From positions 1,364,001 through 1,428,000 of the forward strand of contig NZ_PIPR01000001.1 of the NCBI RefSeq assembly GCF_003987355.1: a stretch of 64,000 nt of DNA, read 5' to 3'. Source of the DNA: Pseudidiomarina aestuarii. Its GTDB lineage: Bacteria; Pseudomonadota; Gammaproteobacteria; Enterobacterales; Alteromonadaceae. Positions 1 through 64,000 of the stretch are shown here, piece after piece; the first letter of the stretch is position 1, and each line of letters starts with the position of its first letter. A program made the translations under genes and the position numbers. Below the pieces are notes generated by a model. It was given only the letters and a program-made list of their open reading frames with translations. It did not search any database and was not told the origin of the DNA.

Positions 1-371
1 TCACCGGACGATTTCGGGGCGCTGCTGAAATAGAGCGAGTAAAAAATAGTCCTACTCGCCCCGGTGGTGATGCGACTCGCTACTACGCCTCCGCTGACTT
101 TGACTATCAATGGGATGACCGCAATAAGCTATCGATGGGACTTATTTATGGACGCCTGCGCTACCACGACCCTGGCTTTGCCATTTTTAATCGTGGTCAA
201 GAGGACATTCGCAGTGATGACTTGGTGAGTCTGCGGAGCGAGTGGAAACACAACTTAACTCGCAATTGGCAACTTGCACTGAGTGCTCAGTACCGCGACC
301 AGCGCTCAAGCGTAGATTTTTTCGATTTGGACCAGAGCTTGGTTCAATGGACGGTGACTTATGCTTACTAA
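1..371 (+). CDS. C-terminal fragment of an outer-membrane beta-barrel protein (5' end outside window)
   Basis: The reading frame is open from base 3 and ends at TAA 369-371, giving 122 residues of the C-terminus only. The sequence alternates polar and aromatic residues in short strand-like stretches separated by charged turns (for example [17 protein letters not shown] and [13 protein letters not shown]). It ends in an aromatic residue (TVTYAY), as outer-membrane barrels recognised by BamA do. It overlaps the next gene by 11 nt, so the two are probably translated together. Partners of large FecR-domain proteins are often SLAM-type (TPR plus DUF560) barrels, and this fragment could be one, but too little is present to name the family. 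The barrel call is moderately safe; the function is open. Confidence 0.6.
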
Positions 372-3300
372 CGCATTAAAACAGACGCTCGCATGGCTGG
401 GTTTACGCACATTGAGTGTGCTTTTGGTGGTGCTGGCAGCAGCTGGTTTCAGTCCTTTATTAAGTGCAGCTGAGACGGTTGAAATTGCTCGATTGTTATT
501 CGTACATGGGCAAGTTGAGATTCATCGCGAAGCGGAAATCATTGCGGCGCAACGCGGTAGTCCTTTATATGAAGGTGATCGAGTTGTTACGCATGAGAAC
601 AGCAGTGCTCAAATGCGCTTCAATGATCAACAGTTAGTCGCTATCCGTCCCAAATCTGCCTATGAAATTATTGCCCATCGGTTTGACCCCGACGACGCTT
701 CAGATCATGCACACTCCAGTCATTTGCTGCGCGGCGGATTACGTGCTGTTACCGGTTTAATAGGCAAAACAAAGCATGAAAATGTAGAGTTTACAACGCC
801 AGTAGCAACCATGGGAATTCGCGGTACCGACCTGCACATTTTTGTCATTCCAGTAGGACAAGAAGATCAATATGATGGCTTACCGGCCGGTGTGTATTTG
901 TTAGTACGGGAGGGTATGGTCAACAAGAAAACTCTGGTTGCAGATGTCGATGTACCTGCCGGAGGATTTAAATATGTTAAAGATGAACAATCTGAACCCA
1001 CTGATCCACCGGTAGCTGTGGAAGAATTATTTGGCGAGGAAATCGAGTTCGTTGAAGACTACGAGGAGGATTCCGAAAATACTTCCGAAGATAGCAATGA
1101 TTCAGGTGACAACACCGATGAGCAGGAAGGTATCGAAAACGATGATGAGCTCGAGCCTGTTGATTTAGGTGACCATAGCAATAATCCTGATACTGACCCA
1201 AGTGGTAATAACGATCCCGTCGTTCCTCCGGAGCAAGCCGGGCAAGATGATGCCGAGGATCGCGGTGAAGAGGTAGCCGAGCCAGAACCTGAGCCTGAGC
1301 CCGAACCAGAGCCTGAACCTGAGCCTGAGCCCGAGCCTGAGCCTGAGCCTGAGCCAGAGCCTGAACCAGAGCCCGAGCCAGAGCCTGAGCCTGAGCCAGA
1401 GCCAGAGCCAGAACCAGAACCAGAACCTGAGCCCGAGCCAGAGCCTGAACCAGAGCCCGAGCCAGAGCCTGAGCCTGAGCCAGAGCCAGAGCCAGAACCA
1501 GAACCTGAGCCCGAGCCAGAGCCCGAACCAGAGCCCGAACCTGAGCCAGAGCCCGAACCAGAGCCTGAACCAGAGCCAGAGCCAGAGCCAGAACCAGAAC
1601 CTGAGCCCGAACCAGAGCCCGAACCAGAGCCCGAACCTGAACCTGAACCTGAACCTGAACCGGAGCCGGAACCTGAACCAGAGCCAGAGCCAGAGCCTGA
1701 ACCAGAGCCTGAGCCTGAGCCTGAGCCAGAGCCTGAGCCTGAGCCTGAGCCAGAGCCAGAGCCGGAACCGGAACCTGAGCCAGAGCCAGAGCCAGAGCCA
1801 GAGCCTGAACCTGAGCCAGAGCCTGAGCCAGAGCCTGAGCCAGAACCTGAGCCTGAGCCCGAGCCAGAGCCTGAACCTGAGCCCGAACCTGAGCCAGAGC
1901 CGGAGCCGGAGCCCGAGCCTGAACCTGAACCTGAGCCGGAGCCTGAACCTGAGCCGGAGCCTGAACCTGAACCTGAACCTGAGCCGGAGCCTGAGCCGGA
2001 GCCTGAACCGGAGCCGGAGCCTGAACCGGAGCCGGAGCCTGAACCTGAGCCCGAGCCGGAGCCTGAACCTGAGCCCGAGCCGGAGCCTGAACCAGAGCCC
2101 GAGCCAGAGCCTGAGCCTGAACCGGAACCTGAGCCCGAACCTGAGCCGGAGCCTGAACCCGAGCCCGATCCCAGCGATCTGCCGCCCACTGGCGCAGGTT
2201 TAAATGACGGTGGTTTTAGTGGCGGTACACAAACTGCAAGCGTCATGTTTGACGACAGTGGCGCTTTAGTGCGTATTGAGGACGGGGGGTTTGTCTTTGT
2301 CGCCGAGAATCCAAATAACAATGTCACGAGTCAGTCGGTTTCTGAATCGATTTCTGAATCGATTTCTGAAAGTAATGTCAGCTTCAACTCATTGCAGCTT
2401 GATTCTTATATTGCCGGCTCAAACAATACATTCTCATGGGGCCTGTGGGCACCAGAGAGCTATACGCTGACCTACAATGATGCGCCTTTAGATAACAGTC
2501 GGAGCTTTGGTTACAGCTACGCACCGCACATCTATTTCGATGCAGCGAGCGCCATTGCGCAAGCAGCACTGTACTCAGAGCCAGCGCGTTTTGAAATTGT
2601 CTTTAGTCAGGTTCCGAGTGAAGCCAATGGCATTTTAAATGTCATTAAGGAAACATCGTGGATTGATGTCGACTTCAGCGCGGCAACCATTGATGCGCAA
2701 ATCAATCTCTTTTATGAGGATGCTGGTACTCTCAATCTGTCCGCCGCAGGAACTATTCAAGACTTCTATGACAGTTACCTCAGTCTCACTGAGGACAGCG
2801 GCAATCCACTCTTTATCGATGGCCGCCTATACGGTCAATTCACCGGTCATCCTGACTGGGGTATCGACGGCATGCTAGCAGGTATCTATCTTGAGTTGGG
2901 TCAACTTGCGCAAACCGAGTTGGTCCGGTACTGGATTCAGATCGGTCTACTGAATACCTACTGCTGGCGAAGCTTCCCATGCGACTTTATCGATGCAAAC
3001 TACCAACCTGCAAACATCACTCTAGCGGGTACTACTTTTATCGGCCAGGCTGATTATCTAGCCATGCGACCCAACGGCGATTCTCTGTGGTTAGATGGGG
3101 ATCGATTTGCCGCAGATATTTGGGCTCCGATCGCCGCTCGAAGTGATGTCATGTACGGCTACACACCTCACTTTGTGGTGCTCGATCCAACCGGTTTGGT
3201 CGGTGGTGATACTGCACATAGTTATTCCATTACCACCGAATCCGGTGCCATCGAGTTTCGTTGGGGCTACTGGGAACCCGGTAGTTACATGATCAAGAAC

Positions 3301-6300
3301 TATGATCCTAACTATGCACTGGAATGGAGTTACAACGTCAACAATGCAAGTTTGCTGCCATATCACTTTGTCTGGGCGAATGTGGACGGACCCAGTGTAC
3401 TGCCCGACTCTGGAATTCGGTCATTCGAATTTGCTGCGGGCGGTTCATTACTTGCCAACGACCAGAGCGGTACTATTGATCTGATCGACGGCAATATCGC
3501 TATCGATTTCGGCCAAGAGTCGGTCTTTGTGACCCTGTTGTTTGATGTTGGCGAGAGCACCGAGAGCCTGCAAGGGTCCAGCGCCATCTCAAGTTTACTC
3601 ACCGATTCTGAGTACGGTTTCTCGCTCTACGGCTATGGCGAAATCATCTCCAGTGGGGTCATGTATGCCTCGCTCGTTGGAGAGGACTTAGACGCACTCG
3701 CTGCATTATTGCGGATATTTGGCTACGACCAAACCTATGTTGGTGCTGCAGTATTCTCAGCGAGCGATTCGTTAGGTCAAAGCCTTGCTGAAATGGGTGC
3801 AATCAACGGTGGCATGCTGGGTCTAAATGACAATATTTCAATTTTCTCGAATGCGGAAAACACCTCTGTCATTGGCTCTACACTTGCGCAAGCACAGTCC
3901 GAAAATTGGCTGTTCCAATTGTTGCTACTGCCGCAGTATTCGGGCAGTGAGTCAGAGTGGTATGTCTATGACAGCAGTGGCAACGTCGCTGCATCGGTAT
4001 TCTCCGGCTGGATTTCCGGCGGCAGCTATGCACTCTTTGAGCAAATCAACGCTGCAGAGGATGTTCAGAGTCAGTCCACCGACAATACAAGCCCGTTTTA
4101 TTTCAGTTACGCCGATGTATTGACTGATTTGAGCACATTGTCGATTTCAGGTGTGCATGCATGGCGACCCAATAGCTCGCTGTATTTTACCGACGATTCA
4201 TTGGGAGGCGGCTACATATCCTCGACAGATGGCTTCCTCAGCGTCAACTTTGATACGGGTGAAGTAGCCATTTCGCTCGATTTCAAACAGTATGACGAAT
4301 TTGAGCTTCCATTCGGTGATGGTCGACTCTGGGCGCAAGTTTTGTTCGCAGATCTTTATGGTTCGCAAGGTATAGAACTGCAGGGTGATGGCATTTTCGC
4401 TGCTACTGGTAATCGACTTTGGGCACGTCCTGTTGGTGCTCAGATGGAAGGTATAGCCACTTTATTGCGTGCTTATTTGGTAGGTAGCACGGATGCCTTG
4501 CTTGGAGACCTGTTGTTCACGCGGTATTCATTTAACGGCTTCCCCGCCATAGGCGGCAGCGATGCGACTTTTGATCAGTTCCCGGGTATGGCAAATGCCG
4601 GCATTTTGATTGCAGGTGACGGCTTTAATACGCATTTTTACGCTACCGATTTTTACGCCAAAGCACCACAAGTAGTGGGCGAAGTTATTTTACCTAACTA
4701 CGCCAGCAATGAATCTGGTTATGAATTCTGGGGCTACCTCAACTCTACCTATGTGATGAATTACTCGGTGCAGTTAGGTGGTGAAGATATCTACTTCTCT
4801 TACTGGGAAGCACCACCTTCAGATTATTTGCTCTTTGGTCAACAGAATGAGCGGATTTCCAGCGATGTACTGCGAGGAATTTCGAGCCCGAACTTTAGTG
4901 ACCCTACTTCCTCGCTATCACTCGAAAACTTTAGTTATAACGTTGAATTTGGTTACTTGTTCGATGCCCTCGAGGGCAACTGGATTGGCTTAGATGGAAC
5001 GGCCAACGTTGATTTTATCAGCGGCACTATCGACTTCGACCTCGGAATTGATGAAGCCAGTAATGGCACTGTCTACTACCTTTCAGCCAGCGCCACTGTG
5101 CAACAGCTGTTTGATATGGACACCATTTTGTTTAGCGGGGGTTCGGGCAATTTTAGCGAGCTCACTTATCACGCGCATTGGTTAGGCGCTGAACTGCAAG
5201 GTATTGTCGGTTTACTCGACGGCTACCATGCCGGTGACGACAGCATCTATCGTGGTTTCTTGTTATGGGGTCGTGATGTCGCGATTGGCCCGCTCAATGA
5301 AATTGATCCAAACCGATGGAACACTGGCGGCATTATTGCTGGCAATCGTGATTACATGCTGGCAACAGACATTACTGCGGGACTTTTCAATAGTTCAGGT
5401 TCTACCGCGGTGCTGGCGCAATTACGCGGTGACGGTTTGCGCTTTAATAATCGAAATGCAGAAAGCTCTTTCAACTACACGTTCACCTGGACCGCTGGTA
5501 GCGTTGACTTAAACTGGGGTTATTGGGCTGCGGGTAGCTATAGTATCTTCGACAGCACTCAATCACCGCCAAACTCCGGAGCTGGTGACTCGATGTTACT
5601 GTACATGGCAGCATCAGTGATCACTCCTCCTACTGCAACGAGTCCAACGGGTACCATAAGCTATCACTATGTGCCTGCGGCACAACAGAATCGATCTTAT
5701 GATGCTGTTGATGGTGCTATCTCGAATTACGACGGTAGCCGCATTATTGTCGACTTCGATGAAGAACTCGTAGCAGTCGATATCCGTATCGACTTCCTCG
5801 ATGCCGATACCTTTGAGTCAATTGGCTTACTCGGTAGCTTCTTTGGCACCAGCGGTTTAACAGCACTGTACTCTGCACAGCAAATCGATTTGGTCGGTGA
5901 CGGCTACTTTAGTGGCGGCTCGGGCGCGTTATGGGGACAATTCATTGGCTCTGAGCACGAAGGCATTATGGCGCAATTCCGCGGCACCAACAGCGGCGGT
6001 GATTGGTTCCATGATGTACTGGTGTTCGAACAACTGAGCATCACCAATGGTTTTGATGAAGTTAGTCTTGGAGATTTAGGTGGCAATCTAGGCATTGCTT
6101 GGTTCTCGAATGCCGATAGCTTGTACCGCATGAGTGGTGACGCCTTGCGACTGTTGCTGACGACACCAGGCACAGAGCCGACACTCGGACTTCATAGTGC
6201 TTGGGATGGCGTCACGTACATTGGCGGCAATACACTCAATTACAGTGACAATTATGCCCTGCCTGGCTCGGCTGGACCCGACACACCGCAAATTCATTGG

Positions 6301-6786
6301 GGGTATTGGGAAGCCGATGATTACACCGTTCAAACATCAGATCCGAGTGGTTTTACCGCGCAAAATAATGACTCGCGTATGTACTATCTGTACAGCAATG
6401 ATTTAACGCCTGCGGGTACGACCTTATTAAGTGGTACGCATACCTACTCCATGTTTGCAGGCTCGTCACTGAAAGGCAGTACCTACGAGTTTGACATGGA
6501 TTACGATACGTCTGACATCCAGGTGAATTTTGATGATGGGCTGGTCGATATTAATCTCGCCTTTATGAATGCGACTGACAGTGGCGGTTTGAGCGCCACG
6601 GGTGTCGATTTCAGCACTTTCTGGGCGGACGGCGCTATTGACCTGATTGGCAGCGGCTTCTTCGACTCAGGTAGAATTGACGCGACCTTTGTTGGTGCTG
6701 AATTCGAAGGGATTATGTCAATTATTGAGGCACAGGGCGGTGGCGACGCCCTGCGCGGCGTGGGTATTTTTGGGCGCGATCCTTAA
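361..6786 (+). CDS. Giant exported FecR-domain protein with (Glu-Pro)148 tract and six beta-rich modules
   Basis: 2141 residues. Residues 1-37 form a classical signal peptide with a hydrophobic core and LLSA-AE cleavage region; there is no lipobox. Residues about 38-200 are a FecR domain, with the family hallmarks [14 protein letters not shown] and [16 protein letters not shown]. An Asp/Glu-rich linker follows (about 222-300). Residues 307-602 are 148 uninterrupted EP dipeptides. The remaining 1500 residues contain six degenerate modules, marked by W-x-x-x/WGYWxxGSY motifs near residues 693, 968, 1217, 1482, 1719 and 1980. Most end in a GxxxEGI-like motif such as [10 protein letters not shown]. 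The modules resemble the beta-barrel lobes of TbpB-like surface proteins, which is an inference. The gene overlaps an outer-membrane barrel gene upstream, suggesting a surface-display pair. Its 3' end overlaps cusA by 4 nt. No enzymatic motif is visible; an adhesin or surface-exposed binding role is the likeliest guess. Confidence 0.8.
1279..2166 (+). repeat. 888-bp hexanucleotide-type repeat encoding 148 Glu-Pro dipeptides
   Basis: The tract is built only from GAR-CCN codon pairs (GAG/GAA followed by CCT, CCA, CCC or CCG). The amino-acid repeat is perfect while the bases drift at third positions. Longer blocks are duplicated within it: the segment around 1380-1440 recurs with small changes around 1455-1520, which points to slippage or unequal recombination. 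A rigid, highly charged EP stalk is known from TonB-like and cell-surface proteins. The complementary strand reads as an artefactual Gly-Ser polymer. Confidence 0.97.
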
Positions 6787-6796
6787 CGGATCGCGC
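6774..6796. terminator. Hairpin shared by two convergent genes, both stop codons in the loop
   Basis: GCGCGATCC (6774-6782) pairs perfectly with GGATCGCGC (6788-6796) around a 5-nt loop TTAAC. The loop contains TAA of the FecR-domain gene (6784-6786) and, on the other strand, TAA of cusA (6783-6785). There is no downstream T-run on either strand, so it is not a canonical intrinsic terminator. It could still stabilise the 3' ends of both mRNAs or block collision of converging polymerases. Confidence 0.5.
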
Positions 6797-9700
6797 GCTT
6801 CAGTTGCCATTGCCAATACAAGTGGTAGACCGCCGGAATCACCAGCAATGATAACAGTGGTGCCGCTATCATTCCGCCTATCATTGGCGCGGCAATGCGT
6901 TGCATCACCTCACTGCCGGTGCCCTGCGTCAGCATGATCGGTAACAAACCGGCGATGATGGTCAGTACCGTCATGGCCTTTGGCCGAACCCGCATCACTG
7001 CACCCTCCATGATTGCTTTATCTAAGCCTACTAGCGTGCGTTCTTGTGTGTCTCGCCAAGCATTATTGAGGTACAACAACATCACCACACCAAACTCGGC
7101 TGCCACACCCGCTAGTGCAATCATACCTACCATCACGGCAATGGAGAGATTGAACTCCAAATACCAAAGGAACCAAAGGCTACCAGCCAGAGCAATAGGC
7201 AGCGTTGCCATGATCAAGATTGCTTGTTTGAACGAGCGGAACGTTAAATACAACAAGATCAAAATGACCGCCAACGTGATAGGAATCACTTCCTGCAACT
7301 TAGCTTCAACGCGCTCAATTTGCTCGTATTGACCGGACCAGGTCAATGCATACCGTGGCGGTAGTTCAAAGTCAGCTAACGCCGCTTGTGCATTGGTAAT
7401 CACCGTACCAACGTCCATATCATTCTCAACATCAATAAACACCCAACCCGTTGGTCGTGCATTTTCACTGCGAATCATCGCAGGTCCATCGGTGACACTT
7501 ACGGTTGCTAACTGTTCCAATGTCACCCAAGCACCGTCGCGACTCACTATGGGCAATTGTCGCAGACTTTCGACATGATCACGGTACTGACGTGGATAGC
7601 GCAAGGTAATGGGATAACGTTCCGTTCCCTCTACCGTTTCATCGATACGACCACCGCCGATAGCAAACTGGATAACTCGCTGCAACTCAGCTTGACTCAC
7701 GTTGTAGCGCGCGGCACGTGCTAAATCTGGTTGAATTTCAATATATCGTCCTGCCGCAGGTCGTTCAGCGTAAACCGAAGCAACGCCTGTTACATCAGCG
7801 AGCTCTTGCTCGATAGATTGTCCAAGCCGCTGAATTTCGGCTAAATCAGGACCTGCAATTTTGAGTCCTAGCGGCGTTTTTAAGCCGGTGGACAACATGT
7901 CGATACGGGTCTTGATAGGTTGCACCCAAGCGTTGGTAATACCCGGAACTTGGACGGTCGCGTCAAGTTCCGCGATGATATCTTGAATGGTTACACCGTC
8001 GCGCCATTCCTCTTCAGGTTTCAACTGAATGGTCGTTTCGAGCATAGTCAGTGGTGCTGGATCGGTAGCTGTTTCAGCGCGCCCTGCTTTACCAAAGACT
8101 CGCTCCACTTCTGGCACTTGGGCAATCAACCGATCGGTTCGTTGCAACAGCTGACTGACGGTTGCTGGACTAATACCCGGAAGCGTGGTCGGCATATACA
8201 GTAAATCCCCTTCTTGCATGGTCGGCATAAATTCACTGCCGAGCTTGCTGTATGGGTAGTAAGCACTTACCGCCATTAAAACAGCCAAAACTAAAGTCAG
8301 CTTAGGCCACGCTAGGACACCTCGGAGCAGAGGTCGATAGACAAAAATTAACCCTCGAGTCAGCGGATTCCGGTTCTCTGAAATGATCTTGCCACGAACA
8401 AAATACCCCATTAACACCGGCACCAACGTCACAGCGAGTAATGCAGCGGCCGCCATCGCGAAGGTTTTCGTGTAGGCCAAAGGAGCAAACAAGCGACCTT
8501 CTTGCGCTTCCAGCGCAAAGACAGGTAAAAAGCTCAAGGTGATGATGAGGAGCGACAAAAATAGCGCTGGACCGACTTCAACACTGGCTTTTGCAACCAG
8601 TTGCCAATGCTCACCTGAGTTGGGCTGACGCTGCTCTTGGTGAGTAAAGCGCTCAAGGTGTTTGTGCGCATTCTCAACCATCACAATGGCCGCATCGACC
8701 AGCGCACCAATGGCAATCGCAATACCGCCGAGACTCATGATATTCGCGTTGATACCCAGACTCCGCATCACTATGAAGCTCATGAGCACGGCCAATGGCA
8801 GCGTGATAATCGCGACCAGTGCGGAACGCAGGTGCAGCAAGAATAGCACCGTCACCAGTGCCACAAATGCCATCTCTTCAATCAATTTGGTTTGCAGGTT
8901 GTCCACGGCACGTTCGATCAATTGCGAGCGATCATAAGTCGAAACGATTTCGACACCATCCGGCAGGCCAGCCTTTATCGAATCGAGTTTCGCGCGCACG
9001 TTTTCAATAGTTGCCAACGCATTCTCGCCATGGCGCATCACCACAATACCGCCGACCACCTCGCCCTCGCCATCAAGTTCTGCAATGCCGCGACGCAGTT
9101 CAGGTCCACGACGAACGGTGGCGACGTCAGCCAACGTCACGGTTCCGTCTCGCGAATTCATCACTGGCAGTGGCACCTGACGCAGGTCTTCCAGCGATTG
9201 AATGTAGCCAGTGCCACGCACCATATACTCCGCTTCACCCATTTCAATGATACCGCCGCCCACCTCATTGTTGGCGTTAACGATGGCGGATTGCACCTGC
9301 TCTAAGGTTAAGTTCAACGCCTGCAGACGCTGAGGCTCTACCACCACTTGATAGCCAGCAACCATGCCACCGACCGTAGCGACTTCGGCTACACCCGACA
9401 CACTTTGTAGCTCTTGCTTCAAAAACCAATTCTGTAAACTGGTGAGCTCACCTAAGTCATGATTGCCGCTGCGGTCAACCAGCGCATATTGATAGATCCA
9501 GCCCACTCCGCTGGCATCAGGTCCGAGTGTCGGTGTCACGCCGTCAGGCAGACGATCCGAAGCCTGATTCAGGTATTCCAACACACGGCTACGCGCCCAA
9601 TACATGTCAGTGTCATCGTCGAACAGAATATAGAGATACGAGTCGCCGAAAAACGAATAGCCGCGAACTTGCGTCGCTCCAGGTACTGCCAACATAATAT

Positions 9701-9911
9701 TGGCAAGCGGCCATGTGACTTGTTCTTCGACCAACTGCGGCGCTTGCCCTGGATACGGCGTTTTTACAATAACTTGAACATCAGACAGATCAGGAATTGC
9801 ATCGAGCGGTGTCGATACCATGGCACGCCAACCTAACCACGCAGCTATAAAAGCTGCGACAATTACCAATAGGCGGTTGCGAATGGAGGCATTAATGATT
9901 TGCGTGAGCAT
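6783..9911 (-). CDS. cusA: CusA-type RND copper/silver efflux pump, inner-membrane subunit
   Basis: Proton-driven heavy-metal RND transporter that moves Cu(I)/Ag(I) from periplasm or membrane to an outer-membrane channel via CusB. The 1042-residue length is typical. The three methionines that bind metal in E. coli CusA are all present in conserved context: [19 protein letters not shown] and RIDMLSTG. The transmembrane acid is also conserved ([15 protein letters not shown]). The start at 9911 is preferred over one 7 codons upstream because GGAGG lies 6 nt before it and the N-terminus then begins [15 protein letters not shown]. It overlaps the 3' end of cusB by 20 nt. The match to CusA, rather than Co/Zn/Cd-type CzcA, rests on the methionine triad. 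Confidence 0.95.
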
Positions 9912-11187
9912 CTTGCGCCTCCGCTGGTGCATCTTTTCGCTGTTGGCGGCTCAGCAATAAACTCGCTTCCGAATCCAGCAAGAACTGTCCTGCGGTGACC
10001 ACCCTTTCACCCTCCATCAAACCAGACAGTATCTCCGCTTCGCCATTGACGACTAGACCGATTTCAACGTTCCGTTGTTCGAAAGTGCCATCCGTGCTGC
10101 GAACCATGACGCGATTGTCAGAGCCGGTCAGAATAAGGCTGCTCACCGGGACCGCCAGGACATCTCGGCGTGGTCCACCGAACAGTTCAACTTGTGCCTG
10201 CATGCCTACCTGCAACGGCGTGGTGGCCGATTCCGGCAACAAGATACGAACACGCTGGCTGCGTGTTTGCCGATCCAATTCCGGGTAAATGTAATCAATT
10301 TCGGTTTCAAAGCCGCGCAGATCGGCCTGCGGCAAGGTAATGTCTGCCGGTGCACCCACGCGGAGCCAATCGCTGTAGCGTTCGGGGACATCGGCAATCA
10401 GCCACACACTTTGATCACCGGTAATAGTCAGTAGCTCAGTGCTCGGTTGCACGTACATGCCCTGTGCCACGTTGAGCTCGGTAACGACTCCGGCTGCCGG
10501 AGCATACACAGGCACTCGATAGAGAATCTCACCTGACTTCATGATGGCGTCAGTTTGTGTCGCTGTCATTCCCAGTAGTTCCAGCCGCAAACGCGCATCA
10601 CGGATCAGCCGCTGCCGTTGGCTATCGGCCAAATTGGCGCCATCGACGGCCTGTAGTAAGTCTTGCTGCGCAACCACGAGTTCACGACTGTAGATGGTAT
10701 ATAACAAATCACCGGCTTCGACCCGTTGTCCCTCACTCCGAATCGCCAACTCTTCCAGCCAACCATCGGCACGTGGGTGAATGTGCACGCGAGCATTGTC
10801 GTTCCATTCGACCGTACCTAGCGTCGCCAAGTAACGCCATAATGTAGTGCGATACGCCGCAGTCGTCTGAATACCAAGGTTCTGCTGCATTTGGTCACTG
10901 ATTTGCACCGTCACCTGCTCTTGTCGTTCGCGAGCTTCCAAGTCCATTCCACAAATGGGGCAAGTACCAGGCTCATCACGAACGATATGGCTATGCATAG
11001 GGCAGATATATTCAACTGCAGCATCTTGCTCCAGCATTTCTGGCTGCGCTAATGCTTGAGCATTCGATTGTTCCTGATGCTCGTGTTCATGCTCTTGAGC
11101 GCGTAATGGCTGCGGAAACACTACCACACTCATAGTCATGACAACCATAAGCAACCACACCAAGCGGTTAAAGAAGAATTTATTCAT
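9892..11187 (-). CDS. cusB: CusB-type periplasmic membrane-fusion subunit with N-terminal heavy-metal-binding domain
   Basis: 431 residues with a signal peptide (residues 1-30, ending PLRA-QE) and a His-rich mature start (EHEHEHQE). A heavy-metal-binding domain follows with Cys62, Cys76 and Cys79 ([10 protein letters not shown]...[10 protein letters not shown]). After it come the barrel-sandwich, alpha-hairpin and beta-barrel segments of a membrane-fusion protein ([27 protein letters not shown]). CusB bridges the RND pump and the outer-membrane channel and passes metal to CusA. E. coli CusB lacks the Cys-rich domain, while many marine homologues have it. It is first of the two-gene cusBA unit. 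No cusC/tolC-like gene is in the window, so the channel gene is either elsewhere or shared. Confidence 0.92.
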
Positions 11188-11273
11188 AGCAAATGACCTT
11201 GTGTAAAACCAATTTCAGCAGACAGAGCTGCGAGCACTGATAGAGACAGCGCGCCTATAAAGCAAATTGATCG

Positions 11274-11648
11274 TTAGGCCATCGGTGGGCGGTCGAGATA
11301 TCCGGGTAAAGCGGTAATGACAGTACCATCGTCACGCAAAATTTGCGCAGGCAAGGTACTGGGGAAGGTAAAAGCAGATTGTGTGAGTGCCGATGCAGAG
11401 CCCGCACAATGATGCTGACAATCGCTACAGGTGTTGTCGCAGTCCATATGTTGAATGACCACAATCTCACTGCTGGTCGACTCATCGTCACAACATGAAT
11501 GGTCAGCGTCGACATCAGCCGATACAGTGTGCTGCATGGCGGCAGTATGACTTGCCGACATGCCGTCATCACTCACACGAGCGGATGCTGGGGTCCCGAG
11601 GGAACCCAGCACCAGCAACACAATAAGCATGCGAATAATGATGTTCAT
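11274..11648 (-). CDS. Small exported His/Cys/Met-rich protein upstream of cusBA
   Basis: 124 residues with an N-terminal signal peptide (residues 1-23, ending TPASA-RV). The mature part holds many potential soft-metal ligands: clustered HSCCDD, HMDCDN and CSDCQHHCAG, plus several Met and His residues near the N-terminus. It lies 86 bp upstream of cusB on the same strand and is probably in the same operon. Small proteins of this kind accompany copper-resistance operons in Alteromonadales. A periplasmic copper-binding or sensing role is inferred from ligands and position; no characterised family is recognised with confidence. Confidence 0.7.
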   Translation of the reverse strand: MNIIIRMLIVLLVLGSLGTPASARVSDDGMSASHTAAMQHTVSADVDADHSCCDDESTSSEIVVIQHMDCDNTCSDCQHHCAGSASALTQSAFTFPSTLPAQILRDDGTVITALPGYLDRPPMA

Positions 11649-11670
11649 GCCGACAAGTATAGCCTAAGCG

Positions 11671-13737
11671 TTACCAAATAGTCACGCGTTGCTCTGGAGC
11701 CACGTATAAGTCATCGCCCTCTTGCACATCAAACGCTTCATAGAACGCTGGAATGTTGACGACCGTACCGTTCACACGGAACTCAGCTGGAGAGTGAGGA
11801 CCCACTGCCACTTGCTGACGAATGGCTTCTTCACGCGCTTTGTTTTTCCACACCTGAGCCCAACCTAAGAACACACGTTGCTCACCGGTGAAGCCATCCA
11901 GCACTGGCGATGGTTCGCCGTTCAATGAGTCTACATAGGCTTTGTAAGCGATAGTTAAACCCGCTAAGTCACCGATGTTCTCACCCAAGGCTAAGCGACC
12001 ATTCATTTTCAGGCCTTCAATCGGCTCATACTCGCTGTATTGCTCTGCTAGCATAGTACCGCGCTCATCAAACGCTGCACGATCTTGCTCTGTCCACCAG
12101 CTATTGAGGTTACCGTCGCCATCATACTTGGAGCCTTGGTCATCAAACCCATGGCCAAGCTCGTGTCCGATCACCGCACCGATACCGCCATAGTTGACCG
12201 CGTCTTCAGCATTCATATTAAAGAATGGAGGCTGCAAAATGCCGGCTGGGAAGACAATTTCATTGCGCACTGGGCTGTAGTAAGCATTGACCGTCTGTGG
12301 TGTCATACCCCAGTCTTCTTCATCGACTGGCTTGCCGATTTTGCTCAAATTGTCGTTGAACTCAAACTGCGCTGAACGCTTGTAGTTACCGACTAAATCA
12401 TCTGCCGCCACAACGAGGTCTGAGTAATCGCGCCACTCGCTCGGATAACCAATGTACGGCGTAAATTTACTCAGCTTCTCTTGTGCCTTCTGCTTGGTTT
12501 CTTCGGTCATCCACTCAAGGTTATCAATCGACTCACCATAAGCGGTAATCAGGTTAGCGACGAGCTCTTCCATTCGCGCCTTGGCAGCAGGTGGGAAGTA
12601 TTCAGCCACATAGAGTTGACCCAGTACTTCACCGAGAGCGCTGTCTGTAGCCGATACGCCACGCTTCCATAATGGTTCTTGTTCAGGCGTACCTTGCAAG
12701 ACTTTGCCAAAGAATTCGAAGCGACGGTCGCTCATTTCAGTCGTTAATGCGGAGGCATAGCGATTCACTACTTTCAATGCCATGTAGTGCTTCCAGGTGT
12801 CGACTGATACGTCGTCAAACATATCGCCGAAAGTTTCGAAATACGACGGCTGACGCACAATGGCTTCGTCCAGAGTGGCTAAGCCAGCTGCTTCGGTGAA
12901 GGCACCGAAGTTGAAGTCGCCAAATAACTCGGTGAGCTCATCCATCGACTTTTTGTTATAGGTATTATCAGCATTACGGCTTTCAACACGAGTCCAGTGG
13001 GCAGTCGCGATGTCCGTTTCCAACGCCATAATGGCATCGGCAGCTTCAGCCGCTGAGGCGTAACCCGCTAACTCGAGAATATCAACGAGATAGTCTTTGT
13101 ATTGCGCTCGAATTTCGACGAACTTTTCGTCGTCACTGAGATAGTACTCACGATCTGGTAAGGTCAAACCGGATTGCGACATGTAAATGGCATTGATGCC
13201 CGGGTTCTTCGCATCTGGATAGACATAAAAACCAAACGGCGAGCCAACACCCATCTGGGCTAGTTTGGCAAAATGCGCGGCAATTGCATTGTGGTCTTGC
13301 AGTTGTGCAATAGCTTCGAGATCAGCAGCAATTGGCGTCACACCCAAACGGTCGCGCAGCTCAACATTGGTGTAACTGTTGAAGAAATCACCAATTTTCG
13401 CTTCGTTGCTACCTGGCTCTGGGTTAGCTGCTGCTGCGGCTTCAATAATGCCACGCAAACGCTCTTGGTTTTCGTCACGCAACTCGGTGAACGAGCCAAT
13501 GCGCGAGCGGTCCGCAGGCATTTCAGTTTCTTTCACCCAAGTTCCGTTCACATACGAGAATAAGTCATCTTGTGGACGAACGCTGGTATCAAATGCTTCC
13601 ATACGCAGACCTGATGTCAGCGCTTGTTGCTGCTCTGCAGCTTGAGTTTGTTGTTGTTCGGTGCTCTGCTGCGGCGAGCAAGCAGCCACCCCGAGGGCAA
13701 GTGCGACACTAAGCGCAATGGTATTAATCTTGTTCAT
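11671..13737 (-). CDS. M13-family zinc metallopeptidase (neprilysin/PepO-like), lipoprotein
   Basis: 688 residues. The N-terminus is a lipoprotein signal peptide with lipobox LGVAAC, so the enzyme is predicted to be anchored on the periplasmic side of a membrane. The M13 zinc site is complete: HELGH at 525-529 and the third ligand Glu586 within GENIGDLAG. The substrate-binding NAYY motif lies upstream (VNAYYSPVRNEIVFPAG). The C-terminus ends in W, as in this family. M13 enzymes cleave short peptides and probably supply nutrients or clear signal peptides. It stands alone, with lpd downstream on the same strand beyond an intergenic repeat and terminator. The precise substrate is unknown. Confidence 0.93.
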   Translation of the reverse strand: MNKINTIALSVALALGVAACSPQQSTEQQQTQAAEQQQALTSGLRMEAFDTSVRPQDDLFSYVNGTWVKETEMPADRSRIGSFTELRDENQERLRGIIEAAAAANPEPGSNEAKIGDFFNSYTNVELRDRLGVTPIAADLEAIAQLQDHNAIAAHFAKLAQMGVGSPFGFYVYPDAKNPGINAIYMSQSGLTLPDREYYLSDDEKFVEIRAQYKDYLVDILELAGYASAAEAADAIMALETDIATAHWTRVESRNADNTYNKKSMDELTELFGDFNFGAFTEAAGLATLDEAIVRQPSYFETFGDMFDDVSVDTWKHYMALKVVNRYASALTTEMSDRRFEFFGKVLQGTPEQEPLWKRGVSATDSALGEVLGQLYVAEYFPPAAKARMEELVANLITAYGESIDNLEWMTEETKQKAQEKLSKFTPYIGYPSEWRDYSDLVVAADDLVGNYKRSAQFEFNDNLSKIGKPVDEEDWGMTPQTVNAYYSPVRNEIVFPAGILQPPFFNMNAEDAVNYGGIGAVIGHELGHGFDDQGSKYDGDGNLNSWWTEQDRAAFDERGTMLAEQYSEYEPIEGLKMNGRLALGENIGDLAGLTIAYKAYVDSLNGEPSPVLDGFTGEQRVFLGWAQVWKNKAREEAIRQQVAVGPHSPAEFRVNGTVVNIPAFYEAFDVQEGDDLYVAPEQRVTIW

Positions 13738-13759
13738 GAGTACTCCAAAAAATGAAAAG

Positions 13760-13850
13760 CGATATTTGATAATAGCTACTCGATATTAGCGAAGAGCAAA
13801 ACCGCACTGCTAGTAACTAATAGCTAGTAGCCAATTGCTGTTTACGATAG
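13760..13850. repeat. TAGCTAC-type palindromic intergenic element, copy A
   Basis: The interval holds degenerate inverted arms built from a 7-bp unit. The left arm contains AATAGCTACTCGATATTAG and the right arm TAACTAATAGCTAGTAGCC, separated by GAAGAGCAAAACCGC. It lies between the M13 peptidase start and the lpd terminator. It shares arm sequence and core with four other copies in the window (20.6, 22.2, 29.5 and 34.2 kb). Confidence 0.6.
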
Positions 13851-13872
13851 CGGATGGGTGGGAGCGCGGCAA

Positions 13873-13906
13873 TAAAAAACCGGGGCATGCAGCGCATGTC
13901 CCCGGT
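13873..13906 (-). terminator. Rho-independent terminator of the pdhR-aceEF-lpd operon
   Basis: On the minus strand, ACCGGGG-A-CATGC pairs with GCATG-CCCCGGT around a short loop and is followed by a run of six T. It begins about 25 nt past the lpd stop codon. The long GC-rich stem and T-tract are textbook. Confidence 0.9.
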
Positions 13907-13931
13907 CGTTGATCGCAAATTAGACGATCGT

Positions 13932-15356
13932 TTACTTTTTCTTAGCCTTTTTGTTCGGCAGGTCGGTGATTGACCCTTCGAACACTTCGGCGGCGAGGCC
14001 GACTGATTCATGCAATGTTGGGTGCGCATGAATGGTGAGTGCGATATCTTCAGCATCACAACCCATCTCGATTGCTAAACAAATTTCGCCCAGCAATTCA
14101 CCTGCGTTAGTCCCCACAACAGCACCACCGATGATGCGGTTATTCTTATCGAAAATCAGCTTAGTGAAACCATCTGTTGCACCTTGCGCAATCGCACGAC
14201 CTGAAGCCGACCACGGGAAGGTCGCTGCTTCGTACTCGATGCCTTGCTCTTTGGCTTCTTTCTCGGTGAGACCTGCCCACGCAACTTCAGGATCTGTGTA
14301 AGCAATCGATGGAATCACTTTCGGATCGAAGTAATGTTTCTTACCGGCAATCACCTCAGCAGCCACATGACCTTCGTGAACGGCTTTGTGCGCCAGCATA
14401 GGCTGACCGACCAAGTCGCCAATCGCGAAGATATTCTTCACGTTGGTACGTAATTGCTTGTCGACCTCAATAAAGCCACGGTCAGTCACTTTCACACCAG
14501 CGTTTTCCGCACCCACTTTCTTACCATTCGGAGCACGACCAACAGCCACTAGCACGGCATCATATTTGACTGGTTTGTCCGGTGCTTTGTCGCCTTCGAA
14601 CGTCACGTAGATACCATCTTTCTTGGCTTCTACTTTCGCCGCTTTGGTGTTCAACATAATATTGTCGAACTTCTTGTTCATGGTTTTCATGAACGGCTTG
14701 ATGACATCTTTGTCTGCCGGCGGAATCAATTGATCGGTCATTTCGACTACATCAATGGTTGACCCTAACGCGCTGTACACACAACCCATTTCCAGACCGA
14801 TAATACCGCCACCAAGAACCAACATGCGTTTTGGAATGAAGCGCAACTCGAGTGCTGCTGTCGAATCCCAGATACGCTCGTCGTCGTGTGGTACGAAAGG
14901 TAACTTAATGGACTGTGAACCTACCGCGATAATGGCGTGTTCAAAGTTAATCACGGTTTCGCCGTCATCACCTTTCACCTTCAATTGCTTGTCGCTGGCG
15001 AATTCACCGGTGCCGTTGACCACGGTAACCTTGCGCATTTTCGACATTTGGCTCAAACCGCCAGTCAATTGACCGATGACTTTTTCTTTGTGCTCGCGAA
15101 TCTTGTCGAGATCGATTTTTGGCGTACCAAAATCAACACCTTCAGCACCCAAATGCTTGGCATCTTCAATGTGCTTCGCCAAGTGCAACAAGGCTTTCGA
15201 TGGGATACAACCGACGTTTAAGCAAACCCCGCCAAGGGTGCTATAGCGCTCGACTAAAACGGTTTCAAGTCCCAAGTCAGCAGCGCGGAACGCGGCTGAA
15301 TATCCACCAGGACCCGCACCGAGTACGACCACCTGGGCTTTAATTTCTTTGCTCAT
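13932..15356 (-). CDS. lpd: Dihydrolipoamide dehydrogenase (E3)
   Basis: 474-residue FAD-dependent E3 that reoxidises dihydrolipoyl groups of pyruvate and 2-oxoglutarate dehydrogenase complexes, passing electrons to NAD+. The FAD GxGxxG motif is at 13-18 (GAGPGG). The redox-active pair is Cys45/Cys50 (GGVCLNVGCIPSK). The NAD-binding motif is GGGIIGLE. The catalytic His445-Glu450 dyad lies in HAHPTLHES. Length and motifs match E. coli Lpd closely. It is last of the PDH operon, but a TATAAT promoter in the 92-bp gap from aceF suggests separate expression too, sensible since E3 serves several complexes. The start has AGAGG upstream. Confidence 0.98.
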   Translation of the reverse strand: MSKEIKAQVVVLGAGPGGYSAAFRAADLGLETVLVERYSTLGGVCLNVGCIPSKALLHLAKHIEDAKHLGAEGVDFGTPKIDLDKIREHKEKVIGQLTGGLSQMSKMRKVTVVNGTGEFASDKQLKVKGDDGETVINFEHAIIAVGSQSIKLPFVPHDDERIWDSTAALELRFIPKRMLVLGGGIIGLEMGCVYSALGSTIDVVEMTDQLIPPADKDVIKPFMKTMNKKFDNIMLNTKAAKVEAKKDGIYVTFEGDKAPDKPVKYDAVLVAVGRAPNGKKVGAENAGVKVTDRGFIEVDKQLRTNVKNIFAIGDLVGQPMLAHKAVHEGHVAAEVIAGKKHYFDPKVIPSIAYTDPEVAWAGLTEKEAKEQGIEYEAATFPWSASGRAIAQGATDGFTKLIFDKNNRIIGGAVVGTNAGELLGEICLAIEMGCDAEDIALTIHAHPTLHESVGLAAEVFEGSITDLPNKKAKKK

Positions 15357-15397
15357 GACGACCTCTTTGATTCGTTCATTGACCAGATTCGATAAAT

Positions 15398-15433
15398 GGG
15401 GCGCATTATAGCAGCCCCATAGCGATTTGTTTA
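15398..15433 (-). promoter_or_regulatory. Internal lpd promoter with palindrome spanning the -10
   Basis: Minus strand: TAAACA (15433-15428), 17-nt spacer, TATAAT (15410-15405). The -10 is perfect and sits inside an inverted repeat, with TGGGGC and GCCCCA flanking it at about 15397-15419. The palindrome could be an operator, or in read-through RNA a weak stem-loop after aceF. It agrees with the known independent transcription of lpd in enterobacteria. Confidence 0.6.
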
Positions 15434-15448
15434 CTCTACATGGCCTGT

Positions 15449-17146
15449 TTACAGGACCAGTTTACGGATATCCGATAATACATTGCTGAGATAGACGCTA
15501 AAGCGCGCGGCTACTGCGCCATCGATAACCCGATGGTCATACGATAGGCTCAGCGGCAACATCAAACGTGGCTCGAATTCCTTGCCATTCCACTTCGGTT
15601 TCATCTCGCTTTTTGAAACGCCTAAGATAGCGACATCGGGCGCATTCACAATCGGCGTGAATGCAGTTCCACCGATACCGCCGAGGCTGGAAATCGAGAA
15701 ACAACCACCTTGCATATCCTGCGCTTTTAGCTTGCCGTCACGAGCCCGTGAACTGACGTCCATCAGCTCTTCCGACAGTTGATAAATACCCTTTTTGTCG
15801 ACATCACGAATAACCGGTACGACCAAGCCTCCTGGAGTATCGACCGCTATACCCAAATGGATATATTTCTTCATGATCAGACTTTCGCCATCTTCGTGCA
15901 GCGATGAGTTGAAGACCGGGTACTCTTGCAAGGCTTTCGCAACGGCCTTCATGATGAAGACCAATGGCGTGATCTTGATGCCATCCTTCTTCTTCGCTTG
16001 CAGCTCATTCTCTTGCTTACGGAATGCTTCCAGCTCAGAAATATCGGCTTCATCAAACTGCGTTACATGCGGAATCGTGACCCAGTTCCGATGCAAATTA
16101 GGCCCCGAAATTTTCTGGATCCGAGTCAATGGCACCTGCTCTACTTCGCCGAACTTACTGAAGTCGACCTTCTGTGGCGCAATCACTTGCAATCCACCCG
16201 TACCACCCGTCGCGGCGCCAGCGTTTGCCTTCGGACGCGATAATTCGTATTTCACATAGTCTTGCACGTCTTCTTTCATGATTCGGTCTTTACGACCTGA
16301 ACCTTTCACTTGATTCAGATCGACACCAAATTCACGTGCGAGACGGCGCACTGCAGGCGATGCGTAAGCGAGACCTTCGGCTTTACCTTTCTTATCCAGC
16401 GGATGATCAGGAACCGGTGGCTTACGTTGCTCGCTACTGTCGCTCGACTTCTCTGCTGGCTGCTGGGACTTTGATTCTGTCTCTGGCTGCGGCTCTGGAG
16501 CCGGTTCCGGCGATGGTTCAGCAGCTTTCTTACTGCCACTGTCCTGCACCCGCAACATAATGACCAACGAACCTTCTTTTACTTTGTCGCCCGTTTTCAC
16601 TTCGACAGACTCAACCACGCCCGCTTGCGGTGCCGGTACATCCATTGTTGCTTTGTCGGTTTCCAGCGTGATCAGGCCGTCTTCAGCTGCTATCTCATCG
16701 CCCTCTTTGACCAAAACCTCGATCACATCCACTTCGCCAGATTCACCGATGTCGGGAACCTTCACTTCAATCACTTTGCTTTCGCCTGCACTCTCATCCT
16801 GCGCAGAATCAGGCTCTGGAGCCGGCTCTGGCTCTGGTTCTGGCTTTGGTTCCGGAGCTGCTTCAGGTTCTGGCTCAGGTTCAGGCTCCGAACCTGAGTC
16901 TGCGTCACCTGCGGCTTCAAACATCGCCAGCAAATCACCTTCGTTAATTTTATCGCCAACCTTCACCTTGATTTCGGCAACCTTGCCGGCAAAAGGTGCG
17001 GGGATATCCATGGATGCTTTATCACTCTCAACGGTAATCAACGAGTCTTCTGCTGCGAGTTCATCACCCGTGCTCACCAAAATTTCGATGACTTCAACCG
17101 CTTCGCCTCCCACATCCGGGGCTAGGACTTCTTTTAAATCTGCCAT
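15449..17146 (-). CDS. aceF: Pyruvate dehydrogenase E2, dihydrolipoamide acetyltransferase
   Basis: 565 residues. Two lipoyl domains carry the modified lysines Lys43 (ESDKASMD) and Lys165 (ETDKATMD). Flexible linkers rich in Glu-Pro and Pro follow each of them (about 86-112 and 207-235). A peripheral-subunit-binding domain comes next ([17 protein letters not shown]). The C-terminal acetyltransferase domain has catalytic His538 and Asp542 in [10 protein letters not shown]2 forms the core of the PDH complex and transfers acetyl groups to CoA. E. coli has three lipoyl domains, whereas two are common elsewhere. It lies 21 bp downstream of aceE and is clearly co-transcribed. Confidence 0.98.
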
Positions 17147-17167
17147 AAGTGCCTCCGCTCCCGTCGC

Positions 17168-19837
17168 TTACGCGTACAGTGGATTGATTTTGTTCACATC
17201 GATGCCGAAGTCTTTAATCGCCTTCGTCACCACTTTGGCATCAATAGTGCCCGCTTTTGCTAACTCACTCAGTGCAGCTACAGCAATGTAATGCGCATTC
17301 ACTTCAAAGTGACGACGCAAGTTTTCGCGACTGTCTGAACGTCCGAAGCCATCAGTACCTAACACGCGATAAGCGGTCGGTACCCACGCACGAATTTGAT
17401 CCGCGTACAGCTTCATGTAATCCGTTGCAGCGATAGTAGGTCCTTTAGCTTTGCTCAAAACCTCTGTGACATAAGCGGTTTTCGCTTTCTTGGTCGGGTT
17501 CAACATGTTGTAACGGTCAACATCCATGCCATCGCGCGCGAGCTCATTGAATGATGTTGCGCTGTACACAGTGGCACTGATGCCAAAGTCATCAGCGAGC
17601 AATTTCGCCGCTTCACGAACTTGTTGCAAAATGGTGCCTGAACCGAGCAACTGGACTTCGCCTTTGGCTGATTTTGGTGCATGTTTCTCCAGCTCATACA
17701 AACCTTTGATGATGCCCTCTTCAGACCCTTCAGGAAGTTCTGGCTGCTGGTAGTTCTCGTTCATGACGGTGAGGTAATAGAATACGTTTTCACCTTCGCC
17801 ATACATGCGGCGCAAACCATCTTGCACGATCACAGCCACTTCATAGCCGAACGTTGGATCATAGGTGACGCAATTCGGAACCGTGTTGAACAAGATATGG
17901 CTGCTACCGTCTTGGTGCTGGAGACCTTCACCGTTGAGTGTGGTGCGGCCAGCCGTACCACCCACCAAGAAGCCGCGGGCTTGGCTATCGCCTGCCGCCC
18001 ACACCAAATCACCGACGCGTTGGAAACCGAACATAGAATAATAGATATAAAACGGAATCATTGGCTCATTGTTGGTGGAGTAGCTGGTTGCTGCCGCCAC
18101 CCATGACGCCATCGCGCCGAGCTCGTTAATACCCTCTTGAAGCACTTGGCCTTTAGTATCTTCACGATAGTAAGCCACTTGATCCGCATCTTGCGGCTCA
18201 TATTTCTGGCCTTGGCTCGAGTAAATACCCACTTGGCGGAACAGACCTTCCATACCAAACGTTCGCGCTTCATCGGGAATGATTGGGACAATGCGATCAC
18301 CAATTTTCTTATCTTTCAGTAGCGCTGTCAGCACGCGAACAAACGCCATTGTAGTTGAGATTTCACGATCACCAGAGCCTTTCAGAACCGCGTCAAATGC
18401 TTTTAGTGCTGGCATTTCGAGTTCTTTATCGCTCTCTGGCCGACGCACCGGCATAAAGCCGCCGAGGGCTTCACGCCGCTCGCGCATGTACTTCATTTCC
18501 GGACTGTCATCCGGGAATTTGTAGAATGGAATATCTTCAAGTTCGCTGTCTTTAATCGGAATATTGAAGCGGTCACGGAAGTGTTTGATCGCTTCCATGT
18601 CCATTTTCTTCACTTGGTGCGCGATGTTCTTCCCTTCACCGGCGGCACCCATGCCATAGCCCTTGACCGTTTTCGCCAAAATGACTTGTGGACGGCCTTT
18701 GGTATTCACTGCTTTGTGATAAGCCGAGTAAACTTTGACTGGGTCGTGACCACCACGGTTCAAACGCCAAATATCTTCGTCAGATAAGTTGGCGACCATC
18801 GCTTTGGTTTCTTCGGTTTTGCCGAAGAAGTGTTCGCGTGTATAAGCACCACCTTTCGCTTTGTAATTCTGGTACTCGCCATCCACGCTGTCTTGCATAA
18901 TTTGCGCGAGCTTGCCGTCGGTGTCGCGATACAGCAACGGATCCCAATAGCGACCCCAAATCACTTTAATCACTTCCCAACCAGCACCACGGAAGGTGCC
19001 TTCGAGTTCTTGGATGATTTTGCCATTACCACGCACGGGGCCATCCAGGCGCTGTAAGTTACAGTTCACGATAAAGGTCAGGTTATCTAAGCCTTCACGA
19101 GTAGCTAAACCAATCGCACCTAAGCTCTCTGGCTCATCCACTTCACCGTCACCCAAGAAGCAGTACACACGTTGCTTCGAGCAGTCTTTAATGCCTCGGT
19201 CTGTGAGGTATTTCAAATAGCGTGCTTGGTAGATCGCTTGAATAGGGCCAAGGCCCATCGATACCGTTGGGAACTGCCAAAAATCAGGCATCAATTTCGG
19301 ATGCGGGTAAGACGAAACACCCTTACCATCGACTTCTTGACGGAAGTTGTTTAACTGCTCTTCAGAAATTCGGCCTTCCAAGAAGGCTCGCGCATAAATA
19401 CCCGGTGATGCGTGACCTTGTACGTACAAGTAATCACCACCATCTTGCTCGGTCGGTGCACGGAAGAAGTGGTTAAAGCCGATATCGTAAATCATCGCAG
19501 ATGAGGCAAAACTTGAAATATGCCCGCCTAATTCCAATTCTTTCTTCGACGCACGCAAGACCATGGCCAACGCGTTCCAACGAATCGCAGCACGAATGCG
19601 CGCCTCCATGCTCTGGTCGCCCGGCATAGTCGGCTCTTGGCTCGCTGGTATGGTATTTAAATAGGCAGTGGTCGCTGCGTATGGCAAATAGGCCCCGCTG
19701 CGGCGCGCTTTTTCGATTAAGGATTCCAGCAGGAAGTGACCCCGCTCAGGGCCGTCTTCTTCCAGCACGACTTCGAGGGCATCAAGCCACTCCCGCGTTT
19801 CTTGCGGATCGAGGTCGTCTTTTAAGTGGTCAGTCAT
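17168..19837 (-). CDS. aceE: Pyruvate dehydrogenase E1 component, homodimeric type
   Basis: 889 residues, the usual size for the single-chain E1 of gammaproteobacteria. It decarboxylates pyruvate with thiamine diphosphate and reductively acetylates E2 lipoyl groups. The TPP-binding GDG motif is visible (CFLGDGEVDEPES) with downstream NCNLQRLDGP. The HASPGIYARAFLEGR and GHISSFASSAMIYD blocks are characteristic of AceE. Its start codon overlaps the pdhR stop by 4 nt (ATGA), so regulator and enzyme are translationally coupled, tighter than in E. coli. Confidence 0.98.
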   Translation of the reverse strand: MTDHLKDDLDPQETREWLDALEVVLEEDGPERGHFLLESLIEKARRSGAYLPYAATTAYLNTIPASQEPTMPGDQSMEARIRAAIRWNALAMVLRASKKELELGGHISSFASSAMIYDIGFNHFFRAPTEQDGGDYLYVQGHASPGIYARAFLEGRISEEQLNNFRQEVDGKGVSSYPHPKLMPDFWQFPTVSMGLGPIQAIYQARYLKYLTDRGIKDCSKQRVYCFLGDGEVDEPESLGAIGLATREGLDNLTFIVNCNLQRLDGPVRGNGKIIQELEGTFRGAGWEVIKVIWGRYWDPLLYRDTDGKLAQIMQDSVDGEYQNYKAKGGAYTREHFFGKTEETKAMVANLSDEDIWRLNRGGHDPVKVYSAYHKAVNTKGRPQVILAKTVKGYGMGAAGEGKNIAHQVKKMDMEAIKHFRDRFNIPIKDSELEDIPFYKFPDDSPEMKYMRERREALGGFMPVRRPESDKELEMPALKAFDAVLKGSGDREISTTMAFVRVLTALLKDKKIGDRIVPIIPDEARTFGMEGLFRQVGIYSSQGQKYEPQDADQVAYYREDTKGQVLQEGINELGAMASWVAAATSYSTNNEPMIPFYIYYSMFGFQRVGDLVWAAGDSQARGFLVGGTAGRTTLNGEGLQHQDGSSHILFNTVPNCVTYDPTFGYEVAVIVQDGLRRMYGEGENVFYYLTVMNENYQQPELPEGSEEGIIKGLYELEKHAPKSAKGEVQLLGSGTILQQVREAAKLLADDFGISATVYSATSFNELARDGMDVDRYNMLNPTKKAKTAYVTEVLSKAKGPTIAATDYMKLYADQIRAWVPTAYRVLGTDGFGRSDSRENLRRHFEVNAHYIAVAALSELAKAGTIDAKVVTKAIKDFGIDVNKINPLYA

Positions 19838-20616
19838 ACTTTATCCTTACCCAGTTTGTGTTCGGCATTGTTGGTGCGGCGCAGTGAACGCAGCATTCGC
19901 GATTGCTCGCGATTCAGTGTCAACAATGCATTTTCGATGTAGGCGAGCAGTTGGTGACACGCTTCCCGTGCCTGCTCTGGCTCACCAGCAGCTATAGCGG
20001 CAACAATCAGTTGCCGATGTTCGTGTAACTGTTGCACGATGCCCGGCTTGTGTGCGAGATCCTGCAAGTTTTGTTGAATATTTTTCTGTAACAGTGGCTG
20101 CATACTGCGCACCAAGTGCAATAGGATCACATTGTGTGATGCCTCACAAATACACAAGTTGAACTCGGTGAGCGCTGTTGCTAATGCGACGATGTCCGTT
20201 GCATCGACACGACTAATCGCTTCAAAGCTAACTTGCACCCGCTCTAAATCGGCTGCGGTTCCGCGCAACGCAGCGTAATAGGACGAAATACCCTCTAAGG
20301 CATGCCGGAACTCGAGCAAATCAAACTGTGACTCCGGGTGTTTCGTCAATAAATCTAATAAAGGTTCAGCGACGCGCTGCTGTAAATTGTCGACCACATA
20401 AGTGCCGCCACCTTGGCGCCGCTCGAGCAACCCGCGCGCTTCCAGCTTTTGAATGGCTTCACGCAAACTCGGCCGCGACACCGAAAACTGATGCGCAAGA
20501 TCACGCTCCGACGGCAAGCGCGCGCCAGCTTCGAGCGTGCCATCGACAATCATGCCCTCAATACGTTGCATGATGACATCGGATAGCTTGGTCTGTTGGA
20601 TGCGTTCAAAAGCCAT
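19834..20616 (-). CDS. pdhR: GntR/FCD-family repressor of the pyruvate dehydrogenase operon
   Basis: 260 residues. The N-terminal winged helix (about 9-75) includes the GntR signature LPSERDLAHQFSVSRPSLREAI. The C-terminal FCD ligand domain (about 95-235) matches PdhR (FRHALEGISSYYAALR, FNLCICEASHNVILLHL). PdhR represses pdhR-aceEF-lpd and is released by pyruvate. It overlaps aceE by 4 nt and has a PdhR-like box at its own promoter about 120 bp upstream, consistent with autoregulation. Confidence 0.96.
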   Translation of the reverse strand: MAFERIQQTKLSDVIMQRIEGMIVDGTLEAGARLPSERDLAHQFSVSRPSLREAIQKLEARGLLERRQGGGTYVVDNLQQRVAEPLLDLLTKHPESQFDLLEFRHALEGISSYYAALRGTAADLERVQVSFEAISRVDATDIVALATALTEFNLCICEASHNVILLHLVRSMQPLLQKNIQQNLQDLAHKPGIVQQLHEHRQLIVAAIAAGEPEQAREACHQLLAYIENALLTLNREQSRMLRSLRRTNNAEHKLGKDKV

Positions 20617-20624
20617 AAAGCCTG

Positions 20625-20728
20625 CTAATTGCTACTAGTTACTCGCTATTAGTTGCTGGTTACTAGAAGAGCGCAGATCTGTGCTTTCGAGTAACTAGTA
20701 GCTAGTAGCCAGTGACGCTCTTCGAGCA
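20625..20728. repeat. TAGCTAC-type palindromic intergenic element, copy B (in pdhR leader)
   Basis: Arms built from the 7-bp unit flank the core GAGCGCAGATCTGTGCTTTC. The left arm contains TTGCTACTAGTTACTCGC and the right arm GTAACTAGTAGCTAGTAGCC. GAAGAGCG near the core is repeated inverted as CGCTCTTC at its right end. It sits between the predicted pdhR promoter and the pdhR start, so it would be transcribed as structured 5' leader RNA. Confidence 0.7.
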
Positions 20729-20734
20729 TTGGGT

Positions 20735-20780
20735 CATTGGTCTTACCACGCATTGTAGATCAGGATGCGGCAAAGCCCAA
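20735..20780 (-). promoter_or_regulatory. Predicted pdhR operon promoter with PdhR-like operator
   Basis: Minus strand: TTGGGC, 17-nt spacer, TACAAT (20757-20752). Directly downstream, covering the expected start of transcription, is ATTGGT-CTT-ACCA (read on the plus strand, 20736-20748). This matches the known PdhR consensus ATTGGT-N3-ACCAAT except in the last bases. The arrangement fits repression of pdhR-aceEF-lpd by its first gene product. Confidence 0.65.
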
Positions 20781-20791
20781 ACATTTTCCTG

Positions 20792-21613
20792 TTAGAGCCA
20801 GCCGCTAATAGTGAATACCGCAATGAATACTATAAATAACAACAGGTTACGTTTGAGCAGTGCGACAGTGGTCAGAGCAGTGCTAGTGACGTCGTCGGAT
20901 GATTCCGGTTCTAAATTCTCAGCCGCAGCAGCAATCTTTGTGAGTGCGCTAAAGTTATCGCCAGGAATATTTCCAACTGAACTGAGCCAAGCGCCTGCCG
21001 CTTTTGAGAAATTACCGACGAGCAAAAAGCCCAATGTCATCACCCTAGTTGGCAACCAATCAATCATGAACTGCGCGCGTTGCCAGTTGATTGACGAGGT
21101 ACGACGTGGACGACGCATATCGCGTAAGGTCGCGTAGACCAGTACACCGACAATCCCGAACAGTACATAGTAAAGTAGTACCGCGAAATACTGGCGCAGA
21201 TGAATCCATAGCAATAAGTCATGTACAGGAGCTGCATCAGTGCGACCCGAGGCCAAGCGCAATTGACGCAGGGCTTCAGCCGTTTGAGCAGCGTCTCCCG
21301 CATTCGCGCTATCTAAATATTCTTTATAAGCAATACGCGCTTGTGGACATTGAATACTGAGGACTATCGCTGCAGTACCGACTATAAAATGAAGTAATAA
21401 ATTACCACTTAGTGCCACCACGAAAGCTATCAAGAATGCTGGGATCAATGCCCACACCAGCTGTCCGAGACCATTTTGTTTCCACTCTTTGAGTCCGGTG
21501 TGTTCGAACTCAAGGTGCTGCCAACGCAGGACCAGACGACGCCAATGCCAGTTTTTGCCGACGGTTACGGTTCTTTCTAACGCATATGCAAGAATAATGG
21601 CCAGCAATTGCAT
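20792..21613 (-). CDS. ampE: AmpE-like inner-membrane protein
   Basis: 273 residues with several membrane segments: one at the N-terminus (MQLLAIILAYALER), two central (QLVWALIPAFLIAFVVAL and the adjacent segment), one around residues 150-170 and one at the extreme C-terminus (LLLFIVFIAVFTISGWL). The N-terminus and the central NWHWR region match AmpE, which is encoded beside ampD in many gammaproteobacteria. It has been proposed to act in sensing for beta-lactamase induction; its biochemical activity is not established. It follows ampD by 10 bp on the same strand. Confidence 0.9.
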   Translation of the reverse strand: MQLLAIILAYALERTVTVGKNWHWRRLVLRWQHLEFEHTGLKEWKQNGLGQLVWALIPAFLIAFVVALSGNLLLHFIVGTAAIVLSIQCPQARIAYKEYLDSANAGDAAQTAEALRQLRLASGRTDAAPVHDLLLWIHLRQYFAVLLYYVLFGIVGVLVYATLRDMRRPRRTSSINWQRAQFMIDWLPTRVMTLGFLLVGNFSKAAGAWLSSVGNIPGDNFSALTKIAAAAENLEPESSDDVTSTALTTVALLKRNLLLFIVFIAVFTISGWL

Positions 21614-21623
21614 AATGATGATC

Positions 21624-22178
21624 CTAAGTTGAAATATATGCTGTTAAACAGCGATTAAAATAAGCCCAGTCAAAAGCAGGACCCGGATCTGTCTTCCGCA
21701 CCGGTGCCACATGTTGATGCCCAACAATACGACGCCGGTTGAGGTTAGGATAAGTCCTGATCAGATCTGCAGCGACAGCTGCCAACCTATCATATTGTTC
21801 TTTAGTGTAGGGGGCTGTGTCCGTTCCCTCAAGTTCGATTCCAATCGAAAAGTCATTACAACGTCGGCGCCCAGCATAGTGCGACCGGCCAGCATGCCAA
21901 GCACGCTGCTGAAAAGGCACGTACTGGATAATCTCACCATCACGCCGAATGAGGCAATGCGCAGAGACCCGTAATCCTTCCAACTGCTGGAACTCTGGAT
22001 GCGAACCACTATCCAGTTGCCCCATGAAGAGATCATCAATGTAAGGTCCGCCAAACTCACCTGCAGGCAAACTGATGCCATGCACTATCAACACACTGAT
22101 ATCGGTAGCATCCGGGCGCGCATCACAGTGCGGCGACATCCGCTGCTGCGCATAACTGAGTTTCCCATCGGTAATCAA
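21624..22178 (-). CDS. ampD: 1,6-anhydro-N-acetylmuramyl-L-alanine amidase
   Basis: 184-residue cytoplasmic zinc amidase of peptidoglycan recycling that removes the peptide from anhydroMurNAc-peptides. The zinc ligands align with those known in Citrobacter AmpD: His33 (LIVHGISLP), His154 (VGHQHVAP) and Asp164 (KTDPGPAFDW). The start is TTG at 22178, because the N-terminal stretch before SPHCDARPD matches the family and no ATG gives a full domain. A G-rich ribosome site (GGGGG) lies just upstream. It forms a two-gene unit with ampE, divergent from nadC. Confidence 0.96.
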   Translation of the reverse strand: MITDGKLSYAQQRMSPHCDARPDATDISVLIVHGISLPAGEFGGPYIDDLFMGQLDSGSHPEFQQLEGLRVSAHCLIRRDGEIIQYVPFQQRAWHAGRSHYAGRRRCNDFSIGIELEGTDTAPYTKEQYDRLAAVAADLIRTYPNLNRRRIVGHQHVAPVRKTDPGPAFDWAYFNRCLTAYIST

Positions 22179-22189
22179 AGTACCCCCAA

Positions 22190-22311
22190 AAACGCTATTG
22201 GTTACTAGCTACTAGCTACTCGAAGAGCGCTGCTGGCTAGTGGTTACTAACTACTAGAAAACCACGGAACGGCGCCGCTCTAATAACTAATAGCTAATAG
22301 CCAATAGCGCC
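22190..22311. repeat. TAGCTAC-type palindromic intergenic element, copy C
   Basis: Clear large inverted repeat. CGCTATTGGTTACTAGCTAC begins the left arm (about 22191) and its complement, read as CTAATAGCCAATAGCG, ends the right arm (about 22308). AGAGCG and CGCTCT also face each other inside. About 35 bp per arm can pair with C/T differences that remain compatible with G-U pairing in RNA. It lies between divergent ampD and nadC, leaving little room for the ampD promoter. Confidence 0.75.
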
Positions 22312-22359
22312 TTTATCTGAGACATATCGTAGCGCGAAGCGGTGGAGCCGTCAGCTTTT

Positions 22360-22389
22360 TTGGCACTACGTCCAGAGCTGACGTAGAAT
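22360..22389 (+). promoter_or_regulatory. Predicted sigma-70 promoter of nadC
   Basis: TTGGCA (22360-22365), 18-nt spacer, TAGAAT (22384-22389). Each hexamer differs from consensus at one base. The start of transcription would be about 27 nt before the nadC ATG. Confidence 0.65.
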
Positions 22390-22417
22390 AGCGCTATTCT
22401 TTTACAGTTAGGATTAG

Positions 22418-23290
<873 letters not shown>

Positions 23291-23293
23291 ATA

Positions 23294-23321
23294 TTGACGC
23301 TTTAACCGTTTGTGCTATGTT
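23294..23321 (+). promoter_or_regulatory. Predicted promoter of the pilA leader
   Basis: TTGACG (23294-23299), 16-nt spacer, TATGTT (23316-23321), preceded by TG to give an extended -10 (TGCTATGTT). It begins 4 bp after the nadC stop and would give a leader of about 320 nt containing the cyclic-di-GMP aptamer. Confidence 0.55.
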
Positions 23322-23358
23322 TGATATTGCAATGCGCATCTGCGAAGTGGACGTCGCG

Positions 23359-23450
23359 GCATGCCAGGCATGCTTAAAAAGGCAAAACCGTCGAGAGGCG
23401 GTGACGCAAAACCTCCGGTCCAAATACTTTGGATAGCGGGGCTGCAGGCT
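23359..23450 (+). ncRNA. Cyclic-di-GMP-I (GEMM-I) riboswitch in the pilA leader
   Basis: The conserved core of the GEMM-I aptamer is present in order. GGCAAAACC (about 23381-23389) opens a P2 stem capped by a GAGA tetraloop and closed by GGCGG. GACGCAAAACCTCCGG (23403-23418) follows. P3 is a short hairpin TCCAAATACTTTGGA, and TAGCGGGG (about 23434-23441) ends the core. These are the family's invariant blocks, compared from memory with the Vibrio Vc2 aptamer. A perfect hairpin GCATGC-CAG-GCATGC precedes it (23359-23373). A second hairpin, CCGACG-AAA-CGTCGG (about 23477-23491), lies downstream and may belong to the expression platform. Class I switches sense the second messenger c-di-GMP, here probably tuning pilin expression. 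Confidence 0.85.
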
Positions 23451-23649
23451 AAAGTCTGGTGGAATGGAGTGGCTTCCCGACGAAACGTCGGTTAGCGCAA
23501 ACCACTTGCTCTTTCAGCTAGTGCAGTTGGTTAGTTGGTGTAGCGATGTGGTCGCGCAGTTTGTTTATTGACTCTAGTCGAATGGCAATGGGCGCCACAC
23601 ATTACAACAACAATAATGAGAAAGTTACGGAATACTCGGGAGATATTTC
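23451..23649 (+). other. Rest of the long pilA 5' leader
   Basis: About 200 bp between the aptamer core and pilA hold no plausible gene. They contain a CCGACG/CGTCGG stem-loop and further GC-poor sequence. No poly-T tract follows the hairpin, so transcription termination is not obvious, and control through folding or translation is as likely. I see no convincing sigma-54 (-24/-12) element. Confidence 0.5.
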
Positions 23650-24141
23650 ATGAAAGCGCAAATCCAACGTGGTTTTACATTAATTGAATTGATGATTGTT
23701 GTTGCAATCATCGGCATCTTGGCCGCCGTGGCCATTCCTATGTACAGTGATTATACGCAACGTGCACAAGCAAGTACGGGTGTTGCGGCTTTAGCATCAT
23801 TCAAGCAAGCTGTGGCACTATGCTACCAGAACGAAGGTTCGCTCACTGACTGCGACGCGGGCACCAACCGTATCCCGACAGCAATTGCTGATGCAGATGC
23901 AGTAAACGGTCTTGACGCTGCCGGTGTTACCGACGGTATCATCACCGCAACGCTTGACGCTGTAGCGGAAGCAGACGGTGCAAATATCACGATTGCAATC
24001 GTGCCAAACACAGCTGAAGGTTCTAACCTGAACTGGGATATCGAATGCTCAGACTACGATGCAGACGGTAACTCACGCGTAGACGGTTGTGCTTATGCTG
24101 CTAACGGTGCTCCAGGTCGTCCAGCTGCACCAGCAGGCTAA
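23650..24141 (+). CDS. pilA: Type IV major pilin
   Basis: 163 residues. The short type IVa leader MKAQIQRG ends in Gly before Phe+1 and Glu+5 ([20 protein letters not shown]), the PilD cleavage and methylation signal. This hydrophobic segment forms the N-terminal helix. The globular part has four Cys residues in two pairs ([14 protein letters not shown] and [17 protein letters not shown]), suggesting two disulfides. The C-terminal tail is Gly/Pro/Ala-rich ([11 protein letters not shown]). It is the first gene of pilABCD and is separated from pilB by a terminator, so pilin can be made in large excess. Confidence 0.96.
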
Positions 24142-24165
24142 TATATAATTCTAATATGATATTTT

Positions 24166-24193
24166 ACACGGCCTCTTTGGAGGCCGTGTTTCT
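24166..24193 (+). terminator. Terminator between pilA and pilB
   Basis: ACACGGCCTC (24166-24175) and GAGGCCGTGT (24180-24189) form a perfect 10-bp stem with a 4-nt loop, followed by TTCT. The T-tract is short, so partial read-through into pilB is likely. This explains how high pilin output is combined with low assembly-ATPase levels. Confidence 0.85.
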
Positions 24194-24208
24194 ATTAAAA
24201 GGTCGACC

Positions 24209-25906
24209 ATGCTGCATCACTCGCTCGCCGCTCTCTTGCTGCGAGATAAGTTGATTCCTGAAGACAAACTGACTGCCTGCAGTGAATATGCATGGGAGTC
24301 GAAGCTCCCCTTTACCAGTTGTTTACTCGATCGCAAGCTCATCAAACCTAATGATTTAGCAGCATTTTGCTATCAAGAGTCGAATTGTCCCTGGATTGAT
24401 CTCGATGCATTTAATATCGATGCGGTGCCGACCGATTACATCAACGAACGTCTGATTCGTAAGAACCACGCGGTGCCTTTGTACCAGCGCGGCAATGTCC
24501 TCTACATCGCGGTATCTGACCCTACACGAATCGAAACCCTCGACGAATTTCAATTTCGCACTCGATTGCAGGCGGAAGCTGTATTGGTCGAAGAGGATAA
24601 GCTGCAAAAGCTGATCGATAAACTCCTCGAAAATGAAAGCTCGATGCTCGGCGTGACTGAACAAGACGAGCAAGAGCTGCGTGATATTGACGCCTCAGAC
24701 GAATTTAAAGAAGACGCCGGCTCAGTGATGGCCGACGTCAAAAACGATGCTCCGATTGTTATCTACATCAATAAAATGCTGCTCGATGCAATCAAGCGAG
24801 GCGCATCGGATCTGCATTTTGAACCTTATGAACAAGAATATCGTGTACGTTTCCGTATTGACGGCGTATTACACGAAATCGCTCGCCCGCCGATAGCATT
24901 AGCGGGCCGCATTGCCGCGCGACTCAAGGTTATGTCGCAACTGGATATAGCCGAACGCCGGTTACCGCAGGACGGTCGGATTAAGCTCAAGTTGTCAAAG
25001 CACAAAGCAATAGATTTTCGGGTCAGCACCCTGCCCACACTTTACGGCGAAAAGATTGTATTGCGGATTTTGGACGCGCAAGCGGCAATGATTGGTATTG
25101 AATCCTTAGGTTATGAACCTGATCAACAGAAGCTCTATGAAGAAGCTTTAGAAAAGCCTCAAGGTATGATCTTGGTAACCGGACCTACGGGTTCAGGTAA
25201 AACTGTATCGCTTTATACGGGTTTGAATATCCTGAATACTCCAGAACGAAATATCTCGACGGCGGAAGATCCGGTTGAGATTAACTTGATGGGTATTAAC
25301 CAAGTCCAAATTAACGTGAAGGCCGGCCTTACTTTCGCGGATGCACTGCGGTCATTTCTTCGTCAAGACCCGGACGTGGTCATGGTGGGTGAGATTCGTG
25401 ACTTGGAAACCGCAGAAATCGCGATTAAGGCAGCACAGACCGGTCACTTAGTCCTATCGACATTGCACACCAACTCTGCGGCTGAAACCTTGACTCGTCT
25501 GATGAATATGGGTGTTCCTGCCTATAATATCGCAGGTTCTGTTTCCCTCATTATTGCGCAACGTTTGGCACGACGGCTTTGTAACCTCTGCAAAGAACCG
25601 GAAGAGTTACCACACGAAGAGTTGTTGCGGCAAGGTTTTACCGAAGAGCAAATCCCGAACCTCACTATCCACAAAGCGGTGGGCTGTGATCAGTGTACAG
25701 GTGGCTATAAAGGTCGTACTGGTATTTACGAAGTTATGCCCATTACATCCGCCATCCAAGAGCTTATTATGACCAGTGCAGGGGCGCTGAAGATTGCCCA
25801 AACCGCACGCAATGAAGGAATTAACTCATTGCGTCAATCTGCGCTTCTCAAAGTTGCGTCCGGAGTGGTAAGTTTAATAGAAGCCAATCGCGTGACAAGC
25901 TCATAA
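24209..25906 (+). CDS. pilB: Type IV pilus extension ATPase
   Basis: 565 residues. Hexameric cytoplasmic ATPase powering pilus polymerisation. The N-terminal MshEN/T2SSE-N-like domain covers about residues 1-150. The Walker A is GPTGSGKT at 325-332, and the Asp box and Walker B region include [12 protein letters not shown]. The His box is [13 protein letters not shown] zinc-binding tetracysteine is present (CNLCKEPEE and [13 protein letters not shown]). All catalytic motifs are intact and the length is typical. It lies 22 bp before pilC. Confidence 0.98.
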
Positions 25907-25927
25907 CGATTTCTTGGGGTACTAACT

Positions 25928-27166
25928 ATGGCAACAAAAGTGGCTGGTAAAGGCCCGAAAGCAAAAGAAATTCTCGAGTTTAATTGGACCGGCATTAACA
26001 AGCGTGGCGTCAAAGTCAAAGGCCTGATGCGTGCCGATAATGACAAGCAAGTTCGAGCCAAACTTCGTGACCAAGGCGTCACCCCAAAAACTATCAAGAA
26101 AAAGGCAAAGCCGCTGTTTGGTGAGAAAAAAATCACCGGCGCTGATATCGCACTGTTTACTCGACAGATTGCGACCATGCTTGAGGCTGGTGTTCCCTTG
26201 CTACAAGCACTCGAAATGGTTGCTAAAGGCGTTGAGAATCCACGAATTCGCGACCTCATGCTCACTATTAGCGCAGACGTCGGAGCCGGCTCTCCGCTTG
26301 CCGCCTCGTTGCGCAAACATCCTGACGTCTTTGATTCGTTGTATTGTGATCTTGTCGATTCCGGCGAACAGTCGGGTTCACTTGAAACCATTTATGATCG
26401 AATTGCGACTTATCGCGAGAAGTCTGAAATCCTCAAAGCCAAGATTAAGAAGGCCTTGGTTTACCCTGCATCCGTTATTGTGGTGGCATTAGCTGTAACC
26501 GTCATCCTGTTGGTGTTCGTAGTACCCCAGTTCGAGGCAGTATTTAAAGACTTCGGTGCAGAACTACCAGCTATGACTCGGTTTGTGGTGACCTTATCTG
26601 AAATCGTACAAGCCTATTTCTTGTATGTTGCTGCCGGTATTGCGGCAGCCGGATGGCTGTTTAAACGCGCCTATAAGAAAAGCCAGAAGCTCCGCGATCG
26701 TGTTGACCAACTATCGCTGAAGATTGCGATTGTCGGCACTATCTTGAACAAAGCTGCGGTCGCACGATTCGCGCGTACCTTGTCCACCACTTTCGCTGCG
26801 GGGGTACCCTTGATTAGTGCGCTCGAGTCCGCTGCTGGCGCATCCGGTAATGCTGTCTACCGCGATGCGATTTTACGGATTCGCGAAGAGGTCAGCTCGG
26901 GTATGCAAATGAATACTGCGATGCAAAGTGCAGAGCTTTTCCCCACCATGGCGGTGCAAATGGTCTTCATTGGTGAAGAATCAGGTGCATTGGATGATAT
27001 GTTGGCGAAGGTTGCTAACATCTATGAGCGCGAAGTCGATGATTTAGTAGATAACTTGACCGCATTATTAGAGCCGATGATTATGGTCGTTATCGGGGTG
27101 CTGGTCGGTGGCTTGATTGTTGCGATGTATTTGCCAATCTTCAGTTTGGGCCAAGTGGTTGGCTAA
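25928..27166 (+). CDS. pilC: Type IV pilus inner-membrane platform protein
   Basis: 412 residues with two T2SSF domains. The first begins FTRQIATMLEAGVPLLQALEMV and the second FARTLSTTFAAGVPLISALE. Three hydrophobic segments follow the expected pattern (ASVIVVALAVTVILLVFVV, a central one, and MIMVVIGVLVGGLIVAMYLPI at the C-terminus). PilC couples the motor ATPase to pilin insertion. GGGG about 10 nt upstream supports the start. Confidence 0.97.
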   Translation: MATKVAGKGPKAKEILEFNWTGINKRGVKVKGLMRADNDKQVRAKLRDQGVTPKTIKKKAKPLFGEKKITGADIALFTRQIATMLEAGVPLLQALEMVAKGVENPRIRDLMLTISADVGAGSPLAASLRKHPDVFDSLYCDLVDSGEQSGSLETIYDRIATYREKSEILKAKIKKALVYPASVIVVALAVTVILLVFVVPQFEAVFKDFGAELPAMTRFVVTLSEIVQAYFLYVAAGIAAAGWLFKRAYKKSQKLRDRVDQLSLKIAIVGTILNKAAVARFARTLSTTFAAGVPLISALESAAGASGNAVYRDAILRIREEVSSGMQMNTAMQSAELFPTMAVQMVFIGEESGALDDMLAKVANIYEREVDDLVDNLTALLEPMIMVVIGVLVGGLIVAMYLPIFSLGQVVG

Positions 27167-27216
27167 CGATTCGCGCGGCGAGTTTACGTTTACGCCTGCA
27201 TTCGACAAGGAACCTT

Positions 27217-28083
27217 ATGGACTTAATGACGCTCTACGCTGCACACACCCCTTGGGCAGCCGCTTTTGGTATTGCTTTCGGGTTAATTGTCGGCAGCTTT
27301 CTCAATGTGGTCATTGGCCGTTATCCTGTCATGATGCAACGCCAATGGCGAGCTGAATGTGCCCAATTACAAGAGCAAGAACTCCCCAAAGCTGAACCCT
27401 TTAATTTAGCGACGCCCCATTCCCGCTGTCCAAAATGTCAGTCAGCTATTCGCTGGTACGACAACATTCCGGTGCTTAGTTGGCTGTTGTTACGAGCAAA
27501 ATGCCGCTCCTGTGGAACCACTATTTCTGCGCGTTATCCGCTGATAGAGTCACTGACTGGTGCGGTATTTGGTGTGTTGGCGTGGCAGTTCGGAATGAGC
27601 GTCGATGTGGGCATTTATATGTTGCTTGCGGCTCTGCTGATTGTCTTGTTCTTCATTGACCTCGACCACATGCTACTGCCCGACCCATTTACGTTATTCG
27701 CTTTGTGGCTGGGGCTTGGTTATGCCATTTATGGCGGTCCAGTGAGTCTGCAAGATGCCGTGATTGGCGCTATGGCTGGTTACTTATTCCTGTGGTCGGT
27801 TTATTGGATTTTCAAACTACTGACCGGCAAAGAAGGTATGGGTTATGGCGACTTCAAATTGCTGGCTGCCTTAGGTGCGTGGACTGGTTTTCAGTATCTC
27901 CCTGTCATTATTATCGCTGCTGCGGGTAGCGGCGCGATATTGGGTCTCACTTTGCAATGGCTGCGCAAAACCAAAGCTGGCCAACCGATTCCATTCGGCC
28001 CATTCTTGATCTGTGGCGGCGTCATTACCATGGTCTGGGGTGAGCTCATTCTATCCACCTATTGGTCTTGGTTGGCACGCTAA
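27217..28083 (+). CDS. pilD: Prepilin leader peptidase / N-methyltransferase
   Basis: 288-residue polytopic aspartyl protease (GXGD type) that cleaves prepilin leaders and methylates the new N-terminus. The cytoplasmic zinc-type tetracysteine is present (Cys71, Cys74, Cys96, Cys99). Catalytic Asp148/150 lies in FIDLDHMLLPD, and Asp212 in GMGYGDFKLLAALGAW. It probably also processes type II secretion pseudopilins. Its stop codon overlaps the coaE start (TAATG). Confidence 0.98.
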   Translation: MDLMTLYAAHTPWAAAFGIAFGLIVGSFLNVVIGRYPVMMQRQWRAECAQLQEQELPKAEPFNLATPHSRCPKCQSAIRWYDNIPVLSWLLLRAKCRSCGTTISARYPLIESLTGAVFGVLAWQFGMSVDVGIYMLLAALLIVLFFIDLDHMLLPDPFTLFALWLGLGYAIYGGPVSLQDAVIGAMAGYLFLWSVYWIFKLLTGKEGMGYGDFKLLAALGAWTGFQYLPVIIIAAAGSGAILGLTLQWLRKTKAGQPIPFGPFLICGGVITMVWGELILSTYWSWLAR

Positions 28084-28706
28084 TGTATGTTGTGGGCGTG
28101 ACTGGCGGTATCGGTAGCGGCAAAACGACCGTCACTAATCTCTTTCAAACCCATGGCATCGATGTGGTCGATGCAGATGTTATCGCCCGCAGCATTTTTC
28201 AGCCGGGAAGTGATGCCTTACTGCATGTTCAAGAGCGATTTGGTGACCGCGCATTGCTCGAAACTGGTGAGTTAAACCGCGCTTGGTTACGGGAACGAGT
28301 TTTTACCCATCCCGAGGATAAAGCGTGGCTGAATCAGCTCACGCACCCTCTGATTCGCGAGCAGATTCTTGCTGCTTTAAAACAGGCACAATCGCCTTAT
28401 GTAATTTTGTCCGCCCCCCTATTGGTTGAGAATAAGCTCACCGCATTGTGTGATCGCGTTTTGGTAGTAGATGTAACGGAAGCGATGCAGATTGAACGAA
28501 CGCGTCAACGCGATGACGTCAGCGCACAGCAAGTGAGCGCCATTATGCAGGCACAAGCCTCTCGTATTGAACGCTTGCAAGCAGCTGATGATGTGCTGGA
28601 TAACAATGGCACTCCGGAGGCTTTGGTAGAGCCCGTCGAGCGCTTACATCGCTTTTACCTTCAACAAGTCGAACAACAATTGCAACTGCGCGATAAGCCG
28701 TTATGA
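28083..28706 (+). CDS. coaE: Dephospho-CoA kinase
   Basis: 207 residues. Catalyses the last step of CoA synthesis, ATP-dependent 3'-phosphorylation of dephospho-CoA. P-loop GGIGSGKT at residues 8-15 and the DADVIAR motif follow the family. The start at 28083 is used because it puts the P-loop at the usual distance from the N-terminus and couples to pilD through TAATG; a longer frame from 28062 has no family support. It precedes zapD with a 4-nt overlap. Confidence 0.97.
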   Translation: MYVVGVTGGIGSGKTTVTNLFQTHGIDVVDADVIARSIFQPGSDALLHVQERFGDRALLETGELNRAWLRERVFTHPEDKAWLNQLTHPLIREQILAALKQAQSPYVILSAPLLVENKLTALCDRVLVVDVTEAMQIERTRQRDDVSAQQVSAIMQAQASRIERLQAADDVLDNNGTPEALVEPVERLHRFYLQQVEQQLQLRDKPL

Positions 28707-29476
28707 TAGAGAGCATGAGCGCTAACACTGCAGCAACGATTGATTATGAATATCCACTTCATGAGCGGGTACGTACTTACCTGCGCTTGGAGCATTTGCT
28801 GCAGATGCTCGCTCCTCAGCGTCCGGTCGATGCGACCAATTACGCGCGCTATTTCTCAGCTTTATTTGCCATTTTAGAACTCTGTGAACGCAGTGATGTG
28901 CGCACCGATGTTCAAAAAGACTTAGATCGTCGTAAAACACAACTGCAATTGTGGGCGCAACATCCAGACGTGAATCAAGATCAACTGGCTGCCACCTCAA
29001 CCCGCGTGCGCGATGCGCTAGCGGCTATTCAACCAATGACTCGAGTGGGCAGTAGTTTAAAACAAGATCGTTTGCTGGGTGTGATTCGCCAGCGCTTTGC
29101 CATGCCGGGCGGCACCTGTAACTTCGATGTCCCGCAATTGCATTATTGGCTGCACCAACCGCAAGAATTACGCACGGCTGATTGCGCACGTTGGTGGAAA
29201 GAACTCGAAGTACTCTTATCGAGCCTGCAATTAGAGTTGCAACTGTTACGCGGCCAAGCGATCTTCCGCGATGTAGTCGCCCCAGCTGGCCTCTTACAGG
29301 AAACCACCGAAGCACTCTCATTACTGCGCTTACAAGTCCCAGCAGATATTCCTGCCTACCCGGTCATCAGTGGCCACAAAACCCGCTTCAGCATCCGCTT
29401 CCTGCGCTATACCCCGGTCGATGGGAAAGCGTCGTACGAGGAAAACGTAACGTTCAGCCTGGCGTTATGCCCGTAG
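28703..29476 (+). CDS. zapD: Z-ring-associated protein ZapD
   Basis: 257 residues. Cytoplasmic protein that cross-links FtsZ filaments at midcell. The N-terminal IDYEYPLHERVRTYLRLE and the downstream RFAMPGGTCNFDVPQLHYWL and RFLRYTPVDGKASYEENVTF blocks are diagnostic. The first ATG overlaps the coaE stop by 4 nt; a second in-frame ATG 12 nt later (28715) is an alternative start. The gene that usually follows, yacG, is absent here. Confidence 0.95.
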   Translation: MIESMSANTAATIDYEYPLHERVRTYLRLEHLLQMLAPQRPVDATNYARYFSALFAILELCERSDVRTDVQKDLDRRKTQLQLWAQHPDVNQDQLAATSTRVRDALAAIQPMTRVGSSLKQDRLLGVIRQRFAMPGGTCNFDVPQLHYWLHQPQELRTADCARWWKELEVLLSSLQLELQLLRGQAIFRDVVAPAGLLQETTEALSLLRLQVPADIPAYPVISGHKTRFSIRFLRYTPVDGKASYEENVTFSLALCP

Positions 29477-29484
29477 GGCGCTAA

Positions 29485-29620
29485 GAGCGTTACTGGCTAC
29501 TAGCTACTGGCTACTACAAACACTTAAGAGCGAAAAGCGTTACTAGCTTTTAGCTACTAGTTGCTCGCTACTACAAAGACAGATCTGCGCTTTTCTATTA
29601 GCTAATAGCTAGTAGCGATT
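29485..29620. repeat. TAGCTAC-type palindromic intergenic element, copy D
   Basis: It fills most of the 147-bp gap between convergent zapD and mutT. It contains GTTACTGGCTACTAGCTAC, then a second similar arm, then the core ACAGATCTGCGCTTTT, then ATTAGCTAATAGCTAGTAGC. AAGAGCG recurs twice in it. The left arm appears duplicated, making this the longest copy. Confidence 0.65.
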
Positions 29621-29623
29621 CTC

Positions 29624-30019
29624 TCACTTAGCTAGGAGGTCGACGATGCGGGTGTTGGCTTCGGGGAAGGGATAGGCTTCTAGTTCGCTGCGATCGACCC
29701 AGCGCCATTCTTGGCCTTCGCGCTGATGTACGGTACCCGTGAACGAATGAACGTGCCAGACGTCTAGAATGACGCTTTTATCGGGGTAATCGAATTGAAT
29801 CACTGTGAAGGGTGTTGCCGAGGTAACTTGGATGTTGCACTCTTCTTGCAGCTCACGGCATAACGCGTCGTAGACGGACTCATCCGTTTCGACTTTACCG
29901 CCCGGAAATTCCCATTTATCACCTTGATGTAAATGCTGATGGCGACGGCTGATGAAGATGGCACCGTCGGTGTTTTCTATGACACCGACGGCAACATGAA
30001 TGGCGTTAGATTTTGCCAT
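29624..30019 (-). CDS. mutT: 8-oxo-dGTP diphosphatase
   Basis: 131 residues. Nudix hydrolase that cleans the nucleotide pool of 8-oxo-dGTP. The Nudix box [21 protein letters not shown] has every key residue of G-x5-E-x7-REUxEE. The start is placed at 30019 ([14 protein letters not shown]), matching MutT length and N-terminus. The open frame extends 65 codons further, but that part is antisense-free secA sequence in another frame. It overlaps the secA 3' end by 14 nt. Confidence 0.95.
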
Positions 30020-32708
30020 GACATTGTTTATATTTTTTACCCGACCCACATGGACATGGATCGTTGCGGCCCACTTTCTGCGCAGCTGCAGGCGCTGCTG
30101 GCTCAGGTGATGGACTACCGCTGGTACTGGCGCTCTCATGAGTGAATTGCTTTGGCGCTCGCTCGGCTGCCTCGCGGCGCTTAGCTTCAACTGCTTCGAC
30201 GTCCTCTTCTGCACGTACGCGCACTTTACTCAGAATCGTTACGACTTCTAATTTCAGCGCTTCGAGCATATCGGTGAAGAGTTCAAATGCTTCACGCTTG
30301 TATTCCTGCTTAGGATTCTTCTGTGCGTAACCACGTAAATGGATACCTTGGCGCAAATGATCCATCGCCGCTAGGTGTTCCTTCCAATGCGAATCCAAGC
30401 TTTGCAGCATAATCGCCTTTTCAAACTGACGTAATACTTGCGAGCCTACTTGTTCTTCTTTGGCTGCATAGGCTTGTTCAATTTCGCTGAAGATCCGCTC
30501 ACGCAGGGTTTCTTCATGCAGTTTGTCGTCGTCATCCAACCACTTCTGCACCGGCAACTGCACATCGAAATCAGCGCGTAGGCGTTCTTCTAGGCCTTCA
30601 ACATTCCACATTTCTTCGAGCGATTGCGGTGGGATGTATTCGTTGATCACATTCTCAACCACATCCACGCGAATGGCTTTAATCGTTTCCGAAATATCAC
30701 CTTCATCGAGCAACTCATTACGTTGCTCGTACACCACTTTACGTTGGTCATTGGCGACATCATCGTATTCAAGCAATTGCTTACGAATATCGAAGTTACG
30801 GCCTTCAACTTTGCGCTGAGCGTTCTCGATAGCGCGTGATACCCACGGATGTTCGATGGCTTCACCACGTTTCATCCCGAGGCGCTTCATCATGGCACCC
30901 ATGCGCTCTGAGGCGAAGATACGCATCAACGGATCTTCCAGTGACAAATAGAAGCGTGATGAACCTGGGTCACCTTGACGACCTGAACGACCGCGGAGCT
31001 GGTTATCGATACGACGTGACTCGTGACGCTCAGTACCAATAATATGTAGACCACCGGCTGCGATAACGGCGTCGTGACGCTCTTGCCACGCAGCCTTCAC
31101 TTTTTCAATTTGCTCGGGGCTTGGCTCTTTCAACTTCTCAATTTCAGACTGTAAATTACCGCCCAACACGATATCCGTACCACGACCCGCCATGTTGGTG
31201 GCGATAGTGACCGCACCCGGTAAACCGGCTTGGGCAACAATATCCGCCTCTTGCGCATGAAATTTTGCGTTCAAGACATTGTGTGGGATTTTCTTTTTCT
31301 TCAACAAGCCCGACAGCAGCTCAGAGGTTTCGATGGAAATGGTACCGACCAGTGCTGGTCGACCGGCCTCGCGGCATTGCTGAATGTCTTCGACAATCGC
31401 ATCGAACTTCTCTTCAGCGGTCAGGAAGATTAAATCCGCACGGTCATCACGAATCATTGGACGGTTGGTTGGAATAACGACCGTCTCCAGGCCGTAAATC
31501 GATTTAAACTCGAATGCTTCAGTATCGGCCGTACCGGTCATACCGGCTAATTTATTGTACAGACGGAAGAAGTTCTGGAAGGTAATCGACGCCATCGTCT
31601 GGTTTTCATTTTGGATGGTGACGCCTTCTTTGGCTTCCATTGCTTGATGCAAGCCTTCCGACCAACGACGGCCTTCCATGGTCCGACCGGTGTGCTCATC
31701 AACAATCACAATTTGGTCATCTTTGACAATGTAATCCACGTCGCGATGGAACAAGTGACGCGCGCGCAACGCTGCGTTCACGTGATGCAATAAGGTAATG
31801 TTCGCAGCCGAATAGAGCGAGTCGTCTTCGGCTAGCATGCCGCGCTCTTTCAGCAGCTGCTCGACATTTTCTTGACCTTCTTCGGTCAGATGTAACTGGC
31901 GTGCTTTTTCATCGATGGTGAAGTCACCTTCAACACGACCCTCTTCACTGTCTTCTTTGTCAGCCTTTTTCAGTAACGGCACAAGCTCGTTCATCTTAAT
32001 ATAGAGCTCTGAGCTATCTTCAGCGGCACCAGAAATGATGAGTGGGGTCCGCGCTTCATCGATTAAAATCGAGTCGACCTCATCCACAATCGCGTAATTC
32101 AGCTCGCGTTGCGCTCGATCTTGTGGCGTAAACGCCATGTTGTCACGCAAGTAATCGAAGCCAAATTCGTTATTCGTACCGTACGTCACATCGGCTTGAT
32201 ACGCAGCTTTCTTGTCCCGTGGGTTCATCCCAGGGATGTTAAAGGCAACGGTCATATCGAGGAATTCGAACAATGGACGGTTAGTTTCGGCATCACGACG
32301 CGCTAGGTAGTCGTTGACCGTCACAATGTGGACACCTTTACCCGACAGCGCATTGAGATACGCGGGTAAAGTCGCCGTGAGAGTTTTACCTTCACCGGTT
32401 CGCATTTCGGCAATGCGGTTGTCATTCAGAATCATGCCGCCAACCAGCTGCACATCAAAATGACGCATGTTAAACACACGCTTGGATGCTTCGCGCACGG
32501 TCGCAAATGCTTCCACTAGAATATCGTCGAGCGTCTCACCTTGCGCGAGGCGTTGCTTAAACTCAGCAGTCTTTTGCTTTAACTCACTGTCGCTTAAGGC
32601 CTCAAACTCAGGTTCAAGCGCATTGATGCGCTGTACATTCTTTTGTAAACCTTTGAGGATACGATCGTTACGGCTACCAAAAACCTTCCGAAAAATACTT
32701 CCAAGCAT
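30006..32708 (-). CDS. secA: Preprotein translocase ATPase SecA
   Basis: 900 residues. Motor of Sec-dependent export. Walker A ([20 protein letters not shown]) and Walker B ([15 protein letters not shown]) are in the DEAD motor. Preprotein cross-linking, helical-wing and scaffold regions are in normal order. The C-terminus carries the zinc motif [16 protein letters not shown] that contacts SecB. No secM-like leader gene is apparent upstream; a LytM-type peptidase gene lies there instead. mutT is coupled downstream. Confidence 0.98.
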
Positions 32709-32743
32709 GAGAATTTAAAATCCTGTGGTCGTTGTCGCGTGCC

Positions 32744-33679
32744 TTAATTAGCGTCGCGATATACATATTTATAAGGGTCAATTTGTCGATTGTTGCGGAG
32801 CACTTCGTAATGCACATGTGGACCTGTCGAACGTCCGGTGCTTCCGAGTATGGCTATTTCTTGGCCGCGTGTGACAACATCGCCTTCTTTCACCAACAAT
32901 TCTTTACAATGGGCGTAGCGCGTTTTTAAGCCGCCTCCATGGTCAATTTCAATGAGCTTGCCGTAGCCATAACGCTCGCCTGACCAAGTAACTACTCCTG
33001 CACCGGTTGCGTACACGCCGGCGTTTTCTTCCAAACTGGCAAAGTCGAGACCCTTATGCATGGCTGGTGTACCATTGAACGGATCTTTTCGCACACCATA
33101 CTGTGACGACAACCAACCTGACGTAATGGGTCGACCTGCCACAAAGCTCTCTGCAGAGATATGGTGACTCATCATCACAGACTCAAGGAGGGACAGCTGA
33201 TTTTGTTTATCGGAAAGCTGTTCGAGCATGCGATCAATTTGATCAACCACATCACGACCATCGACACGCGGCGCTTCCGTAATCGAAATTTCTGGTCCAC
33301 CGACGAGTGGTGATGCGGATTGTTCGCCAAATTCGAACTCACCGTTATCGAGCTCAGCCACCGCGGCCAGTCGTTGACCTAAGGCGTCCAACCGACGCAT
33401 TTGCGCCTGCATTTCACCCAAATAAATGGTCATTGCTGCGAGCTTTTTCTCGGTTTCATCTTTCAATTGGGCAACTGCTTTCGTTTGTGCTGCCAATCGA
33501 ATTTGCTCATCGCTGATACTGGCCCGCGCAGCTTCTGGATCCACCCCACTGTATTCCCAGGGTTTACTCAGAGCCAGCACACCCAAAGCCGCCAATCCTG
33601 CTAAAGACAGCAGTCGGCGCCGCGTGAGCTCGAATCCGAATTTTACTTTGGTGCCTCGATAGAAGACTGTTAGACTCAT
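32744..33679 (-). CDS. M23-family (LytM-type) peptidase with N-terminal membrane anchor
   Basis: 311 residues. After a basic stretch (ELTRRR) one hydrophobic helix (LLSLAGLAALGVLALS) anchors the protein, followed by a coiled-coil segment (about 55-110). The LytM domain is at the C-terminus. Metal ligands appear intact: MHKGLDFAS (His, Asp) and GPHVHYEV (HxH). It therefore looks like an active endopeptidase on peptidoglycan cross-links, unlike the degenerate EnvC/NlpD activators. It is upstream of secA on the same strand. Its ATG shares CATG with a possible dciA start on the other strand. Confidence 0.92.
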   Translation of the reverse strand: MSLTVFYRGTKVKFGFELTRRRLLSLAGLAALGVLALSKPWEYSGVDPEAARASISDEQIRLAAQTKAVAQLKDETEKKLAAMTIYLGEMQAQMRRLDALGQRLAAVAELDNGEFEFGEQSASPLVGGPEISITEAPRVDGRDVVDQIDRMLEQLSDKQNQLSLLESVMMSHHISAESFVAGRPITSGWLSSQYGVRKDPFNGTPAMHKGLDFASLEENAGVYATGAGVVTWSGERYGYGKLIEIDHGGGLKTRYAHCKELLVKEGDVVTRGQEIAILGSTGRSTGPHVHYEVLRNNRQIDPYKYVYRDAN

Positions 33680-33704
33680 GCAATCTCTCGTTGCTTTGAA
33701 ACTT

Positions 33705-34163
33705 ATGGCTCGCTCTCGACCCCGTACCTTACAACATGTGCTCGATGGTCAAAGGCTTCAGCAATTTGCTGACTTTACCGAGCAACACAAACGCTGGCAA
33801 CAGCAATTACGTGATTGTTTTCACGTACTGCAGCTGTCGCCTTTGTCTGAGCATTGTCAGGTTTTGAACGTCCGCGCACAAACCCTAATCATGCAAGTTT
33901 CATCGGCCGCCATTGCGACACGATTGAAAATGCAACAAAGCCGCATTATAACGTATTTTCGCAATGAAGCTATGCTTGCGGTCGAACGACTTGAACTACG
34001 CATCGCACCAGCCGCCAATCAACCACCAGCTGAACCACGAAAGCAGTCTGCGACAAGCGATTCGCTGAGCGATACTGTCAAACAATTAAGGGAACAAGCT
34101 GAACAGTGCGAAGAGCCACTGCGTTCACAACTACTCGCACTAGCAGCAAAATACGAAAAATAA
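33705..34163 (+). CDS. dciA: DciA-type (DUF721) helicase-associated protein
   Basis: 152 residues. A DUF721/DciA domain spans about residues 5-100: PRTLQHVLDG, then LNVRAQTLIMQVSSAAIATRL and a helix following it. A less conserved C-terminal tail follows. DciA is the ancestral loader of replicative helicase DnaB in bacteria without DnaC/DnaI. The start at 33705 (MARSRPRTL) is chosen from family alignment; an ATG at 33678 would add nine residues and overlap the divergent peptidase start. It ends immediately before a repeat element, whose first bases include the TAA. Confidence 0.85.
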   Translation: MARSRPRTLQHVLDGQRLQQFADFTEQHKRWQQQLRDCFHVLQLSPLSEHCQVLNVRAQTLIMQVSSAAIATRLKMQQSRIITYFRNEAMLAVERLELRIAPAANQPPAEPRKQSATSDSLSDTVKQLREQAEQCEEPLRSQLLALAAKYEK

Positions 34164-34276
34164 CGCTACTAGCTACTAGCTACTAGCTACTAGCTACTAG
34201 CTACTAGCTACTAGCTACTAGCTATTAGAAACCACAGATCGAGTGTTTGCGAGTAACTAATAACCAATAGCGAATA
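34164..34276. repeat. TAGCTAC-type palindromic intergenic element, copy E, with expanded heptamer array
   Basis: Eight perfect tandem copies of CTACTAG (34166-34221) and a ninth variant CTATTAG form the left arm. The core ACCACAGATCGAGTGTTTGC follows, then the right arm GAGTAACTAATAACCAATAG. The right arm is only about three units long, so the left array is an expansion beyond what the palindrome needs. It occupies the gap between convergent dciA and lpxC. Confidence 0.85.
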
Positions 34277-34289
34277 TCGCTTTTGAGGT

Positions 34290-35201
34290 TTAGGCGGTGA
34301 CCGGTTGGAATGCGATTGGCGCTTTCGCCGCAGCTTCCTCGAACGTTACAAACTCCCACGCCTCTTGATTTGCCAAGACTTCGCGTAGCAGCATGTTGTT
34401 CAGAGCGTGGCCTGATTTGAACGCACGCAGGTGGCCGAGAATAGCGTGACCACCCATGTACAAATCACCAACAGCATCGAGAATTTTGTGTTTGACGAAC
34501 TCGTCGTCGTAACGCAACCCTTCGCTGTTTAAGATGCGGAATTCATCCAGTACCACAGCATTATCGAAGCTACCGCCTAGCGCTAGATTGTTGGCTCGGA
34601 GGTATTCGATATCTTTCATAAAGCCAAACGTGCGCGCACGGCTGATTTGCTTCACGAAACCTTTGGTACTGAAGTCCATGCTAAACACCTGACCGGTGTC
34701 AGCAATGGCCGGATGGTCGAAGTCGATGGCAAAATCGATGCGGAAACCATTATGGGGTAGTAGTTCCGCCCATTTGTCACCGTCTTCAACACGAACCGGT
34801 TGCTTAATTCGGATAAACTTTTTGGCAGACGACTGTTCTTCAATCCCGGCGCTCTGCAGCAGGTAGATAAATGGATGAGAGCTGCCATCCATGATCGGGA
34901 TTTCGTGACTGTCGACTTCAATGATCAGATTGTCAATGCCCATGGCGGCGATAGCAGCAAGCAAATGCTCTACTGTGGAAACCCGCACATTGTCTTCGTT
35001 GATTAAACAGGTACACATACGCGTGTCGCGCACCAACTCTGCATTGGCGACGATATCTACAGCAGGATTCAGATCGACACGACGAAACACCAGACCTGTA
35101 TTCGCAGGCGCCGGACGCAGTGTTAACTGTACCTTGTTCCCTTTATGCAAACCCACACCTGTGGTTGCAATAGGTTGCTTGATCGTACGTTGTTTAATCA
35201 T
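34290..35201 (-). CDS. lpxC: UDP-3-O-acyl-N-acetylglucosamine deacetylase
   Basis: 303 residues. Zinc enzyme of the committed step of lipid A synthesis. His79 ([10 protein letters not shown]) and the C-terminal [14 protein letters not shown] with FKSGHALNN supply the zinc ligands and catalytic residues. Length equals that of E. coli. It lies downstream of ftsZ in the standard dcw-lpxC order, with 119 bp between them, so it probably has its own promoter. The C-terminus is the site where FtsH/LapB control acts in enterobacteria; here it ends AFQPVTA. Confidence 0.98.
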
Positions 35202-35262
35202 CTTTCAGCTTCTTCTCACCTGTCATCTGACCAGTAAAAGGCGCAATAGTTTACCCAAAACT

Positions 35263-35284
35263 TGAAAAAACCGCAATTTTTTCA
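35263..35284 (-). terminator. Weak A/T-rich stem-loop between ftsZ and lpxC
   Basis: TGAAAAAA (35263-35270) pairs with TTTTTTCA (35277-35284) around a 6-nt loop. The stem is almost all A-T and no T-run follows on the minus strand. It may attenuate transcription from ftsZ into lpxC or merely reflect base composition. Confidence 0.3.
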
Positions 35285-35320
35285 GGCCCTTTACCCCTTT
35301 TTTACGTCAAATAGTGGTGT

Positions 35321-36526
35321 TTAGTCCACTTGGCGACGTAAAAACGCAGGAATATCTAAGTAATCCATATCCTTACCCGCACCTGCTTTCGGTTTTGCCG
35401 CTGGTTTCACCACTTCGTCTTCGATCTGTTCTTGATACTCTTCTTCTTCGATCAATTGACGTGCAGTGGCTGCACCTTCGTAGCCGCCGCTCGAACGACC
35501 ATACAGTGATTCACGACGCGGTTGCTGCTGATTGTTGACCAGTGAAATATCTGGCTTGCGCTCAGCGCCGATACCGGTTGCGACAACAGTGACGCGAAGT
35601 TCTTCAGACATCTCAGTATCAATAACCGTACCAACAATGACCGTAGCGTTTTCAGATGCAAAGGCTTTGACGGTATTACCCACAATATCGAACTCATCGA
35701 TACTCAGGTCCATACCCGCAGTAATGTTGACTAGTACGCCACGAGCACCAGAAAGATCGATATCTTCCAATAATGGACTGTTAATCGCCATTTCTGCAGC
35801 TTCTTGAGCACGGTCTTCGCCACGCGCGACACCGGTACCCATCATGGCAGTACCCATCTCACGCATAACCGCACGAACATCCGCAAAGTCGACGTTGATC
35901 AAACCAGTGCGAGTAATCAAGTCAGCGATACCCTGTACAGCGCCCAAGAGGACGTTGTTGGCTTCGCTGAATGCATCCAACAAACTGGTTCCTTTACCGA
36001 GAACTTTCAGTAACTTCTCGTTCGGGATGGTGATCAATGAATCGACATAACGAGCCAACTGCGCAATCCCTTCGTCCGCAATAGCCATACGCTTTTTGCC
36101 TTCAAATGGGAATGGCTTGGTGACCACCGCAACGGTCAAAATACCGAGCTCACGCGCCACTTCTGCAACCACGGGAGCCGCACCAGTACCGGTACCACCG
36201 CCCATGCCAGCCGCGATGAAAATCATATCGGCGCCTTGCAGTTGTTGTTTAATTTGCTCACGCGTTTCTTCAGCAGCTTGGCGACCAATTTCCGGGTTCG
36301 CGCCCGCGCCGAGACCTTTGGTGAGGTCATTACCTAATTGAATGGTGATATGCGCGCCATGGTTACGCAGTGACTGCGAATCCGTATTGGCGGCAATAAA
36401 CTGCACCCCTTCAATGTTGGCATGAATCATGTGTTTCACGGCGTTACCACCGCCGCCCCCGACGCCAATCACTTTAATGACTGCATCTGCGTCAAAATTG
36501 TCTACAACTTCGAATACTTCAGACAT
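35321..36526 (-). CDS. ftsZ: Cell division tubulin homologue FtsZ
   Basis: 401 residues. GTP-binding T4 loop GGGTGTG at 109-115. The T7 catalytic loop is NVDFADVRAVM. The variable acidic linker is followed by the conserved C-terminal peptide DYLDIPAFLRRQ, which binds FtsA, ZipA, ZapD and MinC. It polymerises into the Z-ring. It lies 66 bp downstream of ftsA and is last of the dcw division genes. Confidence 0.99.
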   Translation of the reverse strand: MSEVFEVVDNFDADAVIKVIGVGGGGGNAVKHMIHANIEGVQFIAANTDSQSLRNHGAHITIQLGNDLTKGLGAGANPEIGRQAAEETREQIKQQLQGADMIFIAAGMGGGTGTGAAPVVAEVARELGILTVAVVTKPFPFEGKKRMAIADEGIAQLARYVDSLITIPNEKLLKVLGKGTSLLDAFSEANNVLLGAVQGIADLITRTGLINVDFADVRAVMREMGTAMMGTGVARGEDRAQEAAEMAINSPLLEDIDLSGARGVLVNITAGMDLSIDEFDIVGNTVKAFASENATVIVGTVIDTEMSEELRVTVVATGIGAERKPDISLVNNQQQPRRESLYGRSSGGYEGAATARQLIEEEEYQEQIEDEVVKPAAKPKAGAGKDMDYLDIPAFLRRQVD

Positions 36527-36592
36527 GTTGTTTCTCCTTTACCTGCTTATTGTACTACCCCAAAACTCTTCCAAAAATTCTTATTTTAATTC

Positions 36593-37825
36593 TTAGAACT
36601 CACCCTTAAACCAACCATGGATGCGCTTCCATAAACCCATCACGTTGGTGCTGCTCGCTTCTTTCTGGCGAGCTAATACGTCTTCTTGCCCATAGCGCAG
36701 TAAACCGACAGCCGTCGCATAGGTCGGGTCCTGCACATAATCACTCAGACCTTGCATACCCAGCGGCTCACCGAGTCGCACCGGCATTTGGAAAATTTCT
36801 TCCGCAAACTCAATCGCGCCTTCCATGCGGCCACTGCCACCCGTCATGACAATGCCGGCAGCAATTTGATCTTCGAGTCCGCTTTGCTGAATTTCATCTC
36901 GTACTAATTCGAACAATTCGCCATAACGAGGCTCGACTACCTCAGCCAGAATATGGCGCTGCATGATCCGCGATGGACGCCCGCCAACAGAAGGCACTTC
37001 AATATTGTCGTCTTTGCTCACCATGTCGCGCAGTGCACACGCATACTTGGTTTTAATTTCTTCCGCATGATTCAGTGGCGTCCGGAAAATCTTCGCGATG
37101 TCACTGGTGACCTGATTACCCGCCGCCGGAATGACCGCGGTGTGGCGCAACACGCCACCGGTATAAATACAGATGTCGATGGTACCTGCACCCATATCGA
37201 CTAACGCCACGCCGAGATCCTTTTCATCGTCCGTCAAAATCGAATAGCTCGATGCCAACGCCGAGAAAATCAGTCGATCAACCGTTAAACCACAGCGCTC
37301 AACCGCCTTCTGAATATTCTTTGCCATGTCGTTGGCACAGGTGATGATGTGCACCTTGGCTTCCATCCGCACGCCTGACATACCAATTGGGCTCTTGATG
37401 CTTTCTTGTGAATCAATGACGAATTCTTGTGGTAACACATGCAAAATGCGGCGTTCTTGCGCAATGGGTACCGATTTGGCGGCGTGGATGACGCTATCCA
37501 CATCATCCTGGGTCACTTCGGCTTCGTTGATCGGCACCATGCCACTTTCGTTTTGGCAGGCAATATGACGACCGGAAATATTCAAGTAGACCGAAGCAAT
37601 GCGGCAATCGGCCATCAGCTCGGCCTCTTCCACAGCGCGTTGAATGGACTGCACCACTAGGTTGAGGTCGTTGACACCACCCTTGTCCATGCCACGTGCA
37701 GCCGACGCGCCGACACCGATGATACTGATATCACCATCGGGAATAATCTCGCCGATCAGCGCAACAATTTTACTTGTGCCGATATCGAGACCAACCACCA
37801 TGTTCCGTTCTGCTGCTTTAGACAT
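36593..37825 (-). CDS. ftsA: Cell division actin homologue FtsA
   Basis: 410 residues. Actin-fold ATPase tethering FtsZ to the membrane. The phosphate-1 motif is LDIGTSKIVALIGE, and the GAGTIDI phosphate-2 and TGGSGRMEGA adenosine motifs are present. The C-terminus ends in an amphipathic helix (MGLWKRIHGWFKGEF), the membrane-targeting sequence. It is located between ftsQ (10 bp gap) and ftsZ. Confidence 0.98.
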   Translation of the reverse strand: MSKAAERNMVVGLDIGTSKIVALIGEIIPDGDISIIGVGASAARGMDKGGVNDLNLVVQSIQRAVEEAELMADCRIASVYLNISGRHIACQNESGMVPINEAEVTQDDVDSVIHAAKSVPIAQERRILHVLPQEFVIDSQESIKSPIGMSGVRMEAKVHIITCANDMAKNIQKAVERCGLTVDRLIFSALASSYSILTDDEKDLGVALVDMGAGTIDICIYTGGVLRHTAVIPAAGNQVTSDIAKIFRTPLNHAEEIKTKYACALRDMVSKDDNIEVPSVGGRPSRIMQRHILAEVVEPRYGELFELVRDEIQQSGLEDQIAAGIVMTGGSGRMEGAIEFAEEIFQMPVRLGEPLGMQGLSDYVQDPTYATAVGLLRYGQEDVLARQKEASSTNVMGLWKRIHGWFKGEF

Positions 37826-37835
37826 GTTTTACTCT

Positions 37836-38591
37836 CTACTTTTTATTCGTCTGTTTATTATCGTTTTCCGAATTCAGCCACCGCACTGCAACTCCGGTGT
37901 CGTAGCGCAAGTCAATCGATTCAATCGGTTGCTGCTTGTGCTCGACAATACGCGGATACAAATCAATAAAGCGCTGCATCCGCTCGAGTAATCCCTCGCG
38001 CCCCAAGCGTAATTCAATGCCTGAAGCTAAAATAACAGTTACCGCAAAGCGTTCACTCAGTTGCAGGCTGACCGCACTATGGCCGTTCAACTGCAACAAT
38101 TCTTGCGCTTGTCGATAAGCTTCGATGGTCTCATCGACTGCATGCTCAGGACCGGCCAAATAGGGCAACTCGGTAGTCAGCACGCTTTTATCCGCGCGAA
38201 AAATCTCACCATCTTCATTCACCAATGCATCGCTACGTTGGCCGGCATTCCAATGCGCGAGTGGCCGCTGTTCAACCACATAAACCTGCAAAATATCAGG
38301 CCATTCCTTACGTACTGAAGCGCGGCGTACCCATGCCATCGCTTCAATGCGCTGCCGAATTTCATCGACATCGGCTGAGAAAAAACTGCCCAACTCAGCA
38401 CCTTGCAATTCAGTTCGCACTTCAGTCGCTGTCACGTAGGTCAACTCACCCTGCACCACCAAACGCTTCAGTGGCACTTCGTTGGCATCCATGGCGGTGT
38501 CGTACAACCACATCCCACCACCAATGGCCCCTGCTAGCACGCATACAAAAAACGTGAAGCCGAGCCAAAATTGCCAACGTACCGCGGCCAC
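37836..38591 (-). CDS. ftsQ: Cell division protein FtsQ
   Basis: 251 residues. Single N-terminal transmembrane helix (FWLGFTFFVCVLAGAIGGGMWL), then a POTRA domain (LKRLVVQGELTYVT) and the FtsQ beta domain (VRKEWPDILQVYVVEQRPLAHW). It bridges early and late division proteins with FtsB and FtsL. The start is GTG, 1 bp after the ddlB stop, with GAGG positioned just upstream inside ddlB, so translation is coupled. Confidence 0.95.
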   Translation of the reverse strand: MAAVRWQFWLGFTFFVCVLAGAIGGGMWLYDTAMDANEVPLKRLVVQGELTYVTATEVRTELQGAELGSFFSADVDEIRQRIEAMAWVRRASVRKEWPDILQVYVVEQRPLAHWNAGQRSDALVNEDGEIFRADKSVLTTELPYLAGPEHAVDETIEAYRQAQELLQLNGHSAVSLQLSERFAVTVILASGIELRLGREGLLERMQRFIDLYPRIVEHKQQPIESIDLRYDTGVAVRWLNSENDNKQTNKK

Positions 38592-38592
38592 C

Positions 38593-39519
38593 TTAATCCT
38601 CGTGTTCAGTCAAACTGAAATCGAGAATTTCTAACACCAATTGCTCGAAGCTCAGTCCGGTCGCCCGCGCAGCCATGGGCACTAAACTCTTAGCGGTCAT
38701 GCCTGGTACCATATTCGCTTCCAACAATTTAAATTCACCCAAGGCGTCACACATCACATCAATGCGACCCCAACCACTGCCAGCCACGGCGCGAAAAGCG
38801 CTGACGGCTAATTGCTGTAAAGCCTGCTCTTGCAGCGGCGATAGTCCAGCCGGACAGTGATATTGCGTATCGCCAGCCTGATATTTGGCGGCATAATCAT
38901 AAAATTCATGTGTTGTTTGCAACCGAATAGACGGCAGCGCACGCTCACCCAAAATACTGATGGTATATTCCGGACCCGCTAACCAAGCCTCAACCAAGGC
39001 TTCTTCATCGTACTCGTGCGCCAATTGCAAGGACTTCGTCAAAGCTTCCGGCGTGTTCGCCGAACTCATGCCAATGCTCGATCCCTCTTGGGCTGGCTTC
39101 ACCATGACCTTGCCACCAAGCTGACGGAGTAACCCTGCAGGATCAATTGACTGGCCGCGACGGATCACCACGCTCTCTGCAACCGGCAACCCTTGCGCTT
39201 GCCAGATTTGTTTGGTCCGCACTTTGTCCATCGCTAAAGCACAACCCAGTACACCGGTGCCGGTATAGGGAATACCCAAGTATTCCAAAGCACCTTGCAC
39301 GGTTCCGTCTTCCCCACCGCGACCATGCAACACCACAAAGGCGCGACTAAAATTCTGGTCAACCAATTGAGTGAGTGCTTGCTCACTGGGGTCAAACGCG
39401 TGAGCATCCACCCCCTGCGATTGCAACGCCCCCAAGACCGCGGCACCTGAACGCAGCGAGACTTCTCGCTCGGCGGAATGACCGCCCATCAATACCGCGA
39501 CCTTGCCATACTGCTTCAT
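38593..39519 (-). CDS. ddlB: D-alanine--D-alanine ligase
   Basis: 308-residue ATP-grasp enzyme making the D-Ala-D-Ala end of the peptidoglycan stem. Family blocks are [17 protein letters not shown], the [11 protein letters not shown] loop, [10 protein letters not shown]-type phosphate binding (here [15 protein letters not shown]) and the metal/ATP segment [13 protein letters not shown]. Its start overlaps the murC stop by 4 nt. The position between murC and ftsQ identifies it as the dcw copy, DdlB. Confidence 0.97.
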
Positions 39520-41012
39520 ACTTGGCCTCCTGCTTGCGTCGCACTCGCGCGTAATTGTTCAGGTTGAAGTTCGGTAGCAGCAAGATCACGTGCTAACGCA
39601 CCAATATTTCCAGCGCCTTGCGCGAGCAACAGATCACCGGGCTGCAATAAGTCTGCCAAGGTTTGCTTCAACTCGGCTTGGCTGCCGACATAAATCGGTT
39701 CAAGTTTGTTGCCACCACGCATCCGTAATGAACGTGCCAACGCACGGCTATCAGCGCCAGCCACCGGTGCTTCACCAGCACTGTAAACATCGAGCAGCAA
39801 CACCACGTCGGCTTGCGCAAGGACTTGCACGAAATCGTCGTACAAGTCACGGGTGCGTGAGTAACGATGCGGTTGAAACGCAATCACCAGACGCCGCTCG
39901 GGCCATCCAGCACGGGCGGCAGCAATAGTTACTGCTACTTCCGATGGGTGGTGACCGTAGTCATCGACTAACATCACATCACCCTCGGCATCGTTAGCAG
40001 TCAGTGGATACAAGCCCAAATGCTGAAACCTGCGACCAATGCCTTCAAACTTGGTGAGCGCTTGTACGACAGCATCGTCATCAATACCCTCATCGGTCGC
40101 GACAGCGATGGCGGCCAAGGCGTTTAAGCAATTATGCTTACCCGGTAAATTAACCGTCACTTGCAGCGGCTCACGACCGGCGCGATGCACGGTGAAACTA
40201 CTTTGTCCACGCGCTTGCTGATAATCCGATGCGCGCACGTCGGCATCGTCGCTAAAGCCATAAGTAATCAGCTGACGACCCACTCGTGGCAGCAACTCGC
40301 GGACCACAGGGTCATCGACACACATCACTGCCAAACCATAAAACGGCAGGTTGTGTAGAAATTCGACGTAGGTATCCAACAATTTGTTGAAGTCGCCGCC
40401 ATAGGTGTCCATATGGTCAGCTTCAATATTCGTGATCACGGAAACCATCGGTTGTAAGTGCAAGAACGATGCATCCGATTCATCCGCTTCGGCAATCAAG
40501 TACTTGCTGGTTCCCAGCCGCGCGTTGGTGCCGGCACTATTTAGCAAGCCGCCAATGACAAAAGTTGGGTCTAAGTCTGCCTCAGCAAAAATACTCGCGA
40601 TCAGTGAAGTTGTTGTGGTCTTGCCATGGGTTCCAGCAATGGCAACACCATGTCGGAATCGCATCAGCTCTGCCAACATCTCGGCGCGGCGTACAATCGG
40701 AATAAACGCTGCTTTAGCAGCGACTAACTCAGGGTTGTCGGCTCGAATTGCAGTACTCACCACCACCACGTCAGCGCCTTTCACATGCTCGCTCGAGTGA
40801 CCGATAAATATCTCAGCGCCGAACTGACGTAACCGTTGGGTATTCGCATTTTCGGCAATATCTGAGCCCGCAATGTCATAGCCTTGGTTCACCAATACCT
40901 CAGCAATGCCGCCCATACCGGCGCCGCCGATACCGACAAAATGGATACGACGAACTCGTCGCATCTCTGGCACGCTTACCACGGTAAATGGCTGGCTCTT
41001 CAACTGCGTCAT
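39516..41012 (-). CDS. murC: UDP-N-acetylmuramate--L-alanine ligase
   Basis: 498 residues. It adds the first amino acid, L-Ala, to UDP-MurNAc. The N-terminal Rossmann motif is [14 protein letters not shown], the ATP loop is [10 protein letters not shown], and the C-terminal Mur ligase domain contains [10 protein letters not shown]. It overlaps murG and ddlB by 4 nt each, so this part of the cluster is fully translationally coupled. Confidence 0.98.
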
Positions 41013-42130
41013 ACTCGTCCTGCCTTGATTGCTTCTGGGTTGGCCCAGCGTTCACATTGATTCACCACTGCATCGGTAGCCTTCGGATAGGCGACCGCGG
41101 CAGCATTTTTTTGCATACTGCGACGCAGCTCAGCATCGGCAAACAAAGGTGCCAATCTCTGCACCGCAGTGCTCGTCTTGCCTAGTGTTGTTTGTGGCAA
41201 CAAAATGCCAGCGTCAGCACGCACTAATTCCATGGCGTTCGCGGTTTGGTGATCGTCGACGGCATGGGGCAGAGGTATCAATACCGCAGGCTTACCTAGC
41301 AGCGCTAGCTCAGCGACCGTCAATGCGCCAGCACGACAGATCACGACATCAGCTGCGGCATAAGCACTTGCCATGTCGTCAATAAAGTCGACTACGGTCA
41401 CGCGGGTAAACGCTTGTTCGGCATACAACTGCTCTACTTCTGTTTGTCGACCCGCTCCACACTGATGGACCACCTGTATGGGTTGGTCACCCAACTGCTT
41501 TTGCAGCTCGGCAAACACCCGAGGCAACGCTTCGTTCAAAGCCGTGGCACCGAGGCTGCCGCCAATCACTAAGGCCGCGACACCCACGCGCTCTGTTGTC
41601 GATTGCGCGCGTTGCTGCCGTGCATTCTCCAATACTTGCTCGCGCAATGGGTTACCAGTGACATCGGCTCTGGGTAGTTGTTTTCGAGCTGCGGCAAAGC
41701 CAACCATCACGTGACTCGCGAAACGCGCTAAGAACTTGTTAGTCATGCCGGCAACCGCGTTTTGTTCATGCACAAGCACTGGAATCCCACACCAACGTGC
41801 AGCGAGTCCCGCCGGTCCACAGACATAACCACCGAACGTCACCACTAACTGAATTCGCTCGCGGCGGAGCAACTGACGACATTGCCATGCAGCCCTCAGT
41901 AACTGCCATGGCATGCTCAGTTTGCGCATCAGCCCATGTCCTCGCAGCCCCTGCATACCAACGGTCTCAAGCTGAAAACCTGCGTTGGGTACCACTTTCG
42001 ATTCCAGTCGACCTTCAGCGGTGCCAAGCCATAGCACTTGCCAGCCATAGCTGCGCAGTTTTTCTGCCACGGCCAACGCCGGGAATACATGTCCGCCAGT
42101 ACCCGCAGCAGCAATCAATACTCGATTCAT
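41009..42130 (-). CDS. murG: UDP-GlcNAc:lipid I N-acetylglucosaminyltransferase
   Basis: 373-residue peripheral membrane glycosyltransferase that converts lipid I to lipid II. The N-terminal glycine loop [12 protein letters not shown] and the C-terminal donor-site block [31 protein letters not shown] are characteristic. It overlaps ftsW (4 nt) and murC (4 nt). Confidence 0.98.
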
Positions 42131-43368
42131 GCGCGCCTCCCTGACCGCGGCGCCACTTTCATGGAGCCAATGCGAACTTCATAGTCCAGTCGTAGCAGAA
42201 TACCTATGGTGATACAGCTAATCAGCAAACTGGTACCGCCGTAACTGACTAATGGTAATGTCAGTCCTTTCGTTGGTAATAGACCTGCGGCAGCACCAAT
42301 GTTGACCATGGCTTGAAAGGCAAACCAGACACCAATGCCATAGGCCATAAAACCGCCAAACTGGTGCCCACGCTCCAATGCGCGGCGTCCCAATTGCATC
42401 GTTCGAAATACCAGTGCAAAAACCAGCACGAGTACGGTAAGAATGCCGACGAAACCAAGCTCCTCGCCAACCACAGCCATAATGAAATCGGTATGTGCTT
42501 CGGGCAGATATTGGAGCTTCTGAATACTGTTACCCAAACCTTGTCCAAACCAGTCACCGCGCCCGAAAGCCATCAACGATTGGGTCAATTGATAGCCACT
42601 CCCAAAAGGGTCCTGCCACGGGTCGAGAAACGACACCACACGGCGCATGCGATAAGGTTCAAAGTAAATCAAAAATGTCAGCAACAAGCTGATAGCGACA
42701 AAAATTGCGAAGAACTGCCAGAGTCGCGCACCTGCTAAGAACAACATGGCCACCACGATACTGGTCATCACCACCGCCGAACCGAAGTCAGGCTGCAACA
42801 GCAGTAAACACCCGAAGATGAACAAGACCGCTAGGGGTTTAATAAAGCCACGTAAATTTTCCTGCACTTGGTCATGACGACGGGTGAGGTAGCTGGCTAC
42901 GTAAGCGACAAAAAATAGTTTCGCCAGCTCGGCAGTTTGCAGTGTTAGTGGGCCGACTTTGATCCAACGTTTAGCACCGTTCACCTCATGCCCAATAATC
43001 AGCACCATCACTAACATGCCAATCGCAATCAGCAGCAACACCGCAGAGCCACGGAACCACACTTGAATAGGTACTTGCACGACGGTTGCTAACAGTCCCA
43101 TACCCAGTGCCAGATACATGCAGTGACGGAAAAAGAAGTGAAACGGATTATCGGTTAACCGCTCAGCCACAGGGAATGAGGCCGAAGTGACCATCACCAA
43201 GCCAATGGCCAACAACGCCAAGCTCAACCACAGCAATACTCGATCATACAATGGTGCTGACTCAGGTTGCCACCAACGCAACCAACGCTGCCATGGTTGG
43301 CTGCGTTCACTAGTCTGTGTGATGCCCAGTTCTAATTGTTGTTCAGCAGTTGATATCGACTTAGTCAT
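42127..43368 (-). CDS. ftsW: Septal peptidoglycan glycosyltransferase FtsW
   Basis: 413 residues with about ten membrane segments (SEDS family). It polymerises lipid II at the septum with FtsI. Conserved segments include EVNGAKRWIKVGPLTLQTAELAK, YLPEAHTDFIMAVVGEELGF and LPLVSYGGTSLL. The start is at 43368 (MTKSISTAE); the frame is open 75 codons further back into murD, but that stretch has no family similarity. It overlaps murD by 8 nt. Confidence 0.97.
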   Translation of the reverse strand: MTKSISTAEQQLELGITQTSERSQPWQRWLRWWQPESAPLYDRVLLWLSLALLAIGLVMVTSASFPVAERLTDNPFHFFFRHCMYLALGMGLLATVVQVPIQVWFRGSAVLLLIAIGMLVMVLIIGHEVNGAKRWIKVGPLTLQTAELAKLFFVAYVASYLTRRHDQVQENLRGFIKPLAVLFIFGCLLLLQPDFGSAVVMTSIVVAMLFLAGARLWQFFAIFVAISLLLTFLIYFEPYRMRRVVSFLDPWQDPFGSGYQLTQSLMAFGRGDWFGQGLGNSIQKLQYLPEAHTDFIMAVVGEELGFVGILTVLVLVFALVFRTMQLGRRALERGHQFGGFMAYGIGVWFAFQAMVNIGAAAGLLPTKGLTLPLVSYGGTSLLISCITIGILLRLDYEVRIGSMKVAPRSGRRA

Positions 43369-44737
43369 AATAAGCCTCCACTGCTTGCCGGAATTGCTCA
43401 CCACGGTCTTCATAATTGCGGAACATATCGAGGCTTGCGCAAGCCGGCGATAACAACACCATGGATCCTGGCGTAGCTCGCTGCGCAGCAACACTGACCG
43501 CTTCGGGTAGATCTTTGACGCGCACATGCGGGCGCTCTTGGGCAAAATTCTGGCTGACCCGATCGGCATCACGACCAAAGGTGATAAGCACATCTACTTG
43601 GTCAAGCGCCTTACGAAATGCTTTAAAATCAGCGCCTTTTGCATCGCCGCCGGCAAGCAGAATCAGCTTGCCTGAAACCAAACGCCGCACGCCAAAAATA
43701 GCCGCTTCAGCAGCCCCGATGTTGGTCGCCTTCGAATCATTGATCCACACGACACCGCCTTGCTCCAATACGGTTTCGCAGCGATGCGGCAGCCCTTTGA
43801 ATGATTTCACAGCTGCGATCACCTGTTGCGGTTCTACTCCAACGGCGTATGCCAAAGCCAATGCGGCTTGCACGTTCATTAGGTTGTGCATCCCCGCTAA
43901 TTGCAACTCCGCGGCTTTGGCGAGCGCGTGACCTTTAAATTCAATGCTAGCCTCACCGCCATCAACGCCAATTCCGAATAGATGTGGGCGCTCAGCCTCG
44001 CTTGCATCCAGGCCGAATGTGAAATGCTGACGCGGTGCCATGGACATGGGTTCGGTGACCTGTTGCTCACGATTCCAAACGGCGCAACGGGCATTTTGAT
44101 AAATCCGTTGCTTGGCATCTGCATAATCGCGGCGGGTGTAATACCGATCCATATGATCGTCCGAAACATTCAGCACGGTAGCCGCTGCTAAGCTAAGATT
44201 TGCCATCAGCTCGAGCTGAAAGCTCGAAAGTTCCAGTACATACACGTCATAGTCAGCATCATTCACCACTACATCGAGTACTGGCACACCAATATTTCCT
44301 GCTACGGCCACACGCTTGCCGGCGGCTTCCAGTAATGCTGCGGTTAATCGAGTCACAGTTGACTTACCATTGGAACCGGTAATGCCGATTACCGGCTTGG
44401 TGGCAAGGCGCGCAAAAATATCAATATCACCAATCAGAGGGATCTCAGCATCGGCCGCCAACTGCAATTCTGGCAAACGCAAATCGACACCGGGGCTGAC
44501 GACCAAGACATCCATCTGGAGCAATAACGCTGGATCTAAAGCGCCTAAATGCACCTCGAGACCATCATGCAGTTCAGTCAACGCCGCTAAATTAGAGGGT
44601 TGCTCACGGGTATCGAATACCACTGGCTCGACACCTTGTGCCAATAAATAACGCACCACAGACAGCCCGGTCTGGCCGATTCCGACCACACCAATGGTGT
44701 CATACTGTGTTAGCGATTTATTGAGCAGAACAGTCAT
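43361..44737 (-). CDS. murD: UDP-N-acetylmuramoyl-L-alanine--D-glutamate ligase
   Basis: 458 residues. Adds D-Glu to UDP-MurNAc-L-Ala. The N-terminal VVGIGQTGLSVVRYL uridine-binding fold is followed by the ATP loop ITGSNGKSTVT. The central ELSSFQLE and the C-terminal LLSPACASLDMFRNYEDRG are typical. It follows mraY by 15 bp and overlaps ftsW. Confidence 0.98.
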   Translation of the reverse strand: MTVLLNKSLTQYDTIGVVGIGQTGLSVVRYLLAQGVEPVVFDTREQPSNLAALTELHDGLEVHLGALDPALLLQMDVLVVSPGVDLRLPELQLAADAEIPLIGDIDIFARLATKPVIGITGSNGKSTVTRLTAALLEAAGKRVAVAGNIGVPVLDVVVNDADYDVYVLELSSFQLELMANLSLAAATVLNVSDDHMDRYYTRRDYADAKQRIYQNARCAVWNREQQVTEPMSMAPRQHFTFGLDASEAERPHLFGIGVDGGEASIEFKGHALAKAAELQLAGMHNLMNVQAALALAYAVGVEPQQVIAAVKSFKGLPHRCETVLEQGGVVWINDSKATNIGAAEAAIFGVRRLVSGKLILLAGGDAKGADFKAFRKALDQVDVLITFGRDADRVSQNFAQERPHVRVKDLPEAVSVAAQRATPGSMVLLSPACASLDMFRNYEDRGEQFRQAVEAYYD

Positions 44738-44752
44738 AATTTGCGTGGTGCC

Positions 44753-45835
44753 TTATCTCAGTTTCAATGTAGCAAGTCCAATCAGGACAAAGACCAACGA
44801 CAAGATCCAAAACCGCACAATCACGCGCGGCTCTGGCCAACCTTTTAACTCATAGTGATGATGAATGGGGGCCATCCGAAATACGCGTTTCCCGCGTAGT
44901 TTGTAAGAGCCGACCTGCAGCATCACCGATACTGTCTCCATCACGAACACACCGCCCATGATGAACAAAACGAATTCTTGACGAACCAACACAGCAATCA
45001 TGCCCAGTGCCGCACCGAGCGCGAGAGAGCCAACATCACCCATGAACACTAACGCTGGATAAGTGTTGAACCAGAGAAAACCGAGTCCGGCGCCGCATAT
45101 GGCTGTGCAGACGATAATCAATTCACCGGCGAGCGGTAAATGAGGAATATTGAGATAGGCGGCAAAGTTAACGTTACCGGCGGCATAAGCGAAGATTCCA
45201 AGTGCCGCTGCAACCATAATGGTCGGAACGATTGCAAGACCATCGAGACCGTCGGTCAAGTTGACCGCATTGCTGGTTCCTACCACCACAAAGTAAGCCA
45301 ATACAATGTACATCAAGCCTAATTGCGGCATGATATCTTTGAAAAAGGGTACGAGCAGTTGGGTCTCTGCACCCACGGTGGCGTTGGCATATAAAAACAC
45401 TGCTGCTGCGGTGGCGATGACCGACTGCCAGAAATATTTCCAGCGCGCGGGTAGGCCTTTCGAGTTCTTTTGCACGACTTTGCGGTAATCATCAATAAAG
45501 CCCACCAGACCAAAGCCCAGAACAACACCAAGCAACACTTGGACGTAGCGATTGGATAGGTCCGCCCAGAGCAATGTCGAGATCACGATTGCGGCAATGA
45601 TGAGCACACCACCCATAGTGGGTGTGCCCGCTTTGCTTAAATGCGACTGAGGTCCGTCATCGCGAACCGATTGGCCTATTTGCAGGCGCTGTAACCAGCG
45701 AATCAACCCAGGGCCCATCCATAACGCAATCAATAATGCAGTCAACACGCTCAAAATGGCGCGCATCGTCAAATACGAAAAGACGTTAAAGAATGTCGCG
45801 TACTGGGTTAAGTACTCCGCCAACCACACTAACAT
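44753..45835 (-). CDS. mraY: Phospho-N-acetylmuramoyl-pentapeptide transferase
   Basis: 360-residue polytopic enzyme that transfers phospho-MurNAc-pentapeptide to undecaprenyl phosphate, giving lipid I. Catalytic aspartates lie in FIDDYRKV and [10 protein letters not shown], and the [11 protein letters not shown] loop is conserved. The N-terminal [18 protein letters not shown] and the C-terminal [20 protein letters not shown] also match the family. It overlaps murF by 7 nt. Confidence 0.98.
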
Positions 45836-47283
45836 GCGTGTTTTCCTTTTTCGGTGTAGCCGGGTTGCAGTTCGTTCTGGCGCGTTGTTAAAGCTTCGAT
45901 GACACGTTCCATGTGCGCACTGCGTGACCCTTTGGCAAGAATCGTCATTGGCGCTTTGGCTTGTTGTACGGCTTCAATTACACCTTCAATGAGCGCATCG
46001 AACTGTGAGAAGTGACGTCCACCGCGACCATTGAAAACTTCGCTCGCGCTTTGACTTAGCACCCCGAGCGTAAATAAATTGTCGATGCCCGCTTGAATGG
46101 CATAGGCACCGACTTCCTCATGGTATTGTCTGGCTTGTGCACCCAACTCGCCCATATCACCCAGAATCATCAAGCGAAAGCCCGGGTACGCAGCAAGCGT
46201 ATCGAGAGCTGCTTTGACGGAGCCAACATTGGCATTGTAGGTGTCGTCAATAAGGCGCAATTGTGGTGTTAAGGTCATCACATTGAGGCGCCCGCTGACT
46301 GGCGTTAATTGGTTGAGAGCTGAGGCTGCATCAGCCAGCGCACAACCTACCGCAAGCGCAGCCGCAATGGCTACTAAAGCATTGTCAACGTTGTGTAAAC
46401 CTGGCAATGACAGCTGCACTCGAGCGGTTTGTGCGGTCGGTTCCAGTGTCGATAGTCCTGCCGGAATATGCGCCGTGAAACTGGCGCAACCTTGATCATT
46501 CAATTCGACATCCGTTGCTGCGATGTGCGGTTGCACATCATCCGACTGTCGGCCAAACGTGAAATGTGTGCGCTCTGCAAGCTCTTGCTGCCAGCATTCG
46601 GCAAACTCGGAGTGGGCTGGCGTCAACGCAATTCCTGCAGGCCCTAAACCGCGGAAGATCTCGGTTTTGGCACGAAACACACCATGCACCGATCCAAAGC
46701 CTTCCACATGCGCCGGCGCGACATTATTGATGATAGCGACATCGGGCATAGTCAAGCGCGTCGTGTAAGCAATCTCACCCGGATGATTTGCGCCTAATTC
46801 AATCACCGCGAATTCATGTTGCGGCTCGAGTCGTAGCAACGTCAGTGGGCAACCGATGTCATTGTTAAAGTTGCCACGTGTGGCCAGCACATCGCCGCGG
46901 GTTTGCAGAATGGCCGCTAACATCTCTTTGACGCTGGTTTTACCGCTACTACCGGTAATCGCGATAGTTTTTGGCGCTACTTGTGCTTTCACTGCTGCGC
47001 CGAGTTGCCCCAGTGCATGCCGAGTGTTCGGGACGATTATTTGTGCGACACCACGGCGCGTATCCATGTCTATTGGGCGTTCAACCATAATAGCTGTAGC
47101 GCCTTGATCAATAGCATCAGAAATGAAATCGTGGGCATCAAAATGCGGCCCTTTCAGGGCAATAAATAAACAGCCTGGCGGCAGTGAGCGGGTATCCGTG
47201 CTCACTTTATTAATCGTGCAATGCTCGCCCTGTAACTCGCCATCTACGGCGGCAGCTATCCACTGTAAACTCACTGTTATCAT
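45829..47283 (-). CDS. murF: UDP-N-acetylmuramoyl-tripeptide--D-alanyl-D-alanine ligase
   Basis: 484 residues. Adds D-Ala-D-Ala to the UDP-MurNAc-tripeptide. The ATP loop is [11 protein letters not shown], followed by [18 protein letters not shown], the characteristic MurF block. [16 protein letters not shown] and ILGDMGELG mark the central and C-terminal domains. It overlaps murE by 4 nt. Confidence 0.98.
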
Positions 47284-48761
47284 GAGCGCACCTCGACTGA
47301 TTGTTGCATCTGCTCAGCAACCCACGCGCGTTCGTTATAGTCGACTCGCTCGCGGCCAATAATTTGATAATCCTCGTGACCTTTCCCAGCCAGCAAGACA
47401 ATGTCCTGCGGCGCTGCAGCAGCTATAGCAGCAGCTACAGCGTCACGACGTCCATGCTGAACCTGCACATGCTGGCGCTGATGAATGCCCGTCATAATGT
47501 CGTGAACGATTTGTTCAGGCGGTTCAGTGCGCGGGTTGTCATCCGTCACCACCACTTGATCGGCATATTGCGCAGCCACTTGCCCCATTTGCGGACGCTT
47601 ACCGCGGTCACGATCACCGCCGCAGCCAAACACGCACCATAATTTGCCTTCACAATGCCGACGTAGGTTCTGCAATACTTGCTGGAGCGCATCAGGTGTG
47701 TGAGCGTAATCAACAATCACTAACGGCCGTTGGGGGGCGGTAAATGATTCCATCCGCCCGGGAATAGGTTGTAACTCAGCAACAGCTTGTGCAACTTGAG
47801 CAAACGAATATTTCAGCGCACATAACGTGGTCATTGCTGCAAGTACGTTAAACACGTTAAAGCCACCTAATAGTGGGCTGCTCACCGCAAACTCTTGAAC
47901 CTCATCCGTTACGCGAATATGCGCCTTAAACGTGGTTCCCGTGGTGGTGTAATGAATATCCGTTGCCCAGACGCTGCGCTTGGTATTTTGTGGTGTCGTT
48001 GCAAAGCGCCAGCTATCAGTACGGTCAGGTAACCATGCTGCAACCGCGCTGTCGTCGGCATTCAATACACTCACTTGGGTGTCTAACTCGGTAAATAAGC
48101 GACGTTTCGCGCCAGCGTAATTCGCCATAGTGCCGTGATAATCTAAATGGTCGCGACTGATATTAGTCGCGATGCCGGCGGCAAATGAGATGGCGTCTAC
48201 GCGGCGCTGCACCAACGCATGGGATGAGACTTCCATCGCAACATTCACTGCTCCTTCAGCACGCAGAGCCGACAGGCGCTGTTGGACCGCAATCGCGTCT
48301 GGTGTGGTATGGGTTTCCGGGACCAAACGACCAGGGAAACCACTGCCGGTAGTACCGATAACACCCGATTTTTCACCGAGTGCCTCGAGCAACTGCGCCA
48401 CAATATAGGTCACCGAGGTTTTCCCGTTCGTGCCGGTCACACCGATGACTCGCATCTGCTGCGCGGGCTGCTGATAGAACCGAGCAGCAATAAAGGACAA
48501 CTCATTTTTCAGTTGTGGTACCTCGATCACGATGGCACTGCCACGTTGCTCAATCCCGTAGCTGTCTGATTCAGCCAACACCGCAATGGCACCTGCATCT
48601 AACGCAGCATCGATAAACTGACGGCCATCACTTTGATAGCCTGGGACCGCGACAAACACATCACCACCCGCTACTTGGCGGCTGTCTAACTTCAAGCCAG
48701 TAACCGGAACCTCGGGTAGCGGTAACGGATAGTTAGGTAATAAATGACTGAGCTTAATCAT
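47280..48761 (-). CDS. murE: UDP-N-acetylmuramoyl-L-alanyl-D-glutamate--2,6-diaminopimelate ligase
   Basis: 493 residues. The ATP loop is VTGTNGKTSVT. DDNPRTEPP contains the DNPR motif that selects meso-diaminopimelate rather than lysine, as expected for a Gram-negative wall. The start at 48761 (MIKLSHLLPN) is chosen because GGAGG lies 5 nt upstream; a GTG four codons earlier would put that site inside the gene. It overlaps ftsI by 8 nt. Confidence 0.97.
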   Translation of the reverse strand: MIKLSHLLPNYPLPLPEVPVTGLKLDSRQVAGGDVFVAVPGYQSDGRQFIDAALDAGAIAVLAESDSYGIEQRGSAIVIEVPQLKNELSFIAARFYQQPAQQMRVIGVTGTNGKTSVTYIVAQLLEALGEKSGVIGTTGSGFPGRLVPETHTTPDAIAVQQRLSALRAEGAVNVAMEVSSHALVQRRVDAISFAAGIATNISRDHLDYHGTMANYAGAKRRLFTELDTQVSVLNADDSAVAAWLPDRTDSWRFATTPQNTKRSVWATDIHYTTTGTTFKAHIRVTDEVQEFAVSSPLLGGFNVFNVLAAMTTLCALKYSFAQVAQAVAELQPIPGRMESFTAPQRPLVIVDYAHTPDALQQVLQNLRRHCEGKLWCVFGCGGDRDRGKRPQMGQVAAQYADQVVVTDDNPRTEPPEQIVHDIMTGIHQRQHVQVQHGRRDAVAAAIAAAAPQDIVLLAGKGHEDYQIIGRERVDYNERAWVAEQMQQSVEVRS

Positions 48762-50529
48762 CGGCACCTCCACCAGTCGCTACGGAACCAGCAAAGCCAG
48801 CCACGCGTGGCTGAGTATCTTCGAGGTTATCCGGTGCGATATTCATGATGCGCAGTGCATCTCCGACAATTTCTGCAAAGACCGGTGCCGATACATCGCC
48901 ACCGTAATATTCATCGCCGCTCGGTTCGTTTACGGTCACGACCACTGCAATACGTGGGTCGCTGACGGGTGCGATGCCGGCAAATAGTGTGACGTATTCA
49001 TCACCATAACCACCCGCGACTGCTTTGCGTGAGGTACCGGTTTTACCAGCAACGCGGTAGCCGCGTACTCGGGCCTCTTTTGCTGAGCCCTTCATGACTA
49101 CATTTTCAAGCATACTCAGCACCGCATCGGCGTTCTCCCGACTGATGACTTGCTCACCTTCAGGAATACCCTCACGACGTTGAATACTGAGCGGGCGTTT
49201 AACGCCACCGTTACCAATAATCGCGTAAGCTTGGGCTAGTTGCAGGGTGGTTACCGATAACCCATAGCCAAAGGACAAAGTCGCCACTTCAAAGTCAGAC
49301 CAGCGGCGCCGATTTTGCAAAATGCCGAAGCTCTCGCCCAACATCGCTACACCGGTATCATTACCAAGACCTAACGCCGCGTAAGTAGCCATCATATTGT
49401 CAATGCCCGCCTCCAACGCGATACGGGCCGACCCCATGTTACTGGAGTTTTCTAAGACTTCGCTTACGGTCAGTTCACCACGATTTCTCGGATCGCTGAC
49501 TCGTCGACCACCCAAGCGCATCCAGCCCGGATGGGTATCAATGATGTCATCTTTGCGAATTACCCCGGCTTCGAGACCGGCCAATACAGCCAGAGGCTTC
49601 ATGGTTGAGCCAGGTTCGTAAGAGTCGGTAATCGCCCGATTACGCAGCTTGTGCGGTTGCATATCGTTGCGATTGTTAGGGTTAAAGGACGGGCTATTGA
49701 CCATCGCGAGTACTTCACCTGTTTTGACGTCGACAATCACAGCCGATCCGGACGTTGCCTGGTGATAGCGCACGGCTTTTTTCAGTTCGGAATAAGCGAG
49801 TGATTGCAAACGTTGGTCAATACTCAGTGTGAGTTGTTGTGGTTCTTGAGCAGCGGTGACGCGAATCTCTTCAACAACCCGTCCTTGCGCATCCTTGCGA
49901 TAAACACGCTCACCGGGAATACCCGTGAGTACTTGATCATAAATAGCTTCAAGGCCTTCGATACCGCGGCCATCGATATCGGTGAAGCCCACCACATGGG
50001 CAGCGATTTCACCAACGGGGTAAAAGCGTCGTGATTCAGTTTTCAAATGCACACCGGGAATGCGCAACTGCTTCACAAAATCAGCCACCCCAGGGGTCAC
50101 TTTGCGTTCTAGGTAAACAAACCGACGCGTTGGATCTTCGACTTTGCTGATGAGGTCATTCACATCAACACGGAAGACTTCTGCGAGTGCCAACCAACGT
50201 TCACGGTCTGCGAGACCATCACCGTCATGAACTTGTTTCGGATCGGCCCAAACCGTCTGCACCGGCACACTGACCGCCAACTCGCGCCCATTACGATCAA
50301 CAATAGTGCCGCGCTGCACCATGGTCGTATCGGCTCGCAGTGAACGGCGATCGCCTTCAAAAATCAGTCGCTCAGGTTCAATGACCTGAATATAAGCTGC
50401 ACGAGCAACCAACGATGTGAAGACCAAGAACAGCATACCGAGCGCAAAGTAGAAGCGACCATGCGCCAAGTGCGGCTGAATTTTCTTCAACCGTTTGTTT
50501 AAACTAGGGCGAGGAGATTTTATTGCCAT
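48754..50529 (-). CDS. ftsI: Septal transpeptidase FtsI (PBP3)
   Basis: 591 residues. N-terminal membrane anchor (FYFALGMLFLVFTSLVARAAYIQV), then a dimerisation/pedestal region (VDRNGRELAVSVPVQTVWADP), then the transpeptidase domain. Active-site motifs are the serine box STMK (EPGSTMKPLA), SSN (LENSSNMGSA) and KTG (VAGKTGTSRKAV). It cross-links septal peptidoglycan with FtsW. It overlaps ftsL by 10 nt and murE by 8 nt. Confidence 0.98.
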   Translation of the reverse strand: MAIKSPRPSLNKRLKKIQPHLAHGRFYFALGMLFLVFTSLVARAAYIQVIEPERLIFEGDRRSLRADTTMVQRGTIVDRNGRELAVSVPVQTVWADPKQVHDGDGLADRERWLALAEVFRVDVNDLISKVEDPTRRFVYLERKVTPGVADFVKQLRIPGVHLKTESRRFYPVGEIAAHVVGFTDIDGRGIEGLEAIYDQVLTGIPGERVYRKDAQGRVVEEIRVTAAQEPQQLTLSIDQRLQSLAYSELKKAVRYHQATSGSAVIVDVKTGEVLAMVNSPSFNPNNRNDMQPHKLRNRAITDSYEPGSTMKPLAVLAGLEAGVIRKDDIIDTHPGWMRLGGRRVSDPRNRGELTVSEVLENSSNMGSARIALEAGIDNMMATYAALGLGNDTGVAMLGESFGILQNRRRWSDFEVATLSFGYGLSVTTLQLAQAYAIIGNGGVKRPLSIQRREGIPEGEQVISRENADAVLSMLENVVMKGSAKEARVRGYRVAGKTGTSRKAVAGGYGDEYVTLFAGIAPVSDPRIAVVVTVNEPSGDEYYGGDVSAPVFAEIVGDALRIMNIAPDNLEDTQPRVAGFAGSVATGGGADD

Positions 50530-50837
50530 GGAACCAGCACCTCCTGTTCGCCTTCAGGACGCACCATGTCGAGGCGCTGCTCTGCAATCCGCTCGACGCG
50601 ACTATGCTCGGTCAACGCCGTCTCTTCAATTTGTAAATGACGCCATTCGATATCGAGTTGATCACGCGCCGACAACAGGTCATCGCGCTCAATGGTGAGC
50701 TGTCGATGGGCATGGGACACGTAGATCACTGCCAATGCTGAGACGATGACTAATAAAAACAGCAAAACCAGCACAAATTGCTGGCGTAAATCATCCACTA
50801 ACACACTGATAAGGCCAGGTACGCGACTAGTCGTCAT
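50520..50837 (-). CDS. ftsL: Cell division protein FtsL
   Basis: 105 residues. Short cytoplasmic N-terminus, one membrane helix ([20 protein letters not shown]), then a periplasmic coiled coil ([19 protein letters not shown]) as required for the FtsQLB complex that activates FtsWI. Sequence identity in this family is low, so the call rests on size, topology and position between rsmH (11-nt overlap) and ftsI (10-nt overlap). Confidence 0.93.
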
Positions 50838-51774
50838 AAGCTAACCTCGCCGCGATACGCAGGACTGAACTACGAGCCCTTGGATTGGCACTAATTTCTG
50901 CAGCACTGGGCTTGATTGCCTTACCCACCAACCGCAGTGTCCGCCCGCGGTCAAACTCATCGTCACGCACGGGCAAGCCAGCGGGGATTGGACGTCCCTG
51001 ACTTTGCGCACGCATGAAACGTTTGCTGAGGCGATCTTCGAGTGAGTGAAAGCTTATCACGGCCAACCGACCGCCTTCTTTTAATGCTGGAATAGCTGCG
51101 GCTAAGCCCGCTTCAATTTCTGTCAGCTCTCCGTTCACGTGAATGCGGATGGCTTGAAAACTGCGCGTAGCCGGATGCTTGTGCTTATCTTTAAATGGCA
51201 CCGCTTGGTCGATCAGTTGCGCCAATTGTTTGGTAGTCGTAAACGGCTGCTCCTCGCGTTGCTTCACAATGGCTTGAGCAATGCGCCAGGCAAAGCGCTC
51301 TTCGCCATATTCACGCAAAACAAAAGCGATCTCATCGGCAGTTGCCGTATTCACAAAATCAGCAGCGGTGGGGCCGGTGCTGGTATCCATGCGCATATCG
51401 AGTGGGCCTTCACGCATGAAACTAAAACCGCGCTCAGCGTCATCAAGCTGTGGGGATGAAACGCCAAGATCGAATAAAATGCCGTCCAAGCGCCCCTGAA
51501 GCTGGTGCGTTTCGACAACTTCGGCAAGTTGTGAGAAAGGAGTGTGGATGATGGTAAAGCGTGGATCGTCAACCAATTCCGCTGCAGCTGCTATCGCGGT
51601 GGGGTCGCGATCCAGTGCATAAAGGTGGCCTTGGTCATTTAATTGAGACAAAATCGCCCGTGAATGCCCCCCTCTTCCGAAGGTAGCATCGAGATACAGT
51701 CCGTCTGGTCTGATCGCAAGAGCCTCAATCGACTCCTGTAACAGCACCGAGACATGTTGCGGCGCTTTTGTCAT
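50827..51774 (-). CDS. rsmH: 16S rRNA (cytosine-1402-N4)-methyltransferase
   Basis: 315 residues. SAM-dependent enzyme that methylates N4 of C1402 in the ribosomal P site. [13 protein letters not shown], the SAM loop [32 protein letters not shown] and [15 protein letters not shown] are diagnostic. It partners functionally with RsmI (encoded at 55.1 kb), which methylates the same nucleotide on the ribose. Its start overlaps the mraZ stop (TAATG). Confidence 0.98.
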
Positions 51775-52232
51775 TATAATGAGAAGTCTTGTAGTCGTTC
51801 ACTGAGTGCCAAATCGTCTTGTTGTTCTGCGGCCATATCGGCTGCAACTTGAGTTTGCCATGCTGCGTCTGACCAGAGTTCGAACTTGTTCAATTGACCA
51901 ACAATCATGATCTTTTTACTTAAGTCCGCGTGTTGGCGTAGCGTAGGCGCTATTAAAATGCGTCCCGCTTTGTCCATCTGGCAATCTTCAGCATGACCCA
52001 GCAATAACCGCTGGAGACGACGCTCTGCGGGGTTCATGCTAGATAAGGTGGTGAGCTTTTGTTCAATCAGTTGCCACTCGGGCAACGGATACAGCAATAA
52101 ACAAGGTTGCTTGATATCAATGGTGCAAACCATTTGGCCATCACAGTCTAATAGGAGGCTTTTACGATACTTTGCTGGTATCGCAAGACGCCCCTTCTCA
52201 TCTAGACTTAATGATGCTGCACCACGAAACAT
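51774..52232 (-). CDS. mraZ: Transcriptional regulator MraZ
   Basis: 152 residues, the same length as E. coli MraZ. Two AbrB-like SpoVT domains; the N-terminus [19 protein letters not shown] is nearly invariant in the family. MraZ represses its own dcw operon by binding spaced TGGG repeats, and such repeats are visible just upstream. The start at 52232 is chosen by family N-terminus; the frame is open 12 codons earlier, but those codons lie in the operator. It is first gene of the dcw operon. Confidence 0.97.
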
Positions 52233-52241
52233 GATAATTGA

Positions 52242-52266
52242 TCCACTTTTACCCACAAATCCCCAC
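52242..52266 (-). promoter_or_regulatory. MraZ operator, three GTGGR boxes
   Basis: On the minus strand GTGGG-N5-GTGGG-N5-GTGGA, spaced exactly 10 bp (one helical turn). The boxes are at 52262-52266, 52252-52256 and 52242-52246. This is the known MraZ box layout. It lies between the predicted start of transcription and the mraZ ATG. Confidence 0.85.
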
Positions 52267-52274
52267 AAGGTGAC

Positions 52275-52304
52275 AGTCTAGGTGTCGATCTTTCCTACTG
52301 TCAA
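52275..52304 (-). promoter_or_regulatory. Pmra promoter of the dcw operon
   Basis: Minus strand: perfect TTGACA (52304-52299), 18-nt spacer, TAGACT (52280-52275). Transcription would begin near 52268, immediately before the MraZ boxes. Confidence 0.7.
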
Positions 52305-52453
52305 GAAAAAAAGTGGTGTTTGCGATGTGTAGCGGCGCAATTTGTTGACCATAAAGACGCACGTTTGAGCACTTGACGAGAAGTTGTATCTACAGGATGA
52401 TGCGTAAAGGTCGCGTCCACTCATTATAAGAATAACAATAAACGTCCTTCACC

Positions 52454-54715
52454 ATGAGCAGACAACTAAAGAGTAGTGTCGTGAGTCAAGCGACTACTGA
52501 ACAACAAGATGGGAGCAGCAGCGAACGCTCCAAGTGGCGCATCGTGCGTTATGCTGTGGTCTTGTTATTCATTACTTCGGCCCTTCTGTATGCCGTCTAC
52601 TTAGTGGTTGATAGCGAGCGCCAACAGCAACTTGAAATTGAAAAGCGACGCGCAGTTGAACAGCTCACTGCGATGCGCGGTCGTCTCGAACAACGCATTC
52701 TCGCTAATACGCTCGTGCTGCGCGCACTGCGCCCGGAAATTCTCTGGCAAGACACTCCAGATCGGTTGCGACTGCAGCGACTGATGGACGAATTCCTCTC
52801 GACCGACCTCGATATCGAGCATCTTGCTCTCGCTCCAGACTTAGTGATTCGTTTCGTTTACCCACTGGCTGGTAACCAGTCGGCTCTGGGTTTCAATTAT
52901 CGAACATCAGCATCACAGTACGGTGACATTCTGCGCACCATTGCCGCGCAAGACATAACCATGGTCGGCCCTATTCAATTGGTGCAGGGTCGCGAAGCGT
53001 TTGTGGCTCGCATGCCAGTATTTGATGAACAAGGCGAACTTTGGGGGGTGACGTCATTAGTCATCAATCCACAACATTTATTGGACGGCGTCGAGTTTAG
53101 TCAGCATCCCGAGTATGTATTTGCGTTGCGCCACAAAATGGAGGACGCCGACAATGTTGCGTCCGCATTCGCAGGCCCTAATCTAATTTTTAATAAAGAT
53201 GCCATGGTTACCGATGTTCGCATACCGCGAGGCATGTGGGAATTGGCCGCTTACCCACGCAAAGGAGTCTGGGTCGAGGAGCCTTATTCCTTCTTCCTGC
53301 ATTGGTCCATCGGTATTGCGCTCACCGCTTTTATCATCTCGTCCTTTATGGTGTTGATGATTACCCAACAACGGTTACGTCGTGCTATTCGCACCATCGC
53401 CTTTCAAGCACGTTTCGATCCACTAACGGAACTGCCGAACCGTAATTACTTCCAGCAGCAGCTGGATCGTGTGATTCGTACCTCGATTCGGCACGAACAA
53501 CAATTTGCGGTGTTATTACTCGATCTCGACCATTTACGCGAGATCAATGACGCTCTGGGTCATGACATTGGTGATGAATTGTTGAAGAACGTCGCTAGTC
53601 GAATTCGGCAAAGTATTCGCGCTGATGACCTATTGGCACGGATCGGTGGTGATGAATTTGCGATTGCATTGCGTGATTTGGAGGATGCCTCACAAGCCGA
53701 AGCACGAGCCAAAGTGATCATGAGTGATTTGTTGAACACACTCGACATCGAACATAACCATATCAACATGACCGCCAGCGTTGGTATCGCGATGTTCCCT
53801 ACCGACGCCACTGACGTACAAACCTTGGTGAAACATGCCGAACTCGCGATGTACGCAGCCAAAACTACAGGTTCGCTCAGTGTTTACTTCTTTGACGAGC
53901 AGTTACGGCAAACCACTGAGAAGCATATTGCGTTACACCATCAGATCATTCGCGGCTTAGAAGAAGGTCAGTTCCGCGTCTACTACCAGCCGGTTATTGA
54001 TACGGCGAGTCATAAAATGACACGTTGTGAAGCGCTCATTCGGTGGGAGCACCCTGAGCGAGGTATGGTATCGCCAGCGGAGTTTATCCCGATTGCTGAG
54101 AAAACCGGTGCCATTATTGGCTTGGGCGAATTTGTCATGCAGCAGGTGGTCAAAGATTGGAAATACTTTGCCGATGACAACCTCGATGTCACCATTGCCA
54201 TCAACCGCTCACCTCGAGAATTTAATGACCGCGAGGCAGCTGATCACTGGCTCAAAATTTTGAAAGAAAGTGGTATGCCGGCGGATAAGCTGATGATGGA
54301 AATTACTGAATCGATGCTGATGCGCAATAAAGAACGCCAGTTTATGAACTTGCGCAAATTGCGCGACGCCGGCGTGCATTTAGCTATCGATGACTTTGGT
54401 ACCGGTTACTCGAGCTTGAACTACCTGCGTTCGTATCCCATTGATGTGATCAAGATTGACCGTAGTTTCTTGCAAGATGTGCCGTATCACGGTCAGCAAA
54501 CCGCTCTCGTCGAAGTATTGATCCGCATTGCCCACACGTTGAACATGCAAGTGATTGCAGAGGGTGTCGAGACCGAAGCGCAAGTCGATTTCTTACGGGC
54601 ACAAGATTGTCATTACCAGCAAGGGTTCTTCTACGGACAAGCAGTGCCGCGTGATGAGTTTCTCAAAATGGCGCATACCTTTAACCAGACTAAAGGCAAG
54701 CTGAAGAAAAGTTAG
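52454..54715 (+). CDS. Membrane-bound GGDEF-EAL protein (diguanylate cyclase / c-di-GMP phosphodiesterase)
   Basis: 753 residues. Two membrane helices (about 33-52 and 278-302) enclose a periplasmic sensor region of about 225 residues. A GGDEF domain follows, with an intact GGDEF at 398-402 and an RxxD inhibitory site (RADD) five residues before it. The EAL domain has EAL at 526-528 (CEALIRWEHP), NRSPREF, EITES, DDFGTGYSS, VIKIDRSF and EGVET, so all known metal and catalytic residues seem present. Both making and breaking c-di-GMP are possible; one activity may dominate. It is divergent from mraZ and monocistronic. The signal sensed is unknown. Confidence 0.95.
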   Translation: MSRQLKSSVVSQATTEQQDGSSSERSKWRIVRYAVVLLFITSALLYAVYLVVDSERQQQLEIEKRRAVEQLTAMRGRLEQRILANTLVLRALRPEILWQDTPDRLRLQRLMDEFLSTDLDIEHLALAPDLVIRFVYPLAGNQSALGFNYRTSASQYGDILRTIAAQDITMVGPIQLVQGREAFVARMPVFDEQGELWGVTSLVINPQHLLDGVEFSQHPEYVFALRHKMEDADNVASAFAGPNLIFNKDAMVTDVRIPRGMWELAAYPRKGVWVEEPYSFFLHWSIGIALTAFIISSFMVLMITQQRLRRAIRTIAFQARFDPLTELPNRNYFQQQLDRVIRTSIRHEQQFAVLLLDLDHLREINDALGHDIGDELLKNVASRIRQSIRADDLLARIGGDEFAIALRDLEDASQAEARAKVIMSDLLNTLDIEHNHINMTASVGIAMFPTDATDVQTLVKHAELAMYAAKTTGSLSVYFFDEQLRQTTEKHIALHHQIIRGLEEGQFRVYYQPVIDTASHKMTRCEALIRWEHPERGMVSPAEFIPIAEKTGAIIGLGEFVMQQVVKDWKYFADDNLDVTIAINRSPREFNDREAADHWLKILKESGMPADKLMMEITESMLMRNKERQFMNLRKLRDAGVHLAIDDFGTGYSSLNYLRSYPIDVIKIDRSFLQDVPYHGQQTALVEVLIRIAHTLNMQVIAEGVETEAQVDFLRAQDCHYQQGFFYGQAVPRDEFLKMAHTFNQTKGKLKKS

Positions 54716-54719
54716 AAGT

Positions 54720-55086
<367 letters not shown>

Positions 55087-55090
55087 GATT

Positions 55091-55942
55091 CTACGCTTGA
55101 TCGGCCTCTAAAGCCAGTTGATAGAGCGCGTTTTTGCGCACGCCATGAATTTCTGCGGCAAGCGCCGCGGCCTTTTTAAGCGGTAACTCTTTGCGTAGCA
55201 GTTGCAACGTTGCTAATGCTTGTGGATTTAAGTCGTCCGCAGCAGCGGGCTCGGCACCACCTAGCATCAGAACGATTTCGCCACGCTGTTGATTGCTATC
55301 GGCTAATACTTGCTCCTCGACCGCGGCAATAGAGCCATGTAAGTACGTCTCAAACTGCTTGGTGAGTTCGCGCGCCATGACCAAAGGGCGGTCGTCACCA
55401 AACACGGTTCGTAAATCCGCCAACGTATGCGTGATGCGATGTGGCGACTCATAGAACACCAAAGTGCGAACTTCTCCCGCGAGTTCTTTTAATTTGGCAC
55501 GTCGCTGTTGTGGTTTAGCCGGCAAAAAGCCCTCGAATGTGAAACGATCGGTCGGCAGCCCCGCCGCCGATAATGCAGTCGTTATCGCACAAGCTCCTGG
55601 CAGCGCACTGACGCGGATATTTGCGGCGCGACACTGTTGCACCAGGACATAACCCGGATCACTGATGAGCGGCGTCCCAGCGTCACTAATGAGTGCCAAT
55701 GACTCGCCTGCTTGAAGTCGTTGTATCAATAGCTGCGACTTGTTGCGTTCATTGTGCTCATGCAATGCAATCAACTCCGCTTTAATGCCGAAGTGCTGTA
55801 ATAGCTGTCCGCTATGGCGAGTATCTTCTGCCGCGATTGCAGCAACATCGCGTAAGACTTGAATTGCACGCTCGGTCATATCGCTCAAGTTACCAATGGG
55901 TGTGGGCACAATAAAGAGCGTCCCGTGAGTCGAAATAGACAT
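55091..55942 (-). CDS. rsmI: 16S rRNA (cytidine-1402-2'-O)-methyltransferase
   Basis: 283 residues. Tetrapyrrole-methylase-fold SAM enzyme acting on the ribose of C1402. Motifs are [30 protein letters not shown] and [14 protein letters not shown]. The start at 55942 is set by family N-terminus and the AGGGG ribosome site upstream; the frame runs 25 codons further but into the lpoA promoter. It completes the pair with RsmH at 50.8 kb. Confidence 0.97.
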
Positions 55943-55972
55943 GTTAACCCCTAGTAAAGACCGCACTGCGCG

Positions 55973-56001
55973 TTGTGTCAGGTCACGCGTACGTTTATAG
56001 T
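55973..56001 (+). promoter_or_regulatory. Predicted promoter of lpoA-yraN-diaA-dolP
   Basis: TTGTGT (55973-55978), 17-nt spacer, TATAGT (55996-56001). The -10 differs from consensus at one base. Transcription would start near 56008, which bears on the choice of the lpoA start codon. Confidence 0.55.
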
Positions 56002-56037
56002 ATGGCCATTCAGGCAAGCGATAAGTTGGATGCTATT

Positions 56038-57897
56038 GTGCCAAATATTTACTCGGCAAAGAAGCTGTTGGTTGTGATCACTGTGCTAACCCTCAGTGCC
56101 TGCGCATCTGGGCCGCGCCAGACAGATTCCCCGCGGACACCAGAACAACCCACTGTAACTGACGTTGCGCCACAAGTTGGCATCAGTGCTCAACGCAGTA
56201 GTCGTGAATGGCTAGATCTAGCGCAACAAAGCGAAGGTGACCCACGCAACGAGGCACTACTCAATGCGGCTGCACAGTTCCAACGCGCCGGTCAATGGCA
56301 GCATGCTGCTGCTGTCTTAGCGCAATCGCAAAATCACATCAGTAATAGTCAACTAACACAAGCGCACTTACATTTGCGTCAATACCTGTTGGCGCAGCAA
56401 GCGGCGCATGAGAGTGAATGGCAGCAAGTGGATTTATTTATTCGCCCTTTGCTTACCCCAAGAGTAAGTACCCACTTCGGCGACGAAGCTTTGCAACTAG
56501 CCATTCGAAGTCAGCTCGCACAAGATCGTTGGGAGCAAGCATCTGTTTATCAGTTGCAACGGTTAGACCGTGGTGACATCGCTAGCGATGACGTCGATGC
56601 GGTATGGTCATTGCTGCAACATGTGCGTGAACCGGAAACGCTCGCTCTTGTCGAGCCGACGAAATTGACTCGCGGTTGGCAGCAATTGTTAGTCACCCTG
56701 CATCAGGCTGCGGCAGACCCTAGCGCTGGTCAGTCGCTTTGGCAACGATGGTTGGCGCAATTTGAGCAACATCCTGCCACCAACTTGGCGGCAGAATTGT
56801 TAGCAGAAGCGAGTGAACGTTCGCCACAAAAAGCACTGGTATTACTGCCCCTAACCGGTCAATTTGCAGAGCAAGGACAGGCAGTTCGCGACGGCATGAT
56901 TATGGCATTGGCGCAACGGCCGGAACTCGCCATCACTATTGTTGATACCCAAAGTCTCGATTTCGCGACAATTCCCGAGCTGCTGCAACAGGAGCAAGCG
57001 GATGTATTAATAGGCCCGCTGCTGAAGGACAACATTCCGCGAGTGGATGCCACCGCATTGCCGTCGCAGTTACAGTGGTTAACGTTGAATGAGCCGGCCG
57101 GTAATTTAACGGTGTCTCTGGATCGGCAGCGATTTTATGCATTGGATACAGAGACCGAAGTGCGTCAAGCCGCACAACACATTCACGCCTTAGGTCATCG
57201 ATCGCCCTTGGTGCTATTTCCGCAATCCAATCGGGGTGAATCACTCAGCCAAGTTTTTAGCGATACTTGGAAACAGCTACAGGACAACGGCAGCTTGAGC
57301 TTTGGCACCTACCAAACACCTGATGATATGAAGGCTACGGTGCAAAGTCAGTTAGGAGTGACGCAAAGCGAAGCACGTATTTGGCAAGTCAAAATTGCTG
57401 CGGGCAAAATCATCGTCGACTCGCAGGCGCGCAGCCGCGCAGATATTGATGCTATTTATTTAGTGGGTGGCATCGAGCAAACACGTTTGTTGAAGCCGTT
57501 TATTGACGTCAACATAGCGCCATTTATGCAACCGATTCCCGTCTACGCAAATTCTGGCAGTCACACCTTACGCAATGACTTGAGCGAGAATGACCTGGAT
57601 GCCGTTCATTTTACCGATGCGCCTTGGTTGCTCCCTGAGCATCCCCGTCATCAGCAGCTTGAGCAATTGATTGAGTTGCGCAAGCACTGGGGTCATAACT
57701 TGGCACGTCTTGCAGCCTTTGGTCATGACAGCGTTCTACTGACCCAGCAAGGATACTGGCTAGCCGCGCTCCCCGGATTAACGGTCGATGGACTCACAGG
57801 CGCATTGCGCTTAGACACCAATCGTGTGCTCCGGGAACTGCAGTGGGCACGCTATGATGGTCATCGAGTCGTTGCCGATACAGAAGCCGCTAACTAG
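56038..57897 (+). CDS. lpoA: Outer-membrane lipoprotein activator of PBP1A
   Basis: 619 residues from GTG 56038. A lipoprotein signal peptide precedes Cys in LTLSAC. The N-terminal half is TPR-like helical; the C-terminal half is an LppC/periplasmic-binding fold (VLLPLTGQFAEQGQAVRDGM, DVLIGPLLKDNIP, DAIYLVGGIEQTRLLKPF). LpoA spans the periplasm to stimulate PBP1A. ATG 56002 is the alternative start, but it would lie upstream of the predicted transcript start and give an unusually long n-region. It is upstream of yraN by 2 bp. Confidence 0.93.
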   Translation: MPNIYSAKKLLVVITVLTLSACASGPRQTDSPRTPEQPTVTDVAPQVGISAQRSSREWLDLAQQSEGDPRNEALLNAAAQFQRAGQWQHAAAVLAQSQNHISNSQLTQAHLHLRQYLLAQQAAHESEWQQVDLFIRPLLTPRVSTHFGDEALQLAIRSQLAQDRWEQASVYQLQRLDRGDIASDDVDAVWSLLQHVREPETLALVEPTKLTRGWQQLLVTLHQAAADPSAGQSLWQRWLAQFEQHPATNLAAELLAEASERSPQKALVLLPLTGQFAEQGQAVRDGMIMALAQRPELAITIVDTQSLDFATIPELLQQEQADVLIGPLLKDNIPRVDATALPSQLQWLTLNEPAGNLTVSLDRQRFYALDTETEVRQAAQHIHALGHRSPLVLFPQSNRGESLSQVFSDTWKQLQDNGSLSFGTYQTPDDMKATVQSQLGVTQSEARIWQVKIAAGKIIVDSQARSRADIDAIYLVGGIEQTRLLKPFIDVNIAPFMQPIPVYANSGSHTLRNDLSENDLDAVHFTDAPWLLPEHPRHQQLEQLIELRKHWGHNLARLAAFGHDSVLLTQQGYWLAALPGLTVDGLTGALRLDTNRVLRELQWARYDGHRVVADTEAAN

Positions 57898-57899
57898 TT

Positions 57900-58268
57900 T
57901 TGGTCGAGCCTCAAACCCACGGCAAAAAAGGCTTCGGGAATCGAGGGGAAGCGCAAGCTATAGCCCATTTAGAAGCGCATGATCTACGTTTGGTGGCACA
58001 GAATTACCGCTGTGATCACGGTGAAATTGACCTCATCATGCAGCACGAACAAACCTTAGTGTTTGTCGAAGTCAAACACCGCAGTGATGAAAATTTCGCA
58101 ACGGTAGTGGAACAAATTAGTGCTGCTCAATGTCGACGTATACGACGTGCAGCCCAGTATTTTTTAATGTCGCAACAACTCGATGAACACCGTGTTCATA
58201 TGCGCTTTGATGTTGTGGCTATTGTTGACAATCCAAGCCAATTACATTGGCTAGTCGACGCGTTCTAA
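57900..58268 (+). CDS. yraN: UPF0102 / YraN-family nuclease-like protein
   Basis: 122 residues. Restriction-endonuclease-like fold: GFGNRGEAQAIAHL, then GEIDLIM and VFVEVKHR, the D-ExK type catalytic pattern. The biological role is not established; a nuclease function in DNA repair or uptake has been suggested for the family. The start is TTG at 57900, 2 bp after the lpoA stop; no ATG would keep the conserved GNRGE block. Confidence 0.93.
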   Translation: MVEPQTHGKKGFGNRGEAQAIAHLEAHDLRLVAQNYRCDHGEIDLIMQHEQTLVFVEVKHRSDENFATVVEQISAAQCRRIRRAAQYFLMSQQLDEHRVHMRFDVVAIVDNPSQLHWLVDAF

Positions 58269-58302
58269 GCGTTGACTGATACCCAGAAAAAACAAGGACT
58301 CC

Positions 58303-58878
58303 ATGATGCAGGACTCTGTAAAAGGTATTTTTACCGAAGCTATTCAAACGCAGATCGCCGCTGCTGATCAATTACAGGAACCCTTGCTGCGTGCCGCCGA
58401 GTTACTTGTCGATACGCTACTGAATGGACGACGCATCTATTGCTGTGGTGAGAATATGGCTCACGCGAGCGCAAGGCATTTCGGTCACATGATGCTGACT
58501 GGTTTGAACTTTGAGCGGCCACCATTCCCCGTGACTGCATTGCATGCCGACTTCGGCGCCAAAGAACACGAGGCCATTTTTGCCCAGCAAATTCTTGCTG
58601 CTGGTCAAGCCGCGGATTTGCTCATCGTACTCAGCTCGGGTGCCCAAGCACCACGCGTTAGCAAAGCCATGGAAGCCGCCGTTGCGCGAAATCTGTTTAT
58701 TATCGCAATCACCAGTGATGCCGATACTGATGTCGCAGGTTTGCTTGGCCCTGATGATGTTGAAATTCGTATTCCATCACGCAACACCGCGCGCGTTAGC
58801 GAACATATTTTGCAACTCGTGAATATGCTCTGCCATCTTGCTGAACAACATATTTTCCCGCAGGAGATAGACGAATGA
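58303..58878 (+). CDS. diaA: DnaA initiator-associating SIS-domain protein
   Basis: 191 residues. A single SIS domain (LVDTLLNGRRIYCCGENMAHASARHFGHMML and LLIVLSSGAQAPRVSKAMEAA). DiaA binds DnaA as a tetramer and promotes orderly initiation at oriC. The related GmhA isomerase differs in active-site residues, and context (lpoA-yraN-diaA-dolP) argues for DiaA. It overlaps dolP by 4 nt. Confidence 0.93.
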   Translation: MMQDSVKGIFTEAIQTQIAAADQLQEPLLRAAELLVDTLLNGRRIYCCGENMAHASARHFGHMMLTGLNFERPPFPVTALHADFGAKEHEAIFAQQILAAGQAADLLIVLSSGAQAPRVSKAMEAAVARNLFIIAITSDADTDVAGLLGPDDVEIRIPSRNTARVSEHILQLVNMLCHLAEQHIFPQEIDE

Positions 58879-59444
58879 AGACCTTACAACGAGCAACTCT
58901 AGTTGTCGTATTTACCCTGTCATTGAGTGGTTGTGCAGCGGCACTAGTCGGCGCTACTGCGGTTGGTATTGCTTCAGCGAGCGATAGCCGCACGGTCGGG
59001 GCGCAAGTAGATGACCAAGCCATCGAAGTTAAAGCCATTACCGCCCTGCAACGCGAAGACAAGCTTGATAATGCCCGTATTCAAGTCGTCTCATTCAATC
59101 GCTCGATTTTACTGATGGGACAAGTGGCGAATCGAAATCTAAGTGACCTCGCGGCCAACAAGGTCCGTTCGATTGACGGTGTGATTCGGGTTCACAATGA
59201 GATTCGAGTTGCCGACGTGATTGGTGTACAAACCATTTCCAAAGACACCTGGATCACTAGCAAAGTCAAAGCACAATTACTTGCCAGTAAAGAGGTCGAA
59301 GGTTCACGTGTAAAAGTCGTCACCGAGAATGGCGAAGTGTTTTTGATGGGGATCGTGAGTCGTGCAGAAGCACAAACCGCTATCGACATTGCGCGTAACA
59401 TCAACGGAGTGACGCGCGTCATCGACGCCTTCGAAATCCGCTAA
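58875..59444 (+). CDS. dolP: BON-domain outer-membrane lipoprotein DolP
   Basis: 189 residues. Lipoprotein signal with acylated Cys20 (SLSGC). Two BON domains (about 45-110 and 118-189) show the repeated phrase DNARIQVVSFNRSILLMGQV and GSRVKVVTENGEVFLMGIV. DolP (YraP) supports outer-membrane integrity and BAM function. GGAG lies just before the ATG and the start overlaps diaA by 4 nt. It converges on sspB with only 11 bp between. Confidence 0.95.
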   Translation: MKTLQRATLVVVFTLSLSGCAAALVGATAVGIASASDSRTVGAQVDDQAIEVKAITALQREDKLDNARIQVVSFNRSILLMGQVANRNLSDLAANKVRSIDGVIRVHNEIRVADVIGVQTISKDTWITSKVKAQLLASKEVEGSRVKVVTENGEVFLMGIVSRAEAQTAIDIARNINGVTRVIDAFEIR

Positions 59445-59455
59445 TACACCAGTCG

Positions 59456-59917
59456 CTATTTAACGACTTTGAGGTGTGAGGTTTTGCGCTTTGGTTTGTT
59501 GGAAGCTTCGGCTGCGGGTTCAACTGCTGGTGGCGCGCCAGTGGCAGTAGGCTCGTCATCGGTGAGACTCATATCACGCTCTTCTGAATAGTACGCTTCT
59601 TCTTCAAACAAGGTGCCTGCACCGTTTTCACGAGCATACAGCGCCATCACGGCTGCCATAGGGGCAACGACGTGGTGGGGTTTGCCGGAAAAGCGGGCAT
59701 TAAATTCAACGAACTCATTATGCATCTGCAATTGTGCAACCGCGGTGGGCGAAACGTTCAGAACAATTTGACCGTTCTTGACGAATTCCCACGGCAATTG
59801 GCAGCCAGTAATACTGGCGTTCACAACTAAGTGCGGAGTCAATTGATTGTCCACTAGCCACTCGTACATCGCCCGCAGTAAATACGGGCGACGAGGGCTC
59901 ATGGCTTGCTCACTCAT
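59456..59917 (-). CDS. sspB: ClpXP specificity-enhancing factor SspB
   Basis: 153 residues. Substrate-binding domain of about 110 residues (RPYLLRAMYEWLVDNQLTPHLVVNA, FNARFSGKPHHVVAPMAAVMALYARENG), then a flexible acidic/Ala-rich linker and a basic hydrophobic C-terminal tail (HLKVVK) that docks on ClpX. It delivers ssrA-tagged proteins to ClpXP. It overlaps sspA by 4 nt. Confidence 0.97.
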   Translation of the reverse strand: MSEQAMSPRRPYLLRAMYEWLVDNQLTPHLVVNASITGCQLPWEFVKNGQIVLNVSPTAVAQLQMHNEFVEFNARFSGKPHHVVAPMAAVMALYARENGAGTLFEEEAYYSEERDMSLTDDEPTATGAPPAVEPAAEASNKPKRKTSHLKVVK

Positions 59918-60543
59918 CGACCCAAATCTCGCTCGATTTCAGTGAGTGATTCTTGGAAAGATTCGCGCTCAAATACACGTACCATGTACGCTTTAACTGC
60001 TTTAGAGCCAGTACCATCAATGGTGATGCCATAGATCGGTAAACGCCACAATAATGGTGCCAAGTAGCAGTCGACTAAACTGAACTCTTCACTCATAAAA
60101 TACGGCGTGTCCGCAAAAATTGGAGCCAGCGCCAAAATACCTTCGCGAAGCTCTTGGCGAGCCGCATCAGCACCTTTACCACCGGCCATAATTTTGTCAG
60201 CAAGCTCATACCAGTCACGGTCAATACGGTACATCATTAACCGACTGGTGCCACGTGACACTGGGTATACCGGCATTAATGGCGGATGCGGAAAACGCTC
60301 ATCGAGATATTCCATGATGATGTGGGCGTTGTACAACACCAACTCACGGTCAACTAACGTCGGCAGTGCATCTGCGTATGGGTTGAGCTGCAGTAAATCT
60401 TCGGGACGATTGTCAGGGTCGACAAATGTAATTTCGACTCCAACGCCCTTCTCTGCGAGCACGATACGAACTTGATGACTGCGTAAGTCATTTTTACCTG
60501 CGTACAAGGTCATCACTGACCGCTTGTTTGCCGCAACCGACAT
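59914..60543 (-). CDS. sspA: Stringent starvation protein A
   Basis: 209 residues. GST-like fold protein that binds RNA polymerase and alters transcription in stationary phase. MSVAANKRSVMTLYAG, SHQVRIVLAEKGV, MEYLDERFPHPPLMPVYPVSRG and YFMSEEFSLVDCYLAPLLWRLP match SspA. The start at 60543 is decided by identity to the E. coli N-terminus and by GGAG 6 nt upstream; an ATG at 60555 is less likely. It is downstream of petC on the same strand. Confidence 0.97.
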   Translation of the reverse strand: MSVAANKRSVMTLYAGKNDLRSHQVRIVLAEKGVGVEITFVDPDNRPEDLLQLNPYADALPTLVDRELVLYNAHIIMEYLDERFPHPPLMPVYPVSRGTSRLMMYRIDRDWYELADKIMAGGKGADAARQELREGILALAPIFADTPYFMSEEFSLVDCYLAPLLWRLPIYGITIDGTGSKAVKAYMVRVFERESFQESLTEIERDLGR

Positions 60544-60559
60544 TTTATTCTCCATAAGA

Positions 60560-61309
60560 TTACTTCAGGTCTCGGAAGTACTCACGTTTCAACAACCACG
60601 CGAGAATTGTAAAGACCAGTATGAACCCGAATACATACCAACCTAAGCGACGCTGTTCGAGCAGCATAGGTTCACCGGTATAAACCAGGAAATTGGTTAA
60701 GTCGAGCATGGCTTGATCATACTCTGCTGGGCTCAGAATGCCGCTGCCGTCAGATTTGATGCCGACATAGACATCTTTCATTTCGCCATCAACCATTCGC
60801 TTTTCGTGCGTTTTGCGTGGCACGCCTTGCAGTTCTTGCAAGACATGCGGCATACCGACGTTCGGGAACACCGCATTGTTGACGCCAAACGGACGCGACT
60901 CGTCCACGTAGAACGAACGGAAGTAGGTGTATAACCAGTCAGCGCCACGTACGCGAGCAACCAACGTTAAATCAGGTGCCGCAGTACCGAACCAAGCACC
61001 TGCTGCTTCAGTTGGCATCGCGTTGGTGATCAAGTCACCCGGCTTCTCACCCGTAAACTGCAAGTTCTCAACACCCAGCTCTTCCGGAATTTCTAAATCA
61101 CGGAATGTGCGGTTATAGCGTTGATACTGCATTGAGTGACAACCCAAACAGTAGTTCATGAACAATTGCGCACCACGCTGCAACGACGCTTTGTCGTGTA
61201 GGTCGATCTCCGCCTTGTCGAGTGGGACCGTTGGACCCGCAGCTAGCGTTGCTGCGGTCCAAAGTGATGCTGCGGTTAACAGACTCGCTTTAAGAAATGA
61301 TTTCATCAC
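60560..61309 (-). CDS. petC: Cytochrome c1 of the bc1 complex
   Basis: 249 residues. Signal peptide (about 1-24), haem c site Cys54-x-x-Cys57-His58 (CLGCHSM), an axial Met probably in NVGMPHVLQ, and a C-terminal membrane anchor (WYVFGFILVFTILAWLLKREY). It passes electrons from the Rieske centre to soluble cytochrome c. The start overlaps the petB stop by 4 nt. Confidence 0.97.
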   Translation of the reverse strand: MMKSFLKASLLTAASLWTAATLAAGPTVPLDKAEIDLHDKASLQRGAQLFMNYCLGCHSMQYQRYNRTFRDLEIPEELGVENLQFTGEKPGDLITNAMPTEAAGAWFGTAAPDLTLVARVRGADWLYTYFRSFYVDESRPFGVNNAVFPNVGMPHVLQELQGVPRKTHEKRMVDGEMKDVYVGIKSDGSGILSPAEYDQAMLDLTNFLVYTGEPMLLEQRRLGWYVFGFILVFTILAWLLKREYFRDLK

Positions 61310-62568
61310 TTGGTAATCCTCTCTGGTACAGGCTTCGTGTTCTCATTCTTACTGTAGAACCACAGGAAGATAAAGAACGCAAAATACAAGAAGGTGAAGA
61401 CACGGGCGAAGAAGGTGTAGACCTCAGTCGCAGGCTTCAGGCCCAAGTAACCCAGCACAATAAAGCTGATCACAAACAACGTCAGGTTGATTTTGTGGAA
61501 CGTGCAACGATAACGAATCGAACGCACACGGCCACGATCAATCCACGGTAATAAGAACAAGAAGACGATAGCGCCAAACATCAAGATAACGCCTAACAAC
61601 TTGTCTGGAACCGCACGCAAGATGGCGTAGAACGGTGTGAAGTACCATACCGGAGCTATGTGTTCAGGTGTCTTCAATGGATTCGCTGCTTCAAAGTTTG
61701 GTGGCTCCAAGAACAAGCCGCCCATAGCTGGTGCGAAGAAAATCACATAGCAGAACAAGAATAAGAAGATACCGATACCGATCAGGTCTTTCACCACGTA
61801 GTACGGGAAGAACGGAACCGCATCGACCACGTCATACTTCTTAGTGAAGCGCTCGTGGAAGGTGAATTTCGGCTTCTCTGACTCTGGGATAGTGCCTTTC
61901 TTCTTCTTGATATCAATACCTTCAGGGTTGTTCGAACCAACCTCATGCAAGGCGATGATGTGCAGGAACACTAGAATAACCAGTACCAAAGGTAACGCAA
62001 TCACGTGTAATGCGAAGAAACGGTTTAACGTTGCGCCCGAGATAACGTAATCACCACGAATCCACAGCGTTAAGTCGTCACCGATAATCGGAATAGCACC
62101 GAACAGTGAAATGATCACCTGGGCTCCCCAGTACGACATTTGTCCCCATGGCAGCAAGTAACCCATAAAGGCTTCAGCCATCAGCACCAAGAAGATCAAC
62201 ATGCCGAATACCCACAGCAATTCGCGTGGCTTCTGATAGGAACCGTACATCATGCCGCGGAACATGTGCAGATAAACTACGACAAAGAATGCCGAGGCAC
62301 CGGTGGAATGCATGTAGCGCAATAGCCAACCGTAATCAATGTCACGCATGATGTATTCAACTGACGCGAACGCACCTTCCGCAGAAGGAACATAGTTCAT
62401 GGTCAGCCAAATACCGGTCAGGATTTGGTTTACCAATACCAACATGGCGAGTACGCCAAACAGGTACCAGAAGTTAAAGTTTTTCGGCGCAGGATACTGA
62501 GCAAGGTGGATATTCCACGTTTTCGACAGTGGGATGCGCTCATCAAACCAAGCAATTAGTTTACTCAT
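61306..62568 (-). CDS. petB: Cytochrome b of the bc1 complex
   Basis: 420 residues with eight or so membrane helices. The two haem b sites are marked by paired histidines (YMHSTGASAFFVVVYLHMF; LHVIALPLVLVILVFLH). The quinol-oxidation loop and GYLLPWGQMSYWGAQVI are conserved. It performs the Q-cycle in the inner membrane. Its start overlaps the petA stop by 1 nt. Confidence 0.98.
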   Translation of the reverse strand: MSKLIAWFDERIPLSKTWNIHLAQYPAPKNFNFWYLFGVLAMLVLVNQILTGIWLTMNYVPSAEGAFASVEYIMRDIDYGWLLRYMHSTGASAFFVVVYLHMFRGMMYGSYQKPRELLWVFGMLIFLVLMAEAFMGYLLPWGQMSYWGAQVIISLFGAIPIIGDDLTLWIRGDYVISGATLNRFFALHVIALPLVLVILVFLHIIALHEVGSNNPEGIDIKKKKGTIPESEKPKFTFHERFTKKYDVVDAVPFFPYYVVKDLIGIGIFLFLFCYVIFFAPAMGGLFLEPPNFEAANPLKTPEHIAPVWYFTPFYAILRAVPDKLLGVILMFGAIVFLFLLPWIDRGRVRSIRYRCTFHKINLTLFVISFIVLGYLGLKPATEVYTFFARVFTFLYFAFFIFLWFYSKNENTKPVPERITK

Positions 62569-63158
62569 TATGCTTGCTCCCCATCTTCACCAATGAGAAC
62601 GACGTTGTCATTCACATAATAATGTGGGGGTACGACCAAGTTGTATGGTGCAGGTACACCCGAGAATACGCGTCCTGCGATGTCAAATTTAGAACCATGA
62701 CATGGGCAGAAGAAACCTGCTTCAATGCCTTCTACCTGTTCACCGAAGTCGGTTTCGAGGTACTGTGGAGAGCACCCTAAGTGGGTACAAATACCAACCG
62801 CGATGAAAAACTCATCTTTGCGCGATCGATAGAGATTGCTCGCATATTCAGGTTGTTGTGGTTCTTCTGAATTTGGATCGCGGAGTTGGTCCGCTAAGCC
62901 TTCAAGGCTGGCTAACATTTCCGGAGTCCGACGGACGATCCAGACTGGCTGGCCTCGCCATTCGTTCCGAATCAATTGACCCGGTTCCATCTTTCCGATG
63001 TTCACTTCCACAGGGGCACCCGCGTTTTTCGCTTTTTCACTCGGGTTCCACGATGCAATGAAAGGAACAGCAACACCCACCGCGCCAGCTGCTCCCACGA
63101 CGGAAGTCGCGACAGTCAGAAAACGACGGCGGCCTTTATCTACAGGCGCATTGCTCAT
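62568..63158 (-). CDS. petA: Rieske iron-sulfur subunit of the bc1 complex
   Basis: 196 residues. Tat-type N-terminus with GRRRFL (residues 9-14) followed by a hydrophobic helix that stays as the anchor. The [2Fe-2S] ligands are in CTHLGC and CPCHGS. The start at 63158 (MSNAPVDKG) is chosen because it places the twin Arg at the normal distance and GGAG precedes it; the frame is open 14 codons earlier over a leader hairpin. First gene of petABC. Confidence 0.97.
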
Positions 63159-63181
63159 CCACTTACTCTCCAGTTTGGACG

Positions 63182-63204
63182 CTTCATGGAACATAGCCAT
63201 GAAG
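63182..63204. promoter_or_regulatory. Perfect hairpin in the petA leader
   Basis: CTTCATGG (63182-63189) and CCATGAAG (63197-63204) form an 8-bp perfect inverted repeat with a 7-nt loop. It ends about 24 nt before the petA start codon. It may be an operator or an mRNA structure affecting petA translation. Confidence 0.4.
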
Positions 63205-63328
63205 TCAGTAATTAGCTGCTGCGTTGATTCGTACGTACAGCAAGTGCTTCAAATCTATATACGAACTATCGGCAAAAAAAAGCCTTCAGATGATAAAGAA
63301 ATGACCTGATTTTTACAAGGATAAAGAC

Positions 63329-63360
63329 AAAAAACCCGACACGAAGGCCGGGTTTTTTTG
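63329..63360 (-). terminator. Rho-independent terminator after rpsI (bidirectional)
   Basis: AAAAAACCCG (63329-63338) pairs perfectly with CGGGTTTTTT (63349-63358) around a 10-nt loop. T-runs flank it on both strands. It lies 27 bp past the rpsI stop codon and separates rplM-rpsI from petABC. Confidence 0.9.
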
Positions 63361-63385
63361 AACTGCGAAACAGTTTCGGCTGCGA

Positions 63386-63778
63386 TTAACGCTTCGAGAA
63401 CTGTGGACGCTTACGTGCTTTGTGCAAGCCGACTTTCTTACGCTCAACTTGACGTGCGTCACGAGTTACATAACCCGCACGACGTAAATCGCCACGTAAA
63501 GCTTCGTCATATTGCATCAACGCACGAGTAATACCGTGACGAACTGCACCAGCCTGACCGCTTGAACCACCACCGGCAACGGTGATGTACAAGTCAAACT
63601 TCTCAGTCATTTCCACCAACTCAAGTGGCTGGCGAACGACCATACGCGCAGTTTCGCGACCAAAGTATTCTTCTAAGGTGCGGTTGTTAATGCTGATGTT
63701 GCCGCTGCCCGGACGCAAGAAAACGCGTGCAGTAGAGCTTTTGCGACGACCAGTACCGTAGTATTGATTCTCTGCCAT
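63386..63778 (-). CDS. rpsI: 30S ribosomal protein S9
   Basis: 130 residues. [18 protein letters not shown] at the N-terminus and the basic tail [10 protein letters not shown], which reaches the P-site tRNA, are invariant features. [19 protein letters not shown] is the central conserved block. It follows rplM by 17 bp in the standard operon. Confidence 0.99.
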
Positions 63779-63795
63779 TTTCTTAATGCTCCGTA

Positions 63796-64000
63796 TTAAA
63801 TTTCAAGTTGTTTAGGTTGCTGAGCAACATGGTTATGCTCTGCACCTGCGTATACTTTCAGTTTACGGAACATGGCACGACCCAATGGACCACGGGGTAA
63901 CATACCTTTCACCGCTTTCTGAATAACCATTTCTGGTGCCTTAGCAATCAACTTCTCGAAGTTGATTTCTTTGATACCACCTGGGTAACCAGAGTGTGAG
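63796..64000 (-). CDS. rplM: 50S ribosomal protein L13, C-terminal part (5' end outside window)
   Basis: The minus strand encodes 68 residues, including [39 protein letters not shown] and [17 protein letters not shown], then TAA (63798-63796). These match the end of L13. The N-terminal half lies beyond the window edge. It is co-transcribed with rpsI. Confidence 0.97.

Follow-up and report, generated by a model that had tools for sequence, protein, structure and literature searches.

Intergenic heptamer palindromes of Pseudidiomarina: a REPIN-like family with unlike content at orthologous positions

The 64,000-nucleotide window of the Pseudidiomarina aestuarii genome analyzed here contains several intergenic palindromes with arms composed of 7-bp units, which raises the question of what these elements are and how they came to occupy their positions. 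The initial annotation listed five copies, at 13.8, 20.6, 22.2, 29.5 and 34.2 kb, in gaps of every orientation and absent from the dcw stretch. All five are confirmed as real: the element caller returns exactly these copies across the window, hence none in the dcw stretch, and all sit between the main ORFs of a mechanical ORF list, in one divergent, two convergent and two co-directional gaps; the fifth touches the dciA stop codon with its left tip. The families of the flanking genes were assigned with Pfam, except for the gene next to zapD, outside that scan, which from its position is probably mutT.

No strand is assigned to any of the five. The first (approximately 13755–13845) lies between the genes for an M13 peptidase (11671–13737, minus strand) and a pyridine nucleotide-disulphide oxidoreductase (13932–15356, minus strand); its arms (13764–13790 and 13809–13835) pair weakly, with 74% complementarity. 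The second (20624–20725), between the genes for a GntR-FCD regulator (19834–20616, minus strand) and ampE (20792–21613, minus strand), has arms (20624–20645 and 20688–20709) that are 91% complementary around the core GCGCAGATCTGTGC. The third (22188–22314) occupies the divergent gap between an Amidase_2 (ampD-like) gene and the QRPTase gene nadC, with 43-nt arms of 74% complementarity, and the remaining two occupy the convergent gaps zapD/mutT and dciA/lpxC. The fourth (29483–29623) is composite, with two left arms to a single right arm (29482–29520, 29525–29560 and 29592–29630) and the core ACAGATCTGCGC. In the fifth (34164–34282), the left arm counts about eight GCTACTA units and is followed by the core CCACAGATCGAGTG and a shorter right arm. 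The core proposed initially as common to all, of the CACAGATC type, is clear by eye in three copies (20.6, 29.5 and 34.2 kb) but degenerate in the other two. When folded as single-stranded DNA, the second, third and fifth copies are clearly more stable than their shuffles (z of –3.28, –4.28 and –3.01), and the first and fourth are not (–0.36 and –0.81). In an Rfam scan of the window at gathering thresholds, RNase P and a c-di-GMP-I riboswitch were the sole matches, and the palindromes fit no model.

The genome-wide motif search that had been suggested at the outset reveals many further copies. The pattern GNTANTNGNTANTNGNTANTNG gives 286+224 matches in the host genome, compared with 2+8 for the reversed control, which scales to about 105 elements. 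Furthermore, TAGCTACTAGCTAC with at most one mismatch gives 48+49 matches and GYTAYTRGYTAYTRGYTAYTRG gives 153+109, in each case against 0+0 for the reversed pattern, so that the family is not a product of chance. (A strict-threshold scan for 7-bp periodicity recovered a single one of the five copies and failed to detect the palindrome of P. tainanensis, and the heptad pattern was used instead.) The result is a dispersed, multi-copy, intergenic family with a layout resembling that of REPINs, an inverted pair with a core. The building block is an arm with between a few and about 20 heptads in the frame GNTANTN and a tip like AAAAGCG (consensus AAaa.CG in P. aestuarii); an element consists of two such arms, inverted relative to each other, on either side of a core that is specific to the subfamily. 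The usual succession is a left heptad array, the core and an inverted right array, with left-left-right and left-right-right forms occurring as well. Arrays of at least three heptads with no called opposite arm number 1 against 33 paired elements in P. aestuarii, 5 against 25 in P. tainanensis and 6 against 31 in the related genome G070, in a count that makes no separate call for the right-arm-first order. In 25 of the 31 G070 elements, both arms belong to the same class, which indicates that the elements change as wholes.

The elements lie between genes, often close 3' of a stop codon. All 33 elements called in 344 kb of P. aestuarii are outside conserved genes, as are 23 of 25 in P. tainanensis and 29 of 31 in G070, where ‘outside' means that conserved gene alignments, which cover 81% of the segment, overlap at most one-fifth of the element.

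Comparison with related genomes gives a split picture of the window copies. The third and fourth have the appearance of private insertions. At zapD/mutT, the gap measures 147 bp here, compared with 50 bp in G070, 51 in P. tainanensis, 26 in P. woesei, 14 in G151, and 1 each in P. mangrovi and DAH.19; it is 290 bp in CB1, where it holds REP pairs, and the heptad element is absent from all seven of these relatives (for P. aquimaris, outside the seven, only the gap length, 1036 bp, was taken). The ampD/nadC gap spans 245 bp here and, with no heptad element, 125 bp in CB1, 125 bp in P. mangrovi and 190 bp in G151; in P. woesei, G070 and P. tainanensis, it measures 865–1444 bp and contains other DNA. 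The GntR/ampE slot contains a heptad palindrome also in P. tainanensis, P. woesei and G070, and none in G151 and P. mangrovi; the dciA/lpxC slot contains other palindromes in several relatives. The initial annotation had proposed a REP-like or miniature mobile family, to be given up in favor of local regulatory elements if the same loci carried copies with conserved pairing in distant relatives. These two slots go halfway toward that outcome: they do hold palindromes in several relatives, but made of other heptads or REPs.

Such unlike content at orthologous positions is common. Between P. aestuarii and P. tainanensis, 243 gaps are conserved, with an element in both species in 9, in P. aestuarii only in 14 and in P. 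tainanensis only in 8; for P. aestuarii and G070, the corresponding numbers are 245, 11, 15 and 12. For P. tainanensis and G070, 294 gaps are conserved, 19 with elements in both, 2 in P. tainanensis only and 8 in G070 only. As judged by eye, the partner in these 10 one-sided gaps is a REP pair in 4 cases (one, in a long gap, known from the motif count alone) and a GTTATTC/GTTCG-type palindrome in 6, although 4 of the 6 have hairpin scores of 10.5–12.5, near the shuffled maximum of 11.5. When a type-blind hairpin score is used, the one-sided gaps of this pair number 8 and 4, and slot sharing is not significant for either comparison with P. aestuarii (p = 0.11 each). The gaps with an element in P. 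aestuarii only have a median length of 159 bp, or 38 bp without the element; the P. tainanensis counterparts, with a median of 148.5 bp, are thus not clean empty sites. In 14 gaps, P. tainanensis has a GATATTA-type element and G070 a GTTATTC-type one, with the reverse in 1; both have GATATTA in 6 and both GTTATTC in 1. GTAG-type REP pairs of relatives also occupy the same gaps as heptad elements; one GTAG-REP count was dropped because its pattern was too narrow for the REPs of relatives.

In each of the three comparisons, most elements are closer to a paralogue from the same genome than to their counterpart in the orthologous slot (13 of 19, 8 of 9 and 11 of 11). Between P. tainanensis and G070, flank identity within 60 bp is 0.891 where the gap holds no typed element (n = 96), 0.908 for unlike slots (n = 30) and 0.922 for like slots (n = 10). 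What look like leftovers of an older type can be seen by eye in P. tainanensis (53870, 196916 and 232062) and at site 8 of G131.

The enzymes that could mobilize or extend such elements were sought with two profiles, PF01797 (Y1_Tnp/RAYT) and PF00078 (reverse transcriptase). The former has no match in the host genome in a search that was positive in 5 of 14 genomes, and none in G070, which follows the host in heptad count; it matches in 19 of the 26 Pseudidiomarina genomes. PF00078, present in 7 of the 26, has no match in the host, P. tainanensis, G070 or G131. Heptad addition by a reverse transcriptase or a telomerase-like enzyme, which could add the same unit to two 3' ends and so produce both arms, was considered and rejected, PF00078 having no match in the host. 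SbcD, a subunit of the nuclease that limits palindromes, could cleave hairpins of this kind and thereby trigger conversion. One family model, which a highly diverged SbcD could escape, finds no SbcD in 24 of the 26 genomes, including the host, P. tainanensis and G070; with SbcD found in only two, this trigger is probably unavailable, and gene conversion started by SbcCD is rejected for most genomes. Loss of SbcD is not required for the family either, given that G205 has both SbcD and 70+91 heptad matches. A plasmid or phage origin was also tried with one 111-bp element, which had no match in a plasmid or a phage collection.

The explanation that we favor, with a probability of roughly 45%, is a genus-wide, non-autonomous family of REPIN-like palindromes in which existing elements are mostly overwritten in place by copies of other elements, of the same or another subfamily. 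Judging by the private copies, the family would occasionally enter new gaps; the uneven arm lengths suggest that slipped-strand mispairing in 7-bp steps lengthens and shortens the arms. Copying might proceed by recombination initiated within the tips and arms that elements have in common, and some slot alleles may be exchanged between species; the slot would persist, its content becoming that of the subfamily expanding in the given genome. Against overwriting, no recombinase or copying event was found in this analysis. With greater reserve, we suggest that dozens of inherited intergenic slots, their arms and core rewritten in place by an expanding heptad subfamily without a RAYT, a reverse transcriptase or SbcCD, may amount to bacterial concerted evolution.

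Several alternatives have to be weighed against overwriting. A putative transposase or site-specific recombinase might repeatedly place different palindrome families in the same few tolerant gaps or targets, with older ones deleted. The apparently private third and fourth window copies and the sharing of gaps with REP pairs fit this possibility, as does site 5, where, by eye, 10 of 22 genomes have no element, 3 a heptad element, 8 a REP and 1 a REP remnant. Nevertheless, we consider it rather unlikely: none of the 29 P. tainanensis–G070 heptad slots is plainly empty in the other species (four partners being the weak palindromes), several unlike slots have flanks that match all the way to the tips, no target duplication was recognized by eye among genomes that include no strain-level empty site, and the host lacks a PF01797 match. 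Mobilization by a RAYT is largely refuted for the host genome and very improbable overall: the inverted pair with a core, intergenic location and high copy number are those of a REPIN family, but neither the host nor G070 has a PF01797 match, and the arms have neither the short hairpin REP form nor a GTAG tag. Of the initial proposal, the dispersed, multi-copy, REPIN-like character with two private-looking window copies stands, and a RAYT-like transposase is not supported.

Elements could instead serve as regulatory or terminator hairpins for their own loci; every slot would then need a bidirectional hairpin at a transcript end, rewritten by fast mutation and slippage under selection for pairing. 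In tandem gaps, elements indeed begin a median of 5 bp (P. aestuarii, n = 15), 12–13 bp (P. tainanensis, n = 11) and 10 bp (G070, n = 19) past the upstream stop codon and end 28, 36–84 and 19 bp, respectively, before the next start; the tips give a T run following the stem, as seen by eye, and an effect on transcript ends may be supposed. However, among 24 aligned P. aestuarii elements, arms pair no better with their own partners than with arms swapped between elements (0.668 versus 0.677, reached in 1490 of 2000 permutations), and in a stem test, all four sets (P. aestuarii, P. tainanensis and two of G070) fall under the swapped mean. Pair-by-pair RNA structure is accordingly rejected (a covariance model that took self-pairing within one arm, 9 pairs, for structure was set aside), and, with divergent gaps also occupied and identical units at dozens of unrelated loci requiring copying, terminators as the explanation are improbable. 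Less probable still is that homologous recombination swapping short intergenic tracts among Pseudidiomarina species produced the unlike slots. At site 3, the adjoining flank changes with the GATATTA or GTTATTC type, in a distribution that departs from overall genome similarity, so this site fits interspecies exchange better than paralogue copying. Yet genes beside unlike slots are no less similar than elsewhere, at site 8 it is the flank, not the element, that follows the genome, and the within-genome homogeneity is left unexplained.

REP- and MITE-like families are expected to reach new sites by means of a transposase, and replacement of content at fixed positions is unexpected; the slots thus provide a natural experiment on the copying, tolerance and exchange of palindromes. 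If the copying is ectopic recombination, concerted evolution becomes measurable in a small bacterial genome. In the concerted evolution of repeat families, copies within a genome are more alike than orthologues, as is the case here; the difference is that the copies here stand singly at scattered points of a bacterial chromosome, with the type differing at fixed sites. A literature search that included the unit strings, with most subscription journals outside its scope, found no description of this family. Among known systems, REPs and REPINs with RAYTs (TnpA-REP), including GTAG-tagged REPs (the subject of PMC3733652 and PMC3116915), are likewise dispersed, intergenic, inverted pairs with a core and odd arm numbers, and the heptad family shares gaps with such REP pairs of relatives; the REP unit, however, is a short GC-rich hairpin (20–40 nt, with a GTAG or CGTC tag), as opposed to AT-rich heptad arrays in a host without a RAYT match, where the unit at the same slot differs between species. 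Bacterial MITEs (the subject of PMC10969869) are also short, non-coding and dispersed, with terminal inverted repeats, whereas here no parent transposase (PF01797 and PF00078 searches) or target duplication (by eye) was found. Heptamer satellites exist (PMC6749651, available part), and TAACTGA heptanucleotide direct repeats are reported from Beggiatoaceae, Cyanobacteria and Bacteroidetes (PMC4679880, available part); both accounts share with the present family the 7-bp period and the mostly intergenic location. By our own reading, the other strand of TAACTGA, GTTATCA, comes near the heptad frame. In the part of PMC4679880 available, those repeats form direct arrays, mostly just upstream of start codons in the main strain, with one inverted case; the Pseudidiomarina elements, in contrast, are inverted pairs of arrays that, in tandem gaps, lie close behind stop codons.

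The five palindromes placed by the initial annotation at about 13.8, 20.6, 22.2, 29.5 and 34.2 kb of the window are confirmed, with the element caller recovering exactly five copies there, and the ORF list together with the family scan upholds the claim that all of them lie between genes. GYTAYTR heptads in series make up their left arms, and the right arms consist of the inverted unit, YARTARC. The shared core that had been proposed is clear, as GAAAACACAGATCT-n-GCTYTTC, in three of the five copies but not in the other two, and three of the five fold as DNA into structures more stable than those of shuffled sequences. The window also contains a c-di-GMP-I-GGC riboswitch (23372–23450, plus strand) upstream of an ORF (23650–24141, plus), a class A RNase P RNA (54718–55079, minus) and a 2141-aa ORF (361–6786, plus) with a long array that starts at about 1099, has 12- and 18-bp spacing and comprises 64 overlapping register copies; this array shows inverted similarity to 16797–16919.

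The genome-wide motif search proposed for this family yielded 48 + 49 matches to TAGCTACTAGCTAC (at most one mismatch) vs none in the reversed control, and 286 + 224 matches to a general three-heptad pattern vs 2 + 8. Within the 344 kb around the window, 33 elements were called in P. aestuarii (3 with the reversed control pattern), compared with 25 (0) in the segment used from P. tainanensis and 31 (1) in that from the relative G070; the P. aestuarii segment contains 100 + 61 general-pattern matches, and extrapolation by the factor 510/161 gives an estimated genome total of about 105 elements. The TAGCTACTAGCTAC search pointed to 51 places, 4 of them in the window, and the remaining 47, extracted and read, have the same architecture as the window copies, with arms of uneven length (twelve left and four right units at locus L019). 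Some elements contain heptads of another kind (L014, L026, L031, L039), a few loci, such as L003, have only a single arm at the threshold used, and LLR and LRR arrangements are present besides the simple pair. Near-identical elements are located close to the starts of contigs C7, C8 and C1 (L046, L047, L135), where an rRNA operon or some other repeated region perhaps adjoins them.

The search with LpxC found six Pseudidiomarina records, to which it is 86–90% identical. The strict GYTAYTR pattern has any match in 17 of the 196 family genomes, with P. aestuarii (153 + 109) followed by G151 (32 + 11; control 19 + 0) and G194 (2 + 10). The general pattern matches 20 of the 26 genus genomes (range 0–510 hits), the richest being P. 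aestuarii (510), G070 (356), G210 (353; 88% complete) and G170 (307). Across the wider family, 75 of 196 genomes match, with a maximum of 43 outside the genus, where some genomes (G190) have controls as high as the matches and others (G078, G163, G187) have controls close to zero. At two G151 loci (L177, L137), GTTATTGG arrays are long and their inverted partners short, which looks like runaway lengthening within the same system. Plasmid and phage records gave no match to the one element used as a query.

Comparison of orthologous gaps is consistent with palindromes being overwritten in place. In the dciA/lpxC gap, P. tainanensis has a heptad palindrome built from GATATTA and GCTGTTA units, and CB1, aquimaris and woesei have REPs of the GTAGCCCG type in inverted pairs; the gap is short in mangrovi and DAH.19. 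By scored reciprocal best hits, the median amino-acid identity is 94.8% between P. tainanensis and G070 and about 80% between P. aestuarii and either. Among 294 conserved adjacent gaps of the close pair, an element is present in both genomes in 19, in P. tainanensis only in 2 and in G070 only in 8; the corresponding counts are 9, 14 (P. aestuarii only) and 8 among 243 gaps shared with P. tainanensis, and 11, 15 (P. aestuarii only) and 12 among 245 shared with G070. At the 10 one-sided gaps of the close pair, the partner species has a REP pair in 4 cases and, in the other 6, a palindrome of GTTATTC/GTTCG make below the heptad-call length, one long gap being classed by motif count; 4 of the 6 non-REP partners have hairpin scores of 10.5–12.5, the shuffled maximum being 11.5. 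The gaps with an element called only in P. aestuarii have a median length of 159 bp there, or 38 bp minus the element, and 148.5 bp in P. tainanensis, and in the relatives they are not clean empty sites.

Side by side, the P. tainanensis and G070 slots are often alike up to the arm tip and divergent from there: where they are unlike, P. tainanensis has GATATTA arms with one core and G070 GTTATTC arms with a different core, and some common slots have the same type with few changes; some arms are of mixed composition. Typing of gaps of at least 60 bp in the same orientation left 96 without a typed element, 10 of the same type (GATATTA 6, GTTATTC 1, REP 3) and 30 unlike, of which 14 are GATATTA/GTTATTC and 1 is the reverse, the others being combinations with REP, with a third class or with sequences that fell short of the typing threshold. 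Flank identity within 60 bp is not lower at the unlike slots (0.908 vs 0.891 at gaps without a typed element). For this pair, a type-blind hairpin score found 20 gaps with a hairpin in both genomes, 12 one-sided and 97 with neither (Fisher p = 1.7e-13); for P. aestuarii, whose elements are poorly paired, sharing with either relative was not significant. GTAG-type REP pairs in relatives occupy the same intergenic slots as heptad palindromes (L048, L050, L051, L162 and the P. tainanensis/G070 gaps).

One 19-kb region was compared across 22 genomes. At site 3, a gap ahead of a promoter-like stretch, inspection by eye shows palindromes of heptad or related make, REP pairs or mixtures in 17 of the 22; among the units are GATATTA, GTTATTC, GCTACTG, GTTAATC and GCTATTC-like ones. 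Remnants are left in G199 and G214, and G203, G204 and G026 have none. REP pairs sometimes adjoin a leftover heptad arm there (G198, G202, G102). At site 5, heptad elements are present in 3 genomes, REPs in 8 and a REP remnant in 1, and 10, including P. aestuarii, lack an element. Site 8 was recovered in six genomes; there, close genomes have common flanks and different types (G170 vs G070; G131 vs G198 and G212, 88–91% identical over the region). At site 3, type and flank switch together, a sign that species have exchanged some of these tracts.

A paralogue from the same genome outscores the slot orthologue for 13 of 19 (P. tainanensis–G070), 8 of 9 (P. aestuarii–P. tainanensis) and 11 of 11 (P. 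aestuarii–G070) elements. Arm classes agree within elements (9 A/A and 16 C/C of the 31 in G070), so that change affects elements in their entirety. The two arms of an element pair no better than swapped arms, so pairing is a property brought along by the subfamily and not one upheld separately for each pair of arms. Overwriting would proceed through ectopic recombination via tips and arms, and arm length may change through slippage. Searches detected no Y1 transposase in P. aestuarii or G070 and no reverse transcriptase in these two, P. tainanensis or G131. SbcD (TIGR00619) was found in only 2 of 26 Pseudidiomarina genomes (G199, G205), a control search giving matches in 13 of 14 genomes, 8 of them over the cut-off; this scarcity is unusual and perhaps linked to palindrome tolerance. 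In tandem gaps, the elements are positioned just behind the upstream stop, which makes an effect on transcript ends plausible.

Among known systems, the heptad elements have their layout in common with REPINs, and to this extent the initial suggestion of a REP-like family stands, but neither the transposase nor the hairpin unit that defines REPINs was found here. The TAACTGA repeats (PMC4679880) match the heptad elements in period but not in inverted pairing. We file the heptad elements among the dispersed bacterial palindromes, as a new form.
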